DNA of 64,000 bases, taken from assembly GCF_021730305.1 (NCBI RefSeq), contig NZ_CP032674.1, positions 1,411,001 through 1,475,000 of the forward strand, written 5' to 3'. The notes under the pieces were generated by a model. That model was given only the letters and a program-made list of their open reading frames with translations, searched no databases and was not told the origin of the DNA. The DNA is from Xanthobacter sp. YC-JY1 (GTDB taxonomy: Bacteria; Pseudomonadota; Alphaproteobacteria; Rhizobiales; Xanthobacteraceae). Made by a program: the position numbers and the translations under genes. Shown here piece after piece: positions 1 through 64,000 of this stretch; within the stretch, counting starts at the first letter, position 1; each line of letters opens with the position of its first letter.

Positions 1-609
1 GCCGAACAGGCCAACCGTGTCGAGATGCCAGGAGAAGGTCTTCATGCCCAACGTCGGCAGCAGGCGGAAGGTGGGCTTGTAGCCGGTGACGCCGCAGAAG
101 GCGGCCGGGCGGATCACCGAGCCGCCGGTCTGGGTGCCGAGCGCCAGCGGCAGCATCCCTGCCGCCACCGCCGCCGCCGACCCCGCCGACGAGCCGCCGG
201 GCGAGAAGGTGAGGCGGCGCGGATTGCGGGTGCGCGTGGGCTGGAGGAAAGCGAATTCGGTGGTCTCGGTCTTCCCCACGACAAGGCCGCCGGCCCGGCG
301 GGTCATGGCCACAACCGGCGCGTCGGTGCGCGGGCGATAGCCGGCATAGATGGGGCTGCCGTAGGCGGTGGGCATGTCGCGGGTGTCGAGGATGTCCTTC
401 ACCCCCACCGGCAGGCCGGCCAGCGGCGTCGCGGCGAGGCCGGGCGCGCGGGCGGCGGCGCGGGCCGAATCGAGATCGAGCGTCACGAAGGCCCCGACCG
501 CGCCCTCGTGCTCGGCGATGGCGGCGGCGACCTGTTCGAGCACGGCTTCAGGCGTGGTGCGGCCGGAACGGATATCGGCGGCAAGATCTCGGGCGGAAAG
601 CAGGCTCAT
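1..609 (-). CDS. Amidase signature family protein, C-terminus beyond window
   Basis: Amidase-signature hydrolase that cleaves a C-N amide bond in an unidentified substrate. The first 203 codons are present; the rest lies left of position 1. The reading frame starts MSLLSARDLA and carries the Ser-cisSer-Lys machinery: Lys71 in GLPVGVKDI, Ser140 in the glycine/serine-rich GGSSAGSAAAVAAG stretch, and Ser164 in GTQTGGSVIRPA. The 24-residue spacing between the two serines is that of the family. It lies downstream of glyA on the same strand, separated by a palindromic repeat, so co-transcription is uncertain. AtzF-type, GatA-like and general aliphatic amidases cannot be told apart from this fragment. 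The family is certain, the substrate unknown. Confidence 0.9.
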   Translation of the reverse strand, partial: MSLLSARDLAADIRSGRTTPEAVLEQVAAAIAEHEGAVGAFVTLDLDSARAAARAPGLAATPLAGLPVGVKDILDTRDMPTAYGSPIYAGYRPRTDAPVVAMTRRAGGLVVGKTETTEFAFLQPTRTRNPRRLTFSPGGSSAGSAAAVAAGMLPLALGTQTGGSVIRPAAFCGVTGYKPTFRLLPTLGMKTFSWHLDTVGLFG

Positions 610-776
610 GCGCTCACTCTGCGGCATCCATGGGCGGCCACCATGCGCAACCCCCGCCGCCGACGCAATGGCGGGGCGAGGGCGCTCCACGGCTGCTCCG
701 TCTTCCTGTTCGGGAGGGCGGGGTGAGGGGGGCGCCGAAACGGGACGAGGCGGCGCTTCCGGAAAAGCCCGCCCCC

Positions 777-812
777 CTCACCCCCGGCCCCTCTCCCGCA
801 AGGGGAGAGGGG
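777..812. repeat. Dispersed intergenic palindrome (REP-like)
   Basis: A stem of CCCTCTCCC and GGGAGAGGG type around a GCAAG loop (arms about 788-797 and 803-812), preceded by a CTCACCCC tract. A near-identical copy, including the CTCACCCC lead-in, is at 41381-41413, and diverged copies are at 2148-2253. It lies between the glyA stop and the amidase start and could act as a transcription or RNA-stability element. Confidence 0.75.
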
Positions 813-833
813 AGGAGGGCGGTGCCTCGCTCC

Positions 834-2108
834 TCACATCCCCGCATACAGCGGGAAGCGGGTGCAGATGTCGCGCACGGTGGCGCGCGCCGCGACTTCG
901 GCCTTGCCGTTGGCCTCGGCGCCGTTCGCCGCGAGGCCGGTGAGCACGTCGGCGATCAGGTCGGCCACCGTCTCGAACTCGGCGACACCGAAGCCGCGCG
1001 TGGTGGCGGCGGGGGTGCCGAGGCGGATGCCGGACGTCACGGCCGGCTTCTCGGGATCGAAGGGAATGCCGTTCTTGTTGCAGGTCAGGCCGGCCCGCTC
1101 CAGCGCGGCTTCCGCCGCCTTGCCGGTGACGCCGAAGGGACGCAGGTCCACCAGCACCATATGGCTGTCGGTGCCGCCGGAGACGATGGCCGCGCCGCGC
1201 CGCGACAGCCGACCCGCCAGCGCCCGGGCATTTGCGACCACCTGCGCGGCATAGGTGCGGAACTCCGGAGTCAGCGCCTCGCCGAACGCCACCGCCTTGG
1301 CGGCGATCACATGCATCAGCGGCCCGCCCTGCAGGCCGGGAAAGACAGCCGAATTGAGCTTCTTCGCGAGCGCCTCGTCATTGGTGAGGATCAGGCCGCC
1401 GCGCGGGCCGCGCAGGGTCTTGTGGGTGGTGGTGGTCACCACATGGGCGTGGGGGAAGGGGGAAGGGTAGGCCCCGGCGGCGATGAGCCCCGCATAGTGG
1501 GCGGCATCCACCATCAGCAGCGCGCCCACCTGATCGGCGATGGCGCGGAAGCGGGCGAAATCGATGATGCGCGGATAGGACGAGCCGCCGGCGATGATGA
1601 GCTTCGGCCGGTGCTCCAGCGCCAGGCGCTCTACCGCATCATAGTCGATCAAGGCGGTGTCCGGCGCGACGCCGTAGCCGATGGCGTTGAACCACTTGCC
1701 GGAGAGGGTGGGCGGCGCGCCGTGGGTGAGGTGGCCGCCGGCCGCCAGCGACATGCCGAGCAGGGTATCGCCGGGCTTGAGCGCCGCCATCAGCACGGCC
1801 GCATTGGCCTGCGCGCCCGAATGGGGCTGCACATTGGCAAAGCCCGCACCGAACAGCGCCTTGGCGCGGTCGATGGCGATCTCCTCCACCACGTCCACAT
1901 GCTCGCAGCCGCCATAGTAGCGCTTGCCCGGCAGGCCCTCGGCATACTTGTTGGTGAGCACCGAGCCCTGGGCTCTCAGCACCGCCTCGGACACGATGTT
2001 CTCGGAGGCGATCAGCTCGATCTGGTCCTGCTGGCGCCGAAGCTCGGCACGGATGGCATCGAACACGGCGGTGTCGCCGGCCGGGGCGGAGGTGACGTGG
2101 AGAGTCAT
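834..2108 (-). CDS. glyA: Serine hydroxymethyltransferase
   Basis: PLP enzyme interconverting serine and glycine with transfer of the one-carbon unit to tetrahydrofolate, in the cytoplasm. The 424 aa length is normal. Visible motifs are the N-terminal [11 protein letters not shown] segment, YYGGCEHVD, the [12 protein letters not shown] strand and the PLP-lysine motif [14 protein letters not shown] with Lys230. The start has a good AAGGA box just upstream. It follows sdaA on the same strand with a 152 bp repeat-containing gap. Together the two enzymes convert glycine to serine and serine to pyruvate, the end of glycine-betaine or glycine catabolism in many alphaproteobacteria. The choice of catabolic rather than biosynthetic role rests only on this neighbourhood. 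Confidence 0.97.
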
Positions 2109-2147
2109 GGGCGGTTTCCTTGTTTGGGGTTATTCGGACAAAGTTTT

Positions 2148-2253
2148 CCCTCTCCCGTCGCGGGGAGACGGGGCGGGGATGAGGGGGCTTTCCCCGGTCT
2201 TCCGGGCGTCATGGCAAAGGGCGTGAGCACCCCTCTCCCGCACGGGAAGTGGG
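2148..2253. repeat. Diverged copies of the intergenic palindrome
   Basis: Two imperfect copies of the CCCTCTCCC / GGGAGAGGG family element lie between sdaA and glyA (about 2148-2188 and 2230-2253). The first reads best on the minus strand. They occupy most of the sdaA-glyA gap, so the two genes may not be tightly co-expressed. Confidence 0.5.
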
Positions 2254-2260
2254 CGGCGCC

Positions 2261-3607
2261 TCAGCATTCCGGGACGTTCACCGCGAGACCTCCCTGCGAG
2301 GTCTCCTTGTATTTGGACTGCATGTCCGCCCCCGTCTGGCGCATGGTCTCGATGACCTGATCCAGCGAGACGAGGTGCACCCCGTCGCCCCGGAGCGCGA
2401 GGGAGGCGGCGGCGATGGCCTTGTTGGCGCCGAAGGCGTTGCGCTCGATGCAGGGGATCTGCACCAGCCCGCCGATGGGGTCGCACGTCATGCCGAGATG
2501 GTGCTCCATGGCGATCTCGGCGGCGTTCTCGATCTGCGCCGGGCTCGCCCCCAGAACTGAGGCGAGCCCCGCAGCGGCCATGGCGGCAGCCGAGCCCACC
2601 TCTCCCTGGCAGCCCACCTCCGCACCGGAGATGGAGGCGTTGCGCTTGATGAGCGCGCCCACTGCCGCGGCGGTGAGCAGGAAGTCGCGCAGCTGGGCGT
2701 GGGTGGTGTCGGGGCAGATGTCGCGCACATAGCGCAACAGCGCCGGCACGATGCCCGCCGCGCCATTGGTGGGGGCGGTGACGATGCGCCCGCCGGCGGC
2801 ATTCTCCTCGTTCACCGCCATGGCGAAGACGGAGACCCAATCCATGATTTCGTGCGGCGGCCGGCGATTGGCGAGCCGGTCCGCCTCCAGCTGGTCGCGG
2901 ATGGCCTTGGCCCGCCGGCGCACGCGCAGGCTGCCGGGCAGGGTGCCCTCCTGCGCGAGGCCGCGATCGATGGACGCGAACATGGCGGCGAGGATGGCAT
3001 CCAGCCGTTCCTCAACCTCTTCCGCCGGACGCAGGGCGCATTCATTGGCCATCTGCAAGCCGGCGATGGTGAGGCCGGTGCGGGCGCAGGCGGAGAGCAG
3101 CTCGGATGCCGTGGCAAAGGGGTGGGGCACCTCCACCGGCTCCGGCTCGCGCGGCTCTCCCTCCGCCACCACGAAGCCGCCGCCGACGGAATAGAAGATC
3201 CGTTCATCGAGCAGCGCACCGTCCTCCGCCAAGGCGCGGAAGCGCATGGCGTTGGAATGCAGCGGCATCAGCGTGTCGAAATCGAAGATCAGGTCGGCCT
3301 CGGGATCGAACGCGATCCGCGCGCCATTGACCTCGATGGACTTGCGGATGAAGAGCCGGGCCACCAGCGCCGGTACGTCGTCCGGGTCCAAAGTCTCCGG
3401 CCGCGCGCCCATGAGGCCCAGCGCGATGGCCCGGTTGGAACCGTGGCCCTTGCCGGTCCAGGCGAGCGAGCCAAACAGCTCGGCGGTGATGCGGGCGGTT
3501 CGGGCCGGCAGCGCCTCCCGGAAGCGGCGCGCCGCCACCATCGGCCCCACGGTGTGGGACGAGGACGGCCCGATGCCGATCTTGAACAGGTCGAACACGC
3601 TGGTCAT
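2261..3607 (-). CDS. sdaA: L-serine ammonia-lyase (iron-sulfur type)
   Basis: Deaminates L-serine to pyruvate and ammonia. The 448 aa protein has the fused beta plus alpha domain layout of the single-chain bacterial enzyme. It starts with the diagnostic FDLFKIGIGPSSSHTVGPM segment; later come APTNGAAGIVPALLRY, NASISGAEVGCQGEVGSA and MEHHLGMTCDPIGGLVQIPC, which supply the cysteines expected to bind the labile 4Fe-4S cluster. A strong GGAGGGAGA ribosome site precedes the start. It is divergent from the AraC-type regulator at 3759 and upstream of glyA, which suggests glycine or serine catabolism under that regulator. Product assignment is very secure. Confidence 0.96.
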   Translation of the reverse strand: MTSVFDLFKIGIGPSSSHTVGPMVAARRFREALPARTARITAELFGSLAWTGKGHGSNRAIALGLMGARPETLDPDDVPALVARLFIRKSIEVNGARIAFDPEADLIFDFDTLMPLHSNAMRFRALAEDGALLDERIFYSVGGGFVVAEGEPREPEPVEVPHPFATASELLSACARTGLTIAGLQMANECALRPAEEVEERLDAILAAMFASIDRGLAQEGTLPGSLRVRRRAKAIRDQLEADRLANRRPPHEIMDWVSVFAMAVNEENAAGGRIVTAPTNGAAGIVPALLRYVRDICPDTTHAQLRDFLLTAAAVGALIKRNASISGAEVGCQGEVGSAAAMAAAGLASVLGASPAQIENAAEIAMEHHLGMTCDPIGGLVQIPCIERNAFGANKAIAAASLALRGDGVHLVSLDQVIETMRQTGADMQSKYKETSQGGLAVNVPEC

Positions 3608-3758
3608 CCGTCTCCCTCCGGGAACGGCGCGATTATTCTATCGTTTTTTCAAATACTTGTCGCGCATCACTTGACCCGCCCCCAAGGCGGGGCGAAGCTT
3701 GATGATGCCTGCCGGCGGGGGCGCCCGCTCGACCCCGTGCGACTTTCGTCTGGAACAG

Positions 3759-4808
3759 ATGCGACACGTCTCCACCGCCCGCCCCGCGCCGTCCGCCAAG
3801 CTCAGGGTGGGGTTCGTGCTGCTGCCCAATTTCACGCTGACGGCGTTTTCCAGCTTCGTGGACGTGCTGCGCCTTGCCGGCGACAAGGGCGACCGCTCCC
3901 GCCCCATCGACTGCTCCTGGCAGGTGATGAGCCCGCATCTGCGGCCGGCGCGCTCCTCCTGCGGCATCGACATCCAGCCCACCTCGGACCTGATGGACCC
4001 CAGGGGGTTCGACTATATCGTGGTGGTCGGCGGGCTGCTGCGCGGGGTGCCGGCGCGCAGCGATCCCGTGGGGGAGTATCTCAAGCGTGCGGCAGCGGCG
4101 GGCCTGCCCCTCATCGGCGTGTGCACCGGCTCGTTCCTCCTGTGCCGGCTGGGGCTCATGGCGCAGCGCAAATGCTGCGTGAGCTGGTATCACTACCGCG
4201 ATTTCCTCGATGAGTTCCCCACCCTCGTGCCGGTGGCGGACCAGTTGTTCGTGGTGGATGGTGACCGCATCACCTGCTCGGGCGGCGCGGGCGTCGCGGA
4301 CCTTGCCGCCCGCCTCGTCACCGAGCATCTCGGCGCCGCCACGGCCCAGAAGGCGCTGAACATCCTGCTCATCGACCGCCCCCGCGCGGCCGAGAGCGCC
4401 CAGCCCGCCCCGCGCCTCGCCGAGGGGACGGTGGATGATGCGCGCGTCTCGCGGGCACTGCTTCTCATGGAGCAGAACCTCGCGGAGCCGCTGGCCATCG
4501 CCGATATTGCGGACGCCCTCGGCGTCGGCGTGCGGCAGCTGGAACGGCTGTTCGCGGATCGCCTGCGCGAGAGCCCGCAGGAAAGCTATCTGGCGCTGCG
4601 CCTGCGCCATGCGCGCTGGATGCTCGCCAACACGCGCTTCTCCGCCGCCCGCATTGCCGCCGACCTCGGCTTTGCCGACGGCTCCCATTTCGGCCGTGCC
4701 TTCAAGGCCCGCTTCGGCGCCACCCCCGCCGCCTTCCGCCGCACGGTCGCCCCCCGCCCCGCCCGCAGTGAGGGCGATGGCGAAGGGCGGGTGTTCGAGA
4801 CGCCGTAG
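3759..4808 (+). CDS. GlxA/GbdR-like AraC-family regulator with GATase1-like domain
   Basis: Predicted DNA-binding activator of 349 aa from this start. Residues about 15-190 form a DJ-1/PfpI-like amidotransferase-like sensing domain (KLRVGFVLLPNFTLTAFSSF, GVCTGSFLLCRLGLM). The last 100 residues are a double helix-turn-helix AraC domain ending in the ADLGFADGSHFGRAFKARFG signature. GbdR, which controls glycine betaine and choline catabolism, has this architecture. Its divergence from sdaA-glyA makes it their likely regulator. Start choice is uncertain: 3699 is in frame and adds 20 residues, but homology begins only after the chosen Met. Confidence 0.85.
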   Translation: MRHVSTARPAPSAKLRVGFVLLPNFTLTAFSSFVDVLRLAGDKGDRSRPIDCSWQVMSPHLRPARSSCGIDIQPTSDLMDPRGFDYIVVVGGLLRGVPARSDPVGEYLKRAAAAGLPLIGVCTGSFLLCRLGLMAQRKCCVSWYHYRDFLDEFPTLVPVADQLFVVDGDRITCSGGAGVADLAARLVTEHLGAATAQKALNILLIDRPRAAESAQPAPRLAEGTVDDARVSRALLLMEQNLAEPLAIADIADALGVGVRQLERLFADRLRESPQESYLALRLRHARWMLANTRFSAARIAADLGFADGSHFGRAFKARFGATPAAFRRTVAPRPARSEGDGEGRVFETP

Positions 4809-4842
4809 GCGGTGTTCCGCGACGATCAGACCGTCGCCAGGA

Positions 4843-7110
4843 TCACACCGTCGCGAAGATTTTGGCGAAGTCCCAGTCGTGCTGTGCCACGCCGCTGTTG
4901 TCGTAGGTCACGTGGCCCGGCGCATCGCCATGGTCGCGGCCGAGAGACCACATGGCCAGCGAGGCAATGTGGTCGTTGCCATCCGCGAAATCCACCAGCT
5001 GCTGGGCGTCCTGCAGGGTGAAGACCTCGCTCTGCACGTCGTTGATGCCCACCATGGGGGTGATGCCCACCTTGGCGTCGATGCCGAGGGCATGGAGCTG
5101 GGCGATGGTGGCCTCGGCGGCGTCGATGGCATCCTGCCCCATGTCGCCGGAATCGTGCGCCTCGCCGAAGTTCATCACCATGATGTTGACGGTGTCGATC
5201 TCGACGCCCGCGGCATGGGCCGCGGCGAGCAGGTCGAGGTCGTCCTGGGTGAGGCCCGTGGGTAGCACCGGCAGGGTGAAGGAGACGGAAAGGTCCGGAT
5301 TGGCCGCCTCCAGCGCCGCCAAGGCTTCGTTGCGCAGGGTATTGGCGGCGGTGTTGGTGAGGGCATCGCCCTCGATGTCGAAGTCGAGGGAGGTGACGCC
5401 ATAGGTGTCGATCACCGACTGGTAGGCGGCGGCAAGCGCCGTGGCGTCAGTGAAATAGAGCGCCGGCTCTTCCGCATGGCCGCCGCCGAAGGAGATAGTC
5501 AGGTCGACCCCGTTCGCCTGCAGCTGATCGACCATGGATGCGATGGAACTGCCGTCGGCGAGCGTGCCGTCGGCACCGAGGCCGGCCCAGCCGATCTGGT
5601 TGTCCCCGGTGCCGACCACGAAGGCGAGCGTGAGGGAGGTGATGCCGGCATCGGTCACCTGCTGCAGCAGGTCATCCGAACCGGACACCACGGACAGGTC
5701 CACATACGGCGAGAACACCTGCCCATCGGTCGCTTGGCTGCCCGCGGCATCGGTGGTGACGGAGAGCGGTGTCGAAGCCTGCGAGGCGCCGGCCTCGTCC
5801 AGGGCGACGATGCTGAAGCTGTAGGTGGTGTCGGCCGAAAGCCCCGACACCTTGAAGCTGCGCTCCGACGTGGTGCCGACCAGTGTGCCGTCCTCATAGA
5901 TGGCATAGCCCGAGACGGTGCCCACCCCGAGCACGTCGGCCGCATCCCACGTGAGGGTGACGGAGCTGTCGGTGGTGGTGGCGGCGTGAAAATCGTCCGG
6001 CGCTTCGGCGACGACGGGGGTCAGGTCTGAATAGCCGATCCGGGTCCACACATGGCCGGAGCCGACGGCGCCGTTGTCGGTCTCGGGATTGCTGGCGAGG
6101 GTCCACCATTTGGCTTCATAGACCACATGGCCGACCGTCACCTGGTCGCCCGCCGTATAGACCGTGTCGGCGGACCAGTCCGGCGCCTCGATCACCTGGA
6201 GGTTGGTGTCCGTTCCGCTGCCGGCGTCTCCCGGCGTCTCGCCTTTCGCCTCGGCGATGGCCTCGGCCCAGGAGTCGGTCAGGAGGCTGGTCTTGGCGAC
6301 GATATCGTCGGGGGAGAGGTCGGCGAGGGTGACGCCCTCGAGCGTGATGGTCTGCTGGTTGACGGCGAGGATGATGACCAGGGAGCCGTTCACCTCGGCG
6401 AGGGAGAAGTCCTGCGGCAGCAGCCAGCCGAAATCGAGCTTGTCCTGCGCCGGGTCGAAGTGGATGACCTGCTGCGTGTCCCACTGCCAGCCGACGCTGT
6501 AGGTGGTGCCCGCATCCGCGGCGGCCACCGAGGACCTCGCGGCAATCGAAGCGACGGCATGGTCGTCGGCCGCGTTGAGCGCGGCGCTCCATTCGGCGAG
6601 GAGGGCGCTGTCGTCGCCCTTGATGTTGGAGAGCGACAGGTCCGCGAGGCTGACGCCTTCAAGGATGTAGGTCTGCTGATACTTCGGCAGGAAGATCACC
6701 ACCGAGCCGTTCGCCTCGGCGATGCCAATGTCGGATGCGGAAAGGCCGGCGAAATCGAGCACGTCGTGCTGGGGGTCGAACGCCAGGATCGTATCGGTGC
6801 CGCGCGCGATGGCGATGTCCACGGTTGTCCCGCCGGTGACGGTATGGACGGCCGGCAGCGCCGCGCTCCATTCGGTGAAGATGGAGGGGTCATTGCCGGT
6901 GATATTGGCGATGGAGAGATCCGCCAGCGTGACGCCTTCCAGCGTGTAGCTGTGGTTGTTGCCGGCGATGGAGATCACCACCGAGCCGTCGACCTCCGAG
7001 ATGGTCACGTTGTCGGCGCTCATCCAACCGAAGTCGAGGATATCGGTTGCCGGGTCGAAATCGACGGTGTCGTGCGCGCCCCACGACCAGGTAATCGAGA
7101 TGGTTGCCAT
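4843..7110 (-). CDS. Modular GH18 (chitinase-like) protein with N-terminal triple repeat
   Basis: A 755 aa protein, probably secreted and acting on chitin-like polymers. Residues about 1-80, 95-185 and 205-300 are three copies of an acidic module (FDPxxDxLDF, then VNGSVVI, then TLEGVTLADLS). Then come a carbohydrate-binding 5/12-type module (about 312-360, rich in Trp), a fibronectin type III domain (about 370-460) and a GH18 barrel (about 470-755). The catalytic strand reads SLDFDIEG, keeping the acid/base Glu while the first Asp of DxxDxDxE is absent. No signal peptide is visible; the acidic repeats resemble those of type I-secreted proteins. An in-frame Met at 7188 exists, but GGGAGGG lies only before the chosen start. 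Confidence 0.85.
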   Translation of the reverse strand: MATISITWSWGAHDTVDFDPATDILDFGWMSADNVTISEVDGSVVISIAGNNHSYTLEGVTLADLSIANITGNDPSIFTEWSAALPAVHTVTGGTTVDIAIARGTDTILAFDPQHDVLDFAGLSASDIGIAEANGSVVIFLPKYQQTYILEGVSLADLSLSNIKGDDSALLAEWSAALNAADDHAVASIAARSSVAAADAGTTYSVGWQWDTQQVIHFDPAQDKLDFGWLLPQDFSLAEVNGSLVIILAVNQQTITLEGVTLADLSPDDIVAKTSLLTDSWAEAIAEAKGETPGDAGSGTDTNLQVIEAPDWSADTVYTAGDQVTVGHVVYEAKWWTLASNPETDNGAVGSGHVWTRIGYSDLTPVVAEAPDDFHAATTTDSSVTLTWDAADVLGVGTVSGYAIYEDGTLVGTTSERSFKVSGLSADTTYSFSIVALDEAGASQASTPLSVTTDAAGSQATDGQVFSPYVDLSVVSGSDDLLQQVTDAGITSLTLAFVVGTGDNQIGWAGLGADGTLADGSSIASMVDQLQANGVDLTISFGGGHAEEPALYFTDATALAAAYQSVIDTYGVTSLDFDIEGDALTNTAANTLRNEALAALEAANPDLSVSFTLPVLPTGLTQDDLDLLAAAHAAGVEIDTVNIMVMNFGEAHDSGDMGQDAIDAAEATIAQLHALGIDAKVGITPMVGINDVQSEVFTLQDAQQLVDFADGNDHIASLAMWSLGRDHGDAPGHVTYDNSGVAQHDWDFAKIFATV

Positions 7111-7214
7111 GCGGCCCTCCCCGAGACGGCCCGCGAACCGAAGCGGGCAATCCCACGATAGCCCGGTGCGGTCTGGAATGAAGCTCAAAGTGAGCCCCAG
7201 CGCGCCATAAACTA

Positions 7215-7305
7215 TTGAGGAGTCTCAACAAATTCATCGCAAAATGCGAAAACAACCAGCCTTGAAATGGGGCGCGCGTGTGCGCCCCGGTGCCTCAACT
7301 TGAGG
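7215..7305. promoter_or_regulatory. Two short inverted repeats upstream of the GH18 gene
   Basis: TTGAG-GAGT-CTCAA at 7215-7228 and CCTCAA-C-TTGAGG at 7293-7305 share the same TTGAG/CTCAA half-sites. They lie 105-195 bp upstream of the GH18 start, where an operator would be expected. A GGGGCGC/GCGCCCC hairpin at 7269-7288 may end nadE transcripts. Binding is inferred only from symmetry. Confidence 0.3.
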
Positions 7306-7342
7306 GTGCGCGGGGGGCTGCGCCGCGGCCGGCGGGGATGTC

Positions 7343-9388
7343 TCAGGCTTCCGGCACGTTGCGCTCCAGCTCCGCCAGCCACAGGCCGGGGCCGCTGTCG
7401 GAGGGCTGGCGCCAGTCGCCGCGGGGGGAGAGGGAGCCGCCTGAGGAGATCTTCGGCCCGTTGGGGAGCGCCGAGCGCTTGAACTGGCTGGTGAAGAAGC
7501 GCGAGAGGAACACCCTCATCCATTTGCGGATTTCGGCGAGGTCGTAGGCCCGCTTCTCCCCCGCCGGGATGCCCTGCGGCCAGCGCCCCTTTTCGGCATC
7601 CGCCCAGGCGTGCTCCGAGAGGAAGGCGATCTTGGACGGCGGAAAGCCGTAGCGGGTCAAATAGAAGAGCGTGAAGTCCTGGAGCGGGTAGGGGCCGATG
7701 ATGCTCTGGGTGGACTGGATGGTGCCGCCCTCGGTGGCCGGCACCAGCTCCGGCGAGATCTCGGTGGCGAGGATGGCGTGGAGGATGCTGGCCGTCTCTT
7801 CGCTCACGTCGCCGGAGGCGGCGACGAAGCGGATGAGGTGCTGGATGAGAGTCTTCGGCACGGAGGCGTTGACGTTGTAGTGGGACATCTGGTCCCCGAC
7901 GCCATAGGTGCACCAGCCGAGCCCCAGCTCGGAGAGGTCGCCGGTGCCCACCACGAGACCGCGATGGTGGTTGGCGAGGCGGAAGAGATAGTCGGTCCGC
8001 AGGCCCGCCTGAACATTCTCGAAGGTGACGTCATAGGCCGCCCGGCCCTCCGCGAAGGGGTGGCCGAGATCGGCCAGCATCTGCCGCGCGGCGGGGCGGA
8101 TGTCGATTTCCTCCGCGCTGACGCCGAGCGCGCGCATCAGCGCCCAGGCATTGCCCTTGGTCTCGTCGGAGGTGGCGAAGCCCGGCAGGGTATAGGCCAG
8201 CACGTTGGAGCGGGGATGGCCGCAGCGGTCCATGGCGCGCACGGCGACGATGAGCGCCTGCGTGGAATCAAGGCCGCCCGACACGCCGATGACCACCCGC
8301 GACATGCCGGTGGAGGCGAGGCGCTGGGCGAGGCCCTGCACCTGGATGTTGTAGGCCTCGTAGCAGTCTTCGCGCAGCCGCGCCGGATCGTTGGGCACGA
8401 AGGGGAAGCGCGCCACGTCGCGCTGAAGGCGCACGGGCTCGGCGGGCGGCTCGTAGGCGAAATGGGCGGTGCGGAAGGGCGGGGCGCGGTCGCGCTCCAG
8501 CCGCGCGCACTCCCCGAAGGTGTTGACCCGCATGCGCTCCTGCCGCAGGCGGCCGAGATCGATATCCGCCACCGCCATGGTGGCGCCGGGGGCGAAGCGC
8601 TCGGCCTCCGCGAGGGTGTCGCCATATTCGAAGATGGCGGCGTGGCCGTCCCAGGCGAGATCGGTGGTGGATTCCCCCGGCCCCGCCGCCGAATAGGCAT
8701 AGGCGGCGATGCAGCGGGCGGATTGGCCGCCGCACAGCAGGCGGCGGGATTCCGCCTTGCCGATGGTGATGTTGCTGGCGGAGAGGTTCAGCAGCACTTC
8801 CGCCCCGGCGAGCGCGGCCCGCGTAGAGGGTGGCAGGGGCACCCACACGTCCTCGCAGATCTCCACATGGAAGGTGAAGGGCACCTCGCCTTCCGAGCGG
8901 AACAGCAGGTCGACGCCGAACGGCACCTCCGCCCCGCACAGTTCGATGAAGCCGTCATGCTCGTCGAGGCCGGGGGCGAAGTGGCGGCGCTCGTAGAACT
9001 CGCGATAATTGGGCGGGTAGCTCTTCGGCACCACGCCGAGGATGGCGCCGCCATGGATCACCACCGCCGTGTTGTAGAGCCGGCCCTGGTGCCGCAGCGG
9101 CGCGCCCACCGCCAGCACCGGCGAGAGATCCTGCGAGGCGGCGACCAGCGTCTCCAAAGCCGTTTCCACCGCGTCGAGCAGCGGTGTCTGGAAGAGCAGA
9201 TCGTCGATGGCGTAGGAGGACAGGCCCAGCTCCGGGAAGAGCATCAAGGCGACGCCGTCCTCATGACCCTTCGCGGCCATTTCCAGCGTCTCGCGCACGG
9301 CGAAATCGGGGTCGGCCACGGCCGCGCGCGGCACGCAGGCGGCGATGCGCAGGAAATCGTGGCGGTAAAGGCAGCGGAAGTCTCGCAT
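7343..9388 (-). CDS. nadE: Glutamine-dependent NAD+ synthetase
   Basis: Final step of NAD biosynthesis: converts nicotinate adenine dinucleotide to NAD using glutamine-derived ammonia and ATP. The 681 aa length fits the two-domain glutaminase-type enzyme. The N-terminal nitrilase domain shows the Glu53 (FPELGLSSY), Lys ([15 protein letters not shown]) and Cys (EICEDVWVP) triad. The C-terminal synthetase shows the ATP pyrophosphatase loop [11 protein letters not shown] and the later [16 protein letters not shown]. The open frame extends 36 residues upstream to 9496, but homology starts at [12 protein letters not shown] behind a GGGACGAG box. It appears monocistronic. Confidence 0.95.
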
Positions 9389-9535
9389 CTCGTCCCTGTC
9401 GTCCCGGATTCGTGCGGCGGGCAGGGCAGAGAATAGGGCGCGGGCCGGCGAATGCCAGCGAAAGGGCGTCGCTGCGGATGCCCCGCCCCGGCGCAATGGC
9501 CGGGGCGGCAGGGGATCAGAACCTGCGGCAGCGGC

Positions 9536-11008
9536 TCATTCGGCGGCGGCCAAAGCGTCGCCGGCGGCGAGGGCGCCGGCATAGAGGTCGCGCGGCAGGT
9601 CGTCGGTGCCCACCGGGGCGAGGAAGCGGGCGAGGTGCTTCGCGCGGTCGGCGACGAACAGGTCACGGCCGATGGCGGCCACCGCGCGCGGGATGTTGTG
9701 GCGCAGGCTCGCAATGTCGCCCACCGGGCGCCCGGTGCTGGTCATGGCCGAGAAGGCGAGGAAGTGGATGTCGGCGAGGAAGGGCGCGGCGCCCGGCTCG
9801 CGCTCCACCAGCTCGAAGGCCGGGCCGAGATAGGGTGCGCTGGCGAGCGCGGCGTCGGCCTCGTCCACCGCCACCTTGTCCGCCCAGCGGGCGATTGAGG
9901 GAGCGAAATCGGCGAAGGGCGGATAGAGGCGGGCGTCGGCCTGATAGCCGGTGCCGAGCAGGATGAAGTCGGCGTCGAAGGTCGCGCCCGAATTCAGCGT
10001 GATGCGCACGCCGTCCCCGTGGGGCGTGGCCGCGTTCCAGCCGGCGTCGAGGTGGATGCGGAAGTTGGCATGGGCCACCGCCCGCTTCACCGCCGCCGGT
10101 GGCGGGAAGGAGGCCCGGCGACGGAAATGGGCCATCACCGCCCAGCGGTCGGCATCGGGCAGCGCATGGAAATGCTCCCACGCCCCGAAGAAGCCGAAGG
10201 GCTTCATGGCCGAGCCGCGGGCGAGGTCCGCGCCGCGGGAGAACAGGTCCACCACCCCCGCGCCGGCCTCCAGCAGCGCGCCCGCCGCATCGAAGGCGGA
10301 GGCCGCCGAGCCGAGGATGGCGACGCGCCGGCCGGCAAGGGCCTTCGGGTCGAAGGCGTGGGTGTGGGCGTAAAGGTGGCCGGGCAGGCCGGCGACCACA
10401 TCGGGAATGAAGGGGCCGCCCGAGCCGGCGATGCCGGTGGCGAGCACCAGCTTGCGGGTGGTCTCGGTGAAGGTCTTCCCTTCCGCCGTGAAGTGGAGCC
10501 GCAGCCCCCCTTCCTTTCGCCGCCCCTCCTGCGGCTCCACCCGCGCCAGGGTGACGCCATTGCGCACCTCGACGGCGGACGCCGAGCGGAACCACGCCAC
10601 ATAGTCCGCCCAGATTTCACGCGGCACGGTCGGCAGCGTGGCGTAGGCCTCGACCCCATAGGCCGCCTCGTACCAGGCCTGGAAGGAGAGGCTGGGCAGG
10701 CCCAGCTCCGGACCCGGCGGCACCTTGGGGGTGCGCAGGATGGTCATGCGCGCGGGGCCGCGCCAGATGCCTTCATGGCCGGCCGGCGCGGCATCGACGA
10801 CACTGACGCGGCCGATGCCGGCGCGCCGGAGGCCGAAGGCGGCGGAAAGGCCGCTCTGGCCGGCGCCCACCACCACCACATTGTGGTCGATGCCCTCGGC
10901 CGGAGGCACCCAGTCCGTGCCGGTCTCGCCGATGCGGGCGAGATCGGCCTGAGCCTGTGCGGCAAGGCGGGCGAGGGCGTTGATGTCGGGGGTGGCGGGC
11001 GTGGTCAT
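9536..11008 (-). CDS. FAD/NAD(P)-binding monooxygenase-like oxidoreductase
   Basis: A 490 aa flavoprotein related to single-component NADPH flavin monooxygenases. A GxGxxG FAD fold occurs near residue 50 (VVVVGAGQSGLSAAFGL), and a second Rossmann motif occurs mid-protein (RRVAILGSAASAFDAAGAL), followed by IILLGTGYQAD-type residues typical of FMO-like enzymes. It is the last gene of a three-gene unit (LLM monooxygenase, SfnB-like protein, this gene) with gaps of 31 and 24 bp, so it probably acts on organosulfur substrates or their products. The substrate is unknown. A good AGGACA box precedes the start. Confidence 0.8.
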   Translation of the reverse strand: MTTPATPDINALARLAAQAQADLARIGETGTDWVPPAEGIDHNVVVVGAGQSGLSAAFGLRRAGIGRVSVVDAAPAGHEGIWRGPARMTILRTPKVPPGPELGLPSLSFQAWYEAAYGVEAYATLPTVPREIWADYVAWFRSASAVEVRNGVTLARVEPQEGRRKEGGLRLHFTAEGKTFTETTRKLVLATGIAGSGGPFIPDVVAGLPGHLYAHTHAFDPKALAGRRVAILGSAASAFDAAGALLEAGAGVVDLFSRGADLARGSAMKPFGFFGAWEHFHALPDADRWAVMAHFRRRASFPPPAAVKRAVAHANFRIHLDAGWNAATPHGDGVRITLNSGATFDADFILLGTGYQADARLYPPFADFAPSIARWADKVAVDEADAALASAPYLGPAFELVEREPGAAPFLADIHFLAFSAMTSTGRPVGDIASLRHNIPRAVAAIGRDLFVADRAKHLARFLAPVGTDDLPRDLYAGALAAGDALAAAE

Positions 11009-11032
11009 GGTCTTGTCCTGTTGCGGGAGCGG

Positions 11033-12274
11033 TCAGCCAGCCTTGGCGGCGATGCCGTCGCCGACGCGGTAGGGGCCGGGGGGCCAGGTGCCGTTCACCG
11101 CGAAGTCGCCGACGATGCGCTCGCGGTAGACGCGCGGATTGTGGGAGGAGAGGGTACGGGCGTTGCGCCAGTGGCGGTCGAGGCCCACGCCGCGCCGCGC
11201 CGAAGAGGCGCCCAGCGCGTCGAACAAATGGGAGGTGGCATCGAGGATGAGGGAGGTCACCACCGTGACGCCCTGGTTCACCTCGAGGTCCGCCACGGCC
11301 ACCGAAAGGTCCTGCCCCTCGGATGTCTCCCGCTCGCGGGTGTCATAGGCCCGCTGCAGCGCCTCGGCCGCCTTCAGCACCACCGCGCCGGCCCCGTAGG
11401 CGCTGGCGCGCACCTTGCCAACGATCTGGAGGATCTGGGGATCGGCGCCCGCGCGGTCGGCATTGCCGTGGCTGAACACGCGCTTGCGCGCCGAGACGAG
11501 CCGCGCCACGTCGCCCGCCGCCGCGCGGCCGATGCCGGCGAGGGTAGCGAGGTGGACGAGCTGGTAGAAGGCGACCGAATAGCGGAAGCGCTTGCGCTGC
11601 GGATTGATGAGGTCGTCGGAGAGGGTGACGTTGTCGAACTTGGCCGTGCCGGAGGCGGTGAGCTGCTGGCCGAAGCCGTCCCAGTCGTCCACGATGCTCA
11701 CGCCGGGCGCGCCGGTGGGCACCTGGGCGAGGATGAAATTGCCCTCCTCATCCTCGGCGCCGAGATTGATCCAGTCGGCGAACAGGGAGCCGGTGGTGTA
11801 GAATTTCTGGCCGTCGAGGCGCAGCCGGTCGCCGTCGCGCACGATGCGGGTGTTGAAGTGGCCGACCGCATTGTCCGCCCCCTCGGTGAAGCCGCTGCCC
11901 GAGGTCTGCTTGGCGGCGATGCGCTTCACCCAGCGGTCGCGATAGTCCTTGAAGGGCGAGTTCAGCACCTCCTCGGTGAAGCCGAAATGGGCGCGCAGCG
12001 CATTGGTGACGTTGCTGTCCGCCTCGGACAGCTCGATCAGCAGGTTGAACAGCTCGGGCAAGGTGGCGCCGAAGCCGCCTTCGTCCTTGGGCAGGCGCAG
12101 GGTGGTGAAGCCGGCCTCCTTCAGGGCGGCGATCTCGGCGCGGGGCAGGCGGTGGGTCTGCTCGCGCTCCACCGCGCTGTCGCGGATGTCGCGGAAGATG
12201 GGGCGGAACCGGCTGGCGAGTTCCTCGTACCGGTCGGTGGGGCCGGCGCCCCAGGCGTCTTCGATCTGGCTCAT
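11033..12274 (-). CDS. SfnB/DszC-like flavin-dependent monooxygenase (acyl-CoA dehydrogenase fold)
   Basis: A 413 aa protein of the acyl-CoA dehydrogenase superfamily, in the branch containing SfnB and dibenzothiophene monooxygenase DszC. Members use FMNH2 or FAD to oxygenate sulfur compounds rather than dehydrogenate acyl-CoA. The N-terminal helical domain reads TLRLPKDEGGFGATLPELF; the C-terminal segment contains DRHWRNARTLSSHNP, where the second DszC-type active-site His is kept and the first is replaced. The chosen Met lies behind GAGGAT; the open frame runs 66 residues further but overlaps the upstream LLM gene. It is the second gene of a three-gene unit. Confidence 0.85.
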   Translation of the reverse strand: MSQIEDAWGAGPTDRYEELASRFRPIFRDIRDSAVEREQTHRLPRAEIAALKEAGFTTLRLPKDEGGFGATLPELFNLLIELSEADSNVTNALRAHFGFTEEVLNSPFKDYRDRWVKRIAAKQTSGSGFTEGADNAVGHFNTRIVRDGDRLRLDGQKFYTTGSLFADWINLGAEDEEGNFILAQVPTGAPGVSIVDDWDGFGQQLTASGTAKFDNVTLSDDLINPQRKRFRYSVAFYQLVHLATLAGIGRAAAGDVARLVSARKRVFSHGNADRAGADPQILQIVGKVRASAYGAGAVVLKAAEALQRAYDTRERETSEGQDLSVAVADLEVNQGVTVVTSLILDATSHLFDALGASSARRGVGLDRHWRNARTLSSHNPRVYRERIVGDFAVNGTWPPGPYRVGDGIAAKAG

Positions 12275-12305
12275 GGACGGATGGATCCTCGGGATGAAGG
12301 GTAGC

Positions 12306-13658
12306 TCAGCGGCCGGCGGCGACACGCGGCGCGGAGACCGCCGTGCCGGGGGCGAAGCGGCTGGCGGGGCGGGGCAGGCCGAAATGCTCCCGCAGCGTCC
12401 GGCCGGAATAATGGGTGCGGAACAGCCCGCGCTTGCGCAGCAGCGGCACCACGTGATCGACGAAGACTTCAAGGCCCTCGGGGAGCACGTCAGGCATCAG
12501 GTTGAAGCCGTCCACGGCGCCGGCGGTGAACCAGGCCTCGATGTCGTCGGCGATGGCCTCCGGCGTGCCGACGATGACGCGGTGGCCGGTGGAGCCGCCG
12601 AAGCGGCGGATGAGCTGGCGCACGGTGAGCTTCTCGCGGTCGGCCGCGCCCACCAAAGCGTCGAAGAAGGTCTGCATCCCATCCACCGGGCGCGCCACGT
12701 CAGGCAGCGGGCCGTCTAGGTCGAGGGAGGCGGGGTCCACCTTGAGGATGCCGGCGACGCGGCGCAGCCCGTAATCGCCGGGAGTGAGCGCCCACAATTC
12801 CTCCTCGCGGCGGCGCGCCTCGGCCTCGGTGGAGCCGATGATGGTGGCAAGGCCGGGCAGGATCACGATGTCGTCGCCGCTGCGGCCGAAGGTGCGGGCC
12901 TGGGTGCGCACCGAGCCCGAGAAGGCCAGCGCCTCTTCCAGCGTATGGGCGACGGAGAAAATGGCTTCCGCATGCCGCGCGGCGAGGCGGATGCCGTCCG
13001 CCGATCCGCCCGCCTGCACCAGCACCGGCCGGCCTTGCACCGAGCGCGGCACGTTGAGCGGCCCGCGCACCGAAAAGTGCCGGCCGCGATGCTCGATGGG
13101 GTGGACCTTGGCGGTGTCGATGAATCGGCCGGTGGCCTTGTCGCCGACGAAGGCGTCGTCCTCCCAGCTGTCCCACAGGGCCGTCACCACGTCGGCGAAT
13201 TCGTCGGCCCGCTCGTAGCGATTGGCATGGGCCTCCAACTCGTCGGTGCCGAAATTGCGCGCGGCTGAGGCATCGGCGGTGGTGACGATGTTCCAGCCCA
13301 CACGGCCATTGCTGGCGATGTCGAGGGAGGCGAAGCGGCGGGCGAGATTGTAGGGGTCGTTGAAGCTGGTGGAGGCGGTGCCGATCAGGCCCAGATGCTC
13401 GGTGGCGGCGGCGACGTGCGCCAGCACGATGGTCGGCTCCAGCGCCTGGAAGGGGCGCAGGTCCGGCCGGTCGGAGAAGGCCGGCACGTCGGCGAGGAAG
13501 ATGGCGTCGAAGGTGCCGCGCTCGGCGATCTGGGCGACCTTCACATAATGGCCGATGTCGGCATAGGCGCGGGGATCGGACGACGGCGCACGCCAGGCCG
13601 AGCTGTAGAAGCCGGCATTGAGGGTGTTGACGTTCATGTGCAGCTGGCGTGGGGCCAT
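12306..13658 (-). CDS. LLM-class FMN-dependent monooxygenase (NtaA/SnaA/DszA group)
   Basis: A 450 aa luciferase-like TIM-barrel enzyme that uses reduced FMN from a partner reductase to oxygenate its substrate. Group-defining motifs are FDAIFLAD, HLGLIGTASTSFNDPYNLAR, ASNGRVGWNIVTT, the RYERADEF helix and the C-terminal RTLREHFGLPRP tail. It is closely related to the proteins at 23398 and 36826, which share the same HIGLIGTAST and WDSWEDDA blocks. It is the first gene of a unit with an SfnB-like protein and an FAD monooxygenase, and the AT-rich palindrome at 13750-13772 is about 90 bp upstream. Context favours organosulfur substrates; aminopolycarboxylates (as for NtaA) are an alternative. 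Confidence 0.88.
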   Translation of the reverse strand: MAPRQLHMNVNTLNAGFYSSAWRAPSSDPRAYADIGHYVKVAQIAERGTFDAIFLADVPAFSDRPDLRPFQALEPTIVLAHVAAATEHLGLIGTASTSFNDPYNLARRFASLDIASNGRVGWNIVTTADASAARNFGTDELEAHANRYERADEFADVVTALWDSWEDDAFVGDKATGRFIDTAKVHPIEHRGRHFSVRGPLNVPRSVQGRPVLVQAGGSADGIRLAARHAEAIFSVAHTLEEALAFSGSVRTQARTFGRSGDDIVILPGLATIIGSTEAEARRREEELWALTPGDYGLRRVAGILKVDPASLDLDGPLPDVARPVDGMQTFFDALVGAADREKLTVRQLIRRFGGSTGHRVIVGTPEAIADDIEAWFTAGAVDGFNLMPDVLPEGLEVFVDHVVPLLRKRGLFRTHYSGRTLREHFGLPRPASRFAPGTAVSAPRVAAGR

Positions 13659-13749
13659 GGCGTCTCTCCCGAAGGGCGGAGACCGGCCGGGGACTCACAT
13701 TGGAAACGGGGCCGGCCAATCGGTGCCGGCTACTCTACGACCGTAAATA

Positions 13750-13772
13750 AGTTTGTCTATAAATTTAATAGA
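13750..13772. promoter_or_regulatory. AT-rich T-N11-A inverted repeat (site A)
   Basis: TCTAT (13756-13760), AAATTTA, ATAGA (13768-13772) form an inverted repeat with the T-N11-A spacing of LysR-type boxes. It lies in an AT-rich island amid GC-rich DNA, upstream of the minus-strand LLM gene. The 21 bases 13750-13770 recur exactly on the opposite strand at 31800-31820, before the SsuD-like gene. Confidence 0.55.
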
Positions 13773-13834
13773 AATATCGTGCAGGCCGAGCCAGATGCAC
13801 CGCCGGCCGCATCCGGGCCGGCGGCGCGGGCCGT

Positions 13835-14890
13835 TCAGGGCGCGGGGTTTCCGTGCAGTTGGTGCAGGGCGTCGATGCGGTCCTCGATCTCCGGCGTCAG
13901 GGTCACGTCGAGCGCGCCGAGATCCTCCTCCAGCTGCGCGAGGGTGGTGGCGCCGATGATGTTGGAGGTCACGAACGGCCGGCTGGTGACGAAGGCGAGG
14001 GCGAGCTGCGCCGGGCTCAGGCCCACCTCCCGCGCCAGCGCCACATAGGCGCGCACCGCCTCTTCCGTGCCGGGCTTCTCGTAGCGCTGGGCGCGGTTGA
14101 ACAGCGTCTTGCGGGCGCCGGCGGGCAGGGCGCCGTCGAGATACTTGCCGGTGAGAAAGCCCTGCGCCAGCGGTGAATAGGCGAGCAGGCCCACGTCCTC
14201 GCGCTGGTGGAATTCGGCAAGGCCGGTCTCGTAGACGCGGTTCACGAGGTTGTAGGCGTTCTGCACCGAGACGACGCGCGGGCCGATGCCCTTTTCCGCC
14301 GCGGCGAGGAAGGCGGACAGGCCCCAGGCGGTCTCGTTGGAGAGGCCGATATGGCGCACCTTCCCGGCCTTCACCAGCGCATCGAGGGCCACCAGTGTCT
14401 CTTCGATCGCCACCTCCGGGCCGTCGCCGCCGCCCCGCGCGCGGGTGGTGGCGCGCTGGCCGAACAGGGGCACGGCGCGATCGGGCCAGTGGAGCTGGTA
14501 GAGGTCGATATAGTCGGTACCGAGGCGCTTCAGCGAGCCTTCGACGGCCTCGTTGATGTTCTTCGCATCGAGCCGTGTGGTGCTGCCGTCGGCGCGGAAA
14601 TAGGTGGCGTCCGAGCGGCCCACCACCTTGGTGGCGATCACCACCTTGTCGCGGCCGCCGCGCGCCTTCAGCCAGGAGCCGATGATGCGCTCGGTGGCGC
14701 CCTGCGTCTCGGCCTTGGGCGGGATGGGATAGAGCTCGGCGGCGTCGATGAGATTGATGCCGCGGTCGCGGGCGACGTCGAGCTGGGCGTGGCCCTCGGC
14801 CTCGGTGTTCTGCTCGCCGAAGGTCATGGTGCCGAGCGCGATGGACGACACCGAGATGCCGGTGCGCCCGAGGGGGCGATAATCAAGCAT
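13835..14890 (-). CDS. tas: Tas-family NADP(H)-dependent aldo/keto reductase
   Basis: A 351 aa aldo/keto reductase closely matching E. coli Tas: GTMTFGEQNTEAEGHAQLD, LIDAAELYP, DYIDLYQLHWPDRAVPLFG and HIGLSNETAWG. The catalytic tetrad is visible as Asp49, Tyr54, Lys88 and His134. It would reduce an aldehyde or ketone. It is the third gene of a minus-strand unit after the TauD-like dioxygenase and the DUF3088 protein (gaps of 104 and 60 bp). TauD-type reactions release aldehydes, so aldehyde clearance is a reasonable role, but that is inference. The ribosome site is weak. Confidence 0.9.
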   Translation of the reverse strand: MLDYRPLGRTGISVSSIALGTMTFGEQNTEAEGHAQLDVARDRGINLIDAAELYPIPPKAETQGATERIIGSWLKARGGRDKVVIATKVVGRSDATYFRADGSTTRLDAKNINEAVEGSLKRLGTDYIDLYQLHWPDRAVPLFGQRATTRARGGGDGPEVAIEETLVALDALVKAGKVRHIGLSNETAWGLSAFLAAAEKGIGPRVVSVQNAYNLVNRVYETGLAEFHQREDVGLLAYSPLAQGFLTGKYLDGALPAGARKTLFNRAQRYEKPGTEEAVRAYVALAREVGLSPAQLALAFVTSRPFVTSNIIGATTLAQLEEDLGALDVTLTPEIEDRIDALHQLHGNPAP

Positions 14891-14950
14891 GGGGAAATGG
14901 AAATCCGCAGGAGGGAACGGCGCGGAAGGTGACCGCGCCGGATGGGCGCG

Positions 14951-15295
14951 TCAATGCGGGAAGGGGACGCCGTGGCGCTCGGCGATCAGTTCCAGGATGC
15001 GGCGGGTGTCGGTGACGAAGCGGTAGGTGCCATAGGCCTGCGCATCCGCCGGGAGGGGCGCCGCGTCGCCGAGGATGAGGACGGGCAGGCCCTGATTGTC
15101 CGGCCCGAGCAGCGCCACCACCTCGGCCCGCGGCCGCAGGAAGGACACGCGCTTCACGGTGATGCGGCTGGCGAGGCCCGGACTGCTCGCGAGCACCCCC
15201 TCGATCTGGTTGCAGTCCGGGCAGAAGTAGCGCCGGCCGGGCTTCTGCGGATCGGTGAAACCGGGGGCGAGGAGGATGAGGAAGTCGCGGCTCAT
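14951..15295 (-). CDS. DUF3088 protein with CPDC motif
   Basis: A 114 aa protein matching my recollection of the DUF3088 family, thioredoxin-like in outline. MSRDFLILLAPGF is followed by a CxxC motif (CPDCNQIEGVL, residues about 25-35) and RPRAEVVALLGPDNQGLPVLIL, similar to the cis-proline side of thioredoxin folds. There is no signal peptide, so it is cytoplasmic. It lies between a TauD-like dioxygenase and a Tas-like reductase on the same strand, which suggests a redox or sulfur-handling role. No function is established. Confidence 0.75.
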   Translation of the reverse strand: MSRDFLILLAPGFTDPQKPGRRYFCPDCNQIEGVLASSPGLASRITVKRVSFLRPRAEVVALLGPDNQGLPVLILGDAAPLPADAQAYGTYRFVTDTRRILELIAERHGVPFPH

Positions 15296-15399
15296 TGGGC
15301 GGCACTCATGGGTTGGGGCATCCGGGCTGATGAAAAAGGCGGGGCCGCGCGGGTGTCGCGCAGGCCCGGAAGGCGGGGAGGAAGAGAAAGACGGGAGGG

Positions 15400-16374
15400 T
15401 CAGGCGGTGCCGGCGGTGAAGGCCTCCAGCGGCTCGCCCTCGATGATGCTGGAGGGGCGCCCATCCACGCCCACCGGCACGTCGCCCTTGAGGGTGATGC
15501 GATAGAGCTGGCGGTCGAAGTCGAGGGAATAGATGTCGCGCGGGGCGAGGTGGGCGGTGGTGCGGTTGTCCCAGAAGGCGATGGAGCCCGGCCGCCAGCG
15601 GAAGCGCACGGTGAATTCCGGCCGCGTGATGTGCTCGAACAGCAGGTCCAGCAGCTGCTGGCTCTCGCGCGGGGTGAGGCCGGTGATGCTCTTGAGGAAG
15701 GAGGGGCTGACGAACAGCACCCGCTCGCCCGTCTCCGGGATGACGCGCACCAGCGGGTGCTCGCTCACCAGCGGACGGCGGCGGTTCTTCTCCTTGAAAT
15801 CGGCGGTGCCGGCCTGGCCCTCGGGCGGGGCGAAGGCGTGGATGCCGCGCAGCGTGTCGACGAAGCCGCGCAAAGTGGGGGAGAGCGCCTCATAGGCGAC
15901 AGCGAGGTTGGTCCAGAAGGTGTCGCCGCCATAAGGCGGAATGGTCACGCCGCGCAGGATGGAGGCGGCGGGCGGGTTCACCGCGGCGGTCACGTCCGTG
16001 TGCCAGCCGGTCCAGGGGCGGATCAGCGGCTCGCCGGTGTGGCGCGTGGCGAACCGGTCGCGGCCGATGGAATAGACCTGCGGGTAGCCCTCGACAAAGC
16101 CGAACACGGGATGGCCGATGGTGGGCGCGCCGAAGGCCGAGGCCAGCGCCACATGCTCGGCATGGCTCAGCAGCTGGTCGCGGAAGAACACCACCTTCCA
16201 CTTGAGAAGCGCGGCGCAGATCTCGTCCACCACTTCCGGCGACAGCGGACGGGACAGGTCCGGCGCCTCGATCTCCGCGCCGATATGGCCGGTGAGCGGA
16301 TGCACGGCGATATGGCGCGGCGCCAGGTCGGCGAATCCGCTTTCGCGGGAGGGGACGGGCGCGGCGCTCGGCAT
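15400..16374 (-). CDS. TauD/TfdA-family alpha-ketoglutarate-dependent dioxygenase
   Basis: A 324 aa non-heme Fe(II) dioxygenase of the taurine dioxygenase type, which would hydroxylate a sulfonate, sulfate ester or related compound at the carbon next to the heteroatom, releasing sulfite or sulfate and an aldehyde. The iron ligands are visible: His125 and Asp127 in WHTDVT, and the distal His275 in DNRTTAHLAPRD; Arg288 and Arg292 lie where the alpha-ketoglutarate arginine is expected. AAAGGA precedes the start. It is divergent from the Dpp-like transporter operon across the AT-rich region with site B. Taurine itself is not assured. Confidence 0.9.
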   Translation of the reverse strand: MPSAAPVPSRESGFADLAPRHIAVHPLTGHIGAEIEAPDLSRPLSPEVVDEICAALLKWKVVFFRDQLLSHAEHVALASAFGAPTIGHPVFGFVEGYPQVYSIGRDRFATRHTGEPLIRPWTGWHTDVTAAVNPPAASILRGVTIPPYGGDTFWTNLAVAYEALSPTLRGFVDTLRGIHAFAPPEGQAGTADFKEKNRRRPLVSEHPLVRVIPETGERVLFVSPSFLKSITGLTPRESQQLLDLLFEHITRPEFTVRFRWRPGSIAFWDNRTTAHLAPRDIYSLDFDRQLYRITLKGDVPVGVDGRPSSIIEGEPLEAFTAGTA

Positions 16375-16460
16375 CGGTTTTCCTTTCGTGGCAGGCGGTT
16401 GGGCTCCCGGTCGTGGCGCGGCCGGTCGCGCCGGATGGTCCTCCGGCGCGTCTCGACGGA

Positions 16461-16500
16461 CTATATTCTATCTTTTTTATAGATTTTATTAAAAAAATAA
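16461..16500. promoter_or_regulatory. AT-rich divergent promoter with inverted repeat (site B)
   Basis: In the 204 bp between the TauD-like gene (minus) and the ABC binding protein (plus), a 40 bp AT-rich island contains TCTAT (16467-16471), CTTTTTT, ATAGA (16479-16483). This has the same half-sites and seven-base spacer as site A. It sits where one regulator could control both divergent units. Confidence 0.55.
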
Positions 16501-16578
16501 TTGACGCCCCGGACCCCGGCCATATCGTTGGGCCTCGCGATCCCCCGCATCGCGATCCCCCATCGAAGGAGACCCGGC

Positions 16579-18222
16579 ATGGCCCCGCCCGCTGACGCAG
16601 ACCTGTCCCTCGCCTCGCGCCCGCGCCGGGCGGTCCTGAAGGGGCTTCTGGCGGCTGCGTGCGTGCTGGGCGCGGCGGCGGGAGCGCCCGCCTTTGCAGC
16701 GGATGCCCAGCCCGCCTCCCAGCCGGTGCGCGGCGGCGTGCTGCGCTTCCTGGTGGAGCACGAGCCATCCACGCTGGTGACCATCGCCCACACGGCGGGG
16801 CCGACCCAGCGCGTGTCGCCCAAGGTGACGGAGGGCCTCCTCACCTACGATCTCGACTTCAACCCCCAGCCCGCGCTGGCCACCGAGTGGAGCGTGAGCC
16901 CGGACGGGCTGACCTACATTTTCAAGCTGCGCGAGGGGGTGAAGTGGCATGACGGGCGGAACTTCACCGCTGATGACGTCGCCTATTCCATCCAGCTCCT
17001 GAAGGAAGGCCACCCGCGCGGCCGCGCCACCTTCGCCTCGGTGACGGCGGTGGAGACGCCCGATCCCCACACCGCGATCATCCGCCTGTCGAAGCCGGCG
17101 CCCTATCTCCTCACCGCGCTCGATGCCAATGAATCCCCCATCGTGGCGAAGCACATTTATGCGGGGACCGATCCGCTCACCAACAAGAACGGCGCGGCGC
17201 CCATCGGCACCGGCCCGTTCCTCTTCAAGGAATGGGTGCGGGGCAGCCACATCATCCTGGAGCGCAACCCCGATTACTGGGACAAGGGCAAGCCCTATCT
17301 GGACCGGATCGTGGTGCGCTTCATCGCCGACCAGAGCGCGCGCTCGGCGGCGTTCGAGGCGGGCGAGCTCGATCTCGCCGGCGGCCCGCCCGTGCCCTAT
17401 GCGGACCTCGCCCGCGTCTCCGCTCTGCCGGGGATCGGCGCCGAGACGCGCGGCTATGAATATGCCGGGCGGATGACCCAGCTCTATTTCAACTTCGAGC
17501 GGCCCATCCTGCAGGACAAGCGGGTGCGCCTCGCCATCGCCCACGCCATCGACCAGCAGAAGCTGCTGGACGTGGTCTATTACGGCTACGGCAAGGTCGC
17601 GCCCTCGGTCATCAGCCCCAAGCTGAAGGCCTTCTACGACCCCGCGCTCGAGCCCTACGGCTTCGACCTCAAGGCCGCCAACCGTCTGCTGGACGAGGCC
17701 GGCTATCCGCGCAAGGCGGACGGCACGCGCTTTGCGCTGAAGCTTTATGCCAACCCCTTCAACACCCAGGCGGCGGGCGATTTCGTCAAGCAGGCGCTGG
17801 CGAAGGTCGGCATCGCCGTGGACTTCCAGTTCTTCGATTTCTCCACCTACATCCAGAAGACCTATACCGGCCGTGACTTCGACCTGACGCTGGAATCCCT
17901 GCAGAACCTGTTCGACCCCACCCTCGGCGTGCAGCGCACGCTCTGGTCGAAGAATTTCCGCGTGGGCCTGCCCTTCTCCAACGCCTCCCACTACGCCAAT
18001 CCGGAGGTGGACCGGCTGCTGGAGGCGGCGGCCATCGAGCCGGATCCGGCCAAGCGCCGCCAGCTGTGGCTCGATTTCCAGAAGGTGGTCTATGCGGACG
18101 TCGCCGCCCTCGGCCTCATCGCCACCGACGGCGTCACCATCTTCAACAAGAAGGTGAAGAACCACACCATCGGCGTCACCGGCGTCGATGCTTCCTTCGC
18201 CGACGTGTGGATCGAGAAATGA
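16579..18222 (+). CDS. Dpp/Opp-family ABC transporter substrate-binding protein
   Basis: A 547 aa periplasmic solute-binding protein of family 5 (peptide/nickel/opine type). The N-terminus has a twin-arginine-like exported leader (RPRRAVLKGLLAAACVLG, then an AFAAD cleavage region). The mature part shows GGVLRFLVEHEPSTLVTI, the LREGVKWHDGRNFTADDVAYS signature and IGTGPFLFKEWVRGSHI. The start follows GAAGGAGA; the open frame to 16501 lacks such a site. It is the first gene of a nine-gene plus-strand unit. The neighbours suggest an organosulfur compound or another small organic ligand rather than peptides. Confidence 0.9.
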   Translation: MAPPADADLSLASRPRRAVLKGLLAAACVLGAAAGAPAFAADAQPASQPVRGGVLRFLVEHEPSTLVTIAHTAGPTQRVSPKVTEGLLTYDLDFNPQPALATEWSVSPDGLTYIFKLREGVKWHDGRNFTADDVAYSIQLLKEGHPRGRATFASVTAVETPDPHTAIIRLSKPAPYLLTALDANESPIVAKHIYAGTDPLTNKNGAAPIGTGPFLFKEWVRGSHIILERNPDYWDKGKPYLDRIVVRFIADQSARSAAFEAGELDLAGGPPVPYADLARVSALPGIGAETRGYEYAGRMTQLYFNFERPILQDKRVRLAIAHAIDQQKLLDVVYYGYGKVAPSVISPKLKAFYDPALEPYGFDLKAANRLLDEAGYPRKADGTRFALKLYANPFNTQAAGDFVKQALAKVGIAVDFQFFDFSTYIQKTYTGRDFDLTLESLQNLFDPTLGVQRTLWSKNFRVGLPFSNASHYANPEVDRLLEAAAIEPDPAKRRQLWLDFQKVVYADVAALGLIATDGVTIFNKKVKNHTIGVTGVDASFADVWIEK

Positions 18223-19211
18223 CCACGCGCCGTCTGCCCCGCATCCTCAAAGCCGTGCGGCGCACCGCGCTGCAGGCGGTGCCGACCGTCATCGGCATCC
18301 TCATCCTCAACTTCTTCCTGCTGCGCCTGACCCCGGGCGATGCCGCCGACGCTCTCGCGGGCGAGGCGGGGGCAGCGACGGTGGAGACGCTCGCCGCGCT
18401 GAAATCCAAGTTCGGGCTGGACCTGCCGGTGCTGGAGCAGCTCGGCGGCTATCTCTCCAACCTCGCCCATTTCAGCCTCGGCGTCTCGCCGCGCTACAAC
18501 CAGCCGGTGGCGGAGCTGATCGCCGCCCGGCTGCCCAATACTTTGAGCCTGATGGGCCTCGCCCTCGTGTTCGCGCTCGTCATCGGCATCACGCTGGGCG
18601 CGCTGATGGCCAGCTTCGCCGGGCGGCCTACGGACCGGGTGCTGAGCGTCGTCGCGCTGCTGTTCTATTCCATCCCGAGCTTCTGGATCGGGCTGATGCT
18701 CATCGTCCTGTTCTCGGTGAAGCTCGGCTGGCTGCCCACCGGCGGGGCCGAGACCATCGGCGCGAACCTCACCGGATGGGAGGCGGTGCTGGACCGGGCA
18801 CGCTACCAGATCCTGCCGGCGCTCTCCCTCGCGCTCTTCTACGTGGCCATCTACGCCCGCCTCACCCGCGACGACATGATCGAGGTGCGCACGCAGGACC
18901 ACGTGCGCACCGCCCGCGCCAAGGGCCTCTCGCCCTTCGCTGTCACCCGGGACCACGTGCTGCGCAACGCGCTCATCCCCGTCACCACCATGGCCGGCAT
19001 CCATCTCGCCGGGCTGATGGGCGGAGCGGTGGTGGTGGAGACGGTGTTCAGCTGGCCCGGCCTCGGACGGCTCGCCTACGAAGCGGTGATGGGGCGGGAC
19101 TTCCATGTGCTGCTCGGCATCCTGCTTTTGTCGTCGCTGCTGGTGGTGGCGGTGAACGCGGCCATCGACATCCTCCAGGCGTGGCTCGATCCGCGCATCG
19201 AGGTGCGCTGA
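18219..19211 (+). CDS. DppB-like ABC transporter permease
   Basis: A 330 aa inner-membrane permease with about six transmembrane helices, of the DppB/OppB type. The N-terminal helix reads TVIGILILNFFLLRLTPGD; the cytoplasmic EAA loop is ARAKGLSPFAVTRDHVLRN followed by ALIPVTT. Its start codon overlaps the stop of the binding-protein gene (ATGA), indicating translational coupling and fixing the start. It pairs with the following DppC-like protein. Confidence 0.92.
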   Translation: MTTRRLPRILKAVRRTALQAVPTVIGILILNFFLLRLTPGDAADALAGEAGAATVETLAALKSKFGLDLPVLEQLGGYLSNLAHFSLGVSPRYNQPVAELIAARLPNTLSLMGLALVFALVIGITLGALMASFAGRPTDRVLSVVALLFYSIPSFWIGLMLIVLFSVKLGWLPTGGAETIGANLTGWEAVLDRARYQILPALSLALFYVAIYARLTRDDMIEVRTQDHVRTARAKGLSPFAVTRDHVLRNALIPVTTMAGIHLAGLMGGAVVVETVFSWPGLGRLAYEAVMGRDFHVLLGILLLSSLLVVAVNAAIDILQAWLDPRIEVR

Positions 19212-20251
19212 TGCACGGCACCGACACCTTCCCCGCCGGCGCCCTCGCCGCAAAATCCCTCGCCGCAGACGCCGAGGACCGCGCGGCGGCCGCGGCGCTG
19301 GGCGCCGAGCGAGCGCCCGCCACGCCGACCGAGCCGGAGTTCTGGCCCAACGTCCATGCGCCGGATGCCGCGCGCACCGTGACGGCGGACGTGGCGCGAT
19401 TGGCGCCCGTGGGCCGGCGCCATGCGCTGCTCGTGTTCCTGTCCAATCCCACTGCGGTGGCGGGCCTCCTCATCCTCGCCGTCGTGGTGGGGGCGGCGCT
19501 GGCCGCCCCCGTTCTCTTCCCCGACGATCCGCTGGAGATGGCCGGGCGGCCCTTGCAGTGGCCGGGCCAGAACCCGCGCTTTCCGCTGGGCACCGACGCG
19601 CTGGGGCGCGACGTGTTGGCCGGGCTCGTCCACGGCGCGCGGGTGAGCCTGCTGGTGGGCGCCTGCGCCACGTTGGCGGGGCTCCTTGCCGGCATTCTGG
19701 TGGGCGCCACGGCGGGCTATTTCGGCGGCGTGGTGGACGATGTGCTCTCCAAGCTCATCGAGATCTTCCAGACGGTGCCGGGCTTCATCCTGCTCATCGT
19801 GCTGGTGGCCATCGCCCAGCCCTCGGTGCCGGCCATCGCGCTCGCCATCGCGGCGGTGTCGTGGCCGCAGGTGGCGCGGCTGGTGCGGGCGCAGTTCCGC
19901 GCCATCAAGGAGAAGGATTTCGTCGCCGCCGCGCGGGCGCTGGGCTTCGGGCATGGGCGCATCATCTTCCGTGAGATCCTGCCCAATGCCCTGCCGCCGG
20001 TGATCGTGCTCGCCTCGGTCACGGTGGCCACCGCCATCCTCATGGAAAGCGCGCTCTCCTTCATGGGGCTGGGCGATCCCAACGTGGTGAGCTGGGGCTC
20101 CATGATCGGCACCGGCCGCGATCTCCTGCGCACGGCCTGGTACCTCAGCGCCGTGCCGGGCGTCGCCATCGTGCTCACCGTTCTGTCGCTGAACCTCATC
20201 GGCGACGGGCTCAACGAGGCGCTCAATCCGCGCCTCGGCGGGGAGGGGTGA
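19211..20251 (+). CDS. DppC-like ABC transporter permease
   Basis: A 346 aa inner-membrane permease. A hydrophilic N-terminal extension of about 65 residues (Ala/Asp/Glu rich) precedes the first helix; the typical FPLGTDALGRDVLAGLVHGARVS motif and the EAA loop ARALGFGHGRIIFREILPN follow. The start is fixed by a TGATG overlap with dppB. The longer N-terminus than E. coli DppC (about 300 aa) is its only unusual feature. The open frame runs far upstream, but that part only shadows the preceding gene. Confidence 0.9.
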   Translation: MHGTDTFPAGALAAKSLAADAEDRAAAAALGAERAPATPTEPEFWPNVHAPDAARTVTADVARLAPVGRRHALLVFLSNPTAVAGLLILAVVVGAALAAPVLFPDDPLEMAGRPLQWPGQNPRFPLGTDALGRDVLAGLVHGARVSLLVGACATLAGLLAGILVGATAGYFGGVVDDVLSKLIEIFQTVPGFILLIVLVAIAQPSVPAIALAIAAVSWPQVARLVRAQFRAIKEKDFVAAARALGFGHGRIIFREILPNALPPVIVLASVTVATAILMESALSFMGLGDPNVVSWGSMIGTGRDLLRTAWYLSAVPGVAIVLTVLSLNLIGDGLNEALNPRLGGEG

Positions 20252-21268
20252 ATGGCGCCGCTCATCGACGTGCGCGACCTCTCCATCGCCTTCCCGCGCG
20301 CCACCCCGGTGCGCGGCCTCTCCCTCACGGTGGAGGCGGGGGAGACGGTGGCGCTGGTGGGGGAGAGCGGGTCCGGCAAGTCGCTCACTGCCCTCGCCCT
20401 GATGCGCCTGCTGCCCGACGCCGCGCGCATCGCCTCCGGAGAGATCCTGTTCCGGGGCCGCGACGGCACTGTTACCGACCTCGCGCGGCTGGACGATCGC
20501 GCCCTGCGCCGGGTGCGCGGGCGGGACATCGCCATGGTGTTCCAGGAGCCCATGACCTCGCTGAATCCGGTGCTCTCCGTCGGCCAGCAGGTGGCCGAGG
20601 TGGTGCGCCTGCATGAGGGCCTCTCCCGCCGCGCCGCCTTTGCCCGCGCGGTGGAACTGCTCGACCTCGTGCGCATTCCCGAGCCCCGGCGGCGGGTGGG
20701 GGACTATCCCCACGAACTCTCCGGCGGCATGCGCCAGCGGGTGATGATCGCCATCGCGGTCGCCTGCGCCCCGCGCCTGCTCATCGCCGACGAGCCCACC
20801 ACGGCCCTCGACGTGACCATCCAGGCACAGGTCCTGGACCTGCTCGACGCCCTGCGCCGCGACCTCTCCATGGGCCTCCTGCTCATCACCCACGATCTCG
20901 GCGTGGTGGCCGAATGGGCCGACCGGGTGGCGGTGATGTATGCCGGCCGCAAGGTGGAGGACGCGCCCTTCGAAACCCTGTTCGGCGCGCCGCTGCACCC
21001 CTACACGCGCGGCCTGCTCGCCGCCTCGCCCCGGCTGGATGCCGGCCAGCATTATTCGGCCGGCGCGCTGGCGGAGATCGAAGGCTCCATCGCCTCGGCG
21101 GCGGGGGAGGAGGGCTGCGCCTTCGCCCCGCGCTGCCCGAACGCGCGGGCGCTGTGCCGCGCCGCCGTGCCGGCCCTCGATGCCGTGGCGCCCGGCCATC
21201 TCGTCGCCTGCCCCGTCACCACGGTGGCCGCACAAAGGGAGGCGCGCCATGCCCTTGCTTTCGGTTGA
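20252..21268 (+). CDS. DppD-like ABC transporter ATPase
   Basis: A 338 aa ATP-binding subunit. Walker A is GESGSGKS (residues 37-44), the ABC signature is LSGGMRQR, Walker B is [12 protein letters not shown], and ITHDLGVV is the H-loop. The C-terminus carries the oligopeptide-transporter extension with [15 protein letters not shown], a cysteine cluster typical of DppD/OppD. It starts one base after the dppC stop (TGAATG), so it is tightly coupled. Confidence 0.93.
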
Positions 21269-22199
21269 GAACCTGCACGCCGGCTACGAGTCCGGCGGGC
21301 GCCTGCTGCGCGCGGTGGATGGCGTGTCCTTCGCCGTGGAGCCGGGGGAGACGGTGGGCCTCGTGGGCGAGAGCGGCTGCGGCAAGTCCTCCCTCGCCAA
21401 GGTCATCATGCGCCTCGTCTCCCCCGCCTCCGGCCGGGTGGTGTTCGACGGTATGGATGTGGGCGGGCTCGAAGGCGCGCCGCTGAAGGCCTATCGCCGG
21501 CAGGCGCAGATCGTGTTTCAGGACCCGTTCGCCTCGCTCAACCCGCGCCAGTCCATCGCCGACATCCTCACCGCGCCTTTGGCGGTCCACGGCCTCGTGC
21601 CGCGCGGCGAGCGGCTCAAGGCGGCGGGGCATGCGCTGGAGCGGGTGGGCCTGCCGCGCGAGGCGCCGACGCGCTATCCACACGAATTTTCCGGCGGCCA
21701 GCGCCAGCGCCTCGGCATCGCCCGCGCGCTCATCCTTTCCCCGCGCCTTGTCATCTGCGACGAGCCGGTGTCGGCCCTCGACCTCTCCATCCAGGCGCAG
21801 ATCCTGAACCTTCTGGCGCGGCTGAAGGCGGAGCTGGGGCTCTCCTATCTCTTCATCTCGCATGATCTTTCTGTCGTGCGCTATTTCGCCGACCGGGTGC
21901 TGGTGATGTATCTCGGTCGCATCGTGGAGACGGGCTCCTGGCAGTCCATCTTTGCCCGGCCGCTCCACCCCTACACACGCGCGCTGATCGAGGCCGTGCC
22001 GACGCCCGGGCGGCGGCGCCATGCCGCCCCGCTCTCCGGCGACCTGCCGAGCGCGCGCAACGTGCCGACCGGCTGCCGCTTCCATCCGCGCTGCCCGCTG
22101 GCGACGCCCCTCTGCACCCAATCCGACCCCGCGCTGCGCCCCCTCGGGGCCGGCCGCGCCGTCGCCTGCCATCACGCGCCCGAAGAGGCGCTTCACTGA
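21249..22199 (+). CDS. DppF-like ABC transporter ATPase
   Basis: A 316 aa second ATPase of the importer. Walker A is GESGCGKS (residues 40-47), the Q-loop is VFQDPFASLNPRQS, the signature is FSGGQRQRLGIARAL, Walker B is LVICDEPVSALD, and the C-terminus has GCRFHPRCPLATPLC. Its start lies 20 bp inside dppD, in another frame. With it the transporter is complete: one binding protein, two permeases and two ATPases. Confidence 0.93.
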   Translation: MPLLSVENLHAGYESGGRLLRAVDGVSFAVEPGETVGLVGESGCGKSSLAKVIMRLVSPASGRVVFDGMDVGGLEGAPLKAYRRQAQIVFQDPFASLNPRQSIADILTAPLAVHGLVPRGERLKAAGHALERVGLPREAPTRYPHEFSGGQRQRLGIARALILSPRLVICDEPVSALDLSIQAQILNLLARLKAELGLSYLFISHDLSVVRYFADRVLVMYLGRIVETGSWQSIFARPLHPYTRALIEAVPTPGRRRHAAPLSGDLPSARNVPTGCRFHPRCPLATPLCTQSDPALRPLGAGRAVACHHAPEEALH

Positions 22200-22210
22200 G
22201 GATTTCGCCA

Positions 22211-23344
22211 ATGACCGCCCACGCCATTCCGCAGCCCCCCGCGAAGTCCGTGACGCCGCCGGACTATCGCTATCTCGGCAAGAGCGGCCTGAAGGTGCCC
22301 AAGCTGGCGCTGGGCACCATGATGTTCGGCGGGCCCACCGACGAGGCCACGTCCCACCGCATCATCCACAAGGCGAAGGAGCAGGGCTTCTTCTTCCTCG
22401 ATACGGCGGACGCCTACCAGAACGGGCGCACCGAGGAGATCGTCGGCCGCGCGGTGAAGGGCGACCGTGACGCCTATGTGCTCGCCACCAAGTTCGCCAA
22501 TCCCGGCGGCACGGGGCCGAACCGGCAGGGCATTTCCCGCAAGTGGATCATCGAGGCGGCGGAGGCGAGCCTGAGGCGGCTCGGCACGGATTACATCGAC
22601 ATCCTCTATTTCCACCGCGCCATCTTCGACGCGCCGCTCGGCGAGGCGGTGCGGGCGGTGGCGGACCTCGTGAAGGCGGGGAAGGTGCGCTATTTCGGCG
22701 TCTCCAACTTCCGCGGCTGGCGCATCGCCGAGGTGGCGCATCTCGCGGACCAGTTCGGCATCGACCGGCCCGTCGCCAGCCAGCCGCTCTACAACATCGT
22801 GGACCGCACGGCGGAGGTGGAGCAGCTTCCCGCCGCCCATCATTACGGCCTCGGCGTGGTCACCTATTCGCCGCTGGCGCGCGGCGTGCTCACCGGCAAA
22901 TACGTGCCCGGCGCGGCTCCGGCGGCGGACAGCCGGGCGGGGCGCGGCGACCGGCGCATTCTGGAGACCGAGTGGCGGGCGGAATCCATCGACATCGCCG
23001 AGGCCATCGCCCGCCACGCGGCCGAAGCCGGCATTCCGGCGGCGACCTTCGCGTTGTCCTGGGTGCTGAACAACAGCCTCGTCACCTCGGCCATCGCCGG
23101 GCCGCGCACGGAAGCCCAATGGGACGACTACGTCGCCGCCCTCGATTACGGCTTCACCGCCGCCGACGAGGCGCTGGTGGCCTCCCTCGTGCCGGACGGG
23201 CACGTCTCCACGAAATTCTACACCGACCCCAGCCACCCGGTGGAGGGCCGCGTGCCCCACACCGGCGGGAGCGATGCGGCCGCCCGCGTTCAGGAGCGCG
23301 CGCAAGAACGCGTGGCTACGCGTGTGGCCGCGCGCGTCGGCTGA
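22211..23344 (+). CDS. Aldo/keto reductase
   Basis: A 377 aa aldo/keto reductase of the general oxidoreductase group: GLKVPKLALGTMMFGG, FLDTADAYQNGRTEEIVG (Asp and Tyr of the tetrad), VLATKFANPGG (Lys) and YIDILYFHR (His). It lies 11 bp after the DppF-like gene, so it belongs to the transporter operon and probably reduces a carbonyl formed by the following monooxygenases. The last 20 or so residues are an Arg/Gln/Val/Ala-rich low-complexity tail (RVQERAQERVATRVAARVG) not expected in the family; it may come from expansion of GC-rich sequence at the 3' end. Confidence 0.88.
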   Translation: MTAHAIPQPPAKSVTPPDYRYLGKSGLKVPKLALGTMMFGGPTDEATSHRIIHKAKEQGFFFLDTADAYQNGRTEEIVGRAVKGDRDAYVLATKFANPGGTGPNRQGISRKWIIEAAEASLRRLGTDYIDILYFHRAIFDAPLGEAVRAVADLVKAGKVRYFGVSNFRGWRIAEVAHLADQFGIDRPVASQPLYNIVDRTAEVEQLPAAHHYGLGVVTYSPLARGVLTGKYVPGAAPAADSRAGRGDRRILETEWRAESIDIAEAIARHAAEAGIPAATFALSWVLNNSLVTSAIAGPRTEAQWDDYVAALDYGFTAADEALVASLVPDGHVSTKFYTDPSHPVEGRVPHTGGSDAAARVQERAQERVATRVAARVG

Positions 23345-23397
23345 GCCAACCGAATGTTCTGCCCCTTCACGCCTTGAGCGATCAAAGGAGAGATCCC

Positions 23398-24768
23398 ATG
23401 GCACTTGCATCGACCCAAGCCGCCCAGGCCCGGCGGCAGCTCGTCCTCAACCTGTTCATCTATCCCGGTGGGCATCACGAGGCCGGCTGGCGCTATCCCG
23501 GCGCGCGGCCGGAGCGGCTGCTCGACATCACCTTCTACCAGGACCTCGCCCGCTCGGCCGAGGCGGCGAAGCTCGATGCGGTGTTCTTCGCCGACGGGCC
23601 GGCGCAGGTGGACAACATCCGCTACGCCTCGCGCTTCCGCCTGGAGCCGCTCACCTGGCTGTCGGCCATCGCCGCCGCGACCACCCATATCGGCCTCATC
23701 GGCACGGCCTCCACCACCTATTACGAGCCCTACAACCTCGCCCGGCTCTATGCCTCGCTGGATCATCTCTCCGGCGGGCGCGCGGGCTGGAACATCGTCA
23801 CCACCGCCGTGCCGCAGGCCTCGGCCAATTTCGGCCTCGCCGAGACGCCTGGCCATGCCGAGCGCTATGCCCGCGCGGCGGAGTTCGTGGACGTGGTGAC
23901 TAAGCTCTGGGACAGCTGGGAGGACGACGCCCTCGTCGCCGATCCCGTCTCCGGCCTGTTCGCGGATGACAGCAAGATCCACCCCATCGAGCATGTGGGC
24001 CGGCACTATCGGGTGAAGGGCGCGCTCAACACCCCGCGCATCCCGCAGGGCCGTCCGGTCTATGTGCAGGCGGGTTCCTCGGACGACGGGCGCTCGTTTG
24101 CCGCGCGCTATGCGGAAGCCATCTTCACCGCCCACCAGACGGTGGAGAGCGCCAAGGCCTTCTATGCCGACATCAAGAAGCAGGCGGCGGGGCTGGGGCG
24201 CAATCCGGACCATGTGAAGATCCTGCCCGGCATCAGCCCCTATATCGGCTCGACGGAAGCCGAGGCGCGCCAGCTGCATGAGGCGTTCAGCGACCTCATC
24301 CAGCCGGAATATTCCCTCTCGCAATTGAAGCAGATCACCGGCGTGGACTTCTCCGGCCACCCGCTCAATGCGGTGGTGGAGCTGGACGCCTTCAAGGATG
24401 CCGGCCCGGCCAAGCTCGTGGCCAGCCGCTTCCAGCTGGTGGTGGACATCGTGCGGCGGGAAAAGCCGACGCTGCGCCAGCTCATCGACCGCCTCGCCGG
24501 CGCGCGCGGCCATTACGTGGTGGTGGGCACGCCGGAGAAGATCGCCGACGAGATCCAGCATTGGTTCGAGAGCGGCGCGGCCGACGGCTTCAACGTGATG
24601 CCGCCCTGGTACGCCGCCGGCTTCGACCTTTTCGCTTCGCAGGTGGTGCCCATCCTGCGCAAGCGCGGGCTCTTCCGCGAGGAATACACCGGCCGGACGC
24701 TGCGCGAGCATTACGGCCTGCCGCGGCCGCAGAGCCAGTTCGCCGAGGCGGCGCGCGCCACCGCCTGA
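23398..24768 (+). CDS. LLM-class FMN-dependent monooxygenase (NtaA/SnaA/DszA group)
   Basis: A 456 aa luciferase-like monooxygenase requiring FMNH2. Motifs match its relatives at 12306 and 36826: LDAVFFADG, HIGLIGTASTTYYEPYNLAR, LSGGRAGWNIVTT, LWDSWEDDA, and the C-terminal RTLREHYGLPRPQSQF. AAAGGAGAG precedes the start. It is in the same run as the Dpp-like transporter and aldo/keto reductase. The closest functional precedents are NtaA, EmoA and DszA; EmoA in EDTA degraders is also linked to an Opp-type importer. Confidence 0.9.
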   Translation: MALASTQAAQARRQLVLNLFIYPGGHHEAGWRYPGARPERLLDITFYQDLARSAEAAKLDAVFFADGPAQVDNIRYASRFRLEPLTWLSAIAAATTHIGLIGTASTTYYEPYNLARLYASLDHLSGGRAGWNIVTTAVPQASANFGLAETPGHAERYARAAEFVDVVTKLWDSWEDDALVADPVSGLFADDSKIHPIEHVGRHYRVKGALNTPRIPQGRPVYVQAGSSDDGRSFAARYAEAIFTAHQTVESAKAFYADIKKQAAGLGRNPDHVKILPGISPYIGSTEAEARQLHEAFSDLIQPEYSLSQLKQITGVDFSGHPLNAVVELDAFKDAGPAKLVASRFQLVVDIVRREKPTLRQLIDRLAGARGHYVVVGTPEKIADEIQHWFESGAADGFNVMPPWYAAGFDLFASQVVPILRKRGLFREEYTGRTLREHYGLPRPQSQFAEAARATA

Positions 24769-24883
24769 GGCATTCCCCATCCCTTCGTGCCGGCGCTCCC
24801 CAGGCGGCGACACGGATCCGGCCCCTTTCCCGGTCGCTCGGGGAAGGGGCCGGGGCTGTTTCCGTTCTCCCGCGAGGTATGCC

Positions 24884-26071
24884 ATGTCCGCTCTCGTGTC
24901 CGCGCCCGTGTCTGCTGTCCCGTCCGAAGCCCCGCACCTGCGCGGCCCGCTGGACTTTCCCGACAGCCCGCTCTCCCGCTCCGCCCGCCAGCCGCTGATG
25001 CTGGGGCTGTTCCTGAACCTTCAGGACATCCACTTCTCCGACCATCCCACCAGCAACAGCTGGACCTACGACTACAATTCCGCCCTGGTGGAAAAGGCCG
25101 ACGCGTTAGGCTTCGACATCGCCTTCTCGCGCACCCAGTGGCTGCCCAAGGGCGGCTATGACGGGGAGGCCTCGCTGGACAGCTTCGTGGCGCTGGGCGC
25201 CATGGCGGCGACCACGAAGAACATCCTCCTCATCTCCACTTTGCATGTGCTCTACGGCCCGTGGCACCCGCTGCACATCGCCAAGATCGGCGCCACCTTC
25301 GACCACATCTCCAAGGGGCGCTGGGGCATCAACATCGTCACCGGCCACCGCGCCATTGAGCACGAGATGTTCGGCTGGAACCGCATCGAGCATGACCGGC
25401 GCTACGACATGACGGGCGAGCTGTTCGACGTGCTCCACCGCCTGTGGAGCGACAGCGAGAACTATTCCGTCGAAGGCCGGCTGAACCCGTGGAAGATTGT
25501 CAACGGCTACATCACGCCGAAGCCGCTCTATGGCCGGCCCATCCTCGTCACCGCGACGGGCTCGGAGGCCGGCATCGACTTCGCGGCGGGACATTCGGAC
25601 CTCGTGTTCCTCACCTCGCCCGGCGGCGCGCATATCGACAGCGCGCTGGAGACGCTGCCGGCCCACATCGCCGCCATCAAGGGGCGGGCGCGGGCGAAGG
25701 GGCGGGAGGTGAAGGCCATCATCAACCCCATCATCGTCAGCCGCCCCACCTCGGCCGAGGCGCACGATTATGCCCGCGCCATCGCCGCCGGGGTGCCGGC
25801 GCCGACCCACACCTCCTTCGGCCATCGCGGCTATGACAGCGATGCGGTGGCCTGGCTCGGCCGGCGCGATGCGACGCACAAGCAGGGGCTCAATCTCGGC
25901 GGCAATATCGAGATCATCGGCTCGCCGGAAGACGTGGTGGACCAGCTCGCGGCACTGAAGCGCACCGGCATCGACGGCGTGCAGCTCAACTTCTATGACT
26001 TCGCGGCCGACCTCGACCATTTCGCCACGGATATCCTGCCGTTGCTGAAGCAGGCCGGCCTGAGGCTCTGA
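24884..26071 (+). CDS. SfnG/SsuD-like LLM flavin-dependent monooxygenase
   Basis: A 395 aa luciferase-like protein from a different branch than the 450 aa NtaA-type enzymes. Features include NSWTYDYNSALVEKADALGF, HISKGRWGINIVTGHR and EHDRRYDMTGELFDVLHRLW, which recall SfnG (dimethylsulfone monooxygenase) and SsuD. A GAGG box precedes the Met. Between it and the previous gene is a 115 bp gap with a GC-rich hairpin (about 24828-24854) that may modulate expression. Dimethylsulfone or an alkanesulfonate is a plausible substrate but is not shown. Confidence 0.85.
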   Translation: MSALVSAPVSAVPSEAPHLRGPLDFPDSPLSRSARQPLMLGLFLNLQDIHFSDHPTSNSWTYDYNSALVEKADALGFDIAFSRTQWLPKGGYDGEASLDSFVALGAMAATTKNILLISTLHVLYGPWHPLHIAKIGATFDHISKGRWGINIVTGHRAIEHEMFGWNRIEHDRRYDMTGELFDVLHRLWSDSENYSVEGRLNPWKIVNGYITPKPLYGRPILVTATGSEAGIDFAAGHSDLVFLTSPGGAHIDSALETLPAHIAAIKGRARAKGREVKAIINPIIVSRPTSAEAHDYARAIAAGVPAPTHTSFGHRGYDSDAVAWLGRRDATHKQGLNLGGNIEIIGSPEDVVDQLAALKRTGIDGVQLNFYDFAADLDHFATDILPLLKQAGLRL

Positions 26072-26101
26072 GACCCGTTCCATCCACCTGAGGATTGCCC
26101 C

Positions 26102-26704
26102 ATGACCGTTGCCGTTGCCCCCCGCCAGAGCGAGCATCCCGTCGAGCCGCTGTTTCTGGAGCGCTGGTCGCCCCGCGCCTTCACCGGGGAGGAGATTCCG
26201 CAGGCCGAGCTCAACTCCATCTTCGAGGCGGCGCGCTGGGCGCCCTCCAGCTTCAATTCCCAGCCCTGGCGCTTCCTCTATGCCCGCCGCGGCACGCCCG
26301 CCTTCGACACCTTCCTGAGCCTGCTCGTGCCGTTCAACCAGCAGTGGGCGCAGAATGCGGCCGTGCTCGTCTTCGTCGTTTCGGCTCGCAGCTTCGTGCG
26401 GCCGGGAACGAGCGAGCCGGTGCCGGCGCGCAGCCATTCCTTCGATGCCGGCGCCGCCTGGGCGAACCTCGCCTTGCAGGCGACGAAGCTCGGCTGGCAT
26501 GCCCACGGCATGGGCGGCTTCGATGTGGAGAAGGCCCGCACGGAGCTGAAGGTGCCTGACGATTACGAAGTGGAGATCGCCGTCGCGCTGGGCCGTCGCG
26601 GCGACAAGTCCCTGCTGCCGGAGAGCTTCCACAAGGGCGAGACCCCGAGCGGCCGCCGCCCGCTGGCCGAGACCGTGTTCGAGGGCGCCTTCCCGGCGGC
26701 GTGA
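26102..26704 (+). CDS. Nitroreductase-family FMN protein
   Basis: A 200 aa nitroreductase-fold flavoprotein: FLERWSPRAFTGEEI at the N-terminus (FMN phosphate-binding RxS type region), ARWAPSSFNSQPWRFLYA, and ALQATKLGWHAHGMGGF in the C-terminal half. GAGGA precedes the start, and a bidirectional terminator follows. As the last gene of the transporter/LLM unit it could supply reduced flavin to the two LLM enzymes, or reduce a product; no dedicated SsuE- or NtaB-type reductase is present nearby. Confidence 0.85.
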   Translation: MTVAVAPRQSEHPVEPLFLERWSPRAFTGEEIPQAELNSIFEAARWAPSSFNSQPWRFLYARRGTPAFDTFLSLLVPFNQQWAQNAAVLVFVVSARSFVRPGTSEPVPARSHSFDAGAAWANLALQATKLGWHAHGMGGFDVEKARTELKVPDDYEVEIAVALGRRGDKSLLPESFHKGETPSGRRPLAETVFEGAFPAA

Positions 26705-26710
26705 CCCCCT

Positions 26711-26745
26711 AAAAAAGCAATGGCCCCGCCGGTGCGGCGGGGCCA
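26711..26745. terminator. Bidirectional terminator between convergent operons
   Basis: Stem TGGCCCCGCC / GGCGGGGCCA (26721-26730 and 26736-26745) with a five-base loop. A six-A run at 26711-26716 gives a U tract for transcripts from the minus-strand sfnB-like gene. On the plus strand it closes the long transporter/LLM unit, without a T run. Confidence 0.75.
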
Positions 26746-26770
26746 TCAGCGTGCGGCGCAAGACGCCGGA

Positions 26771-28000
26771 TCAGAAGAAGCCTTTGGCCGGCAGCGGCGT
26801 GCCCTTCACCAGCAGTTCGCCGATGGCCTTCGCCTTGTAGCTCGCGGGATTGTGCGAGGCGATGGTGCGGGCGTTACGCCAGTGGCGGTCGAGGTTGACG
26901 GCCCGCTCGGTGGCCGAGGCGCCGCCGGTCTCGAACAGCAGCGAGCCGGACCTCAGCGCGAGATCGTCCACCACCAGCTTGGCCTGCGCCGCCGCCTTCG
27001 CGGCTTCGGCGGCGAGCGCCTGCGCGTCCTCGCCGCGATCACGGGCATCGCTGGCGCGGTCGAGGGTTTCGGCGGCGGCGAGGATCACCGCCTCGGCGGC
27101 AAAGGCGTTGGCCGCGAGCTGGCCCACGGCCTGATGCAGGAAGGGGTCGTCGGCGGGGGTGGGCACCGGCGCATAATAGAAGCTGCGCTTGCGCCGCTTC
27201 ACCAGCGCGATGGCATCCTCCAGCGCGCCGCGCGTGATGCCAGCCACCACGGTGGTGAGGAAAAGCTGCGCCTGCGTGTTGGAATAAGCGAGGCCGTAGC
27301 CACGGCCGGGGCTGTCGAACACCGCCTCGTCCGCCTCCACCCGCACATTATGGTAGCGCGTGGTGCCCGAGGCGGTGAGACGCTGACCGGCGCCGTCCCA
27401 GTCGTCGACGATCTCGATGCCCTCGCGCCGTGTGGGGATGATGACCGCCGCCACCCGCCCGTCCGCCGTCGCCGCGCGGATCAGCATGGTTTCGGCGAAC
27501 AGCGTGCCCGTGCTGTAATACTTCACACCGTTCAGGCGGAAGCCGTCGCCATCGGGATCGAGCCGCGTGTCGGGCGCGAACCCGCCCGCCGGCTTGTCGC
27601 CGGATTCGGTGGAGGCGAGGCCGAAGATGGCGCCCGCCGCCACCTCCGCCTGCCAGCCCTTGCTCTTCTCATCATAGGGCAGGCGGGCGTACTGCTCGGC
27701 CACCGTGAAGTGGTTCCGGAAGATGTGCGCCACATTGGCGTCGGCGGCGGCGAGGTCCAGCGCGAGCTTGTAGGTTTGGCGGAAGGTCGCGCCCGCCCCG
27801 CCATCCTTCTCGGCGAGCCGCAGCGCGCCGAAGCCGGCCTGCTTCAGGAGCCCCACCGCCTCGAACGGCAGCACCCGGTCGCGCTCGCGCACGCTGGACC
27901 CGGCGCCGATCTCCGCGAACAGGTCGCGCCAGTCGGCGGGATCGGCCGAGCGGCGCTTGGAGGGTGCGACAGGGGGAAGGGGGATGACGGGCTTGTTCAT
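26771..28000 (-). CDS. SfnB/DszC-like flavin-dependent monooxygenase (acyl-CoA dehydrogenase fold)
   Basis: A 409 aa member of the SfnB/DszC branch. Segments include LRLAEKDGGAGATFRQTY, NGVKYYSTGTLFAETML, VDDWDGAGQRLTASGTT (flavin-domain loop) and DRHWRNARTIASHNPASYK near the C-terminus. The start MNKPVIPLPP has an AGGA box; an earlier Met at 28024 lacks one. It is the last gene of the ssu-type unit (SsuD-like, SsuC, SsuB, SsuA, this). Desulfurisation of a sulfone, sulfide or sulfonate is inferred from context. Confidence 0.87.
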   Translation of the reverse strand: MNKPVIPLPPVAPSKRRSADPADWRDLFAEIGAGSSVRERDRVLPFEAVGLLKQAGFGALRLAEKDGGAGATFRQTYKLALDLAAADANVAHIFRNHFTVAEQYARLPYDEKSKGWQAEVAAGAIFGLASTESGDKPAGGFAPDTRLDPDGDGFRLNGVKYYSTGTLFAETMLIRAATADGRVAAVIIPTRREGIEIVDDWDGAGQRLTASGTTRYHNVRVEADEAVFDSPGRGYGLAYSNTQAQLFLTTVVAGITRGALEDAIALVKRRKRSFYYAPVPTPADDPFLHQAVGQLAANAFAAEAVILAAAETLDRASDARDRGEDAQALAAEAAKAAAQAKLVVDDLALRSGSLLFETGGASATERAVNLDRHWRNARTIASHNPASYKAKAIGELLVKGTPLPAKGFF

Positions 28001-28061
28001 GGCATATCCTGGTGCGTGACGCATGCGGGGCGCGCGGGGCGGCGCGGGCGGGGCAGGGGGG

Positions 28062-29054
28062 TCAGATTTTGGCGAGGTGGTCCGAGACGGTGATGGGCTC
28101 GGGCAGGATCTTGCGCGCCGAAAGCCAGTCCGCGGCCTTCTGGAGATTGGCGACGAATTTCTGGTCGGAGACCGGGATCGCCGTATAGGTGCGGTTGCGC
28201 GCGATGAACTGGTCGCGGATCACCGGGCTGTAGCCGGCGCGGGTCTGCACGATGGTCTCGGCTTCCACGATGTTGGCGTTGTTCCACTTCGTCTCGGCCT
28301 CGTAGGCCTCGGCCACCGCCTTGACGATTTGCGAATTGTCCTGCGCGAACTTCCGGCTGGTCACGTAGGAATTGTAGTCGATGAAGAAATCGAGGTCGCG
28401 GCCCTCGATGAAGACGTCATGCGCCTTGTATTCGAGCCGCGCGATGTCCACGCCCGGGCTCCACATGCTCCAGGCGTCCACCTTGCCGGAGGCGAGCGCC
28501 GGGGCGGCGTCGGGCGGGTTGAGATAGACGAACTTCACCTTGGAGCGGTCGATGCCGTGCTTCTCCAGCGCAGCGACGGCGAGGAATTCGCCGAGGCCGG
28601 AGCGGTTCACCGCGACGGACTTGCCGACGAGGTCCTCCACCTTCTCGATGCCGGACCCTTCCCGCGCGATGATGGCGGTGGTGCGCGGCTCGTAGAGAAT
28701 GAACTGGGAGAAGACGAGCGGCGAGCCGGCGAGGATGGCGGCGAAGGCAGGCGTGGTGGAGCCGCCGAAGCCGTAGTCCGCGCTGCCGCCGGTCACCGCC
28801 TGCAGGGTCGGGGCGTGGTTGGGGAAGGGGCCGAGCCATTCCACCTTGATGCCCTTCTCGCCCAAGGTCTTCTCGAACACGCCGCGCTCCTTGGCGATGA
28901 GCGTGAGCCCGCTATAGCCCCAGGTCAGGCGCACCGTGTCGGTGTTGCGGGTATCCTTCTGCGCTTGGGCGGCGAAGGGGGTGAGGCCGGCTGCGGCGGC
29001 ACCGAGGCTGGCGGCGAGGATCTGGCGGCGGGAGGGCGTGAATTCGCGGGACAT
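28062..29054 (-). CDS. ssuA: Aliphatic sulfonate ABC transporter substrate-binding protein
   Basis: A 330 aa periplasmic binding protein of the SsuA/TauA/NMT1 type. The N-terminus has a twin-arginine-like leader (SRRQILAASLGAAAAGL, ending AQAQ). The mature protein shows VRLTWGYSGLTLIAKERG, FPNHAPTLQAVTGGSADYGFGG and NPPDAAPALASGKVDAWSMWSPG, as in sulfonate-binding proteins. It lies 28 bp after ssuB. Sulfonate specificity follows from the neighbouring SsuBC and SsuD-like genes; the exact ligand is unknown. Confidence 0.87.
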   Translation of the reverse strand: MSREFTPSRRQILAASLGAAAAGLTPFAAQAQKDTRNTDTVRLTWGYSGLTLIAKERGVFEKTLGEKGIKVEWLGPFPNHAPTLQAVTGGSADYGFGGSTTPAFAAILAGSPLVFSQFILYEPRTTAIIAREGSGIEKVEDLVGKSVAVNRSGLGEFLAVAALEKHGIDRSKVKFVYLNPPDAAPALASGKVDAWSMWSPGVDIARLEYKAHDVFIEGRDLDFFIDYNSYVTSRKFAQDNSQIVKAVAEAYEAETKWNNANIVEAETIVQTRAGYSPVIRDQFIARNRTYTAIPVSDQKFVANLQKAADWLSARKILPEPITVSDHLAKI

Positions 29055-29082
29055 GGGGCTCTCGATGGGGCTCTCGGTTGGT

Positions 29083-29796
29083 TCAGGCGGCCGAAAGGTC
29101 GTTCTCGACCCCAAGCTCGGCGAGGAGGGTGGCGCGATCGGCGGCGGGCTGTCCGGGCGCCGGCGGGCGATGCTCGGCGGCGATGACGCCGGCGCGCATG
29201 ACGAGGATGCGGTCGGCCAGAGCGATGGCCTCCTCCACGTCGTGGGTGACGAGGAGCACGCCGGGCCGGTGGCGGGCCACGAGCGCCTTCACCAGCACAT
29301 GCATGCGGATGCGGGTGAGGGCGTCGAGTGCTGCGAAGGGCTCGTCGAGGAGCAGGAGTTCCGGCTCCTGCACCAGCGCGCGGGCGAGCGCCACGCGCTG
29401 CGCCTGCCCGCCGGAGAGGTTGCGCGGCCAGTCGTCCAGCCGACCGCCGAGGCCCACCTCCTCCAGCGCCGCCGCCGCACGCTCGCGCGCGCCGCGTTCG
29501 GGCAGGCCGAGGCTGACATTGCGCCACAGGCTGTCCCACGGCAGCAGGCGGTGTTCCTGAAACACCACGGCCGGCCGCCTCGGCGCCTCGATGCGGCCGC
29601 CGTCGATGGGATCGAGGCCCGCCAGCGCGCGCAGCAGGGTGGTCTTGCCGCAGCCGCTTTCGCCGAGCAGGGCGACGAACTCGCCGCGCTGGATGGTGAG
29701 ATCGAGCCGGTCGATGACCACCCGGTCGCCATAGGCGCGGGTGAGGTCGGTGACGCGGGCGGCGGGTTTTGCCTCGGCGAGGGCGGGCGCGGTCAT
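29083..29796 (-). CDS. ssuB: Sulfonate ABC transporter ATPase
   Basis: A 237 aa ATPase: Walker A GESGCGKT, VVFQEHRLLPWDSLWRNV around the Q-loop, signature LSGGQAQRVALARAL, Walker B LLLLDEPFAALDALT and the H-loop VTHDVEEAIALADR. The RLLPW motif is typical of SsuB/TauB ATPases. The start overlaps the ssuC stop by 4 bp. An upstream in-frame extension is only a shadow of ssuC. Confidence 0.92.
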   Translation of the reverse strand: MTAPALAEAKPAARVTDLTRAYGDRVVIDRLDLTIQRGEFVALLGESGCGKTTLLRALAGLDPIDGGRIEAPRRPAVVFQEHRLLPWDSLWRNVSLGLPERGARERAAAALEEVGLGGRLDDWPRNLSGGQAQRVALARALVQEPELLLLDEPFAALDALTRIRMHVLVKALVARHRPGVLLVTHDVEEAIALADRILVMRAGVIAAEHRPPAPGQPAADRATLLAELGVENDLSAA

Positions 29797-30668
29797 CGGG
29801 CCGCTCCGCCGAAATTGGGGTGCCAGGCCAGCAGGCGCCGTTCCAGCAGCCGCGCCAGCGAATCCGCGACCACGCCGATGAGCGCGTAGATGACGATGGT
29901 GAGCACCACCACGTCGGTGCGCAGGAACTCGCGCGCGTCCATGGCGAGGAAGCCGATGCCCGCCTGCGCGCCGATGGTCTCCGCCACCACCAGCGCCAGC
30001 CACGCGGTGGCCAGCGAATAGCGCACGCCGGTGAGGATGGAGGGCAGGGCGCCCGGCAGGATGATGCGCGAGATCATCTGGCGGGTGGAGAGGCCCTGCA
30101 CCCTGCCGAGCTCGATAAGCTTGGGGTCCACCTGCCGGATGCCGAGGGTGGTGTTGATGTAGATGGGGAAGGCGACGCCCAGCGCCACGAGGAAGATCTT
30201 CTGCCCCTCGCCCACGCCGAACCACACGATCACCAAAGGCAGCAGAGCGAGGAAGGGTATGGCGCGCACCATCTGCACGCTGCGGTCCACCAGCGCCTCG
30301 GCGAGGCGCGAGAAGCCGACGAGGATGCCGAGCGCAAAGGCGATGCTGCCCCCCACCAGGAACCCCACCGCCGCCCGCACGAGGCTGGTGCCGAGATCGG
30401 CGAGAAGAGTGCCGGAGGTCGCGAGCTTGTAGGCGGTGCGCACCACCTTGCTCGGCGCCGGCAGCACATGGGGCGCCACATAGCCCACCTGCGCCAGCAC
30501 CTCACACACCACGACCAGCAGCACCGGCGCGGCCCAGGAGAGGAGAAGAAGCTGGCGCGGGCCGAGGCCGGCCCGCCGGAGCGCTGCGGCCGGAGCGGCA
30601 GCGGTTTTGGCGACCGGCCGGGCGACGGCGGGCAGGGGGAAGGTTGCTGTGTGGTCGGCGTTGCTCAC
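29793..30668 (-). CDS. ssuC: Sulfonate ABC transporter permease (GTG start)
   Basis: A 291 aa integral membrane protein with about six helices, of the SsuC/TauC type: LPAPSKVVRTAYKLA, VGFSRLAEALVDRSVQMVR and the C-terminal FLRTDVVVLTIVIYALIGV. No suitable ATG is present near the homology start; a GTG at 30668 behind GGAG gives the expected length. The gap to the SsuD-like gene is 34 bp. It forms the channel with SsuB and SsuA. Confidence 0.88.
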   Translation of the reverse strand: MSNADHTATFPLPAVARPVAKTAAAPAAALRRAGLGPRQLLLLSWAAPVLLVVVCEVLAQVGYVAPHVLPAPSKVVRTAYKLATSGTLLADLGTSLVRAAVGFLVGGSIAFALGILVGFSRLAEALVDRSVQMVRAIPFLALLPLVIVWFGVGEGQKIFLVALGVAFPIYINTTLGIRQVDPKLIELGRVQGLSTRQMISRIILPGALPSILTGVRYSLATAWLALVVAETIGAQAGIGFLAMDAREFLRTDVVVLTIVIYALIGVVADSLARLLERRLLAWHPNFGGAAR

Positions 30669-30702
30669 GTGGGGCTCCGCGGGCTCGTCTTGAGGATTGG
30701 GC

Positions 30703-31785
30703 TCAGCTGGCCGCGGCGATGGTCCGGCCGGCGGCGGCCGAAGCGGGGCGGCCGAGGCGGGGGAAGACCTCCGCGGCGAAGCGCCGAAGCTCGGCCCTGA
30801 GCGGCTGGAACTGGAGCATGAACAGCTCGATGCCCGCGGCATGGAAGGCGTGGATGCGCTCGGCCACCTGATCGTAGCTGCCCACCAGCCCGGCGGCGGT
30901 GCCGCCATTGGTGCCGACGCGCGGCGATTTCGCGAAGGAGCGGATCATCACCACGTTGGGATCGGTACGCGCCGCCTGCTCCTGCTTGGCCGGCGCATCC
31001 TTGGCGGCGAGGGCGAGGAGGCGGCGATATTCCTCTTCCGCCTCGCGCTCGGTCTCGCGGGCGATGACGAAGGCGGCAAGGCCATAAGCGAGCGGCGCGC
31101 CGGCGCGGGGGCGGCGGGCCAGATCGGCGATGATCGCCTTCACGTCCGCCAGGGGCTGGCCGTTGATGAAATAGACGTCGGCATGGTCGGCCGCCAGCGC
31201 CCGGGCGGGCTCGGATTCGCCGCCGAGATAGATGCGCGGGCGGGCGCGCACCGGGCTCTTCGGCGTGAGGCGATAGTCGGTCACGTCGAAATGCGCGCCC
31301 TTATGGGTGACGCTCTCGCCGCGCAGCAGCGGCTCGACAAGGCTGATCCACTCCCGGCCATAGGCATAGCGCGCGTCATGCTCGCCGAAGGGGATGCCGG
31401 CCTTCTCGAACTCGGCCCGGTTCCAGGCATTGACGAGGTTGAAGCCGAAGCGGCCGCCCGAGATGTTCTCGATCTGCAGCGCCATCTTCGCCAGCACCAC
31501 CGGGTGGTAGAGATAGGGCTTGATGGCGGCGAGGATCTCGATGCGGCTGGTGAGCGCCGCCAGCGCCGCCGAGGCGGTCCAGGCCTCGATCTGGTCCTTG
31601 TCCCCGAGGTGCGGATTGACCGTGTGCTGGGCCACCAGCGTCGCGTCGTAGCCGAGCGCCTCCGCCTCCAGCACCGTGTCGCGGTTGTGCGGCCAGGAGG
31701 CGTCGAACGGCTCGGCCGGATCCTGCCAGGCGGCCCGCGGGCCGTGAACCGGCGCCCAGACGCCGATGCGGAGGGGAGATGTCAT
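30703..31785 (-). CDS. SsuD-like LLM alkanesulfonate monooxygenase
   Basis: A 360 aa luciferase-like monooxygenase near the usual SsuD length. It contains GYDATLVAQHTVNPHLGD, ISGGRFGFNLVNAWNRAEFE, EHDARYAYGREWISLVEPLL and the SsuD-type loop VGTNGGTAAGLVGSYDQVAERI. It leads the ssu-type unit, so it should desulfonate the sulfonate imported by SsuABC, giving aldehyde and sulfite with FMNH2 and oxygen. AGGTGA is the ribosome site, and the AT-rich palindrome (site C) lies immediately upstream, so regulator binding would overlap translation-initiation DNA. Confidence 0.87.
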   Translation of the reverse strand: MTSPLRIGVWAPVHGPRAAWQDPAEPFDASWPHNRDTVLEAEALGYDATLVAQHTVNPHLGDKDQIEAWTASAALAALTSRIEILAAIKPYLYHPVVLAKMALQIENISGGRFGFNLVNAWNRAEFEKAGIPFGEHDARYAYGREWISLVEPLLRGESVTHKGAHFDVTDYRLTPKSPVRARPRIYLGGESEPARALAADHADVYFINGQPLADVKAIIADLARRPRAGAPLAYGLAAFVIARETEREAEEEYRRLLALAAKDAPAKQEQAARTDPNVVMIRSFAKSPRVGTNGGTAAGLVGSYDQVAERIHAFHAAGIELFMLQFQPLRAELRRFAAEVFPRLGRPASAAAGRTIAAAS

Positions 31786-31797
31786 GAGTCACCTATT

Positions 31798-31836
31798 TAT
31801 ATTAAATTTATAGACAAACTAACGAACGAGTTTGTC
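31798..31836. promoter_or_regulatory. Overlapping inverted repeats before the ssu-type operon (site C)
   Basis: Read on the minus strand, TCTAT (31810-31814), AAATTTA, ATATA (31798-31802) repeats the site A pattern. It shares 21 identical bases with 13750-13770 in opposite orientation. Overlapping it is a second perfect inverted repeat, GACAAACT (31813-31820), eight bases, AGTTTGTC (31829-31836). The elements sit 13-51 bp upstream of the SsuD-like start, where an operator would control transcription. Confidence 0.55.
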
Positions 31837-31930
31837 AACCCCTCCGGATGCCCGTCTGTCCGCCTCTTTTGGGCGCGGTGCGGCCCTTCAGATCGCAGGC
31901 GAGAAAAAGCGTAGACACGGCCTTCCGGCT

Positions 31931-31965
31931 ATGTAAATTAATTCCATCAAATTTATCAAATAAAG
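31931..31965. promoter_or_regulatory. AT-rich promoter island before the MetQ-type gene (site E)
   Basis: The 309 bp between the divergent SsuD-like and MetQ-type genes holds site C at one end and a second AT-rich island here. TCCAT (31943-31947), CAAATTT, ATCAA (31955-31959) is a weak match to the TCTAT-N7-ATAGA element. No recognised riboswitch was seen in the remainder. Confidence 0.3.
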
Positions 31966-32094
31966 GTCGGCATCCACGCTCCCGCGGGTGCCGCCCCCAC
32001 CACCGCCGGCTCCGAAGCCCCCTCCCTCACCGGCCCCGCCCGGTGCGGCTGAGGTCGTGCGTCCGGCCGCCCGACCCTGAACCAGGATTGATCC

Positions 32095-32922
32095 ATGACC
32101 TCCCGCTTCCGCTCCCCCCTCGCGGCCCTCGTCTTCTCCGGCATCGCGCTGTTCGCGGCCGGCACCGGCGCGAACGCGCAGGCCCCGGCCGCCGACAAGC
32201 CGCTGAAGATCGGCGTTTCGGCAGGTCCTTACGGCGACATCCTGCGCGAGGCGGCGAAGCTCTCGGCCGAGCAGGGGGTGAAGGCGGAGATCATCGAGTT
32301 CACCGACTGGAACCAGCCCAATGCGGCGCTGCAGGCCGGCGACATCGACCTCAACAATTTCCAGAACCGGCCGTATCTCGCCAACCAGGTGAAGACGCGC
32401 GGCTACACCATCGTCGCGCTGGATGAATCCATCCTCGTGCCGGCCGGCCTCTATTCCAAGAAGTATACGAGCTTCGCCGACATCCCGGCCGGCTCCAAGA
32501 TCGCCATTCCCAACGACCCGACCAATGGCGGTCGCGCGCTGCTACTGTTCCAGAAGGCGGGGCTCATCAAGCTGAAGCCGGGCTCGGGCCTTTATGCCAG
32601 CGTGCTCGACGTGGTCGACAACCCGAAGAACCTCAAGATCGTCGAGATCGACGCCGCCCAGCTGCCGCGCTCGCTGGACGACGTGGCCGCCGCCTTTGTC
32701 TCCTCCAACTATGCCTACCTCGCCGGCCTGCAACTGAAGAGCGCGCTTCTGGCCGAGACGACGCTGGAGGAGGCCAAGCCCTATTTCACCCTCGTCTTCG
32801 CCGTCCGCGAGGATCGCAAGGACGATCCGCGCATCGCCAAGTTCATCGCGGTCTACCGCTCCCAGCCGGTGAAGGACTTCACCCTCGCCAAGTTCAACGG
32901 CAGCCTCATCCCCACCTGGTGA
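32095..32922 (+). CDS. MetQ/NlpA-family substrate-binding protein
   Basis: A 275 aa periplasmic binding protein: cleavable leader ending GANAQA (no lipobox Cys, unlike E. coli MetQ), then LKIGVSAGPYGDILREAAKL, FTDWNQPNAALQAGDIDLNNFQNRPYL (split by one residue from the family pattern), IAIPNDPTNGGRALLLFQKAG and the C-terminal FNGSLIPTW. Family members bind methionine or related sulfur compounds. No MetN/MetI partners are in the window. It heads a unit with DszC-like, LLM and nitroreductase genes, which implies an organosulfur ligand. Confidence 0.88.
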   Translation: MTSRFRSPLAALVFSGIALFAAGTGANAQAPAADKPLKIGVSAGPYGDILREAAKLSAEQGVKAEIIEFTDWNQPNAALQAGDIDLNNFQNRPYLANQVKTRGYTIVALDESILVPAGLYSKKYTSFADIPAGSKIAIPNDPTNGGRALLLFQKAGLIKLKPGSGLYASVLDVVDNPKNLKIVEIDAAQLPRSLDDVAAAFVSSNYAYLAGLQLKSALLAETTLEEAKPYFTLVFAVREDRKDDPRIAKFIAVYRSQPVKDFTLAKFNGSLIPTW

Positions 32923-32957
32923 GCGCGCCTGCCGGACCCCATCGAGGAGCGTTGACC

Positions 32958-34169
32958 ATGAACCCGCCTGCCGCCCGTCCGTCCCATTTGTCCCTCGCCC
33001 CGGCCACGCCCGTGCGGCCCGACTGGATCGCCCTCGCGCAGGGCGTCGCCGATGCCCTGGCGCCGGATGCCGCCGAGCGCGACCGCATCGGCGCCTCGCC
33101 CAAGCGCGAGCTCGCGCTACTGCGCGAGGCGGGATTGCTCGAACTGCTCTTTTCCCCCGAGCACGGCGGGGGCGGTGGATCGTTCACCGACGCGCTCCGC
33201 GCCGTGCGGGTGATCGGCCGGGCGGATGCCTCCATCGCCCAGTTGCTCGCCTATCACTATCTCCACCTCACCAATGCGCTGTGGCGGGCGAGCCCGGAGC
33301 GGGCGGCGGCGCTGGCGCGGGCCTCGGTGGCCGGGCGCTGGTTCTGGGGCGGCGCCTCCAACCCGCGCGATCCGGAATCGCGCCTCGCGCCGGTGGAGGA
33401 TGGCTACCGCCTCACCGGCCGCAAGACCTTCGCCTCCAATGCCGCGCTGGCTGATCGCATCACGCTGCGCGCGCAGCTCGGCGACGGCTTCGCCGTGCTC
33501 GTCGTGCCCGGCGACCGGGAGGGCGTGACCCACGGCAATGACTGGGACGCCTTCGGCCAGCGCCTGTCGGAGAGCGGCACCATCACCTTCGCCGACGTGA
33601 AGGTGGGCCGCGACGAGATCCTCGGCGATCCCGCCGCCCCGCCGCCGCCGCGCACCAGCCTCGTGGTGCCGTTCCACCAGCTGCTCATCGTCAATTTCTA
33701 CATCGGCATCGCCGAGGGCGCGCTGGCCGAGGCGAACCGCTACATCCGCGAGGTCTCCCGCCCGTGGCAGGCCTCCGGCGTGGAGAAAGCGAGCCTCGAC
33801 CCCTACATCCTCGAGCATTACGGCAATCTCGACGTGGAGCTGCGCGCCTCCACCGCGCTGGCGGATGTGGCCGGCCTACGCTTCGAGGCGGCGACCGCGC
33901 TGGGCAATGCCATCACTCCCGAAGAGCGCAATGTCGCCGCCGCAGCGATCTATGCGGCCAAGGTGCATTCCAGCCGCACGGCGCTGGAGGTCACTTCCCG
34001 CATCTTCGAGCTGATGGGCGCCCGCGCCACGGCCGGCCATTACGGCTACGACCGCTTCTGGCGCAACATCCGCACCCACACCCTGCACGATCCGGTGGTC
34101 TACAAATCCCGCGAGGTGGGCAATTACGCCCTCAACGGCGTCATCACGCCGACCCCGCTCTACAGCTGA
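32958..34169 (+). CDS. DszC-like flavin-dependent monooxygenase (acyl-CoA dehydrogenase fold)
   Basis: A 403 aa protein of the DszC/SfnB branch. FSPEHGGGGGSFTDALRAV is the N-terminal loop, YRLTGRKTFASNAALADRI the central strand, and DRFWRNIRTHTLHDPVVYK the C-terminal active-site stretch. Of the three such proteins here this is the only one with both DszC-type histidines (RTHTLHDP, three residues apart), so it is the best candidate for a true sulfide/sulfoxide monooxygenase. GAGGAG precedes the start. The next gene, a DmoA/DszA-like LLM enzyme, starts 14 bp after its stop, a pairing that recalls DszC with DszA. Confidence 0.88.
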   Translation: MNPPAARPSHLSLAPATPVRPDWIALAQGVADALAPDAAERDRIGASPKRELALLREAGLLELLFSPEHGGGGGSFTDALRAVRVIGRADASIAQLLAYHYLHLTNALWRASPERAAALARASVAGRWFWGGASNPRDPESRLAPVEDGYRLTGRKTFASNAALADRITLRAQLGDGFAVLVVPGDREGVTHGNDWDAFGQRLSESGTITFADVKVGRDEILGDPAAPPPPRTSLVVPFHQLLIVNFYIGIAEGALAEANRYIREVSRPWQASGVEKASLDPYILEHYGNLDVELRASTALADVAGLRFEAATALGNAITPEERNVAAAAIYAAKVHSSRTALEVTSRIFELMGARATAGHYGYDRFWRNIRTHTLHDPVVYKSREVGNYALNGVITPTPLYS

Positions 34170-34183
34170 GGGCGGACGCCGCC

Positions 34184-35599
34184 ATGACCTCCAAACCGCT
34201 CAACCGCGACATCCGCTTCAACGCCTTCAACATGGCCTCGCCCGGCCACACCTGGGCGGGCCTGTGGGCGCATCCGCGCGACCGCGCCATCGACTATAAC
34301 AGCCTCGATTATTGGATCGACCTCGCGGTGACCGCCGAACGCGGCCTGTTCGACGGCGTGTTCATCGCCGACGTGTTCGGGGTCTATGACGTCTATGGCA
34401 ACAGCCCGGACGCGGCGCTGATCTCGGCCGCGCAAACGCCGGACATCGACCCCGCTCTGGTGGTGCCGAGCATGGCGCACGCCACCAAGCACATCGGCTT
34501 CGGCGTCACCGCCAATCTCACCTACGAGCACCCCTACCAGTTCGCCCGCCGCTTCGCGACGCTGGACCATCTCACCAAGGGCCGGGTGGGCTGGAACATC
34601 GTCACTGGCTATCTGGACAGCGGCGCGCGCGGCATGGGCGACACCGCCAATCGCGACCATGACGCCCGCTACGAGGCGGCGGAGGACTTCCTCGCCGCCG
34701 TCTACAAATTGTGGGAGGGCAGCTGGGAGGAGGGTGCCGTGCGCCGCGACCGCGCCGCCCGCGTCTTCACCGATCCCGCCAAGGTCCACCGCATCCGCCA
34801 CAACGGTCCCTATTACCAGGTGGATGGCATCCAGCTCGCCGAGCCCTCGCCCCAGCGCACGCCGGTGCTCTACCAGGCCGGCACTTCGGGCCGGGGGCGG
34901 CTGTTCGCGGCGAAGCATTCCGAGGCCATCTTCCTCAATGGCCAGACCCGCCCCATCCTCGCCGAGGCGGTGCGCGCGGTGCGCACGGCGGCGGCGAGCT
35001 TCGGGCGCGACCCCTACGACATCCGCATGTTCCCCGGCGCGACGGTGATCGTCGCCCCCACCCGCGCCGAGGCCTTCGACCGGCTGGCTGAGTATGCCCA
35101 ATATGTCCACACCGCCGGGCAACTGGCGCTGCTCTCCGGCTGGACCGGCGTGGACCTCTCCACCCTCGATCCGGAGGAGGCCATCTCCTACGTGAAGAGC
35201 AACGCCATCCAGTCCACGCTGGAAAACCTCACCTTGCGCAGCGCCGAGCCGCTGAAGGTGAAGGACCTCGCCACCCTTTCCGCCACCGGCGCCCGCGCGC
35301 CCTTCATCGTCGGCGCGCCCGGCGAGGTGGCGGACGAGATCATCTCCTGGGTGCGCGACACGGACGTGGACGGCTTCAACCTCAACCGCCTCGTCTCCCA
35401 CGAGACGCTGGCCTCGTTCGTAGATCTCGTGGTGCCGGAGCTGCAGGATCGCGGCGTCTACAAGACGTCCTACGATGAGGGTACGCTGCGCGAGAAGCTG
35501 TTCCGCCGCGGTCCCCTCCTGCCCGACACCCACCCCGCCGCCGGCTTCCGCCGGACTGCGGGGGCCGTCGCCGTCGAGAAGCCGCGCGCCACAGCCTGA
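34184..35599 (+). CDS. LLM-class FMN-dependent monooxygenase (DmoA/DszA-like)
   Basis: A 471 aa luciferase-like monooxygenase with RFNAFNMASPGHTWAGLW at the N-terminus, FDGVFIADVFGVYDVY, TYEHPYQFARRFATLDHL, KGRVGWNIVTGYLDSGARG and DVDGFNLNRLVSHETLASFV. These resemble DmoA (dimethylsulfide monooxygenase) and DszA more than the NtaA-like proteins elsewhere in the window. The Met is fixed by the start of homology; the open frame continues upstream only as a shadow. Substrates may be thioethers or sulfones handed on by the preceding DszC-like enzyme. Confidence 0.88.
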   Translation: MTSKPLNRDIRFNAFNMASPGHTWAGLWAHPRDRAIDYNSLDYWIDLAVTAERGLFDGVFIADVFGVYDVYGNSPDAALISAAQTPDIDPALVVPSMAHATKHIGFGVTANLTYEHPYQFARRFATLDHLTKGRVGWNIVTGYLDSGARGMGDTANRDHDARYEAAEDFLAAVYKLWEGSWEEGAVRRDRAARVFTDPAKVHRIRHNGPYYQVDGIQLAEPSPQRTPVLYQAGTSGRGRLFAAKHSEAIFLNGQTRPILAEAVRAVRTAAASFGRDPYDIRMFPGATVIVAPTRAEAFDRLAEYAQYVHTAGQLALLSGWTGVDLSTLDPEEAISYVKSNAIQSTLENLTLRSAEPLKVKDLATLSATGARAPFIVGAPGEVADEIISWVRDTDVDGFNLNRLVSHETLASFVDLVVPELQDRGVYKTSYDEGTLREKLFRRGPLLPDTHPAAGFRRTAGAVAVEKPRATA

Positions 35600-35660
35600 T
35601 CGAGACCGCCTGATCGCATATGAGCGCCGTTCGCTGCGCCGTCCTACGGAGCTTGCCCCG

Positions 35661-36527
35661 ATGTCCGACACTGCCGCCACCTCCGGCGCCACCCTCGCGC
35701 CCGATGAAGCCGCCGCCGCCCGCGCCTTGCTGGAGACCCGCTACGGCGCGGCCGAGGCGCCGCCCGGCATCCTCCTCAACGACACCATTGCCGGCCTGCT
35801 GAGCCATCGCAGCGTGCGCGCCTTCACGCAGGAGCCCTTGCCGGAGGGGCTGCTGGAAACGCTGGTGGCGGCGGCGCAATCCGCCCCGTCTTCCTCCAAC
35901 CTCCAGACCTTCAGCGTGGTGGCGGTGGAGAACCCGGCCACCAAGGCGCGCCTCGCCGAGATCGCTGGCGGGCAGAAGCATGTCATCGAGGCGCCGCTGG
36001 TGCTGGTGTGGCTCGCCGACCTCGCGCGGCTGGAGGAGATCGGCCGCCGCAACGCCCACCCCACCGATGCGCTGGGCTTTCTGGAGACGCTGTTCGTCGG
36101 CTTCATCGACGCCGCTCTGGCGGCGCAGAATGCGCTGGTGGCGCTGGAATCCCTTGGCCTCGGCGGCGTCTATCTCGGCGCGCTGCGCAACCGGCCGGTG
36201 GAACTCGCCGAGCTGCTCGGCCTGCCGCCCAATGTGGTGGGCGTATTCGGCCTCGCCATCGGCTATCCCGACCCCGCCCGCCCGGCGGACGTGAAGCCGC
36301 GCATCTCCCAGCGCCTCGTGCTTCACCGCGAGCGCTATGATGCGAGCCTGCCGCAGGACGCTTTGGACCATTACGAGGCGGCGCTGAAGGACTTCCAGAA
36401 GGGCCAGAACATCCCCGAGATCGGCTGGATCGCCGCCGCTTTGCCGCGTGTGCGCGGCGCGGAATCCCTCGCCGGCCGCGACCGCATCCGCGATGCGCTG
36501 ACGGCGCTGGGTTTCGGCCTGCGCTGA
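35661..36527 (+). CDS. NfsA-type nitroreductase / NADPH-dependent flavin oxidoreductase
   Basis: A 288 aa nitroreductase-fold protein of the NfsA/Frp type: LLSHRSVRAFTQEPLPEGLLETL, AAQSAPSSSNLQTFSVVAV (FMN-binding), LGLGGVYLGALRNRPVELAELL and GLPPNVVGVFGLAIGYP. NfsA relatives (Frp) supply FMNH2 to luciferase-like enzymes in other bacteria, so it is a candidate reductase for the LLM enzymes here. It lies 61 bp after the LLM gene on the same strand. Confidence 0.87.
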   Translation: MSDTAATSGATLAPDEAAAARALLETRYGAAEAPPGILLNDTIAGLLSHRSVRAFTQEPLPEGLLETLVAAAQSAPSSSNLQTFSVVAVENPATKARLAEIAGGQKHVIEAPLVLVWLADLARLEEIGRRNAHPTDALGFLETLFVGFIDAALAAQNALVALESLGLGGVYLGALRNRPVELAELLGLPPNVVGVFGLAIGYPDPARPADVKPRISQRLVLHRERYDASLPQDALDHYEAALKDFQKGQNIPEIGWIAAALPRVRGAESLAGRDRIRDALTALGFGLR

Positions 36528-36670
36528 GGGCTGAGCAGGGGGTGCCGCCTCGGCGCGCGGGTCGAGAACATGCCAGTCCCCGGCCGTCCACGGATGGGCG
36601 GGGAGGGTGATTTCCTGCGAATTTCCAGACGGTTCTCCGGGGCTGCGCGCCCGGGAGCCGGCGCGCTTTG

Positions 36671-36695
36671 TTCAATTCATATAAAATAGATTGAA
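36671..36695. promoter_or_regulatory. AT-rich island with inverted repeat before LLM gene (site D)
   Basis: TTCAAT (36671-36676), 13 bases, ATTGAA (36690-36695) is a perfect inverted repeat; inside it AATTC-ATATAAA-ATAGA keeps one half-site and the spacing of site A. It lies about 130 bp upstream of the LLM gene at 36826. The match to sites A-C is partial. Confidence 0.35.
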
Positions 36696-36825
36696 ATTAT
36701 CATATTGGTGGTGGATGCTTCCTCCGACCGGCTCTTCCGGCCGAAGCCATCCACCCGTTCCGCCCGCCGATCCTGCCCCTCGCGGCGCGCGACCCGCCAG
36801 AGATTTCGCCCCCTGGAGGCGACAG

Positions 36826-38187
36826 ATGACCAAAGCGCGACAGATCAAGCTCGGTGCCTTCCTGATGACGGACGGCCACCACATCGCGGGCTGGCGGCAT
36901 CCCCGCGCCACCGCGAACGCCAACGTCCGCGTCGATCACTACCTGCGCCTCGCGCGCCTCGCCGAGGCGGCGAAGCTCGACGCCATCTTCCTCTCCGACT
37001 CCCTCGGCGTGCGCGACACGAACCTTGATTCGGTGCACCGCACCTCGCGCAATGTGGGCTTCGAGCCGCTGACCCTGCTCTCCGCCCTTTCGGTGGTGAC
37101 GCACCATATCGGCCTCATCGGCACCGCCTCCACCTCCTTCAACGAGCCCTTCCACATCGCCCGCAAGTTCGCCTCCCTCGACCAGCTCAGCGGCGGGCGC
37201 GCGGGGTGGAACCTCGTCACCTCCTCGGGCGAGGAAGAGGCGCGCAACTTCAATCTCGATGAGCACATCCCCCACGCGGACCGCTATGACCGGGCGCGCG
37301 AGTTCGTCGAGGTGGTGAAGGGGCTGTGGAACAGCTGGGAGGACGACGCCTTCCAGCGCGACAAGGTTTCCGGCACCTATTTCGATCCCGACAAGCTCCA
37401 CGTGCTCAACCATCGCGGCAAGCACTTCAAGGTGGCGGGACCGCTCAACGTCGCCCGCTCGCCGCAAGGCCATCCGGTGGTGGTGCAGGCCGGCGCCTCC
37501 GAGGATGGCCGGTCGCTGGCGGGTGAGAGCGCGGAAGCCATCTTCTGCGCCCACCGGACGCTGGCCGAGGCGCGCGCCTTCTATGCCGACATCAAGACCC
37601 GCGCCGCCAATGCGGGGCGTAATCCGGACCATGTGAAGATCATGCCCGGCGTCTTCCCCGTCATCGGCCGCACGGAAGCGGAGGCGCGGGAGAAGTTCGA
37701 GGAACTGCAATCCCTCATCCATCCGGCGGTGGGGCTTCAGCTTCTCTCGGTGGTGGCCGGGGTCGGCGACCTCTCCGGCTACGATCTCGACGGGCCGCTG
37801 CCGGACCTGCCCGTGACCAACGGCCCCAAGAGCCGCCAGCAATTGGTGATCGACGCCGCGCGGCGCGACAACCTCACCATCCGCCAGCTCTATCTCTCCA
37901 TCGCCGGGGCGCGCGGCCACTGGCAGGTGGTGGGCACGGCCGAGCAGATCGCCGACCAGCTGGAAGAGCGCTTCCGCAAGGAGGGCGCGGACGGCTTCAA
38001 CATCATGGCGCCGCACCTGCCGGGCGGGCTGGAGGACTTCATCGAGCAGGTGGTGCCGATCCTGCAGGAGCGCGGCCTGTTCCGCACCGAGTATGAAGGC
38101 ACGACCCTGCGCGAGAATCTCGGCCTGCCGTTCCCCACCCATCCCGCCGCGCGGGACGAGCGCCTGATCGCGGAAGCGGCGGAATAG
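36826..38187 (+). CDS. LLM-class FMN-dependent monooxygenase (NtaA/SnaA group)
   Basis: A 453 aa luciferase-like monooxygenase with the same blocks as the 12306 and 23398 proteins: LDAIFLSDSLGV, HIGLIGTASTSFNEPFHIAR, LSGGRAGWNLVTSSGEEEARN, LWNSWEDDAF, and the C-terminal GTTLRENLGLPFPTHPA. GGAGGCGACAG precedes the start; the frame extends 45 codons upstream through the AT-rich promoter and is discounted. It appears monocistronic, with its own promoter island (site D) and a following hairpin. Substrate unknown. Confidence 0.88.
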   Translation: MTKARQIKLGAFLMTDGHHIAGWRHPRATANANVRVDHYLRLARLAEAAKLDAIFLSDSLGVRDTNLDSVHRTSRNVGFEPLTLLSALSVVTHHIGLIGTASTSFNEPFHIARKFASLDQLSGGRAGWNLVTSSGEEEARNFNLDEHIPHADRYDRAREFVEVVKGLWNSWEDDAFQRDKVSGTYFDPDKLHVLNHRGKHFKVAGPLNVARSPQGHPVVVQAGASEDGRSLAGESAEAIFCAHRTLAEARAFYADIKTRAANAGRNPDHVKIMPGVFPVIGRTEAEAREKFEELQSLIHPAVGLQLLSVVAGVGDLSGYDLDGPLPDLPVTNGPKSRQQLVIDAARRDNLTIRQLYLSIAGARGHWQVVGTAEQIADQLEERFRKEGADGFNIMAPHLPGGLEDFIEQVVPILQERGLFRTEYEGTTLRENLGLPFPTHPAARDERLIAEAAE

Positions 38188-38208
38188 GCCGCCGCCTCTC
38201 GTAGTATC

Positions 38209-38229
38209 GGCGCCCGCCGAGCGGGCGCC
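38209..38229. terminator. GC-rich hairpin between convergent genes
   Basis: GGCGCCCGC / GCGGGCGCC stem (38209-38217 and 38221-38229) with a three-base loop, between the LLM gene stop and the convergent YciF-like gene stop. No T run follows, so an intrinsic terminator is probable but not certain. Confidence 0.5.
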
Positions 38230-38240
38230 GGGGAGCCGCC

Positions 38241-38732
38241 TCAGGCGGCCTTCTTGTTCACGCCGGAGGAGGCGAGGCGGGAGAGGAGCTGGTCGGTTTC
38301 CTTCTCCTCCTTCAGGGTCGCTTCCAGCAGGGGCACCGCATCGGCGAGGCCGAGCTGGGCGGCCCAGGTCTTCAGAGTGCCGTAACGGGCGATCTCGTAA
38401 TGCTCCACCGCCTGCGCGGCGGAGAGAAGGCCGGCGTCCAGCGCATCGGTGCCGGCGAAGTCCTCCATGATCTCCTTGCCCTCGTCCACGATGCCGACGA
38501 TGGCCGGGCAATGCTTGCCGCGCGCCGCCTTGCCGAGCATGTCGAACACCTGCTCCAGGCGCTCGATCTGACCTTCCGTCTGCTCCTGATGGGTGAGGAA
38601 GGCGGCCTTCAGCTCCTCTGACTGGGCCGATTTCGCCATCTTCGGCAGCGCCCGAAGGATCTGCTTCTCGGCGTAGTAGATGTCTTTCAGCGTCTCGGAG
38701 AAAAGATCCTGCAAAGACTTGGCCTGTGCCAT
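38241..38732 (-). CDS. YciE/YciF-family (DUF892) ferritin-like protein
   Basis: A 163 aa four-helix-bundle protein of the DUF892 family: LQDLFSETLKDIYYAEKQIL, AFLTHQEQTEGQIERLEQVF, IVDEGKEIMEDFAGTDALDA and AQAVEHYEIARYGTLKTWA. The Glu and His positions on the helices fit a di-iron site. Family members are stress-induced. The Met behind a weak site at 38732 is where homology begins; the open frame runs to 38906. Confidence 0.9.
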   Translation of the reverse strand: MAQAKSLQDLFSETLKDIYYAEKQILRALPKMAKSAQSEELKAAFLTHQEQTEGQIERLEQVFDMLGKAARGKHCPAIVGIVDEGKEIMEDFAGTDALDAGLLSAAQAVEHYEIARYGTLKTWAAQLGLADAVPLLEATLKEEKETDQLLSRLASSGVNKKAA

Positions 38733-38950
38733 GTGATGGGTCCTTTCGGTTCGCGTTTCCGCCGGTTTTTTCGCGTTGCTCCAAGCCCGAGCGGAAGCGC
38801 CGTCCGGCAAGACGGCGCCGGTCCGTCCTCGTGGGGCACGGGCGGAGCGGGGAGTGGTCTCAGGCGATGTCCCGGGAGCTGCGTGCTCGTCGGGCTGCGA
38901 GCACAACGGGCAGGGGGCGGCGGAGTTCCGCAGCGTCGCGTCGCCGGCGC

Positions 38951-39445
38951 CTAGCGCTGCGCCTCGCGCACGAAGGCGGCGACGGTCTTCTTGCTCTCGG
39001 CGTCGATCAGCTCTTCACCATCCTGGGCGAGATCAGAAAGCGTCTGCGCCCGGAGCGACTGGCGCCACAGCTCTTCCGCCGCCAGCATCCGGCGCTTGAT
39101 GAAGCAGTCCGTCTTGTAGGCGCAGGGGTCCTTGGACTTGCCCGGGCCGCGCCGGCGGATCTCCTTGCAGGTGAAGGCGGGATCCTTGCCGTCGATGGCC
39201 TCCACGATGTCGAGCAGGGTGATCTCGCCGGGGCGCCGCGCCAGCCGGTAGCCGCCGCGGGGGCCGGGCAGGGCTTCCACGAGGCCGGCCTCGGTGAGGG
39301 CGCGCATGTGCTTGAGCAGGTAGCTCTCGGAGAGGCCGTGCATCTCGGCGAGGCTCTTGCCCGGCAGCACCTTGCCCGGCTCCAGCCAGCACAGCACCAG
39401 CGCGCAGTGCAGCGCCGCCTCCACCCCGTCTCCCAACCGCCTCAT
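38951..39445 (-). CDS. Rrf2-family transcriptional regulator with cysteine cluster
   Basis: A 164 aa winged-helix regulator. The recognition region KSLAEMHGLSESYLLKHMRALTEAGLV and the wing GPRGGYRLARRPGEITLLDIVEAIDG are typical Rrf2. Three cysteines follow (C-X14-C-X5-C), the last two in DPCAYKTDC, consistent with an iron-sulfur or thiol sensor though spaced unlike IscR or NsrR. GGAG precedes the start. It is divergent from an AhpD-like gene over a 136 bp gap with an inverted repeat, so it probably controls that gene in response to redox stress. Confidence 0.88.
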   Translation of the reverse strand: MRRLGDGVEAALHCALVLCWLEPGKVLPGKSLAEMHGLSESYLLKHMRALTEAGLVEALPGPRGGYRLARRPGEITLLDIVEAIDGKDPAFTCKEIRRRGPGKSKDPCAYKTDCFIKRRMLAAEELWRQSLRAQTLSDLAQDGEELIDAESKKTVAAFVREAQR

Positions 39446-39500
39446 GCCTGCTCCGGATACTGCCTCGGCTCCACCACCGGCCGGCCTCTTTCCTACTCCG

Positions 39501-39527
39501 ATAATCATCGATATAATATGTCCATGA
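39501..39527. promoter_or_regulatory. Candidate Rrf2 operator in divergent promoter
   Basis: AATCAT (39501-39506), fifteen AT-rich bases, ATGATT (39522-39527) is a perfect inverted repeat between the divergent Rrf2 and AhpD-like starts, 55 bp from the latter. Regulation of both genes by the Rrf2 protein is inferred. Confidence 0.4.
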
Positions 39528-39581
39528 TTCTCCGCCAGAGCCTGGCGGGATCGCACATCCGAGAGCAGACAGGAGAGCTGC

Positions 39582-40040
39582 ATGGAACCCAGGATGAACG
39601 TGGCCGAGGCCGCCCCCGCCCTTTATGCCGCCGTGCGGGCGCTGGACGGGGCGGTGATGAAGTCGGGGCTGGAGAAGCGACTCCTGCATCTCGTCAAGCT
39701 CAGGGCGTCGCAGATCAACGGCTGCGCCTACTGCATCGACATGCATGTGAAGGAGTCGCTCGCCGACGGCATTCCCGCCCAGCATCTCCACATGCTCACG
39801 GCGTGGCGCGAATCGCCCCTCTACAGCGCCCGCGACCGGGCGGCGCTGGAATGGATCGAGAGCGTGACGCTGGTGTCGCAGACCGGCATTCCTGACAGCG
39901 CCTATGCGGCGGTGACGGCCGCCTTCTCGCCCGAGGAGATCGCCAAGCTCACCATCGCCATCGGCACCATCAATGTGTGGAACCGCATCGCGGTCTCCTC
40001 GCGCATGCTGCATCCGGTGGATCGCGCCGTCGCCGCCTGA
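39582..40040 (+). CDS. AhpD-like alkylhydroperoxidase / carboxymuconolactone decarboxylase-family protein
   Basis: A 152 aa all-helical protein with the AhpD core motif: Cys48, Cys51 and His55 in NGCAYCIDMH, preceded by LLHLVKLRASQI. The CxxC pair performs thiol-dependent peroxide reduction in the family. AGGAGAG precedes the start. Its divergence from the Rrf2 regulator suggests peroxide- or thiol-responsive expression. Substrate unknown. Confidence 0.9.
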   Translation: MEPRMNVAEAAPALYAAVRALDGAVMKSGLEKRLLHLVKLRASQINGCAYCIDMHVKESLADGIPAQHLHMLTAWRESPLYSARDRAALEWIESVTLVSQTGIPDSAYAAVTAAFSPEEIAKLTIAIGTINVWNRIAVSSRMLHPVDRAVAA

Positions 40041-40068
40041 GGCGAGACCACCGGCGCGCGGGGAAGCG

Positions 40069-40461
40069 CTATCCCCGCGCGGCCGCGCCCCGGAGGCGCT
40101 CGGTCAGTTCCTCGATTGTCCCGACGAACCAGAGGCTTTCGCCGCCATTGGCCTCGCGCACGAAGTCGCGCAGCGGCCCGCTCAAAGCCAGATGGGCCGA
40201 GATATCGCCGATGACGGCGAGGCGCAGGCGATAGTTCACGAAGCGCTGGGTGATGCGCCCGGCAAGCCCGCTCGCCAGACGGAAGAAATCTGGGCTGAGG
40301 CGCGCCGCTGGAATGGCAATGAGGTCCGCCCCCTCGCCGAAGGCCGTGCCGAGCAGATCGTCCGTGTCGCCCTCGCTGGCAATGGGCACCGCGTCGGCCC
40401 CGCACAGCAGCACCCGCAGCCCGCTGATCTCGGTCACGACGTCGGTGCTGGGGATACCCAT
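40069..40461 (-). CDS. DUF4180 protein
   Basis: A 130 aa cytoplasmic protein with the DUF4180 pattern: TDVVTEISGLRVLLCGADAV, a central SEGDTDDLLGTAFGEGADLIAIP block and FVNYRLRLAVIGDISAHL, followed by FVREANGGESLWFV. The Met at 40461 is where homology begins. It converges on the AhpD-like gene with only 28 bp between the stops. Function unknown. Confidence 0.82.
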   Translation of the reverse strand: MGIPSTDVVTEISGLRVLLCGADAVPIASEGDTDDLLGTAFGEGADLIAIPAARLSPDFFRLASGLAGRITQRFVNYRLRLAVIGDISAHLALSGPLRDFVREANGGESLWFVGTIEELTERLRGAAARG

Positions 40462-40562
40462 GGGACTTCCGTTGCGTTCGGGGGGATGATCCGAGCAGAT
40501 TGAATCGATCCAGCGGGTGCACGTCCAGAGGGTGCGCGCGGCGCGAGGCGGGAGAGATCGGA

Positions 40563-41108
40563 ATGGTGGACAATCGCACGCCGGGTGGCTCACCCATGGA
40601 CGCGAACGCAGGCCGCGACTTCTGGCTGCGCGAAGGGCCCTATCTCGCCATCCTCGCCCTCACCGTGGGCGGCGTCGCCTATGTGGCGATGACGCGCCGG
40701 CCGCTGGTCACGTTCTGGGAATTCGTGGCGCTGGCGAGCTGCGCCGTGGGCATCTTCGCCGGCTGGGCGCGCGCCACGCTGAAGGAGCAGCGCGTGCGGC
40801 TGGTGGTGACGCAGCTTCTCCACTGGGGCGCCTTCCTCGCCGCCATGAACCTCGTGTTCCTGCCGAGCGTGCAGGCAGTGGCGGATGCGGATTCCACCAG
40901 CCTCATCGTGCTCCTGCTGCTGGCGCTGGGCAGCTTCGTGGCGGGCGTGCACACCCAATCGTGGCGCATGGGGCTGAACGGCGTGTTCATGGCCCTGTGC
41001 GTGCCGGCCGTGGCGTGGCTCGACCAGTCCGCCCTCTTCGTGGCGCTGGTGGGCGCCGCCGCGGTGGTCGGCGCCGGCTTCATCTTGTGGGCGCGCCTGC
41101 GGATCTGA
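40563..41108 (+). CDS. Uncharacterised inner-membrane protein
   Basis: A 181 aa protein I do not recognise. After a short polar N-terminus it has five or six hydrophobic stretches (LAILALTVGGVAYVAM, FVALASCAVGIFAGW, HWGAFLAAMNLVFLP, IVLLLLALGSFVAG, and two more toward the C-terminus). Met 40563 follows a GGGAGAG box; Met 40596 is an alternative. It is divergent from the DUF4180 gene. No catalytic motif is visible. Confidence 0.75.
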   Translation: MVDNRTPGGSPMDANAGRDFWLREGPYLAILALTVGGVAYVAMTRRPLVTFWEFVALASCAVGIFAGWARATLKEQRVRLVVTQLLHWGAFLAAMNLVFLPSVQAVADADSTSLIVLLLLALGSFVAGVHTQSWRMGLNGVFMALCVPAVAWLDQSALFVALVGAAAVVGAGFILWARLRI

Positions 41109-41145
41109 GGCGTTCCCCGGCCGCACCGCTAAGACAGAGGCTGTT

Positions 41146-41186
41146 CCCCGGACAAGCGACGGCAAAGCCGGAGCGCGGATCCGGGG
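41146..41186. repeat. Intergenic inverted element CCCCGGA...TCCGGGG
   Basis: CCCCGGA (41146-41152) and TCCGGGG (41180-41186) flank a 27 bp segment rich in GCG and CCGGA. Elements of this kind are dispersed in Hyphomicrobiales genomes. It lies in the 339 bp gap between the membrane protein and the glycosylase, which otherwise contains only the repeat at 41381. Confidence 0.4.
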
Positions 41187-41380
41187 GCCAGCGCAAAGGT
41201 GCCCGCGCAGCGGGGCAATGCCCGGGAACGGTGGGATCAGGAAGCGCCTTCGGCGGCCCCTTGCGCCGGGACCCGGCACGCATTCCGCTATCGATGCGTG
41301 CGTCCGGGCGGCAGGGCGGTTGACCGGACGGGCGTGGCTGGTTGCGCAATCCCAGCGTTGGGGCAAATGGCGCGATACCC

Positions 41381-41413
41381 CTCACCCCAGCCCTCTCCCG
41401 CAAGGGGAGAGGG
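41381..41413. repeat. Dispersed intergenic palindrome (second good copy)
   Basis: CCCTCTCCC (41391-41399) and GGGAGAGGG (41405-41413) around GCAAG, with the same CTCACCCC lead-in as the copy at 777-812. It sits just downstream of the glycosylase stop, on the side where a terminator would be expected. Confidence 0.75.
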
Positions 41414-41447
41414 GGCCGGCCGGTTCCGATGCGAGCGCCCCGCCCGG

Positions 41448-42110
41448 TCAGCTCCGCCCGAGTGCGCGGGCGATATCGGCCTGAAGCTGCGGCAGCAGCT
41501 CGGCGTCGAAATAGGGGTTCTTCTTCAGCCAGCCGGTGTTGCGCCACGAGGGATGGGGCAGGGTATAGACCGCCACCGGGTGGGCGAGCTTTTCCCCCGC
41601 CGCGCGCACCGCCCGCCAGTTGGCCACCGTCTCGGTGAGGCTCGACTTCAGGTGCGCCGCGAGGCCGAGGCGGGCGAGGTGATAGGCCTGCGCCGGCCGC
41701 CCCACCGCAAGGATCAGCCGGAACGGCGGCAAAGCGGCGAACAGCGTGTCGTGCCAGGTGGCGACGCATTCCCGGCGCGGCGGCAGGTCGCCCCCCGCCG
41801 CATCCTGCCCCGGAAAGCAGAAGCCCATGGGGGCGATGGCGATGTGGGCAGTATCGTAGAAGGTGTCCTTGTTCACCCCCATCCAGGCCCTGAGCCGGTC
41901 GCCCGAGGCATCGGTGAAGGGCAGGCCCGAAAGGTGCACCTTCGTCCCCGGCGCCTGGCTCGCCACCAGGATGGAAGCGGTGGCGGACACCCGCAGCACC
42001 GGCCGCGGCTCGTGCGGCAGGGCCGATCCGCGCGGCGCCTCCCGGCACACCCGGCAGGCGCGGATGCGCGCGACGAGCGCGTCGAGGCCGTCCTCAGATG
42101 CTGAGCTCAA
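41448..42110 (-). CDS. Uracil-DNA glycosylase-family protein (TTG start)
   Basis: A 220 aa protein of the uracil-DNA glycosylase superfamily (family 4/5-like), which excises damaged bases in DNA repair. Motif 1 reads ILVASQAPGTKVHLSGLPFTDASGDRLR and the second motif TLPHPSWRNTGW; an N-terminal CRVCR pair is present. No ATG fits: a TTG at 42110 behind GAGGAC gives the expected N-terminus, overlapping the MBL gene by 17 bp and implying translational coupling. The exact lesion specificity is not clear from sequence. Confidence 0.82.
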   Translation of the reverse strand: MSSASEDGLDALVARIRACRVCREAPRGSALPHEPRPVLRVSATASILVASQAPGTKVHLSGLPFTDASGDRLRAWMGVNKDTFYDTAHIAIAPMGFCFPGQDAAGGDLPPRRECVATWHDTLFAALPPFRLILAVGRPAQAYHLARLGLAAHLKSSLTETVANWRAVRAAGEKLAHPVAVYTLPHPSWRNTGWLKKNPYFDAELLPQLQADIARALGRS

Positions 42111-42837
42111 GCCCGTCCTCGGCCACGGTGAAATGGGTTTGGTCCACCTCGCCCCGCCGCGCCCACATCTCGTCGCCCATATGGGTGAGCAGGATGTGCT
42201 TCGCGCCCAGCGCCGCGCGCTTGGCCGCGATGGTCTCATAGGCCATGTGGCCATGGGGGCTGCCGGCGAAGGCGAAGCACTCGCAGATGAAGAGGTCGGC
42301 ACCATCGGCGATGGGCAGGAGCGCGTCCGTCCACTCCGTATCGCCGGAGAAGGCGAGGGTGCGCTTGCCGTCGGTGATCCGCAGCGCGGTGGAGGGCGCC
42401 CCGGAGGCGTGGATCACCTGCGCCGTGGTGAGGGTGAGGGGGCCGTGTCGGGAGGTCGAGCCGGGCTCCACCTCCTTCACCTCGAAGTCGAACCGCCAGT
42501 CATTGGAGGCCATCTTCGGGAAGAGCACCTCCATGGCCGCGTCCAGCCGTACCTTGGTACCAGGCGGGCCGATGATGGTCAGGGGCGTCGTCCGGCGATG
42601 GACGAACTGGCCGTCGAGCAGGAGGAAGGGCAGGCCGCCGAAATGGTCGCCGTGCAGATGGCTGATGAATACCTGGTGAAACCCACTCGAATCGATACCG
42701 AACCGGTGCATTTGAACGAGTGAACTCGCACCGAAGTCGAGGGTTGCGACGTGTCCGTCGGTCTCCACGTGGTAGCAGGAATTTCCCCGCCCGCCGGAGC
42801 CGAACGCATCGCCGCAACCCACCACCTTTAGCTTCAT
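42094..42837 (-). CDS. MBL-fold metallo-hydrolase (RNase Z-like)
   Basis: A 247 aa metallo-beta-lactamase-fold hydrolase. The zinc motif HLHGDH occupies residues 60-65 (ISHLHGDHFGG), with later ligands in AFSGDTEWTD and the HGHMAYE and HILLTHMGDEM histidines. The arrangement is like RNase Z-related and cyclic-nucleotide phosphodiesterase-like proteins. It is just upstream of, and overlaps, the glycosylase gene; its own start is 4 bp from the GST stop. Substrate unknown. Confidence 0.88.
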   Translation of the reverse strand: MKLKVVGCGDAFGSGGRGNSCYHVETDGHVATLDFGASSLVQMHRFGIDSSGFHQVFISHLHGDHFGGLPFLLLDGQFVHRRTTPLTIIGPPGTKVRLDAAMEVLFPKMASNDWRFDFEVKEVEPGSTSRHGPLTLTTAQVIHASGAPSTALRITDGKRTLAFSGDTEWTDALLPIADGADLFICECFAFAGSPHGHMAYETIAAKRAALGAKHILLTHMGDEMWARRGEVDQTHFTVAEDGLELSI

Positions 42838-42841
42838 GATT

Positions 42842-43453
42842 TCAAGCCTTTGCGCTCGGCCGCTGGGAGACCACATCGTACCAGCGCTTGAGGTGGGTGT
42901 GGTGCTCCGGCACCTCGGTGCGGATCACCCGCAGGAAATCCACCGCCACCAGCATGGTGATGTCCGCCACCGAGAAGCGGGCGCCCGCCACGAATGCCCG
43001 GTCGGCCAGCTGATCGTTGAAAAAGCCAAGCGCGGCCAATACCTTGGGCTTGTTCGCCTCGCCCCATTCCGGCACCTGCGGCACCTCCATCTGGGCCATG
43101 GCCGGGTTGAGATGCCGGAGCACCATCATGATGGGGTAGAACAGATCCAGCTCCACCTGCCGCTGCCACATTTCCACCAGCCCCTGCTCCTCCGGCGTAT
43201 GGCCGAACAGGTTGGGCTCGGGCTGCAAGGCCTCGAAATAACGGCAGATGGCCATGGTTTCGGCGATGGCCGTGCCATTGTCCAGCACCAGAAGGGGCAC
43301 GCGCTGGCGCGGGTTGAGGCCGGTGAATTCGGCGCTCTTGTGCTCGCCCTTGCCCAGGTCGACGGGCTCGAGCGGAACCGAAATTCCCTTTTCCGCCAGG
43401 AAGATGCGAACCCGGCGCGGGTTCGGCGCCCGGTTGGTGTCATAGAGCTTCAT
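42842..43453 (-). CDS. Glutathione S-transferase
   Basis: A 203 aa GST: thioredoxin-fold N-terminus (MKLYDTNRAPNPRRVRIFLAEKGI, then NPRQRVPLLVLDNG and the glutathione gamma-glutamyl motif AETMAICRYFE) and a helical C-terminal domain (AQMEVPQVPEWGEAN, FSVADITMLVAVDFLR with the conserved N-capping Asp). No N-terminal catalytic Cys is seen. The open frame continues upstream into the nuclease region and is only a shadow. Confidence 0.9.
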   Translation of the reverse strand: MKLYDTNRAPNPRRVRIFLAEKGISVPLEPVDLGKGEHKSAEFTGLNPRQRVPLLVLDNGTAIAETMAICRYFEALQPEPNLFGHTPEEQGLVEMWQRQVELDLFYPIMMVLRHLNPAMAQMEVPQVPEWGEANKPKVLAALGFFNDQLADRAFVAGARFSVADITMLVAVDFLRVIRTEVPEHHTHLKRWYDVVSQRPSAKA

Positions 43454-43539
43454 GGTGGCGCGCCTCCCGTGCGGTGATTGTTGAGGCCAGCGAAAGACCA
43501 TGCCTGCGGCGACCGCGCAAGGGTCCGCCCGTTCCGCGA

Positions 43540-44032
43540 TCAGGGCGCGCGGGGATGCTCGGCCCGGTAGTCGGCGGGAGGCTGGAAGGTGCCCGCCCAC
43601 AGGCCCCGCCGCGCCGCCCGGGCCTCCGCCTCGTCGCGTTGATACGCCTTGCCCAGATAGGCGACGGCCAGTCCCTTCTGGACCATCAGCGCGGAGAGGT
43701 CGGTGCCGCCGACGGTGCAAAAAAACCAATGGCCGCCTGTATTTGTCGCGCTTCTCGGCCCGGCATGACACCGGGCCTGCAGCCAGCGCCTCGTCCAGCG
43801 CCTCCCGCGCGGCCTCGCCGCAGCGCCAAAGGCGGCCATCCCTCTCACAGGTCTGGCGCAGCTCCGGCGCGTCGATGCCGGCGAGGCGGACATGCGTGCC
43901 CGCAATGTCCAGCGTGTCGCCATCCACCGCCTCGGCACGCCCGTCCATATGTTCGGCGCGCGAGAGCATTTCCACGGCGGCGGCCAGCACGGCGAGGATG
44001 ATTGCGGCGCGCAGAATATCAAACAAACGCAT
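43540..44032 (-). pseudogene. SNase-like (thermonuclease) protein, frameshifted at a T7 run
   Basis: Staphylococcal-nuclease-like exported or membrane-anchored protein in two frames. From 44032, frame one gives a membrane leader (LRAAIILAVLAAAVEML) and the nuclease core (AVDGDTLDIAGTHVRLAGIDAPELRQTC, then AEKRDKYRRPL). The rest, CTVGGTDLSALMVQKGLAVAYLGKAY through RAEHPRAP, lies in the next frame. The switch is at a run of seven T (A on plus, 43719-43725); with six T the protein would read through as RPLVFCTVGGTD. It is therefore a recent frameshift, a sequencing error, or a slippage site. It is divergent from the histidine kinase. Confidence 0.8.
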
Positions 44033-44103
44033 GGCGTTGGACGATCCCGCCTCGGCCGCGCGATGGACGTGGCACGGCTCGGCGGGAGGATGGGGCGGGG
44101 GCG

Positions 44104-44119
44104 TTAACCAATCGTTAAC
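44104..44119. promoter_or_regulatory. CtrA-type box TTAA-N7-TTAAC
   Basis: TTAA (44104-44107), seven bases, TTAAC (44115-44119) matches the full CtrA consensus. It lies in the 114 bp between the frameshifted nuclease (minus) and the sensor kinase (plus), 27 bp before the latter's GTG start. Binding by CtrA is inferred from the match alone. Confidence 0.6.
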
Positions 44120-44146
44120 CCACCTGCCGCAGGAGTCGGTGCCAAG

Positions 44147-45229
44147 GTGACGTCACGCAGGGTGGTCGATTCCACCGGCACTCTGTTCGCGAAGGGCTCC
44201 CGCCGCATGTCCGGCCCCCTCTGCCTCCCGCTCGGCAACGCCGCGGCCTCCAAACCGGAGCCGGCGGAAGCGGCGGAGGGATTCGCGGGGCCGGCTCTCC
44301 TGTCCTCCAAGGTCTTGATCCTGCTCGCCATACTCGCCTCCGGAGGTCTTGGGCTGGCGGGCGGTCTCGCGGCCGGCCTTGCCGGTGCGATCCTGGGGGC
44401 GGCAGTCGCGGTCGCTGCCTTCGTGGGTGTGGCCCGTCACGTCCGGCGGCTCCATGCGGCGCGTGAGGCGGCCGAGGCGCGGGCTCTGGCCGCCGAGGCG
44501 GAGAGCCAGCGGGCCGCGGCCGAAAGCCTTGCGAAGTCTCGCTTTCTCGCCGAGATGAGCCACGAGCTGCGCACCCCGCTCAACACGGTGATGGGCTTTT
44601 CCGAGATGATGGCCGAGGAGGTGCTCGGTCCGCACCGGGTGCCCGCTTATGCCGGCTATGCCCGCGACATCCACGGCGCCGGCCGGCACCTGCTGGCGCT
44701 CGCCGACGACCTGCTCGACCTTGCCCGCATCGAGAGCGGGCACCGCACGCTGGTGGAGACCCCGGTGCGGCTCGATGCGCTGGCGGAAGACTGCCTCGCC
44801 ATGATGCGCCCCGTCGCGGCGGAGCGGCGTCTCAGTCTTTCCCTGGAACGGCTTGGCACGCCCCGGCTGTGGGGCGACGAGCGGGCCATCCGGCAGATCG
44901 CCCTCAATCTGCTGGCGAACGCCGTGAAGTTCACGCCTGTCGAAGGCCAGGTGCGGCTCGTCGCGGCCGTGGACGCGAAGGGCGGGACAGTCCTCATCGT
45001 CGAGGACAGCGGGCCGGGCATCGCCGACAGCGAGCTGCCGCTGGGCGGCGCCCATGCGCGCGAGAGCCGGCTGGACCTTGCGACCGGCCAGGGGGCCGGG
45101 CTCGGCCTCGCCATCGCCCGGGGGCTCGCCGCCCTGCATGGCGGGGAGCTGGAGCTGGCCCGCCGCGCGGGAGGTGGAACGCGGGCGCGCGTGACCTTCC
45201 CGTCCGCCCGGACCCTGCACGGCGCCTGA
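44147..45229 (+). CDS. Membrane sensor histidine kinase
   Basis: A 360 aa histidine kinase: two hydrophobic segments (about residues 52-97), a coiled linker rich in Ala and Glu, the dimerisation H-box MSHELRTPLNTVMGFSEMM with phospho-acceptor His139, and an ATPase domain with N-box NLLANAVKFTP, G1 VEDSGPGI and G2 GAGLGLAI. There is almost no extracellular sensor region, so it probably senses the membrane or a partner. The H-box resembles DivJ/PleC-like kinases. The first start is a GTG behind AGGAG; Met 44207 is an alternative. No response regulator is adjacent. Confidence 0.88.
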   Translation: MTSRRVVDSTGTLFAKGSRRMSGPLCLPLGNAAASKPEPAEAAEGFAGPALLSSKVLILLAILASGGLGLAGGLAAGLAGAILGAAVAVAAFVGVARHVRRLHAAREAAEARALAAEAESQRAAAESLAKSRFLAEMSHELRTPLNTVMGFSEMMAEEVLGPHRVPAYAGYARDIHGAGRHLLALADDLLDLARIESGHRTLVETPVRLDALAEDCLAMMRPVAAERRLSLSLERLGTPRLWGDERAIRQIALNLLANAVKFTPVEGQVRLVAAVDAKGGTVLIVEDSGPGIADSELPLGGAHARESRLDLATGQGAGLGLAIARGLAALHGGELELARRAGGGTRARVTFPSARTLHGA

Positions 45230-45235
45230 TCGGCC

Positions 45236-46258
45236 TCAGCCCTCGGAGACGCCGGCCTCGGCGAAGGTCGCCATCCCGCGATGGCAGGCCACGGCGGCCT
45301 TCACCACACCGATGGAGAGCGCGGCACCCGAGCCTTCGCCGAGCCGCATGCCGAGATCGAGCAGCGGCACGAGGCCGAGCCGGTCCAGCAACTGGCGATG
45401 GGCCTTCTCCGCCGAGACATGGCCGGCGAGGCAGTGGTCGAGGGCGTTCGGGTTCATGGCGTGGAGCACGGCGGCGGCGGCGGTCACCACAAAGCCGTCC
45501 AGCACCACCGGCACCTTCTCGTGCCGCGCGGCAATGATGGCGCCGGCGATGGCCGCGATCTCCCGCCCACCGAGGCGGCGCAGCACTTCCAGCGGATCGG
45601 AGAGATGCTCCTTGTGGAAGGCGACCGCGGCGCGCACGGCGGCGATCTTGCGCTCCAGCACCTCGCCGGCGGCGCCGGTGCCGGCGCCCACCCATTCCTC
45701 CGCCGTGCCGCCATAGAGGCCGTGGCAGATGGCGGCGGCGACCGTGGTGTTGCCGATTCCCATTTCGCCGAGGCAGAGCAGGTCCGAGCCGCCGGCGATG
45801 GCCTCCATGCCGAAGGCCATGGTGGCGGCGCAGGCCTTCTCATCGAGGGCGGCGTTCGTGGTGATGTCCGGGGTCGGATAATCGAGCGCGAGGTCGAACA
45901 CCCGCAGCCCGGCGTCGAAGGTGGCGCAGATCTGGTTCACCGCGGCCTTGCCGGCGGTGAAGGTGGCCATCATCTGCTTCGTCACCTCACCGGGATAGGG
46001 CGAGACGCCGAGATCGGCCACGCCGTGGGTCGCGGCGAACACCGCCACCATCGGCCGGTTGACCGTGGGCATGGAATTGCCCTGCCAGGCGGAGAGATGC
46101 GCGGCGATGGCTTCGAGCCGCCCCAGCGCGCCCGGGGGCTTCACCAGCTGTTCCTGCCGGGCGAGCGCTGCCTCGCGCGCGCCTTCGTTGGGGCCGGGCA
46201 GGGTGGCGACGAGCTGGCGGATGTCGTCGAAGGGCGAGCCGGGATCTTGCGGGAACAT
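45236..46258 (-). CDS. cobT: Nicotinate-nucleotide-dimethylbenzimidazole phosphoribosyltransferase
   Basis: Makes alpha-ribazole phosphate for the lower ligand of cobalamin. The 340 aa length and motifs fit CobT/CobU: PGALGRLEAIAAHLSAWQ, FAATHGVADLGVSPYPGEVT, LLCLGEMGIGNTTVAAAI and the terminal LGMRLGEGSGAALSIGVVKAAV with the catalytic glutamate. The stop is 6 bp from the histidine kinase stop (convergent). No cobalamin riboswitch is recognised in the 116 bp upstream. It stands apart from other cob genes here. Confidence 0.94.
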   Translation of the reverse strand: MFPQDPGSPFDDIRQLVATLPGPNEGAREAALARQEQLVKPPGALGRLEAIAAHLSAWQGNSMPTVNRPMVAVFAATHGVADLGVSPYPGEVTKQMMATFTAGKAAVNQICATFDAGLRVFDLALDYPTPDITTNAALDEKACAATMAFGMEAIAGGSDLLCLGEMGIGNTTVAAAICHGLYGGTAEEWVGAGTGAAGEVLERKIAAVRAAVAFHKEHLSDPLEVLRRLGGREIAAIAGAIIAARHEKVPVVLDGFVVTAAAAVLHAMNPNALDHCLAGHVSAEKAHRQLLDRLGLVPLLDLGMRLGEGSGAALSIGVVKAAVACHRGMATFAEAGVSEG

Positions 46259-46374
46259 CGGGCGGAATGACCTCTGGGCGCCGGCTTCGCCGGGCAGGGA
46301 ACGCTGCCGCTCAATAGAGCGGGCGTCCCGATCCGGCAAATCCGACCCTCCGCCCGGCGGAGCGGAACCGTGGC

Positions 46375-47241
46375 TCAGCGCTCTCCCTGCTGGGCCTGGG
46401 CCACATGGTCGCGCAGTTCCTGAAGCGAGGCAAAGCGGACCACGCCGGTGGGCAGCTCGGCCTGGATCGAGCCGTCCGAATAGAGCGTGTAGGCCATGCC
46501 GCCGACGATGCCGGACTTCAGAATGCGTGGCTCGTCGGGCTCGCGGGCGGGAGCCGGAGCGGGAACCGGGGGAGGCGCGTCGGTGGGGGCGGCGCGGGCC
46601 GGGCGGGGCGGCGGCTCATAGCCGGTGCGCGGACGGGGCGGTGCGGGCGGTGCGATCGGCGCCTCGGGAGCCGGCTCTGGACCACGCTGAACCCGCTGGC
46701 GGCGCGCCTCGACCATTGGGTCGGCCGGCTGGCCGGCTTCCGGGGGCGGCAGCAGCGGGGAGGGGCCGGCGGGTCGGCGGGGCGCCGGGTTGCGCTCTGC
46801 CTGACGCTCCTGCGGGCGTTCGGGGGCGCGCTCCGGAGCGCGTTCCTGCGGACGTTCCTGGGGCCGGTCGGCCGCACGTTCGCGGGCCGGAGGCGCTGCG
46901 GCCTCGGCGTCTGTCTCCTCGGAGCCGACCAGATCGTCCACGGAGAGGCGCGGCGCTGCGCCGCGGCCGGCGCGGGCGGAACGGGCCGCCGGCTGCGCGG
47001 CGGCTTCCTCGGCCTCGGCCTCACCGGCCGGGTAGGAGCGCTCGATCTGCCGGGTCAGCCGGTCCAGCTGGCGCAGCACCAGGCCCATGGCGGTGATGAC
47101 GAAGCCGCCCGAGGCAGCGACGGCGCCGGTTGTGATGAGGGTATTGCCGAAGGCCGAGACGTAGATCGTCACCCCGAGGCCGATGACCGCAAGCCCGGCC
47201 AGAGCGATGAGAACGCCGAGAAGGACCAGGAACCACCACAT
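46375..47241 (-). CDS. Two-helix membrane protein with a Pro/Arg/Glu-repeat linker
   Basis: A 288 aa protein of unknown function. Two N-terminal membrane helices (MWWFLVLLGVLIALAGLAVI and a second at about 35-58) are followed by a long disordered linker with about nine RPQE/APER-type repeats around residues 124-148. A conserved C-terminal segment (ILKSGIVGGMAYTLYSDGSI, then VVRFASLQELRDH) seems to recur in Hyphomicrobiales proteins, where it may bind a partner. The upstream membrane-proximal Glu/Ala stretch is acidic. No enzymatic motif is visible. Confidence 0.75.
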   Translation of the reverse strand: MWWFLVLLGVLIALAGLAVIGLGVTIYVSAFGNTLITTGAVAASGGFVITAMGLVLRQLDRLTRQIERSYPAGEAEAEEAAAQPAARSARAGRGAAPRLSVDDLVGSEETDAEAAAPPARERAADRPQERPQERAPERAPERPQERQAERNPAPRRPAGPSPLLPPPEAGQPADPMVEARRQRVQRGPEPAPEAPIAPPAPPRPRTGYEPPPRPARAAPTDAPPPVPAPAPAREPDEPRILKSGIVGGMAYTLYSDGSIQAELPTGVVRFASLQELRDHVAQAQQGER

Positions 47242-47443
47242 CTCGCACCCCGCTTCCGCATGCCGGCCTCGGCCGGTCTAATCAAAGGTGGTACCTCGGC
47301 GCGAAAATCGGCCGCTTCAAGGTTGTTTGATGGCGAGCGCGACCCTATCTAGGTCCACGCTCGGACATGTCGTATACCCGGTGTGGCGCCGGGGCAGCGA
47401 TTTCGCCCCGGGCGAGACGCCGGATAGATTGCGGAGATGTTTC

Positions 47444-48040
47444 ATGTCCTTCACGCTGCCCGACCTGCCCTATGCCTATGACGCGCTTGCGCCGTACATG
47501 TCGCGCGAAACGCTGGAATACCATCACGACAAGCATCATCTCGCTTATGTCAACAATGGCAACAATCTCCTAAAGGGAACTGAATTTGAAGGGAAAACCC
47601 TTGAGGAGATCGTCGTGGGCTCGTTCGGCAAGAACGCCCCGCTCTTCAACAATGCCGGCCAGCACTACAACCATCTCCACTTCTGGAATTGGATGAAGCC
47701 CAACGGCGGCGGCCCCATCCCCGGTGAGCTCGAGAAGAAGATCATCGAGGACATCGGCTCGGTCGAGAAGTTCAAGGAGGACTTCATCGCCGCCGGTGTC
47801 GGCCAGTTCGGTTCGGGCTGGGCCTGGCTCGCGCTCAAGGACGGCAAGCTCGTCGTGCTGAAGAGCGCCAATGGCGAGAACCCGCTGGTGCAGGGCGCGA
47901 CCCCGATTCTCGGCGTCGACGTGTGGGAGCACTCCTACTACATCGATTACCGCAATCGCCGCCCCGACTACCTGAAGGCGTTCGTCGACCACCTCATCAA
48001 CTGGGACTACGTGGCCGAGCTGTACAGCAAGGCCGTCTGA
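47444..48040 (+). CDS. sodB: Superoxide dismutase (Fe/Mn)
   Basis: Dismutates superoxide in the cytoplasm; 198 aa. The metal ligands are His27 (LEYHHDKHH), His77 (QHYNHLHFW), Asp159 and His163 (DVWEHSYY). Gln73 in the active-site half N-terminal to the ligand favours an iron enzyme; alphaproteobacterial members can be cambialistic. The chosen Met is the canonical MSFTLPDLPY; the open frame begins earlier at 47288. A terminator hairpin follows. It is likely single-gene. Confidence 0.95.
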   Translation: MSFTLPDLPYAYDALAPYMSRETLEYHHDKHHLAYVNNGNNLLKGTEFEGKTLEEIVVGSFGKNAPLFNNAGQHYNHLHFWNWMKPNGGGPIPGELEKKIIEDIGSVEKFKEDFIAAGVGQFGSGWAWLALKDGKLVVLKSANGENPLVQGATPILGVDVWEHSYYIDYRNRRPDYLKAFVDHLINWDYVAELYSKAV

Positions 48041-48055
48041 CGGTTTCCCATCCCC

Positions 48056-48099
48056 GGGCCTGCGCCTTCCTTTGAGGGGCGCGGGCCCGCTCCGTTTTT
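48056..48099 (+). terminator. Rho-independent terminator of sodB
   Basis: GGGCCTGCGCC (48056-48066) pairs with GGCGCGGGCCC (48078-48088), with one G-T pair. After six further bases comes a five-T run at 48095-48099. It lies 16 bp after the sodB stop. Confidence 0.75.
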
Positions 48100-48435
48100 C
48101 GGGGCCCGCTTAGCTCGCGAATGCCTAGCAGGCGATCAAGTGCACAACTCAGACGCGGCCTTTATGTGTTTCTTTTCCCGCCAGTGATTGACTCTGCCTG
48201 CCAAGAACATTTTGCCGTTTAACCTTACCATCGGTCAGCTGTGCTGCCACAATTGCTCCTGAGGCTGCCTTAATTTTTCGCAACGCACAGCATAATTTTG
48301 TTGCGATCCTCCTCTACTCCATCTTAGCTGTGATCCGCGTAGCCATCTGCGGTATTATGGTGGCGTATCGCGCTGGGGGCCTGGGAGCGATCCCGGAAAC
48401 GGCGCGACAGGAGTTGGGTTCGGGATCCTCCATCA
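48100..48435. other. Intergenic region, no gene seen
   Basis: The 336 bp leader of the glycosyltransferase-like gene is less GC-rich than its surroundings (AT-rich at 48180-48310). It is long for a promoter, but I see no coding frame, tRNA or known RNA structure. A single TTAAC half-site at about 48219 is not a CtrA box. Confidence 0.5.
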
Positions 48436-50064
48436 ATGTCGTTCCTCGAAATCGAACGTCGGCCGGGCGCGATTGCGGACGCTTGCGCCCTTGTCCTGAT
48501 CGCCGGTGTCGCGGTCATCGCCGCGCTCACCTTCTCCGACTACGGCCTCGGCTGGGATGACTTCACCCATTCCCAGTATGGCGACCTGCTCTATTCCTAT
48601 TTCTCCTCGGGCCTGACGCAACGGAAGGTCTTTTCCTTCGTCAACCTGTATTATTACGGCGGCGGCTTCGACCTTGCCGCCGCGGCTATCGCCAAGGCGC
48701 TGCCTTTCGTCGAGGTCTTCGACGTCCGCCGCCTGCTGGGCGGGTTCGTGGGCATCGTCGGCTTTGTTCTCGTGTGGCGAACCGGGCGGCGTCTTGCCGG
48801 TCCCTGGGGTGGTCTTGCCGCCGTCGCCCTGCTGATGATCTGCCCGCTCTATTACGGCCACATGTTCATGAACGCGAAGGATGCACCCTTCGCCGTGGCC
48901 GTGGCCGGCGTACTCTATGCTTGCGTGCGGGCCTTCGACGAGTTCCCCCAGCCGTCGCCGCGCACCGTCACCTTCTTCGGCCTGTTTCTCGGCCTCGCCA
49001 TCGGCACGCGCGTCCTCGGGCTGCTGTGCGGTGTGTATCTGGCCGCGGCCATCGCCTTCGTGCTGGCCGTGGAATGCGTGCGCCTTGGCATCAAGCCGGC
49101 GCTGCTCCGCACGCTTCGCTTCACCGGCCTGCTCATGCTGGGCCTGCCGCTCGCCTACTTTGTGCTCGGCATGGTCTGGCCCTGGGGCGTGGTGGAGCCG
49201 CTCAATCCTCTGATGGCGCTCAAATACTATTCCCACTTCTGGGAAGTGCCCTGGCGTGAAATGTTCGAGGGCCGGCCCATCCTGGTGCCGGACATGCCGC
49301 GCACCTACGTGCCGACCCTCTTCTCCGTGCAGATGCCCGAGCTGTTCCTGGGCCTTGCGGTGGCGGGCGCGGCCGGGGCGATCGTGTCGGCCTTCGTGGG
49401 CAGGGACACGCCGGCGAAGCGGGCTCGGCTGGTGCTCATCGTCACCGCGGCGGCTTTCCCCGTCCTGCTCACCGTCGTCACCCGCCCGGTGATGTACAAC
49501 GGCATTCGCCACTTCGTGTTCGTGACGCCGGCGCTGGCGCTCCTCGGGGGTTATGCGGCGTCCTGGCTATGGCAGAAGGCTCAGGCGCTGCCGCGCCTCG
49601 CCCAGGGGGCCGTGGCCGCGACCTTCGCCGTGGGTCTCGCCGTGCCGGCGGTGGATTTCCACAACCTGCACCCGTACGAATATACCTACTACAACCACTT
49701 CGTCGGCGGCATCAAGGGTGCCGACGACCTGTTCATGCTCGATTACTGGGGCCTCGCCTTCAAGCAGGCCACGGAGGAGCTGGACGAGTATGTGGAGCAG
49801 CACCGGCGGACCCTGCCGCAGGGTCGCAAGCTGCGCGTGGCCGTCTGCGGCCCCCACTTCGCCGCCGCCGCCGAATTGGGACCGCGCTACGAGACGACCT
49901 ACGACAGCAGCAATGCGGACTTCTATATGCGTCTCGGCGAGTTCTACTGCGCCGACGTGAAGGCGCCGCTGCTGGTGAAGGTCGAGCGCGAGGGCGTCAC
50001 CTACGCCACGGTCTACGACGTGCGCGGCCGACCCTTCCCGAGCGTCTTTGCGGCCGGTCAGTAA
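48436..50064 (+). CDS. GT39-like membrane glycosyltransferase/mannosyltransferase-type protein
   Basis: A 542 aa polytopic inner-membrane protein of the GT-C/ArnT-PMT superfamily, acting with a polyprenyl-linked sugar donor. After a first helix it has the loop LTFSDYGLGWDDFTHSQYGD with paired acidic residues, as in the catalytic first periplasmic loop of GT-C enzymes. About ten further helices follow (YYGHMFMNAKDAPFAVAVAG among conserved blocks), then a soluble C-terminal region (residues about 410-542). A hairpin terminator follows. Substrate unknown; it stands alone. Confidence 0.75.
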   Translation: MSFLEIERRPGAIADACALVLIAGVAVIAALTFSDYGLGWDDFTHSQYGDLLYSYFSSGLTQRKVFSFVNLYYYGGGFDLAAAAIAKALPFVEVFDVRRLLGGFVGIVGFVLVWRTGRRLAGPWGGLAAVALLMICPLYYGHMFMNAKDAPFAVAVAGVLYACVRAFDEFPQPSPRTVTFFGLFLGLAIGTRVLGLLCGVYLAAAIAFVLAVECVRLGIKPALLRTLRFTGLLMLGLPLAYFVLGMVWPWGVVEPLNPLMALKYYSHFWEVPWREMFEGRPILVPDMPRTYVPTLFSVQMPELFLGLAVAGAAGAIVSAFVGRDTPAKRARLVLIVTAAAFPVLLTVVTRPVMYNGIRHFVFVTPALALLGGYAASWLWQKAQALPRLAQGAVAATFAVGLAVPAVDFHNLHPYEYTYYNHFVGGIKGADDLFMLDYWGLAFKQATEELDEYVEQHRRTLPQGRKLRVAVCGPHFAAAAELGPRYETTYDSSNADFYMRLGEFYCADVKAPLLVKVEREGVTYATVYDVRGRPFPSVFAAGQ

Positions 50065-50087
50065 GGCCAGCCATTCCCAGCGAATCG

Positions 50088-50115
50088 AAAAGGCCGGGCG
50101 CGAGCCCGGCCTTTT
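50088..50115. terminator. Bidirectional terminator
   Basis: AAAAGGCCGGGC / GCCCGGCCTTTT stem (50088-50099 and 50104-50115) with a GCGA loop. The A and T ends give a U tract in either direction, serving the GT39-like gene and the convergent esterase-like gene. Confidence 0.9.
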
Positions 50116-50139
50116 GCATTCATGTGCCGGTCTTCCGGC

Positions 50140-51549
50140 TCACTTGGCGCCCAGCAACTCGGGCACGCTGAGGAGGACGAACTCGTTGTCGTCGTTCTTC
50201 TGCGGGTTGCGGCCGGCCGAGTAGGGCAGGTTGTTGTCGTTGCCCACCACGATCTCGGTGGGGCTCACCATCACAACATCCTCGATGGTGAAGAAGGGCA
50301 GGTCCAGCACACCCTCGGTGCCGCCCTGCTTCGCCTTGCCGTTCGGATCCTTGATGGAAAGAAGGTCGATATAGCCGACCTTGCGCACCGCCTGGCCGGA
50401 GGTCTCCGGCGAGAAGGCGATCTTGTAGACGCGCTTGAACTGCGCCGGCTTGTCGAAGCAGGTGGGCTCGACCTTGCCAGCGGCGCAGGCTTTGAAGCGC
50501 GAGCCCTCCAGGCTGTCGCGCTCGATGACGAGGCCGTGGGTGTCATCGACCATGTTGAAGTCGCCGATGGCATTGCCCGCAACCGCCAGCGGATACTTCC
50601 ACGAGCGGCCGGTCCATTCGCGCTTGCCGAGATCGAACTCGACGATGCGCAGGACCTCGGCGTCGCCCACCTTCTCCTTGCCGGCGGCGGTCGCATCGAA
50701 CAGCGGGCCTTCCAGCAGGGCGTAGAGCTTCGTCTTGTCCGGGGAGAGCGCCATGCCCTCGAAGCCCTTGGAGCGATAGACGTTGAACGCGACCTTGCCG
50801 TCCGGCGCGCCGGGCGTCGTGACGGTCGGGTGATCGGGCGAGCGCATCACCTTGCCGTCCACCTTGGTCTCGAACACGGCCTTCACCTTGCCGTCGAGAT
50901 CGGTCTCGATGAGGAAGGGGCCGAACTCGTCGCCGAACCACAGGCTGTCGCCCACGCGCTGGATCGATTCAAGATCGAAGTCCGAGCCGGTCAGGTAGCG
51001 CGTGGCGGTGCCTTCCATCGTGATCGGGTAGGGCACCTTGCGGTCCGGGTCGCTGATGAAGATGGTCTTGAGACGCTCGATGGTGCCGGCCTTGAAGTCC
51101 ATCTTCAGCCGGTGGGCGGTCAGCATGGCGTCGGGCGAGTTGGCCTTGGAGCCGAAGCCGTTGTCTGTGAGCACCAGGAACGCCCCGTCGCCCTCGGAGA
51201 CGATGCCAGAGAAACCCTGCACCGGCTGGCCCTGGAACGGCAGGGAAAGGCCGGTCTCGCGCGGGGCGGCCGGATTGGACAGGACGCTCACGCCCTTCAC
51301 GCTGCCGATGGCGTCGATGCGCGCACGGTCGGCATTGGTGAACTTGCCCGAGGTCTTCAGCGCATCCGGCGCGTCGGCAGGGGCGGGGACGAAGGTCGCG
51401 GCCGGCAGGACGACATGGCCAGCGAGGACGGCCGGGAAGGCGGTGCCTTCGGCGGCTTTTTCCTGACTGTTCTTGTCCTGGGAGAGGGCAGGGGAAACGA
51501 AGGCGGCGCCGGCAAGCAGCGCGAGGGCGATGCAGTTCAGGGTGCGCAT
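50140..51549 (-). CDS. Esterase-like-activity-of-phytase domain protein
   Basis: A 469 aa exported protein. The signal peptide MRTLNCIALALLAGAAFVSPALS is followed by a beta-propeller-like body with GFSGIVSEGDGAFLVLTDNGFG, EGTATRYLTGSDFDLESIQRVG, SLWFGDEFGPFLIETDLDGKV, GFEGMALSPDKTKLYALLEGP and ERDSLEG, the acidic motifs of the phytase/esterase-like family that bind calcium and phosphate esters. GGAGG precedes the start. The same family occurs in alphaproteobacteria near phosphate genes, but no such gene is adjacent. Confidence 0.85.
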   Translation of the reverse strand: MRTLNCIALALLAGAAFVSPALSQDKNSQEKAAEGTAFPAVLAGHVVLPAATFVPAPADAPDALKTSGKFTNADRARIDAIGSVKGVSVLSNPAAPRETGLSLPFQGQPVQGFSGIVSEGDGAFLVLTDNGFGSKANSPDAMLTAHRLKMDFKAGTIERLKTIFISDPDRKVPYPITMEGTATRYLTGSDFDLESIQRVGDSLWFGDEFGPFLIETDLDGKVKAVFETKVDGKVMRSPDHPTVTTPGAPDGKVAFNVYRSKGFEGMALSPDKTKLYALLEGPLFDATAAGKEKVGDAEVLRIVEFDLGKREWTGRSWKYPLAVAGNAIGDFNMVDDTHGLVIERDSLEGSRFKACAAGKVEPTCFDKPAQFKRVYKIAFSPETSGQAVRKVGYIDLLSIKDPNGKAKQGGTEGVLDLPFFTIEDVVMVSPTEIVVGNDNNLPYSAGRNPQKNDDNEFVLLSVPELLGAK

Positions 51550-51644
51550 GGGAAACCTCCAAAGGTCCGTGCGCACCGCATCTGCGGCACCATCCTTGAC
51601 GCAGCGGCGACAGCCGCGCGAACTTTGCATGACCTAGAGGAAGA

Positions 51645-52640
51645 TCAGATCCATTTCAGCCGGCGGAAGGTCCACAGCAGCACGAAGCCGAGCAGCAGCA
51701 GGAACACAGAGAGCGCCCAGAAAGCGGCCGGATCGCTGCTGCCGGGGATGCCGCCCACATTCATGCCGAACATGCCCGAGATCAGGGTCATGGGCGCGAA
51801 CACGACGGTCACGACGGCCAGCACCAGCATGGACTTGTTCATCTGCTCGGCGCGAGCGTCGACCATCTGGTCGCGGATGACGGAGGCGCGCTCGCGCACG
51901 CTATCCAGTTCCTCGGAAAAGCGGGCCACCCGGTCGGCGGCGTCTCGCAGCCGGTTCCGGTCCTTCGGCCCCATCCAGGGATCGTCTTCCAGCGCGAAGT
52001 GATTGAGCGCCTCGCGCTGGGGCGCGATGTGCCGGCGCAGCTTGATGGCCACCCGGCGCAGCACGGCAAGCTTGGGCAGGAGCTCCGAGGTTTCCGTGAT
52101 GAGCACGGCATCCTCAAGCTCGTCCGCCTCCTCGATCAGCGTCGTCACCACGGCATCCACCCGCTCGACGAGGCGCATGGAGAGATCGGCCACGAACTCG
52201 CCCTGGGAGCGTGGGCAGCGGCCGCGGCCGAGCGCATCCTCGAAATCGGCGATGGCCGAGAGGAAATCGTGCTGAACCGAAACGATTCGGCGTGCGTCCA
52301 CCCACAGGTGGACGGTGATGAGTTCCTCAGGCAGCGCGTTGCGCTGCAGGTTGATGCCGCGCAGGGAGAGCAGGGCGCCCTCGGCGAACATCACGCAGCG
52401 CGGGCGGCAATGCTCTTCCGCCATGCTCTCCAGCGCTGGGGCATCGAGGCCGACGCCCTGTCGTAACCACGTCTGCGGCATCCGGGGCAGATGGCGGAAA
52501 TGCAGCCAGACGAAGCCGCCGTCGGGCGCCGTGGCCGAGACCGCGTCTTCCGGCCGGAGACGGCTCGCACCTCCTTTGCCGTCGAACATCCACGCAGAGA
52601 GAAGGCCCTGCGTGTCGATGGTGGAGGCGAGTGCGGCCAT
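51645..52640 (-). CDS. CorA-family Zn/Mg transporter, ZntB-like
   Basis: A 331 aa CorA-superfamily transporter: N-terminal cytoplasmic domain, long helix (LPKLAVLRRVAIKLRRHIAPQ to QMVDARAEQMNK) and two C-terminal membrane helices. The pore motif GMFGMNVGGIPG contains the GMN signature; the tail LLGFVLLWTFRRLKWI ends in basic residues. The Met at 52640 gives the normal length. ZntB moves Zn2+ by proton coupling; Mg2+ is the alternative. The gap to the peptidase downstream is 77 bp, to the esterase upstream 95 bp. Confidence 0.88.
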   Translation of the reverse strand: MAALASTIDTQGLLSAWMFDGKGGASRLRPEDAVSATAPDGGFVWLHFRHLPRMPQTWLRQGVGLDAPALESMAEEHCRPRCVMFAEGALLSLRGINLQRNALPEELITVHLWVDARRIVSVQHDFLSAIADFEDALGRGRCPRSQGEFVADLSMRLVERVDAVVTTLIEEADELEDAVLITETSELLPKLAVLRRVAIKLRRHIAPQREALNHFALEDDPWMGPKDRNRLRDAADRVARFSEELDSVRERASVIRDQMVDARAEQMNKSMLVLAVVTVVFAPMTLISGMFGMNVGGIPGSSDPAAFWALSVFLLLLGFVLLWTFRRLKWI

Positions 52641-52717
52641 GGCGGGTCCCGTCGCTGACGTATCGTGCGTTCCTCGCACGATTGCACGACGCGAAAAAGT
52701 CTTGGCGTTACGTCACT

Positions 52718-54109
52718 TCAGGCATGGGAAAGGGCGTCGAGGATCCGTACCCAGCTTCGCGTGCCCTTGTGGAAGGACGTGAGGTCGTACTTCTCGTTGG
52801 GCGAATGGACGCGATCGTCGTCGAGCGCGAAGCCGATCAGCAGCGTGTCCACCCCCAGCCGGTCCTTGAACTGGCCCACCACGGGGATGGAGCCGCCCGA
52901 GCCGATGGTGACCGGCGCGACTCCCCATTCCGCCTCAAGAGCCCCGGCGGCGTGGCCGAGGTCGGGGCTCTCCGGCGGCACGAGGAAGGCGCGGGCGCCC
53001 TCGCCCCAGTGGAAAACGGCCCGGCAGTCGGCCGGCACGCGCGCCGCCACGAACGTTTCGAAGCCCGCCCGCAGCTTGGCCGGATCCTGGTCCGCCACGA
53101 GGCGGAAGGAGATCTTGGCGGTCGCCCGCGCGGGGATGATGGTCTTGGTGCCGGCGCCGGTATAGCCGCCGAACATGCCGTTGACCTCGAAGGTCGGGCG
53201 CGACTGGATCTGCTCGATCACCAGCCGGTCGCTCTCGCCGGCCGAGACCGAGAGGCCGACCGGCTTCAGGAAGGCCTCGGCGGTGAGCCCCAGCGCCTGC
53301 CAGCGGGCGCGGACCTCGGCGGGCGGCTCGCGCACGTCGTCGTAGAAGCCGGGCAGCGTCACCCGGCCATCGGCGTCATGGGCATCGGCGAGGATGGCCG
53401 CCAGCACATGGATGGGGTTGCGCGCGGCGCCGCCGAACAGGCCGGAATGCAGGTCCCGGTCGGCGCCCTCGATGGTGAGCTCGGTGTGCAGGATGCCGCG
53501 CAGCGAACTGGTGATGGAGGGCGTGCGCTGGTCCCACATGCCGGTGTCGCACACGAGCGCGAGATCGGCCGAAAGCTCGCCTGCATGGGCGGCGAGGAAG
53601 CCGGGGAGGTTGGGCGAGCCGCATTCCTCCTCGCCCTCCAGCAGAACGGTGACATCCACCGGCAATGCCCCGCGGGTCGAACGGAACGCCCGGAGCGCCT
53701 CGAGGAAGGTCAGCACCTGTCCCTTGTCGTCGCAGGCGCCGCGCCCGACGATGGTGCGCCGCCCGTCCGGCGTGGTGCCAAGGCGGGGCTCGAACGGAGG
53801 CGTTTCCCACAGGTTCAGCGGGTCCACCGGCTGCACGTCATAGTGCCCGTAGAACAGCACCCGCCGCGATGCACCGGTGTCAGTCCGGGCGACCACCACC
53901 GGATGGCCTGCGGTTGGGTGGACGACGGCGGTGAAACCGAGGGCTTCAAGCTCTCCCGCCACCCAGTCAGCTGCGTTCCGGCAAGCGGCCGCGTGGGCGG
54001 GGTCGGTGGAGATGGACGGGATCCTGAGGAAGTCGAACAAACGCGCCAGCGCCCCGTCGAGCCCTGCATCCACCGCCTTCAGAACCGGATCGAGTTCCGT
54101 TGCCGCCAT
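52718..54109 (-). CDS. M20-family metallopeptidase (dipeptidase)
   Basis: A 463 aa zinc peptidase of the M20/M25/M40 family, hydrolysing di- or short peptides. Metal and catalytic motifs are visible: YGHYDVQP (His), GRGACDDKGQ (bridging Asp), LEGEEECGSPNL (catalytic Glu and ligand Glu), VCDTGMWD (Asp) and DDDRVHSPNEKYDL (His). The Met at 54109 follows GGAGGGCGAG; the open frame to 54196 lacks such a site. It is probably monocistronic. Confidence 0.92.
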   Translation of the reverse strand: MAATELDPVLKAVDAGLDGALARLFDFLRIPSISTDPAHAAACRNAADWVAGELEALGFTAVVHPTAGHPVVVARTDTGASRRVLFYGHYDVQPVDPLNLWETPPFEPRLGTTPDGRRTIVGRGACDDKGQVLTFLEALRAFRSTRGALPVDVTVLLEGEEECGSPNLPGFLAAHAGELSADLALVCDTGMWDQRTPSITSSLRGILHTELTIEGADRDLHSGLFGGAARNPIHVLAAILADAHDADGRVTLPGFYDDVREPPAEVRARWQALGLTAEAFLKPVGLSVSAGESDRLVIEQIQSRPTFEVNGMFGGYTGAGTKTIIPARATAKISFRLVADQDPAKLRAGFETFVAARVPADCRAVFHWGEGARAFLVPPESPDLGHAAGALEAEWGVAPVTIGSGGSIPVVGQFKDRLGVDTLLIGFALDDDRVHSPNEKYDLTSFHKGTRSWVRILDALSHA

Positions 54110-54220
54110 CTCGCCCTCCGCCAGCGCAACCTCTGTCACGGGTCGCGATGGACCCGGAATCGCTGGGATGCTGGCGGTAGCGGGACCGTCTGGCAAGGTG
54201 CCAGACGGTTGGGCGCCAGA

Positions 54221-54652
54221 TCAGTTGGCGGTGACGAGATCGGCGGGCGTGGCGATCACTGCGGAAGCCGGACGCCCTAGACGGCGCGCGCGCTGGAGAA
54301 CCGAGCCGATGCGGCGATACAGCAGCCGCGGGGCGACCGGGGTGCCGAGCGCGGCGTCATAGCCGGTCCGGCCGGCCACGCGCACCAGCTGCTGCGCCGG
54401 AACTTCGGCAACGAGCACGGCAGGAATGCCGGCACCGAAGCGGAAGGGATTGGTGGGGGCGTCCTCCGGATCGTCCACCTGCACCACGAGCACATCGGCC
54501 GTGCCCTGGGCGGAAGGATCGGTCACTTCGTCGATGGACGCGACCTCGCGCACCGATCCCACACCAAGTGCGGACAGGGCGAGGCGCGTCGCCTGGCGAC
54601 GTTCCATATTTGCATCAAGGAGGACGATGCGGGCAGTGGGTAACACCTTCAT
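54221..54652 (-). CDS. Receiver-domain-like protein, possibly degenerate
   Basis: A 143 aa protein resembling a response-regulator receiver fold (TARIVLLDANMERRQATRLALSALGVGSVREVAS, then ADVLVVQVDDPEDA and PAVLVAEVPAQQLVRVA). The canonical acidic pair is reduced to LLDAN and the phosphorylatable Asp position is uncertain, so phosphotransfer is doubtful. GGAG lies before the Met chosen; a longer start at 54712 lacks one. No output domain. It may be a regulatory adaptor; function unknown. Confidence 0.65.
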   Translation of the reverse strand: MKVLPTARIVLLDANMERRQATRLALSALGVGSVREVASIDEVTDPSAQGTADVLVVQVDDPEDAPTNPFRFGAGIPAVLVAEVPAQQLVRVAGRTGYDAALGTPVAPRLLYRRIGSVLQRARRLGRPASAVIATPADLVTAN

Positions 54653-54931
54653 GAGGCGCTCCAGTTCATGGCGCGCCTCGGTCCCCATCCGCACGGAAGA
54701 AGGCTCGGGCACGCGTGTTGAGCATCTCTGTCGGTGCGACCCCGCAATCCCACCGACACGCTATGAACCTACCGCTAGGAGACTTCTGACGCAACACTTT
54801 CAACGCCGCTACCGCAGAGCTGCCGCCCGGGCCGACAGCGATCGCGGCCAAGCTGCCGTTAGGTACCTGCGGGCGGTGCAGAAACACCTTGAGCGATGCT
54901 GTGACCGGATCGGCCTGGTGGAGGAAGCGCC

Positions 54932-56734
54932 TCAGCGTTTGCTGATGCTGCCGAGGATCCCCCTCAGGATGGCCTTTCCCAGCTGGGAGCCGACCTGAGT
55001 CGCCACCGAGCGCGCCACCTGCCGCACCACAACCTCGGTGGTGGACATGCGGGTGCTCGGCCGGGGGGCGGTGGAGCCGGTACCGGCCGATCGGCCGGCC
55101 GTGGTGGGGACGCGCGGGGCCGTCGAGCCCTGCCGCGGCGCACCGCCACGCGGCACGGGCTCCACCTTGGGCGTGCCCGTGGCGGTCCCCAGGACTCCGC
55201 CCAGGATGGTGTCGAGAATGCTGCCGCCGCCCGAGGACGGTGCCGCCTCCTCCGCGTCCGGCTGGGCCTTTTCCTCGGCCCGCGCCTGGAGCATCTCGAA
55301 GGCCGATTCGCGGTCCACCGGCGTGTCGTAGAGATGCCCGACCGGGCTCTTGGCCAGGATCGCGGCGCGCTCGGCCGGCAGGAGCGGGCCGATGCGGCCG
55401 GAGGGCGGGCAGATGAGCGTGCGTTCCACCATGGAGGGGATGCCGTTGCCCTCCAGCATGGAGACTAACGCTTCGCCCTTGCCCAGCTCCATGATGACCT
55501 TGGCCGTGTCGAGGTCCGGATTGGGACGGAAGGTCTCTGCGGCCGCCTTCACCGCCTTCTGGTCGCGCGGGGTGAAGGCGCGCAGCGCGTGCTGCACCCG
55601 GTTGCCGAGCTGGGCCAGCACGGTCTCCGGCACGTCGAGCGGGTTCTGGGTGACGAAATAGACGCCGACTCCCTTCGAGCGGATGAGCCGCACCACCTGC
55701 TCCACCTTCTCCAGCAGCGCCTTGGGCGCCTCGTTGAAGAGGAGATGGGCTTCGTCGAAGAAGAAGACGAGCTTGGGCTTGTCCGGATCGCCCACCTCGG
55801 GAAGCCGCTCGAACAGCTCCGATAGCAGCCAGAGCAGGAAGCAGGCATAGAGGCGGGGCGAGCCCATCAGCTTGTCGGCGGCGAGGATGTTGATGGTGCC
55901 GTAGCCGGAGCGGTCGACCCGCATGATATCGGCGATATCGAGGGCCGGCTCGCCGAAGAACTTGTCCGCGCCCTGGTTTTCCAGCACGAGCAGCTGGCGC
56001 TGGATGGCGCCGACGCTCTGCGCCGAGACATTGCCGTAGGTCGCGGTCAGCGTCGCCGCATTGGCGGAGACGTGGGCCAGCATGGCCCTCAGGTCCTTCA
56101 GATCGAGCAGCAGCAGGCCCTGCTCGTCGGCGATGCGGAAGACGATGTTGAGGACGCCCTCCTGGGTCTCGTTCAGGCCCATGAGGCGGGCGAGCAGCAG
56201 GGGCCCCATCTCGGAGATGGTGGCGCGCACCGGGTGGCCCTGCTCCCCGAACATGTCCCAGAAGATCACCGGGAAGCTGTCGGGCGTGTAGGTGATGCCC
56301 ACCTCCTCGGCGCGCTTCAGCAGGAAGTCCTTGGCCTCGCCCTGGGCGGCGACGCCGGAGAGGTCGCCCTTGATGTCGGCGGCGAACACCGGCACGCCGG
56401 CCCGCGAGAAGCCTTCCGCCAGCACCTGCAGCGTCACCGTCTTGCCGGTGCCGGTGGCGCCGGTGACGAGGCCGTGGCGGTTGGCGAGGCGCAGGGTGAG
56501 ATATTCGTCCTTGGACTTGGTGTGGGTCGCCGCCGCCTCCGACCGGCCGAGGAAGCTGCGTCCTACCAGGATGCGGCCGTCCGATTCGGGGGCCGGCGCC
56601 CGCCCGCCGGACGGCGCTGCGGACGAGGTTCTCGGAACTGAAGTGCGGCTCCAGGGGCCGGCCGGCGGCGCGGCATTGGCCGGGGCGCTCTGTTCAGGGC
56701 TCGTCCCGGAATTCGTCCCTGGGCTCTTGACCAT
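54932..56734 (-). CDS. HerA-like ATPase with DUF853
   Basis: A 600 aa ATPase of the HerA/FtsK superfamily. A disordered Pro/Ala/Ser N-terminus (about 60 residues) precedes [12 protein letters not shown], and Walker A is GATGTGKT (residues 92-99) in [22 protein letters not shown]. Walker B is [15 protein letters not shown], followed by [22 protein letters not shown] and the sensor [20 protein letters not shown] disordered linker separates this core from the C-terminal basic helix ([20 protein letters not shown]). GAGGAC precedes the start. DNA-translocation or protein-processing roles are possible; none is shown. Confidence 0.9.
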
Positions 56735-56961
56735 AGCGGTGTCCTCATTCGGGGCACGTGGTCCAGCCGAATCGCGCGTTCGGGTCCGGCCGCGGCATCG
56801 GGGAGTTTTCGCCCGCCTTCGGGACGCGGGCAAGCCCGTCGCTGCACCGCTTGCGCTTGAGGGCACCGTCTGGAGGGGGCGGCCGGCCGCGCTTGCGAAA
56901 GTGCGCCACGCCCGGCAATCTCACGCCAGTCTCGCCTGCGATTGCGGCGCAAGGAGATGGC

Positions 56962-57342
56962 ATGGACGAGTTGATTGCGCGTCTGACCGAGCGTGTCGAA
57001 GTGAATGGCCCGACGGCCGAGGCCTTGGTTGCCCTCGTCATCCAGTTTCTCGCCCGAGAAGCGCCGGCCAGCGCCATGGCGCCCCTCTATGATACCCATC
57101 CCTGGGCGCGGGCGCTTGCCGATGCTGCCCCCCGCGAGGATGCGACCTTGCCCTCCGAGCGCCATTTCGGCGGCATGGCGCGGCTCATGCTGGTCGCCGA
57201 TCGCATGATGGCCCATGGCCTCACCATGCCGCAGGTGCAGCTCGCCGTGCGCGAGACGGTGGCCTATGCCCGCGAGACGGTCGGCGCGGAACCCGTGAAC
57301 CTCCTCGTGCGCTCAGTGCCCGGCCTCACCCACGTGGTCTGA
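56962..57342 (+). CDS. Small helical protein of unknown function
   Basis: A 126 aa acidic, mostly helical protein. The first 35 residues (MDELIARLTERVEVNGPTAE, then ALVALVIQFLARE) resemble the repeats of DUF2267/DUF2780-type proteins, but the match is loose. AAGGAGATGG precedes the Met, so the start is certain. It is divergent from the HerA-like gene, 227 bp away. Function unknown. Confidence 0.7.
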   Translation: MDELIARLTERVEVNGPTAEALVALVIQFLAREAPASAMAPLYDTHPWARALADAAPREDATLPSERHFGGMARLMLVADRMMAHGLTMPQVQLAVRETVAYARETVGAEPVNLLVRSVPGLTHVV

Positions 57343-57432
57343 GGCGCCGGGAAGCCGGGCAGTTGACTCGGCCCACGGTTGTGGCCTGATCTTGCTGCCG
57401 GCATGCACAAGCCGGGTTTGAAGGGGGGTCGC

Positions 57433-57840
57433 ATGTCCTATCCCATCATCGAGATCGAAGGCGTCGGCGCGGTCTATGCCGAGAAGCTGAAGACGGCCGG
57501 AATCACAACCACCGAGGGACTGCTGGAGAAGGCCAAGTCGCCCAAGCTGCGTAAGGAGCTCGCGGTGGCCACCGGGATCGACGAGAGCCGGATCCTGAAG
57601 TGGGCCAACATGGCCGACCTGATGCGCATCAAGGGCGTGGGCGAAGAATATTCCGAGCTGCTGGAGGCGGCGGGCGTCGACACGGTGAAGGAGCTGAAGA
57701 CCCGCGTTCCCGCCAATCTCACCAAGGCGATGGCCGAGGCGAACGCCAAGCGCAAGCTGGTGCGCGCACTGCCCACCGAGAGCATGGTGGAGAAGTGGGT
57801 GGCGCAGGCCAAGGAACTGCCGCCCGTGCTCACCTACTGA
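57433..57840 (+). CDS. DUF4332 helix-hairpin-helix protein
   Basis: A 135 aa protein of the DUF4332 type, with two helix-hairpin-helix-like motifs: IEGVGAVYAEKLKTAGITTTE and a second IKGVGEEYSELLEAAGVDTV. Each holds the G-x-G turn that contacts DNA or RNA backbone in the family. It is followed by a GC-rich hairpin and then tRNA-Thr. The function is unassigned; nucleic-acid binding is likely from the fold. Confidence 0.88.
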   Translation: MSYPIIEIEGVGAVYAEKLKTAGITTTEGLLEKAKSPKLRKELAVATGIDESRILKWANMADLMRIKGVGEEYSELLEAAGVDTVKELKTRVPANLTKAMAEANAKRKLVRALPTESMVEKWVAQAKELPPVLTY

Positions 57841-57861
57841 GCCCATCCCATCCCGCACCGG

Positions 57862-57888
57862 CCGCACCGGACCCGCCCGCCGGTGCGG
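57862..57888 (+). terminator. GC-rich hairpin after the DUF4332 gene
   Basis: CCGCACCGG (57862-57870) and CCGGTGCGG (57880-57888) form a nine-base stem with a nine-base loop 21 bp after the stop. No T run follows, so it may also be a processing or attenuation element. Confidence 0.4.
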
Positions 57889-57956
57889 CGCGCGTGGGGA
57901 TGCATTGCGGCGGACCCTTGAAAACCGATCGTCCTGCCCGTAATAGAGGCGCGCGT

Positions 57957-58032
57957 GCCGCGGTAGCTCAGCTGGTAGAGCAACGCATTCGTAATGCGTG
58001 GGTCGGGGGTTCGAATCCCTTCCGCGGCACCA
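57957..58032 (+). tRNA. tRNA-Thr (anticodon CGT)
   Basis: A full cloverleaf: acceptor GCCGCGG (57957-57963) pairs with CCGCGGC (58022-58028); the anticodon stem ACGCA/TGCGT encloses the loop TTCGTAA with CGT at 57990-57992; the T arm has GGTTCGAATCC. Discriminator A and an encoded CCA end at 58032. It reads ACG codons, common in this GC-rich genome. Confidence 0.96.
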
Positions 58033-58374
58033 TCTGCTGGCGTCGATAGACGTCGAAAAATCAAAGAAAACCAATTAATTGTCCGCCCCAAGTGTCGCGG
58101 GACCTCGATAGCCGTCCGTCAGCATCGCTCAAACTTGTTGGGTATCGGCCGAGCGCCATCCGGATACCAACACGATGCGTCCGACGGAGGTGCCTTTCGT
58201 GCCATCCGCCTCCCGGGTCCGCTGTGGCAGGTGAGAGGCGAGGTCCCCGGGGGTGCCGAGCCAGCGGCCGGGTAGGAGAGCGGGGTGGGGGCCAAAAACG
58301 GCGGTCGAACAAGGCGCAGGTGCCCCGCCCACGCAACTGAGCTAAAAACGATCCGGGTTTCTGATTGTTCTGGC
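58033..58374. other. Intergenic region after tRNA-Thr, nothing seen
   Basis: The 342 bp between the tRNA and the LysR-type gene stop show no convincing coding frame on either strand, no integrase, and no repeat of the tRNA 3' end that would mark an attachment site. Confidence 0.5.
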
Positions 58375-59226
58375 TCAATGATCCTTCAGCTCGCGACACA
58401 CCTCGATGATATGGTTCATGACCGCCCGCACGCGGGCCGCGCGCTTCAGGTCCGGGTGAACTACGAGCCATAGCTCTCGCGTGACCTCGCCCTCCATCAC
58501 GCAAGTGAGGTCGTCCTGCCTCGCCAGCACATGGGGGAGTGCGGCGAGGCCGATGCCCGTCCGCACCGCCGAGATGAGGCTGGAGAGATCGTTGCTCTGG
58601 AACACGATGGGACGCCCTTGCGCCACCGTTTCGAGCCAGATCTGCTGCGGGGAGCGAGCCAACTCCTCATCATAGCCCAGGTAGACGCGGCGCGGTTCCG
58701 GCGTCGCCTCCACATAGGCCCGTGCTCCATAGAGCCCATAGGCGAGGTCGCCCAGGCGTCGGGCCACGAGCCCCTTCTCCTGCGGTCGCGACAGGCGAAG
58801 TGCAAGGTCCGCCTCGTTCCGTGACAGGCGCGCGGCGGCAGGTGTGCCGGAAACATCGACTTTGAGGCCGGGATGGCGAGCGAGCAGCGGTACGAGGCGT
58901 GGCACCAGCCAGTGGCTCGCAAGCGCAGGCGGCGCGCTGATCCGGACCCGCCCGGCGATCCCCGGCGCGGCGCCGGATGCGAAGCGCTGCACCCCGTGCA
59001 CCGCCTGTTCGACGAGGTTTGCGCGATCCAGCAACTGCTCCCCGTCCTCGGTGAGCGCATATCCGCGCGGCAGCCGGTCGAAGAGCTTCAGGGCAAGCGC
59101 TTCTTCCAACGCGGCGATGCGCCGGGCGACGGTGGAATGGTCGGCATCAAGATGCCGCGCGGCCTTGGACAGGCTCCCGGATCGCGCCAGCTCGACAAAG
59201 AAGCGGAGGTCGTCCCAGTTCAGCAT
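58375..59226 (-). CDS. LysR-family transcriptional regulator
   Basis: A 283 aa LysR-type regulator. The N-terminal helix-turn-helix is MLNWDDLRFFVELARSGSLS, then KAARHLDADHSTVARRIAALE. Effector-domain blocks are RISAPPALASHWLVPRLVPLL, then the mid-protein YGARAY and SLISAVRTGIGLAALP. It is divergent from the quinone-reductase gene across 102 bp, so it probably regulates that gene. The Met at 59226 is preferred over a GTG at 59232. Ligand unknown. Confidence 0.92.
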   Translation of the reverse strand: MLNWDDLRFFVELARSGSLSKAARHLDADHSTVARRIAALEEALALKLFDRLPRGYALTEDGEQLLDRANLVEQAVHGVQRFASGAAPGIAGRVRISAPPALASHWLVPRLVPLLARHPGLKVDVSGTPAAARLSRNEADLALRLSRPQEKGLVARRLGDLAYGLYGARAYVEATPEPRRVYLGYDEELARSPQQIWLETVAQGRPIVFQSNDLSSLISAVRTGIGLAALPHVLARQDDLTCVMEGEVTRELWLVVHPDLKRAARVRAVMNHIIEVCRELKDH

Positions 59227-59328
59227 CGCCACATCTGCGCAAAAATCCCCAGATAGTGTGCATTTAGCAGGAATTTCTGCCCGGACCCATCGTGGCTAGG
59301 GTCTCCGCGACCTCACAGGGGATCCGCG

Positions 59329-60309
59329 ATGACCACGACCTTCGCCATAGAGTTGATCGCGCCCGGCGGCGTCGAGTGCTTCCGAGCCGCAACCCGAACC
59401 CTCGCCGCTCCTGGGCCGGGAGAGGTCCGCATTCGCCACACCGCGATGGGCGTGAACTTCGTGGACATCTACCAGCGCACCGGCCTCTATCCGGTCGGCG
59501 AAATGCCGGCCGTGCTGGGCGTGGAGGGCGCAGGCGTGGTCGAGGAAATCGGCGCGGATGTACATGAGGTAGCGGCAGGCGATCGCGTGGCTTATGCGGG
59601 CTTGCCATTGGGGGGCTATGCGCAGGGCCGCAACATTCCAGCGAGGCGGCTCGTCCGGATTCCAGATGGGGTTGACGATCGCATCGCCGCAGCGGCCATG
59701 CTGCGAGGTGTCACCGCCCACATGCTGTTGCGCCGCGTGTTTCCGGTGGGAGCCGGCACAACCATGCTTCTCCACGCTGCCGCCGGTGGGCTGGGGCTGC
59801 TGGTGACCGCATGGGCGAAGCGGCTTGGAGCGCGCGTGATCGGCACTGCCGGTTCGTCCGCCAAGGCGGATCTGGCCCTCGCCCAGGGTGCCGACCATGT
59901 GATCCTCTACAGGGAGCAAGATTTCGTCGCCGAGGTCCGCCGCCTGACCGATGGATGCGGCGTGGATTTCGCGATTGACGGCATCGGGGGCGAGACGCTC
60001 GCGCGCACGCTCGATGCCGTGCACCCATTCGGAATGGTGGCGAGCATCGGCCAGGCTTCCGGCGCTCTGCCCCATCTGCCTTTGACGGAGCTTGGCCCAC
60101 GCCGCTCTCTGGCCGTCAGCCGGCCGAGCGTTTTCGCCTATGCGGCCGATCTCTCTGCCTACAGGCGGGCGACGAAAGAGCTGTTCGGTGAGCTCGTGGC
60201 CGGCCTGCCTGTGACGATCGGCGCTGAGTTGCCGCTCGCCCGCGTCGCCGATGCCCACATCATGCTCGAGCGGGGAGAAACCACGGGATCGCTGCTGCTG
60301 GTGCCGTAG
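59329..60309 (+). CDS. qor: NADPH:quinone oxidoreductase family protein
   Basis: A 326 aa medium-chain dehydrogenase/reductase of the zeta-crystallin/Qor type, reducing quinones or enones with NADPH. Motifs are IRHTAMGVNFVDIYQRTGLYP, VLGVEGAGVVEEIGADV, AAMLRGVTAHMLLRR, HAAAGGLGLLVTAWAK (nucleotide-binding), and IDGIGGETLARTLDAV. No zinc-site cysteines are present, as expected for the group. It is divergent from the LysR gene, its probable regulator. Confidence 0.92.
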   Translation: MTTTFAIELIAPGGVECFRAATRTLAAPGPGEVRIRHTAMGVNFVDIYQRTGLYPVGEMPAVLGVEGAGVVEEIGADVHEVAAGDRVAYAGLPLGGYAQGRNIPARRLVRIPDGVDDRIAAAAMLRGVTAHMLLRRVFPVGAGTTMLLHAAAGGLGLLVTAWAKRLGARVIGTAGSSAKADLALAQGADHVILYREQDFVAEVRRLTDGCGVDFAIDGIGGETLARTLDAVHPFGMVASIGQASGALPHLPLTELGPRRSLAVSRPSVFAYAADLSAYRRATKELFGELVAGLPVTIGAELPLARVADAHIMLERGETTGSLLLVP

Positions 60310-60617
60310 GTTTCGTCGGAACGAAGCGCCAGCTGCGCCGGCCGCCGTCTGAGACTGGGTCACCTGTAGCTGCGTGATGGGCAAGCATGGCCGCCGATCG
60401 GTCTGCTGGCTCCGCGAGCACTGGGCTCTTCATCCCGGGCGGCGGATCGCCATGGGGCGCCAGCACCGCGGCTTCGTCACAGGGGCAGCGGTGAGGCAGA
60501 ATGCGGTCACGCCGTTGTCGGGCCAGACGGCTTCGATTTTCGGCGTTTTCCTCCGCGAGGCGGTCCGCGATCATCTCGCACACACGGTGCAGCAGATGAT
60601 CGGACGCCAAATGGCGC
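60310..60617. other. Intergenic region between convergent genes, nothing seen
   Basis: The 308 bp between the qor stop and the isochorismatase-type stop hold no credible coding frame. Short open frames overlap on both strands but lack ribosome sites and family motifs. Confidence 0.5.
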
Positions 60618-61328
60618 TCAGGCGGGAAGGGCGGCGATGAAGTCGTGCGCATTGGACACTGCGCCGAAGACGCCGCCCTGCATCTTCACCATCTTCACGG
60701 CAGCCGCATGGTTGCCGGGGTCGGTGGCGCCGCAACAGTCCTCCAGCAGGAGGCATTCGAAGCCGCGATCATTGGCCTCGCGCATGGTGGTGTGGACGCA
60801 CACGTCCGTGGTGATGCCCGTGAGCACCAAGTTGCGGATACCCCGCGTCCGCAGGATCATCTCCAAATCGGTGGCGTAGAAGGAGCCTTTGCCCGGCTTG
60901 TCGATGACGATCTCGCCCGGCAGCGGCGCCAGTTCCGGCACGATCTCCCAGCCCGCCTCGCCGCGCACCAGAACCTTGCCGCACGGACCCGGATCGCCGA
61001 TGCCGGCGCCGATCTGCCGCGAGCGCCAGCGCTTGTTCTCCGGCAGGTCGGAGAGGTCGGGCCGGTGCCCCTCGCGGGTGTGGATGATCCAGTATCCCGC
61101 CGCGCGCATGGCCGCGAGCACGCGGGAGATGGGCTCCAGCGGCGCACGGGTGAGCGAGATGTCGTAGCCCATCGCATCCACATAGCCGCCGGGGCCGCAG
61201 AAGTCGGTCTGCATGTCGATGACGACCAGCGCGGTGTCCTTCGGCGAGATGACGCCGTCGAAGGGCCAGGAATAAGGGTCGGCGGCAATGACGGGCACGG
61301 GCTCCTCCAGATTGACCGGGCGCCGCAT
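60618..61328 (-). CDS. biuH: Biuret hydrolase-like isochorismatase-family amidohydrolase
   Basis: A 236 aa cysteine hydrolase very similar in pattern to rhizobial biuret hydrolase BiuH, which turns biuret into allophanate and ammonia. The Asp38-Lys144-Cys177 triad ([29 protein letters not shown]) has the same spacing as the reported D36-K142-C175 of BiuH, and Gln217 (KMQGGVFG) aligns with a substrate Gln. RutB is the closest alternative. The Met at 61328 starts the homologous [10 protein letters not shown] region; an open frame to 61487 is longer. It is divergent from an ABC transporter across 460 bp. Confidence 0.87.
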
Positions 61329-61459
61329 CCAGCGCCCGCCCGGCTCGGAGCAAGATGCGGGCCGCGATCTATCGTGAAACTGAAACTGAAATTTATTCAA
61401 TGATTTGGCGCGAGGGGGCGGCAAGCGAAACCGCACCACAGCGGCCATCCGGGACATCT

Positions 61460-61478
61460 TGCATACACTAGATATGCA
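61460..61478. promoter_or_regulatory. Candidate operator in the biuH/ABC divergent region
   Basis: TGCATA (61460-61465), seven bases, TATGCA (61473-61478) is a perfect inverted repeat. The 460 bp between biuH and the permease (61329-61788) is otherwise free of genes; it includes AT-rich stretches around 61490-61520 and 61760-61790. Positioned to control the divergent genes, but the binding protein is unknown. Confidence 0.45.
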
Positions 61479-61788
61479 TTTGCCCAAGTTTTAGTCCTAT
61501 TTTATCACGAGCGATCTAAATCAGAGGTAGCGCGGCCCGTACGTCACCTCTTTTCGATGCATGTACGGTGCCCATCCCGCCATGGCATAGGCTTCTGAGC
61601 CAACAGGCTTTTCTGCGCTGAGCCGCCGCGCCCGCGCGAAGCAGCGCCGACGCCACCGGCAGCTGGCCCCGCGCTTGCTTTGGAACCTACGGCGGACGCG
61701 GCGCTTGCGCGAGCGAAGTCGCGGGGCGTTCAGACATCACGACCTCAGTATGCAACTGTCCATTTCTGATCTAAAAATAGGCAAATAA

Positions 61789-62556
61789 ATGCAGTCTGAC
61801 ATTTCAGGATGGCGTCGCTGGGGGTTCATGGCCATAGGGCCCCTGGCCCTCTTTCTCATCTGGTATGGCGTCTTCGCTGCCGGCCTTGTCACACCGAAGC
61901 TCCTTCCTTCCCCCGTGCGCACCCTCCAGGCCATCTGGGAGAACATGGGCACAGGGCTCGGGCAGGACTTTCTCTACACGCTCCAGCGCACGCTCCACGC
62001 CTTCGCCCTCGCCGCCATTCTGGGCGTGCCGCTGGGCATCGTGGTGGGCGCCAGCGAGAAATTCTATCGCTCCATTGAATTCCTGATCGACTTCTTCCGC
62101 TCCACGCCGGCCACGGCCATGTTTCCGCTGTTCATGATCATTTTCGGCCTCGGCGACTTCTCCAAGATCTCGGTGGCGGCCTTCGCGGCCTTCCTCGTCA
62201 TCCTGTTCAACGTGGCCTATGGCGTGATGCACGCGCGGCCCACCCGCATGCTGGCGGCCCGCGTGATGGGCGCCTCCCGCCTGCGCGTGTTCAAGGACGT
62301 GATGTTCTACGAGAGCCTGCCGCAGACCTTCATCGGACTGCGCACCGGCGTGTCCATGGCGCTGGTGGTGATCGTTGTGGCGGAGATGTTCATCGGCTCC
62401 GACAACGGCCTCGGCAAGCGCATCATCGACAGCCAGATCACCTTCGACCTGCCGCAGCTCTACGGCACCATCCTGGTGTCCGGCATCCTCGGCTACGGCC
62501 TCAACCTTCTGTTTCTCGCCGCCGAGAAGCTGCTGGTCCACTGGGCCGGCCGCTGA
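61789..62556 (+). CDS. NitT/TauT-family ABC transporter permease
   Basis: A 255 aa inner-membrane permease with about six helices: MAIGPLALFLIWYGVFAAGL, TPKLLPSPVRTLQAIWENMG, RTLHAFALAAILGVPLGIVV, DFFRSTPATAMFPLFMIIFG, ARVMGASRLRVFKDVMFYE (EAA loop) and the C-terminal LLFLAAEKLLVHWAGR. It is the first gene of the transporter divergent from biuH. The ribosome site at 61789 is weak (AGG), and Met 61828 is a possible alternative. Confidence 0.9.
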   Translation: MQSDISGWRRWGFMAIGPLALFLIWYGVFAAGLVTPKLLPSPVRTLQAIWENMGTGLGQDFLYTLQRTLHAFALAAILGVPLGIVVGASEKFYRSIEFLIDFFRSTPATAMFPLFMIIFGLGDFSKISVAAFAAFLVILFNVAYGVMHARPTRMLAARVMGASRLRVFKDVMFYESLPQTFIGLRTGVSMALVVIVVAEMFIGSDNGLGKRIIDSQITFDLPQLYGTILVSGILGYGLNLLFLAAEKLLVHWAGR

Positions 62557-62609
62557 CCGCCCCTGCCTTGTCCCGCCCTGCTCTGTCCTGCCCCCTGAAG
62601 GAACCGACC

Positions 62610-63614
62610 ATGACCACCCGCCGCAATTTTGTTCTCGGCGCCGGCGCCGGCGCCGCGACGCTCGCCGCCGCCTCGTCCTTCCCCCGGCCGCTCCGGGCCC
62701 AGCCGAAGGAGAAGGTGGTGGTCTCCTGGCTCCCCATCATGCAGTCCTTCGCCTATTACGTGGCGCTGGAGCAGAAGCTGTTCGAGAAGCGCGGCATCGA
62801 GATCGAGTCCGTGCGCTTCCAGGCGCCCAACCAGATCATCGATTCCCTCGTTTCCGGCCGGGCCGATGCCGGCGCGCCGGGCGCCGCCGCCGGCATCGCG
62901 GTGATCGCCGAGACGCAGTTTCCCGGTACGTTCAAGGTGTTCGGCCTGCAGGGCGGCGGCATCAAGGTGAACCGCATCAACGATGCGCTCATCGTCGCCA
63001 ACAATTCCCCCATCGCCACCTTCGGCGATCTGAAGGGCAAGTCGCTGGGCCACCTGCCGGGCATCCAGTGGCGCACCCTCTCGCGCTACATGGTGCGAAA
63101 GGCGGGCCTCGATCCGGACAAGGACGTGCGCCTCGTGGAGCTCGCCGTGGGCCTTCAGGTGCAGGCGGTGGTGGCGGGCACGGTGGATGCCACCTTGTCC
63201 CTGGAGCCGGTCGGCTCCATCGCCGTCGCGCTGGGCGAGGCCAAGCGCGCCATCACCAATCCCATGTCGCTCGCGGTCTACGACCCGTTCTATTCGGGCG
63301 TGTCGCTGCTCACCACCAAGTTCATCAAGGAGCGGCCCAAGGTGGCCAAGGCCTTCGTGGAAGCGCTCGACGAGGCCACCATCATGGCCGAGAAGAATTA
63401 CACTTCCCTGCGCTCCATCCTGCCCGCCTACACGGCGGTGAAGCCGGACCAGGTGGAGATCGTGGCCCAGCCTTATCTGCGGCCGTGGACCGAGCTGAAC
63501 GAGACCGACCTCACCTCCTACCAGACCTTCGTCAACGTGTTCCGGTCCGAGGGCGCGCTGAAGCAGGACTTCGACATCAAGCCCTTCATTCTGAAGCCGT
63601 CCGACCTGTCATGA
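62610..63614 (+). CDS. NMT1/SsuA-type ABC substrate-binding protein
   Basis: A 334 aa periplasmic binding protein. The N-terminus has a twin-arginine signal (TTRRNFVLGAGAGAATL), predicting Tat export. The mature part shows VVSWLPIMQSFAYYVALEQKL, FQAPNQIIDSLVSGRADAGAPG and DVRLVELAVGLQVQAVVAGTVDATLS. Members bind sulfonates, nitrate or N-heterocycles; next to biuH, biuret or a related urea is a fair guess. AAGGA precedes the start. The stop overlaps the ATPase start by 4 bp. Confidence 0.88.
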   Translation: MTTRRNFVLGAGAGAATLAAASSFPRPLRAQPKEKVVVSWLPIMQSFAYYVALEQKLFEKRGIEIESVRFQAPNQIIDSLVSGRADAGAPGAAAGIAVIAETQFPGTFKVFGLQGGGIKVNRINDALIVANNSPIATFGDLKGKSLGHLPGIQWRTLSRYMVRKAGLDPDKDVRLVELAVGLQVQAVVAGTVDATLSLEPVGSIAVALGEAKRAITNPMSLAVYDPFYSGVSLLTTKFIKERPKVAKAFVEALDEATIMAEKNYTSLRSILPAYTAVKPDQVEIVAQPYLRPWTELNETDLTSYQTFVNVFRSEGALKQDFDIKPFILKPSDLS

Positions 63615-64000
63615 CCGCCCCTGTCATAACTGCGGTGGAGCCCGCCACGCGTGAGCCGGCAGGGGGCGCCCCCCTGCCGGACCTCACCTGGTTCACGCCC
63701 GGCACGCACATCACCATTCGCGGGCTCAACAAGACGTTCCGCGGCAATCCGGTCTATACCGGCTTCGACATCGACTTCCCGCGCGGGGGCATCGTCTCCA
63801 TCTTCGGGCCGAACGGCTGCGGGAAGTCCACGCTCATCAACATGATCTCCGGCATCCTGCCCTATGATGCCGGCCAGATCCTGTTCGACGGCAAGACCAT
63901 CGCCGAAACGCGCATCGGCTATGTGTTCCAGAACTATCGCGAGGCGCTGTTTCCCTGGCAGAGAGCCATCGACAACATCCATTACCCGCTGAAGATGATG
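63611..64000 (+). CDS. ABC transporter ATPase, 3' end beyond window
   Basis: The first 130 codons of an ATPase subunit for the preceding permease and binding protein. A 40-residue polar N-terminal extension precedes ITIRGLNKTFRGNPVYTGFD; Walker A is GPNGCGKST in IVSIFGPNGCGKSTLINMIS, and the Q-loop region YVFQNYREALFPWQRAIDNI is present at the window end. The start is fixed by the ATGA overlap with the binding-protein gene. The signature and Walker B lie beyond 64000. Confidence 0.92.
   Translation, partial: MTAPVITAVEPATREPAGGAPLPDLTWFTPGTHITIRGLNKTFRGNPVYTGFDIDFPRGGIVSIFGPNGCGKSTLINMISGILPYDAGQILFDGKTIAETRIGYVFQNYREALFPWQRAIDNIHYPLKMM

Follow-up and report, generated by a model that had tools for sequence, protein, structure and literature searches.

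Extent and gene content of the island

A dense group of oxygenase and transporter genes in a Xanthobacter chromosome raised the question of whether it forms a unit of its own and what such a unit would serve. A sequence-only reading of the 64,000-nt stretch analyzed here (the window) had placed an organosulfur block at positions 9536 to 38187. Comparison with related genomes gave nearly identical ends, about 9469 and 38207, for a 29-kb island with 25 genes. These ends follow from the empty site in X. aminoxidans (L159), in which the matches to 7347-9468 and 38208-40050 are only 53 bp apart. In the genome G009, the island site contains relatives of akr1 and ntr2 (see below) together with other DNA of about 1.5 kb. 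By these alignments, the block is a real genomic island, its site being occupied or empty depending on the related genome. No integrase or transposase was present among the island proteins scanned; some of the flank genes were also scanned, and the junctions were read by eye. At Rfam gathering scores, the known RNAs of the window amount to one tRNA.

The island consists of at least five cassettes, which in relatives occur in other combinations and at other chromosomal places. Cassette A (minus strand) encodes an FAD/NAD(P)-binding oxidoreductase with Pyr_redox_2 and NAD_binding_9 matches (9536..11008), the SfnB/DszC-branch ACAD-fold protein SfnB1 (11033..12385; start approximate, open frame to 12472), and the luciferase-like monooxygenase llm1 (12306..13658). 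Cassette B (minus strand) encodes the aldo-keto reductase akr1 (13835..14890) and a DUF3088 protein (14951..15295), both recognized by family profiles, and a TauD/TfdA-type dioxygenase (15400..16374). Cassette C (plus strand) comprises a dppA,B,C,D,F-like ABC importer (16579..22199; profile matches, starts approximate), a second aldo-keto reductase, akr2 (22211..23344), llm2 (23398..24768), the SfnG-like llm3 (24884..26071), and the nitroreductase-fold flavoprotein ntr1 (26102..26704); akr2 and ntr1 were likewise assigned by family profile. Cassette D (minus strand) carries the SfnB/DszC-branch gene sfnB2 (26771..28024), an ssuA, ssuB, ssuC-like ABC importer (28062..30608; profile matches, starts approximate), and the SfnG/SsuD-like llm4 (30703..31785). 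Cassette E (plus strand) carries a MetQ/NlpA-type binding lipoprotein gene (32095..32922), dszC3 (32958..34169), llm5 (34184..35599), and the NfsA-type nitroreductase gene ntr2 (35661..36527; profile match, start approximate); metN and metI are absent from the island. The gene llm6 (36826..38187, plus strand) follows.

All genes named in the sequence-only reading, namely, those for the six luciferase-like monooxygenases (matching PF00296 or TIGR profiles), the three SfnB/DszC-branch proteins, the TauD-type dioxygenase, and the SsuABC, Dpp, and MetQ/NlpA systems, were recovered at their places. Six further genes, which that reading left out, are interspersed: the FAD/NAD-binding gene at 9536, the two aldo-keto reductase genes, the DUF3088 gene, and the two nitroreductase-fold genes. 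The island accounts for 6 of the 14 PF00296 matches in the 5.39-Mb genome, and the binomial probability of such clustering in any stretch of equal size is ~1e-8, a rough value, as the calculation treats placements as independent and operons break this assumption. The clustering is therefore not due to chance. Likewise, the genome has three strong TIGR04022 matches, all in the island, the next best of the 18 matches listed having 101 bits. Recent duplication as the origin of these genes was ruled out, since the six luciferase-like monooxygenases share 28 to 53% pairwise identity and the three SfnB/DszC-like proteins 31 to 40%.

Family assignment of enzymes and transporters

Family membership was judged by the score against the curated cut-off of each profile. 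Four of the luciferase-like proteins belong to the NtaA/DmoA family of FMN monooxygenases (TIGR03860, cut-off 279.7 bits): llm1 with 538, llm2 with 566, llm5 with 521, and llm6 with 612 bits. Among solved structures, llm1 is closest to MoxC/YtnJ, llm6 to YtnJ (CmoJ), and llm5 to a dimethyl-sulfide monooxygenase (6ak1). The remaining two fall below the cut-off of SfnG (TIGR04021, 383 bits; llm3 170, llm4 216), and llm4 with 152 bits also below that of SsuD (TIGR03565, 518 bits), which two proteins encoded outside the island pass (616 and 590 bits).

The three SfnB/DszC-branch proteins scored 264 (SfnB1), 269 (SfnB2), and 273 (DszC3) bits with SfnB (TIGR04022, cut-off 430.9) and 117, 136, and 275 bits with DszC (NF043015, cut-off 850); the closest solved relatives of DszC3 are DszC and a group with MsuC. 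The dioxygenase matched the wider PF02668 family and with 217.5 bits stayed below the taurine dioxygenase profile (PRK09553, cut-off 313). Thus, the SfnB/DszC-, SfnG/SsuD-, and TauD-like proteins of the island lie below the curated score of every substrate-defined family tried. As to the transporters, SsuA barely reached its family (TIGR01728, 163.7 bits, cut-off 163.5), SsuC (278 bits, cut-off 347) and SsuB (213 bits, cut-off 395) were below theirs, and the MetQ-type protein matched PF03180 (267 bits, cut-off 27) and missed TIGR00363 (205.7 bits, cut-off 228.85). No MsuE-type flavin reductase was recognized in the island.

A palindromic motif in the promoter segments

The five AT-rich promoter segments of the island share a palindromic motif. 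A position matrix was trained solely on the loci of eight relatives, with the present window left out; the letters of the corresponding pattern, TNTATNNANTNNATANA, were derived from a run that included it. When 55 distinct AT-rich segments of the genome were ranked with the matrix, the five island segments and one locus at 827 kb took the top six places. Boxes without mismatch are located upstream of llm1 (TCTATAAATTTAATAGA, 13756..13772) and upstream of llm4 (TATATTAAATTTATAGA, 31798..31814). The tauD/dppA gap contains two overlapping boxes with one mismatch each, directly upstream of a TTGAC (16467..16492), and the segment upstream of llm6 (36667..36705) a box with one mismatch (36667-36683) followed by a matrix site at 36685. 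Upstream of metQ, motif-like repeats (31932..31961) were found with the matrix (16.7 bits), these not being within one mismatch of the pattern.

In 18 island stretches outside the training set (352 kb), TNTATNNANTNNATANA had 24 sites with at most one mismatch, against 1 for the reversed pattern, orthologous promoters among these sites not being independent; the control loci, 315 kb in total, contained no site of either pattern. Of the 16 genome-wide sites with at most one mismatch, 5 fall in the island, as do both exact sites. The motif is meaningful by place and not by count, because the reversed control has 15 such sites in the genome; exact sites across 14 genomes numbered 13 for the pattern and 17 for the control. 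The literal 15-mer CTATAAATTTAATAG, searched with up to three mismatches, gave 11 sites versus 15 for its reversed control and was replaced by the palindrome consensus. In a MAFFT alignment of 17 sites, three rows were displaced by gaps. A TTGAC was present within 23 bp of the box center in 17 of 49 scanned sites, a count made without a shuffled control, and the llm4 box lies 13 to 29 bp before the start codon, so that a single promoter layout does not fit all sites.

Three sulfur-related loci elsewhere in the genome carry the motif: at 593349, between a flavin-reductase/SsuA/SsuC unit and the ssuD gene of the 616-bit protein; at 585211, a weak site, before the second ssuD (590 bits); and at 827648, between genes for an SsuABC-like transporter and acireductone synthase, an SsuABC-like/methionine-salvage pair. 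Relatives of both ssuD operons reside inside the island of X. agilis, and those of all three loci within that island or beside cassettes in the genome G008. The proposal of an organosulfur island thereby gained support beyond homology, the second ssuD site being weak.

Alternative explanations

It is highly improbable that the cassettes are instead catabolic, providing carbon or nitrogen from aminopolycarboxylates, alkanes, or xenobiotics. In this case, the monooxygenases would resemble NtaA, EmoA, or LadA in activity, and the compound would enter through the Dpp-type importer. The solved TIGR03860 relatives of llm1, llm2, llm5, and llm6 do include enzymes for non-sulfur compounds (NTA, EDTA, alkane, hexachlorobenzene, and riboflavin), among them NtaA, EmoA, an alkane monooxygenase, and a dehalogenase, but SfnB/DszC-branch, SsuABC, TauD-type, and MetQ-type genes stand in the same units, and the ssuD operons that share the motif have their relatives among the members of the X. 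agilis island. A sulfur island without common control is rather unlikely. There, the motif would be an AT-rich feature general to Xanthobacter promoters, and the cassettes would be regulated individually or not at all. Such a reading would agree with the genome-wide counts, with the variable position of the sites relative to start codon and TTGAC, and with the LysR genes that adjoin cassette A in two relatives; against it, 29 of 50 AT-rich segments of the islands exceeded 12 bits, compared to 0 of 32 in control loci and 1 of 50 with the reversed matrix, the five segments sharing the motif precede unlike genes, and the matches outside the island include the three sulfur loci.

The arrangement might also be ancestral and vertically inherited, parts having been lost or moved in relatives without transfer between species, which we consider very unlikely. 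In X. aminoxidans all cassettes are 90 to 94% identical to those described here, close to the 88 to 91% of the island flanks, and a dszC3 orthologue is present in 11 of 14 genus genomes, the present one included, and was not found in G004 (88% complete), G009, and G013; the laboratory strain Py2 has a core of llm2-metQ-dszC3-llm5-ntr2. In X. agilis, however, identity is 94.8% for cassette A, 95.0% for B, and 94.8% for C (16.8 kb in all), versus 89.2% for rpoB, 83.5% for D, and 81.0% for E, and in G008 it is 96.1% for cassette A and 96% for the Dpp portion of C, above the values for rpoB (93.9%), E (82.4%), and nadE (81.6%). This identity pattern points to a recent transfer of cassettes A to C between species.

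Proposed function and comparison with known systems

The locus is probably a Xanthobacter genomic island that was put together from interchangeable cassettes and serves to obtain sulfur from organic compounds. We infer that substrates would be taken up by the Dpp-type, SsuABC, and MetQ-type importers and that the SfnB/DszC-branch flavin enzymes would oxygenate the sulfur, from thioether via sulfoxide to sulfone or from sulfinate to sulfonate. The luciferase-like monooxygenases and the TauD-type dioxygenase would then cleave the C-S bond to release sulfite or sulfinate, and aldo-keto reductases would remove the resulting aldehydes. A shared reductase might supply the reduced flavin; candidates are the RutF/HpaC-type protein encoded at the ssuD locus and the nitroreductase-fold proteins. 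Joint switching of the units via the palindromic box is probable, presumably on sulfur shortage and by one putative regulator encoded elsewhere. More tentatively, and with somewhat less than even confidence, the units may be plug-in sulfur cassettes: mobile operons without a regulator of their own or a recognized MsuE/SsuE-kind reductase, which through the same operator box would come at once under the sulfur regulator of the host, here not of the CysB family, and be served by its shared reductase.

The enzymes are of known kinds in a new arrangement. SeuA-C of Corynebacterium glutamicum are DszA/DszC-like. In the excerpt of PMC2580772, the ssu/seu units of this species for sulfonates and sulfonate esters form the SsuR/CysR regulon, with common sulfur-responsive control; the island resembles them in having several units for organosulfur use, such control being putative here, and differs in that the regulators there are Gram-positive ROK-type proteins and that this excerpt describes no reshuffling cassettes. 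In the dimethyl sulfide-to-sulfite pathway of Acinetobacter baylyi ADP1 and Pseudomonas (Dms1-3, SfnG, MsuC, MsuD, SsuD, MsuE), according to the excerpt of PMC13352529, ACAD-fold (group D) enzymes oxidize the sulfur, two-component enzymes acting further along the route set sulfite free, and a single reductase serves all. The island, in contrast, contains no protein above the SfnG or SsuD cut-off and no recognized MsuE-type reductase and has additional Dpp-, MetQ-, and TauD-type units. Salvage of S-alkylcysteine by CmoO/CmoJ in Bacillus subtilis proceeds by S-oxidation before C-S cleavage, according to the excerpt of PMC10863075. The best matches of llm6 and llm1 recall this route, whereas the island proteins scanned include no pathway acetyltransferase or deacetylase. 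For Rhodococcus qingshengii IGTS8 grown on dibenzothiophene, a table in the excerpt of PMC8557817 has TauD, SsuD, SfnG, MetQ/MetN, and a protein resembling NTA monooxygenase above its "downregulated" heading, and we take them as upregulated; the corresponding genes have widely separated numbers, and no mobile island is described in that excerpt. Our search, which left most subscription papers outside, found no paper that joins Xanthobacter with sulfonate monooxygenases and sulfur starvation; among the looser matches listed, those naming the genus were off topic by title and abstract start.

If correct, our reading would provide a clear case of soil bacteria that broaden their range of sulfur sources by exchanging cassettes with regulation already built in. 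It would also yield a set of uncharacterized enzymes for C-S cleavage whose partners are defined, and it would make the sulfur regulator of the group findable via one operator. No regulator above the curated CysB-family cut-off is encoded in the present genome, and none of seven LysR-like genes scanned in the relatives' loci (two LysR probes) was over the cut-off of a sulfur family. The Rrf2 gene at 38951 was rejected as a candidate; it is outside the island, in the flank joined to nadE at the empty site. Among the LysR genes of the genome, the one ranking second in similarity to CysB has a one-mismatch site (2496498) about 22 bp upstream; this is likely due to chance, because control sites are equally many.

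Gene content and unit layout of the island

Profile scans showed that six genes for luciferase-like monooxygenases (LLMs), three of the SfnB/DszC branch, and TauD-type, SsuABC, Dpp, and MetQ genes are present as claimed in the sequence-only reading, and with six genes beyond that list the island (window 9469..38207) comprises 25 genes. Division by strand and gaps gave about five units or cassettes. Units A (llm1-sfnB1-FAD/NAD protein), B (tauD-DUF3088-akr1), and D (llm4-ssuC-ssuB-ssuA-sfnB2) are located on the minus strand, and units C (dppABCDF-akr2-llm2-llm3-ntr1) and E (metQ-dszC3-llm5-ntr2) on the plus strand, the latter being followed by llm6 behind its own promoter-like gap. Six of the 14 PF00296 matches of the whole genome, a single contig of 5.39 Mb in which the window occupies bases 1411001-1475000, lie inside the island. 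The low pairwise identity of the LLMs (28-53%) and of the three SfnB/DszC-like proteins (31-40%) indicates a collection of old paralogues rather than a recent duplication. The DUF3088 gene (window 14951-15295) adjoins the TauD-type gene, as it does in X. agilis, X. aminoxidans, Xanthobacter sp. NM-59, and the loci L017 and L036.

The interpretation as a sulfur-starvation island able to use many sulfonates, sulfones, or thioethers is well supported in its organosulfur part and partly supported as a whole, with induction and substrate range as predictions. Both the enzyme families and the concept of an organosulfur regulon have precedents; among the papers listed in searches on Xanthobacter sulfur use, we saw none that described an island in this genus as modular, transferable, and commonly marked.

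Enzyme relatives and candidate substrates

The nearest relatives of the enzymes were taken from sequence matches to solved structures. Llm5 matched dimethyl-sulfide monooxygenase (433 bits) and then alkane monooxygenase (424 bits), Llm6 and Llm1 matched MoxC/YtnJ (402 and 335 bits, respectively), and Llm2 matched an NTA-monooxygenase-like protein (351 bits) and YtnJ (341 bits). For Llm3 the match was dimethylsulfone monooxygenase (125 bits) and for Llm4 an LLM of unstated function (199 bits). DszC3 matched a thermophilic DszC (272 bits), with methanesulfinate monooxygenase in third place (253 bits); SfnB1 and SfnB2 matched the same DszC weakly (127 and 142 bits). In a search of genome contigs, the closest relatives of DszC3 were from Xanthobacter, with 94% identity in X. 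aminoxidans. In profile scans, the SfnB/DszC-like, SfnG/SsuD-like, and TauD-like island proteins scored below all substrate-defined cut-offs shown.

In the dimethyl sulfide route, as outlined in PMC13352529, ACAD-fold enzymes convert dimethyl sulfide to the sulfoxide and the sulfone, later enzymes free sulfite, and a single reductase supplies all enzymes. A comparable division of labor, with CmoO acting first and CmoJ second, is described for S-alkylcysteine in PMC10863075. We infer that the island enzymes may divide their labor as in these two published routes. Our guess is that thioethers would most likely be handled by cassette E, with its MetQ-type binding protein and DszC-like and DmoA-like enzymes, and sulfonates or sulfones by cassette D.

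The island site and its cassettes in related strains

On contig C58 of X. aminoxidans, matches to window 7347-9468 and 38208-40050 are separated by 53 bp, and given this near-empty site the island is real. The close sister genome G009 (rpoB 96.2% identical) contains at the same site matches to akr1 (13817-15008, 89.5%) and ntr2 (35456-36532, 89.6%), along with other DNA amounting to about 1.5 kb; this stretch (L157:13482-17315) represents a minimal or decayed state of the island site. No integrase was seen among the island proteins, and reading by eye revealed no obvious repeats at the junctions. A gene for an Rrf2-family regulator (window 38951-39583) lies just beyond the right end and belongs to the flank.

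X. agilis has units A to E plus more within roughly 90 kb examined. Its island (contig C5, L121-L125) extends over about 85 kb or more and includes further SfnB-like, Dpp, and SsuBC genes and paired llm5-like genes. The X. aminoxidans cassettes are spread over two contigs, one with unit A and the other with B, C, the sfnB2 end of D, and an E that lacks llm6. In strain Py2 and X. autotrophicus DSM 432 (38 kb examined each), only an akr1-like gene, llm2, metQ, dszC3, llm5, and ntr2 were found, besides some weaker transporter matches. NM-59 has most units, with D flipped to the other side, and in genome G008 unit A, a tauD-C-D stretch, and unit E occupy three separate places.

The DNA identity to X. 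agilis was 94.8% for A (4.1 kb), 95.0% for B (2.5 kb), and 94.8% for C (10.1 kb), whereas it was 89.2% for rpoB, 83.5% for D, and 81.0% for E. Similarly, identity to G008 was 96.1% for A and 96% for the Dpp part of C, compared to 93.9% for rpoB, 82.4% for E, and 81.6% for nadE. No such contrast was observed with X. aminoxidans (cassettes 90-94%, flanks 88-91%). The simplest reading of the identities to X. agilis and G008 would be that species have recently exchanged the A-C block.

A palindromic motif shared by the units

The units are preceded by AT-rich segments, five of which lie in the island, and unsupervised motif finding with the island loci of this genome and its relatives yielded a palindrome. 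When the matrix was retrained on eight relatives' loci with this genome left out, it ranked the five island segments and one at 827 kb as the six best among 55 distinct AT-rich segments taken from this genome (59 rows including duplicates); the non-island segments belong to loci selected for their motif, LLM, or SsuA content and are therefore no random sample. In untrained island stretches, 29 of the 50 AT-rich segments scored above 12 bits, and 1 of the 50 did so when the matrix was reversed; none of the 32 control segments reached this score with the matrix. At lags 4, 5, and 9, letter identity was raised in island segments, not in control segments.

When up to one mismatch was allowed, the pattern TNTATNNANTNNATANA, derived from a motif run in which the window was included, had 44 occurrences across the island loci (551 kb, a total that includes the training loci and overlapping stretches), versus one for the reversed pattern. 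In 18 untrained island stretches (352 kb) the counts were 24 and 1, and both were 0 in the control loci (315 kb). At this tolerance, four of the five island segments carry the pattern, and the remaining one, at metQ, was detected by the matrix alone. Genome-wide, the pattern was no commoner than its reversal (16 versus 15 sites within one mismatch), and 14 genomes contained 13 exact sites versus 17 control sites. As regards the placing of the pattern sites only, the two exact sites in this genome are located in the island, as are five of its 16 near sites (two overlapping). Six of the 13 exact sites in the genus lie beside organosulfur genes (two in this genome, two in X. aminoxidans, one in X. 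agilis, and one in G012), two on the X. agilis island contig beyond the stretch read, and five outside what was examined. Given the unremarkable genome-wide counts, it is the position of the motif that makes it meaningful.

No regulator gene was recognized in the island, and no protein of this genome exceeded the curated score for the CysB family. LysR genes adjoin cassette A in X. aminoxidans (L126:5150-6145) and G008 (L133:6415-7419) but belong to other subfamilies, below the cut-off; none was seen in this genome's island. TTGAC follows the box center by 5-23 bp in 17 of 49 sites (orthologues counted, without a shuffled control), a placing that would suit an activator adjacent to the -35 element. 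The llm4 box is located 13-29 bp upstream of the start codon, which would suit a repressor.

The motif at sulfur loci outside the island

At genome position 593349 the motif separates a flavin-reductase/SsuA/SsuC unit from the gene of an SsuD that scores 616 bits, and a less clear site (585211, 10 bits) precedes a second SsuD of 590 bits. At another site (827648), in the locus L116:6544-10522 (genome about 824.5-828.5 kb), the genes for an SsuABC-like transporter and for acireductone synthase, an enzyme of methionine salvage, diverge from the motif. Weaker or unassigned sites occur as well: of the nine other near sites, three (674557, 2193746, and 2496498) were compared with the window's proteins alone, and no match was seen. 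In X. agilis, relatives of both ssuD loci (80-85% identical in DNA) are located in the island, between its D and E units, with motif scores of 20.5 and 17.6 bits, and a relative of the 827-kb transporter (91%) immediately adjoins the tauD-C-D stretch of G008. Being inside or beside relatives' cassettes, the ssuD and 827-kb loci are thus linked by the motif in this genome and by their place in the relatives. Further matrix matches fell close to a deacylase-SsuCA unit and on the downstream side of an LLM gene.
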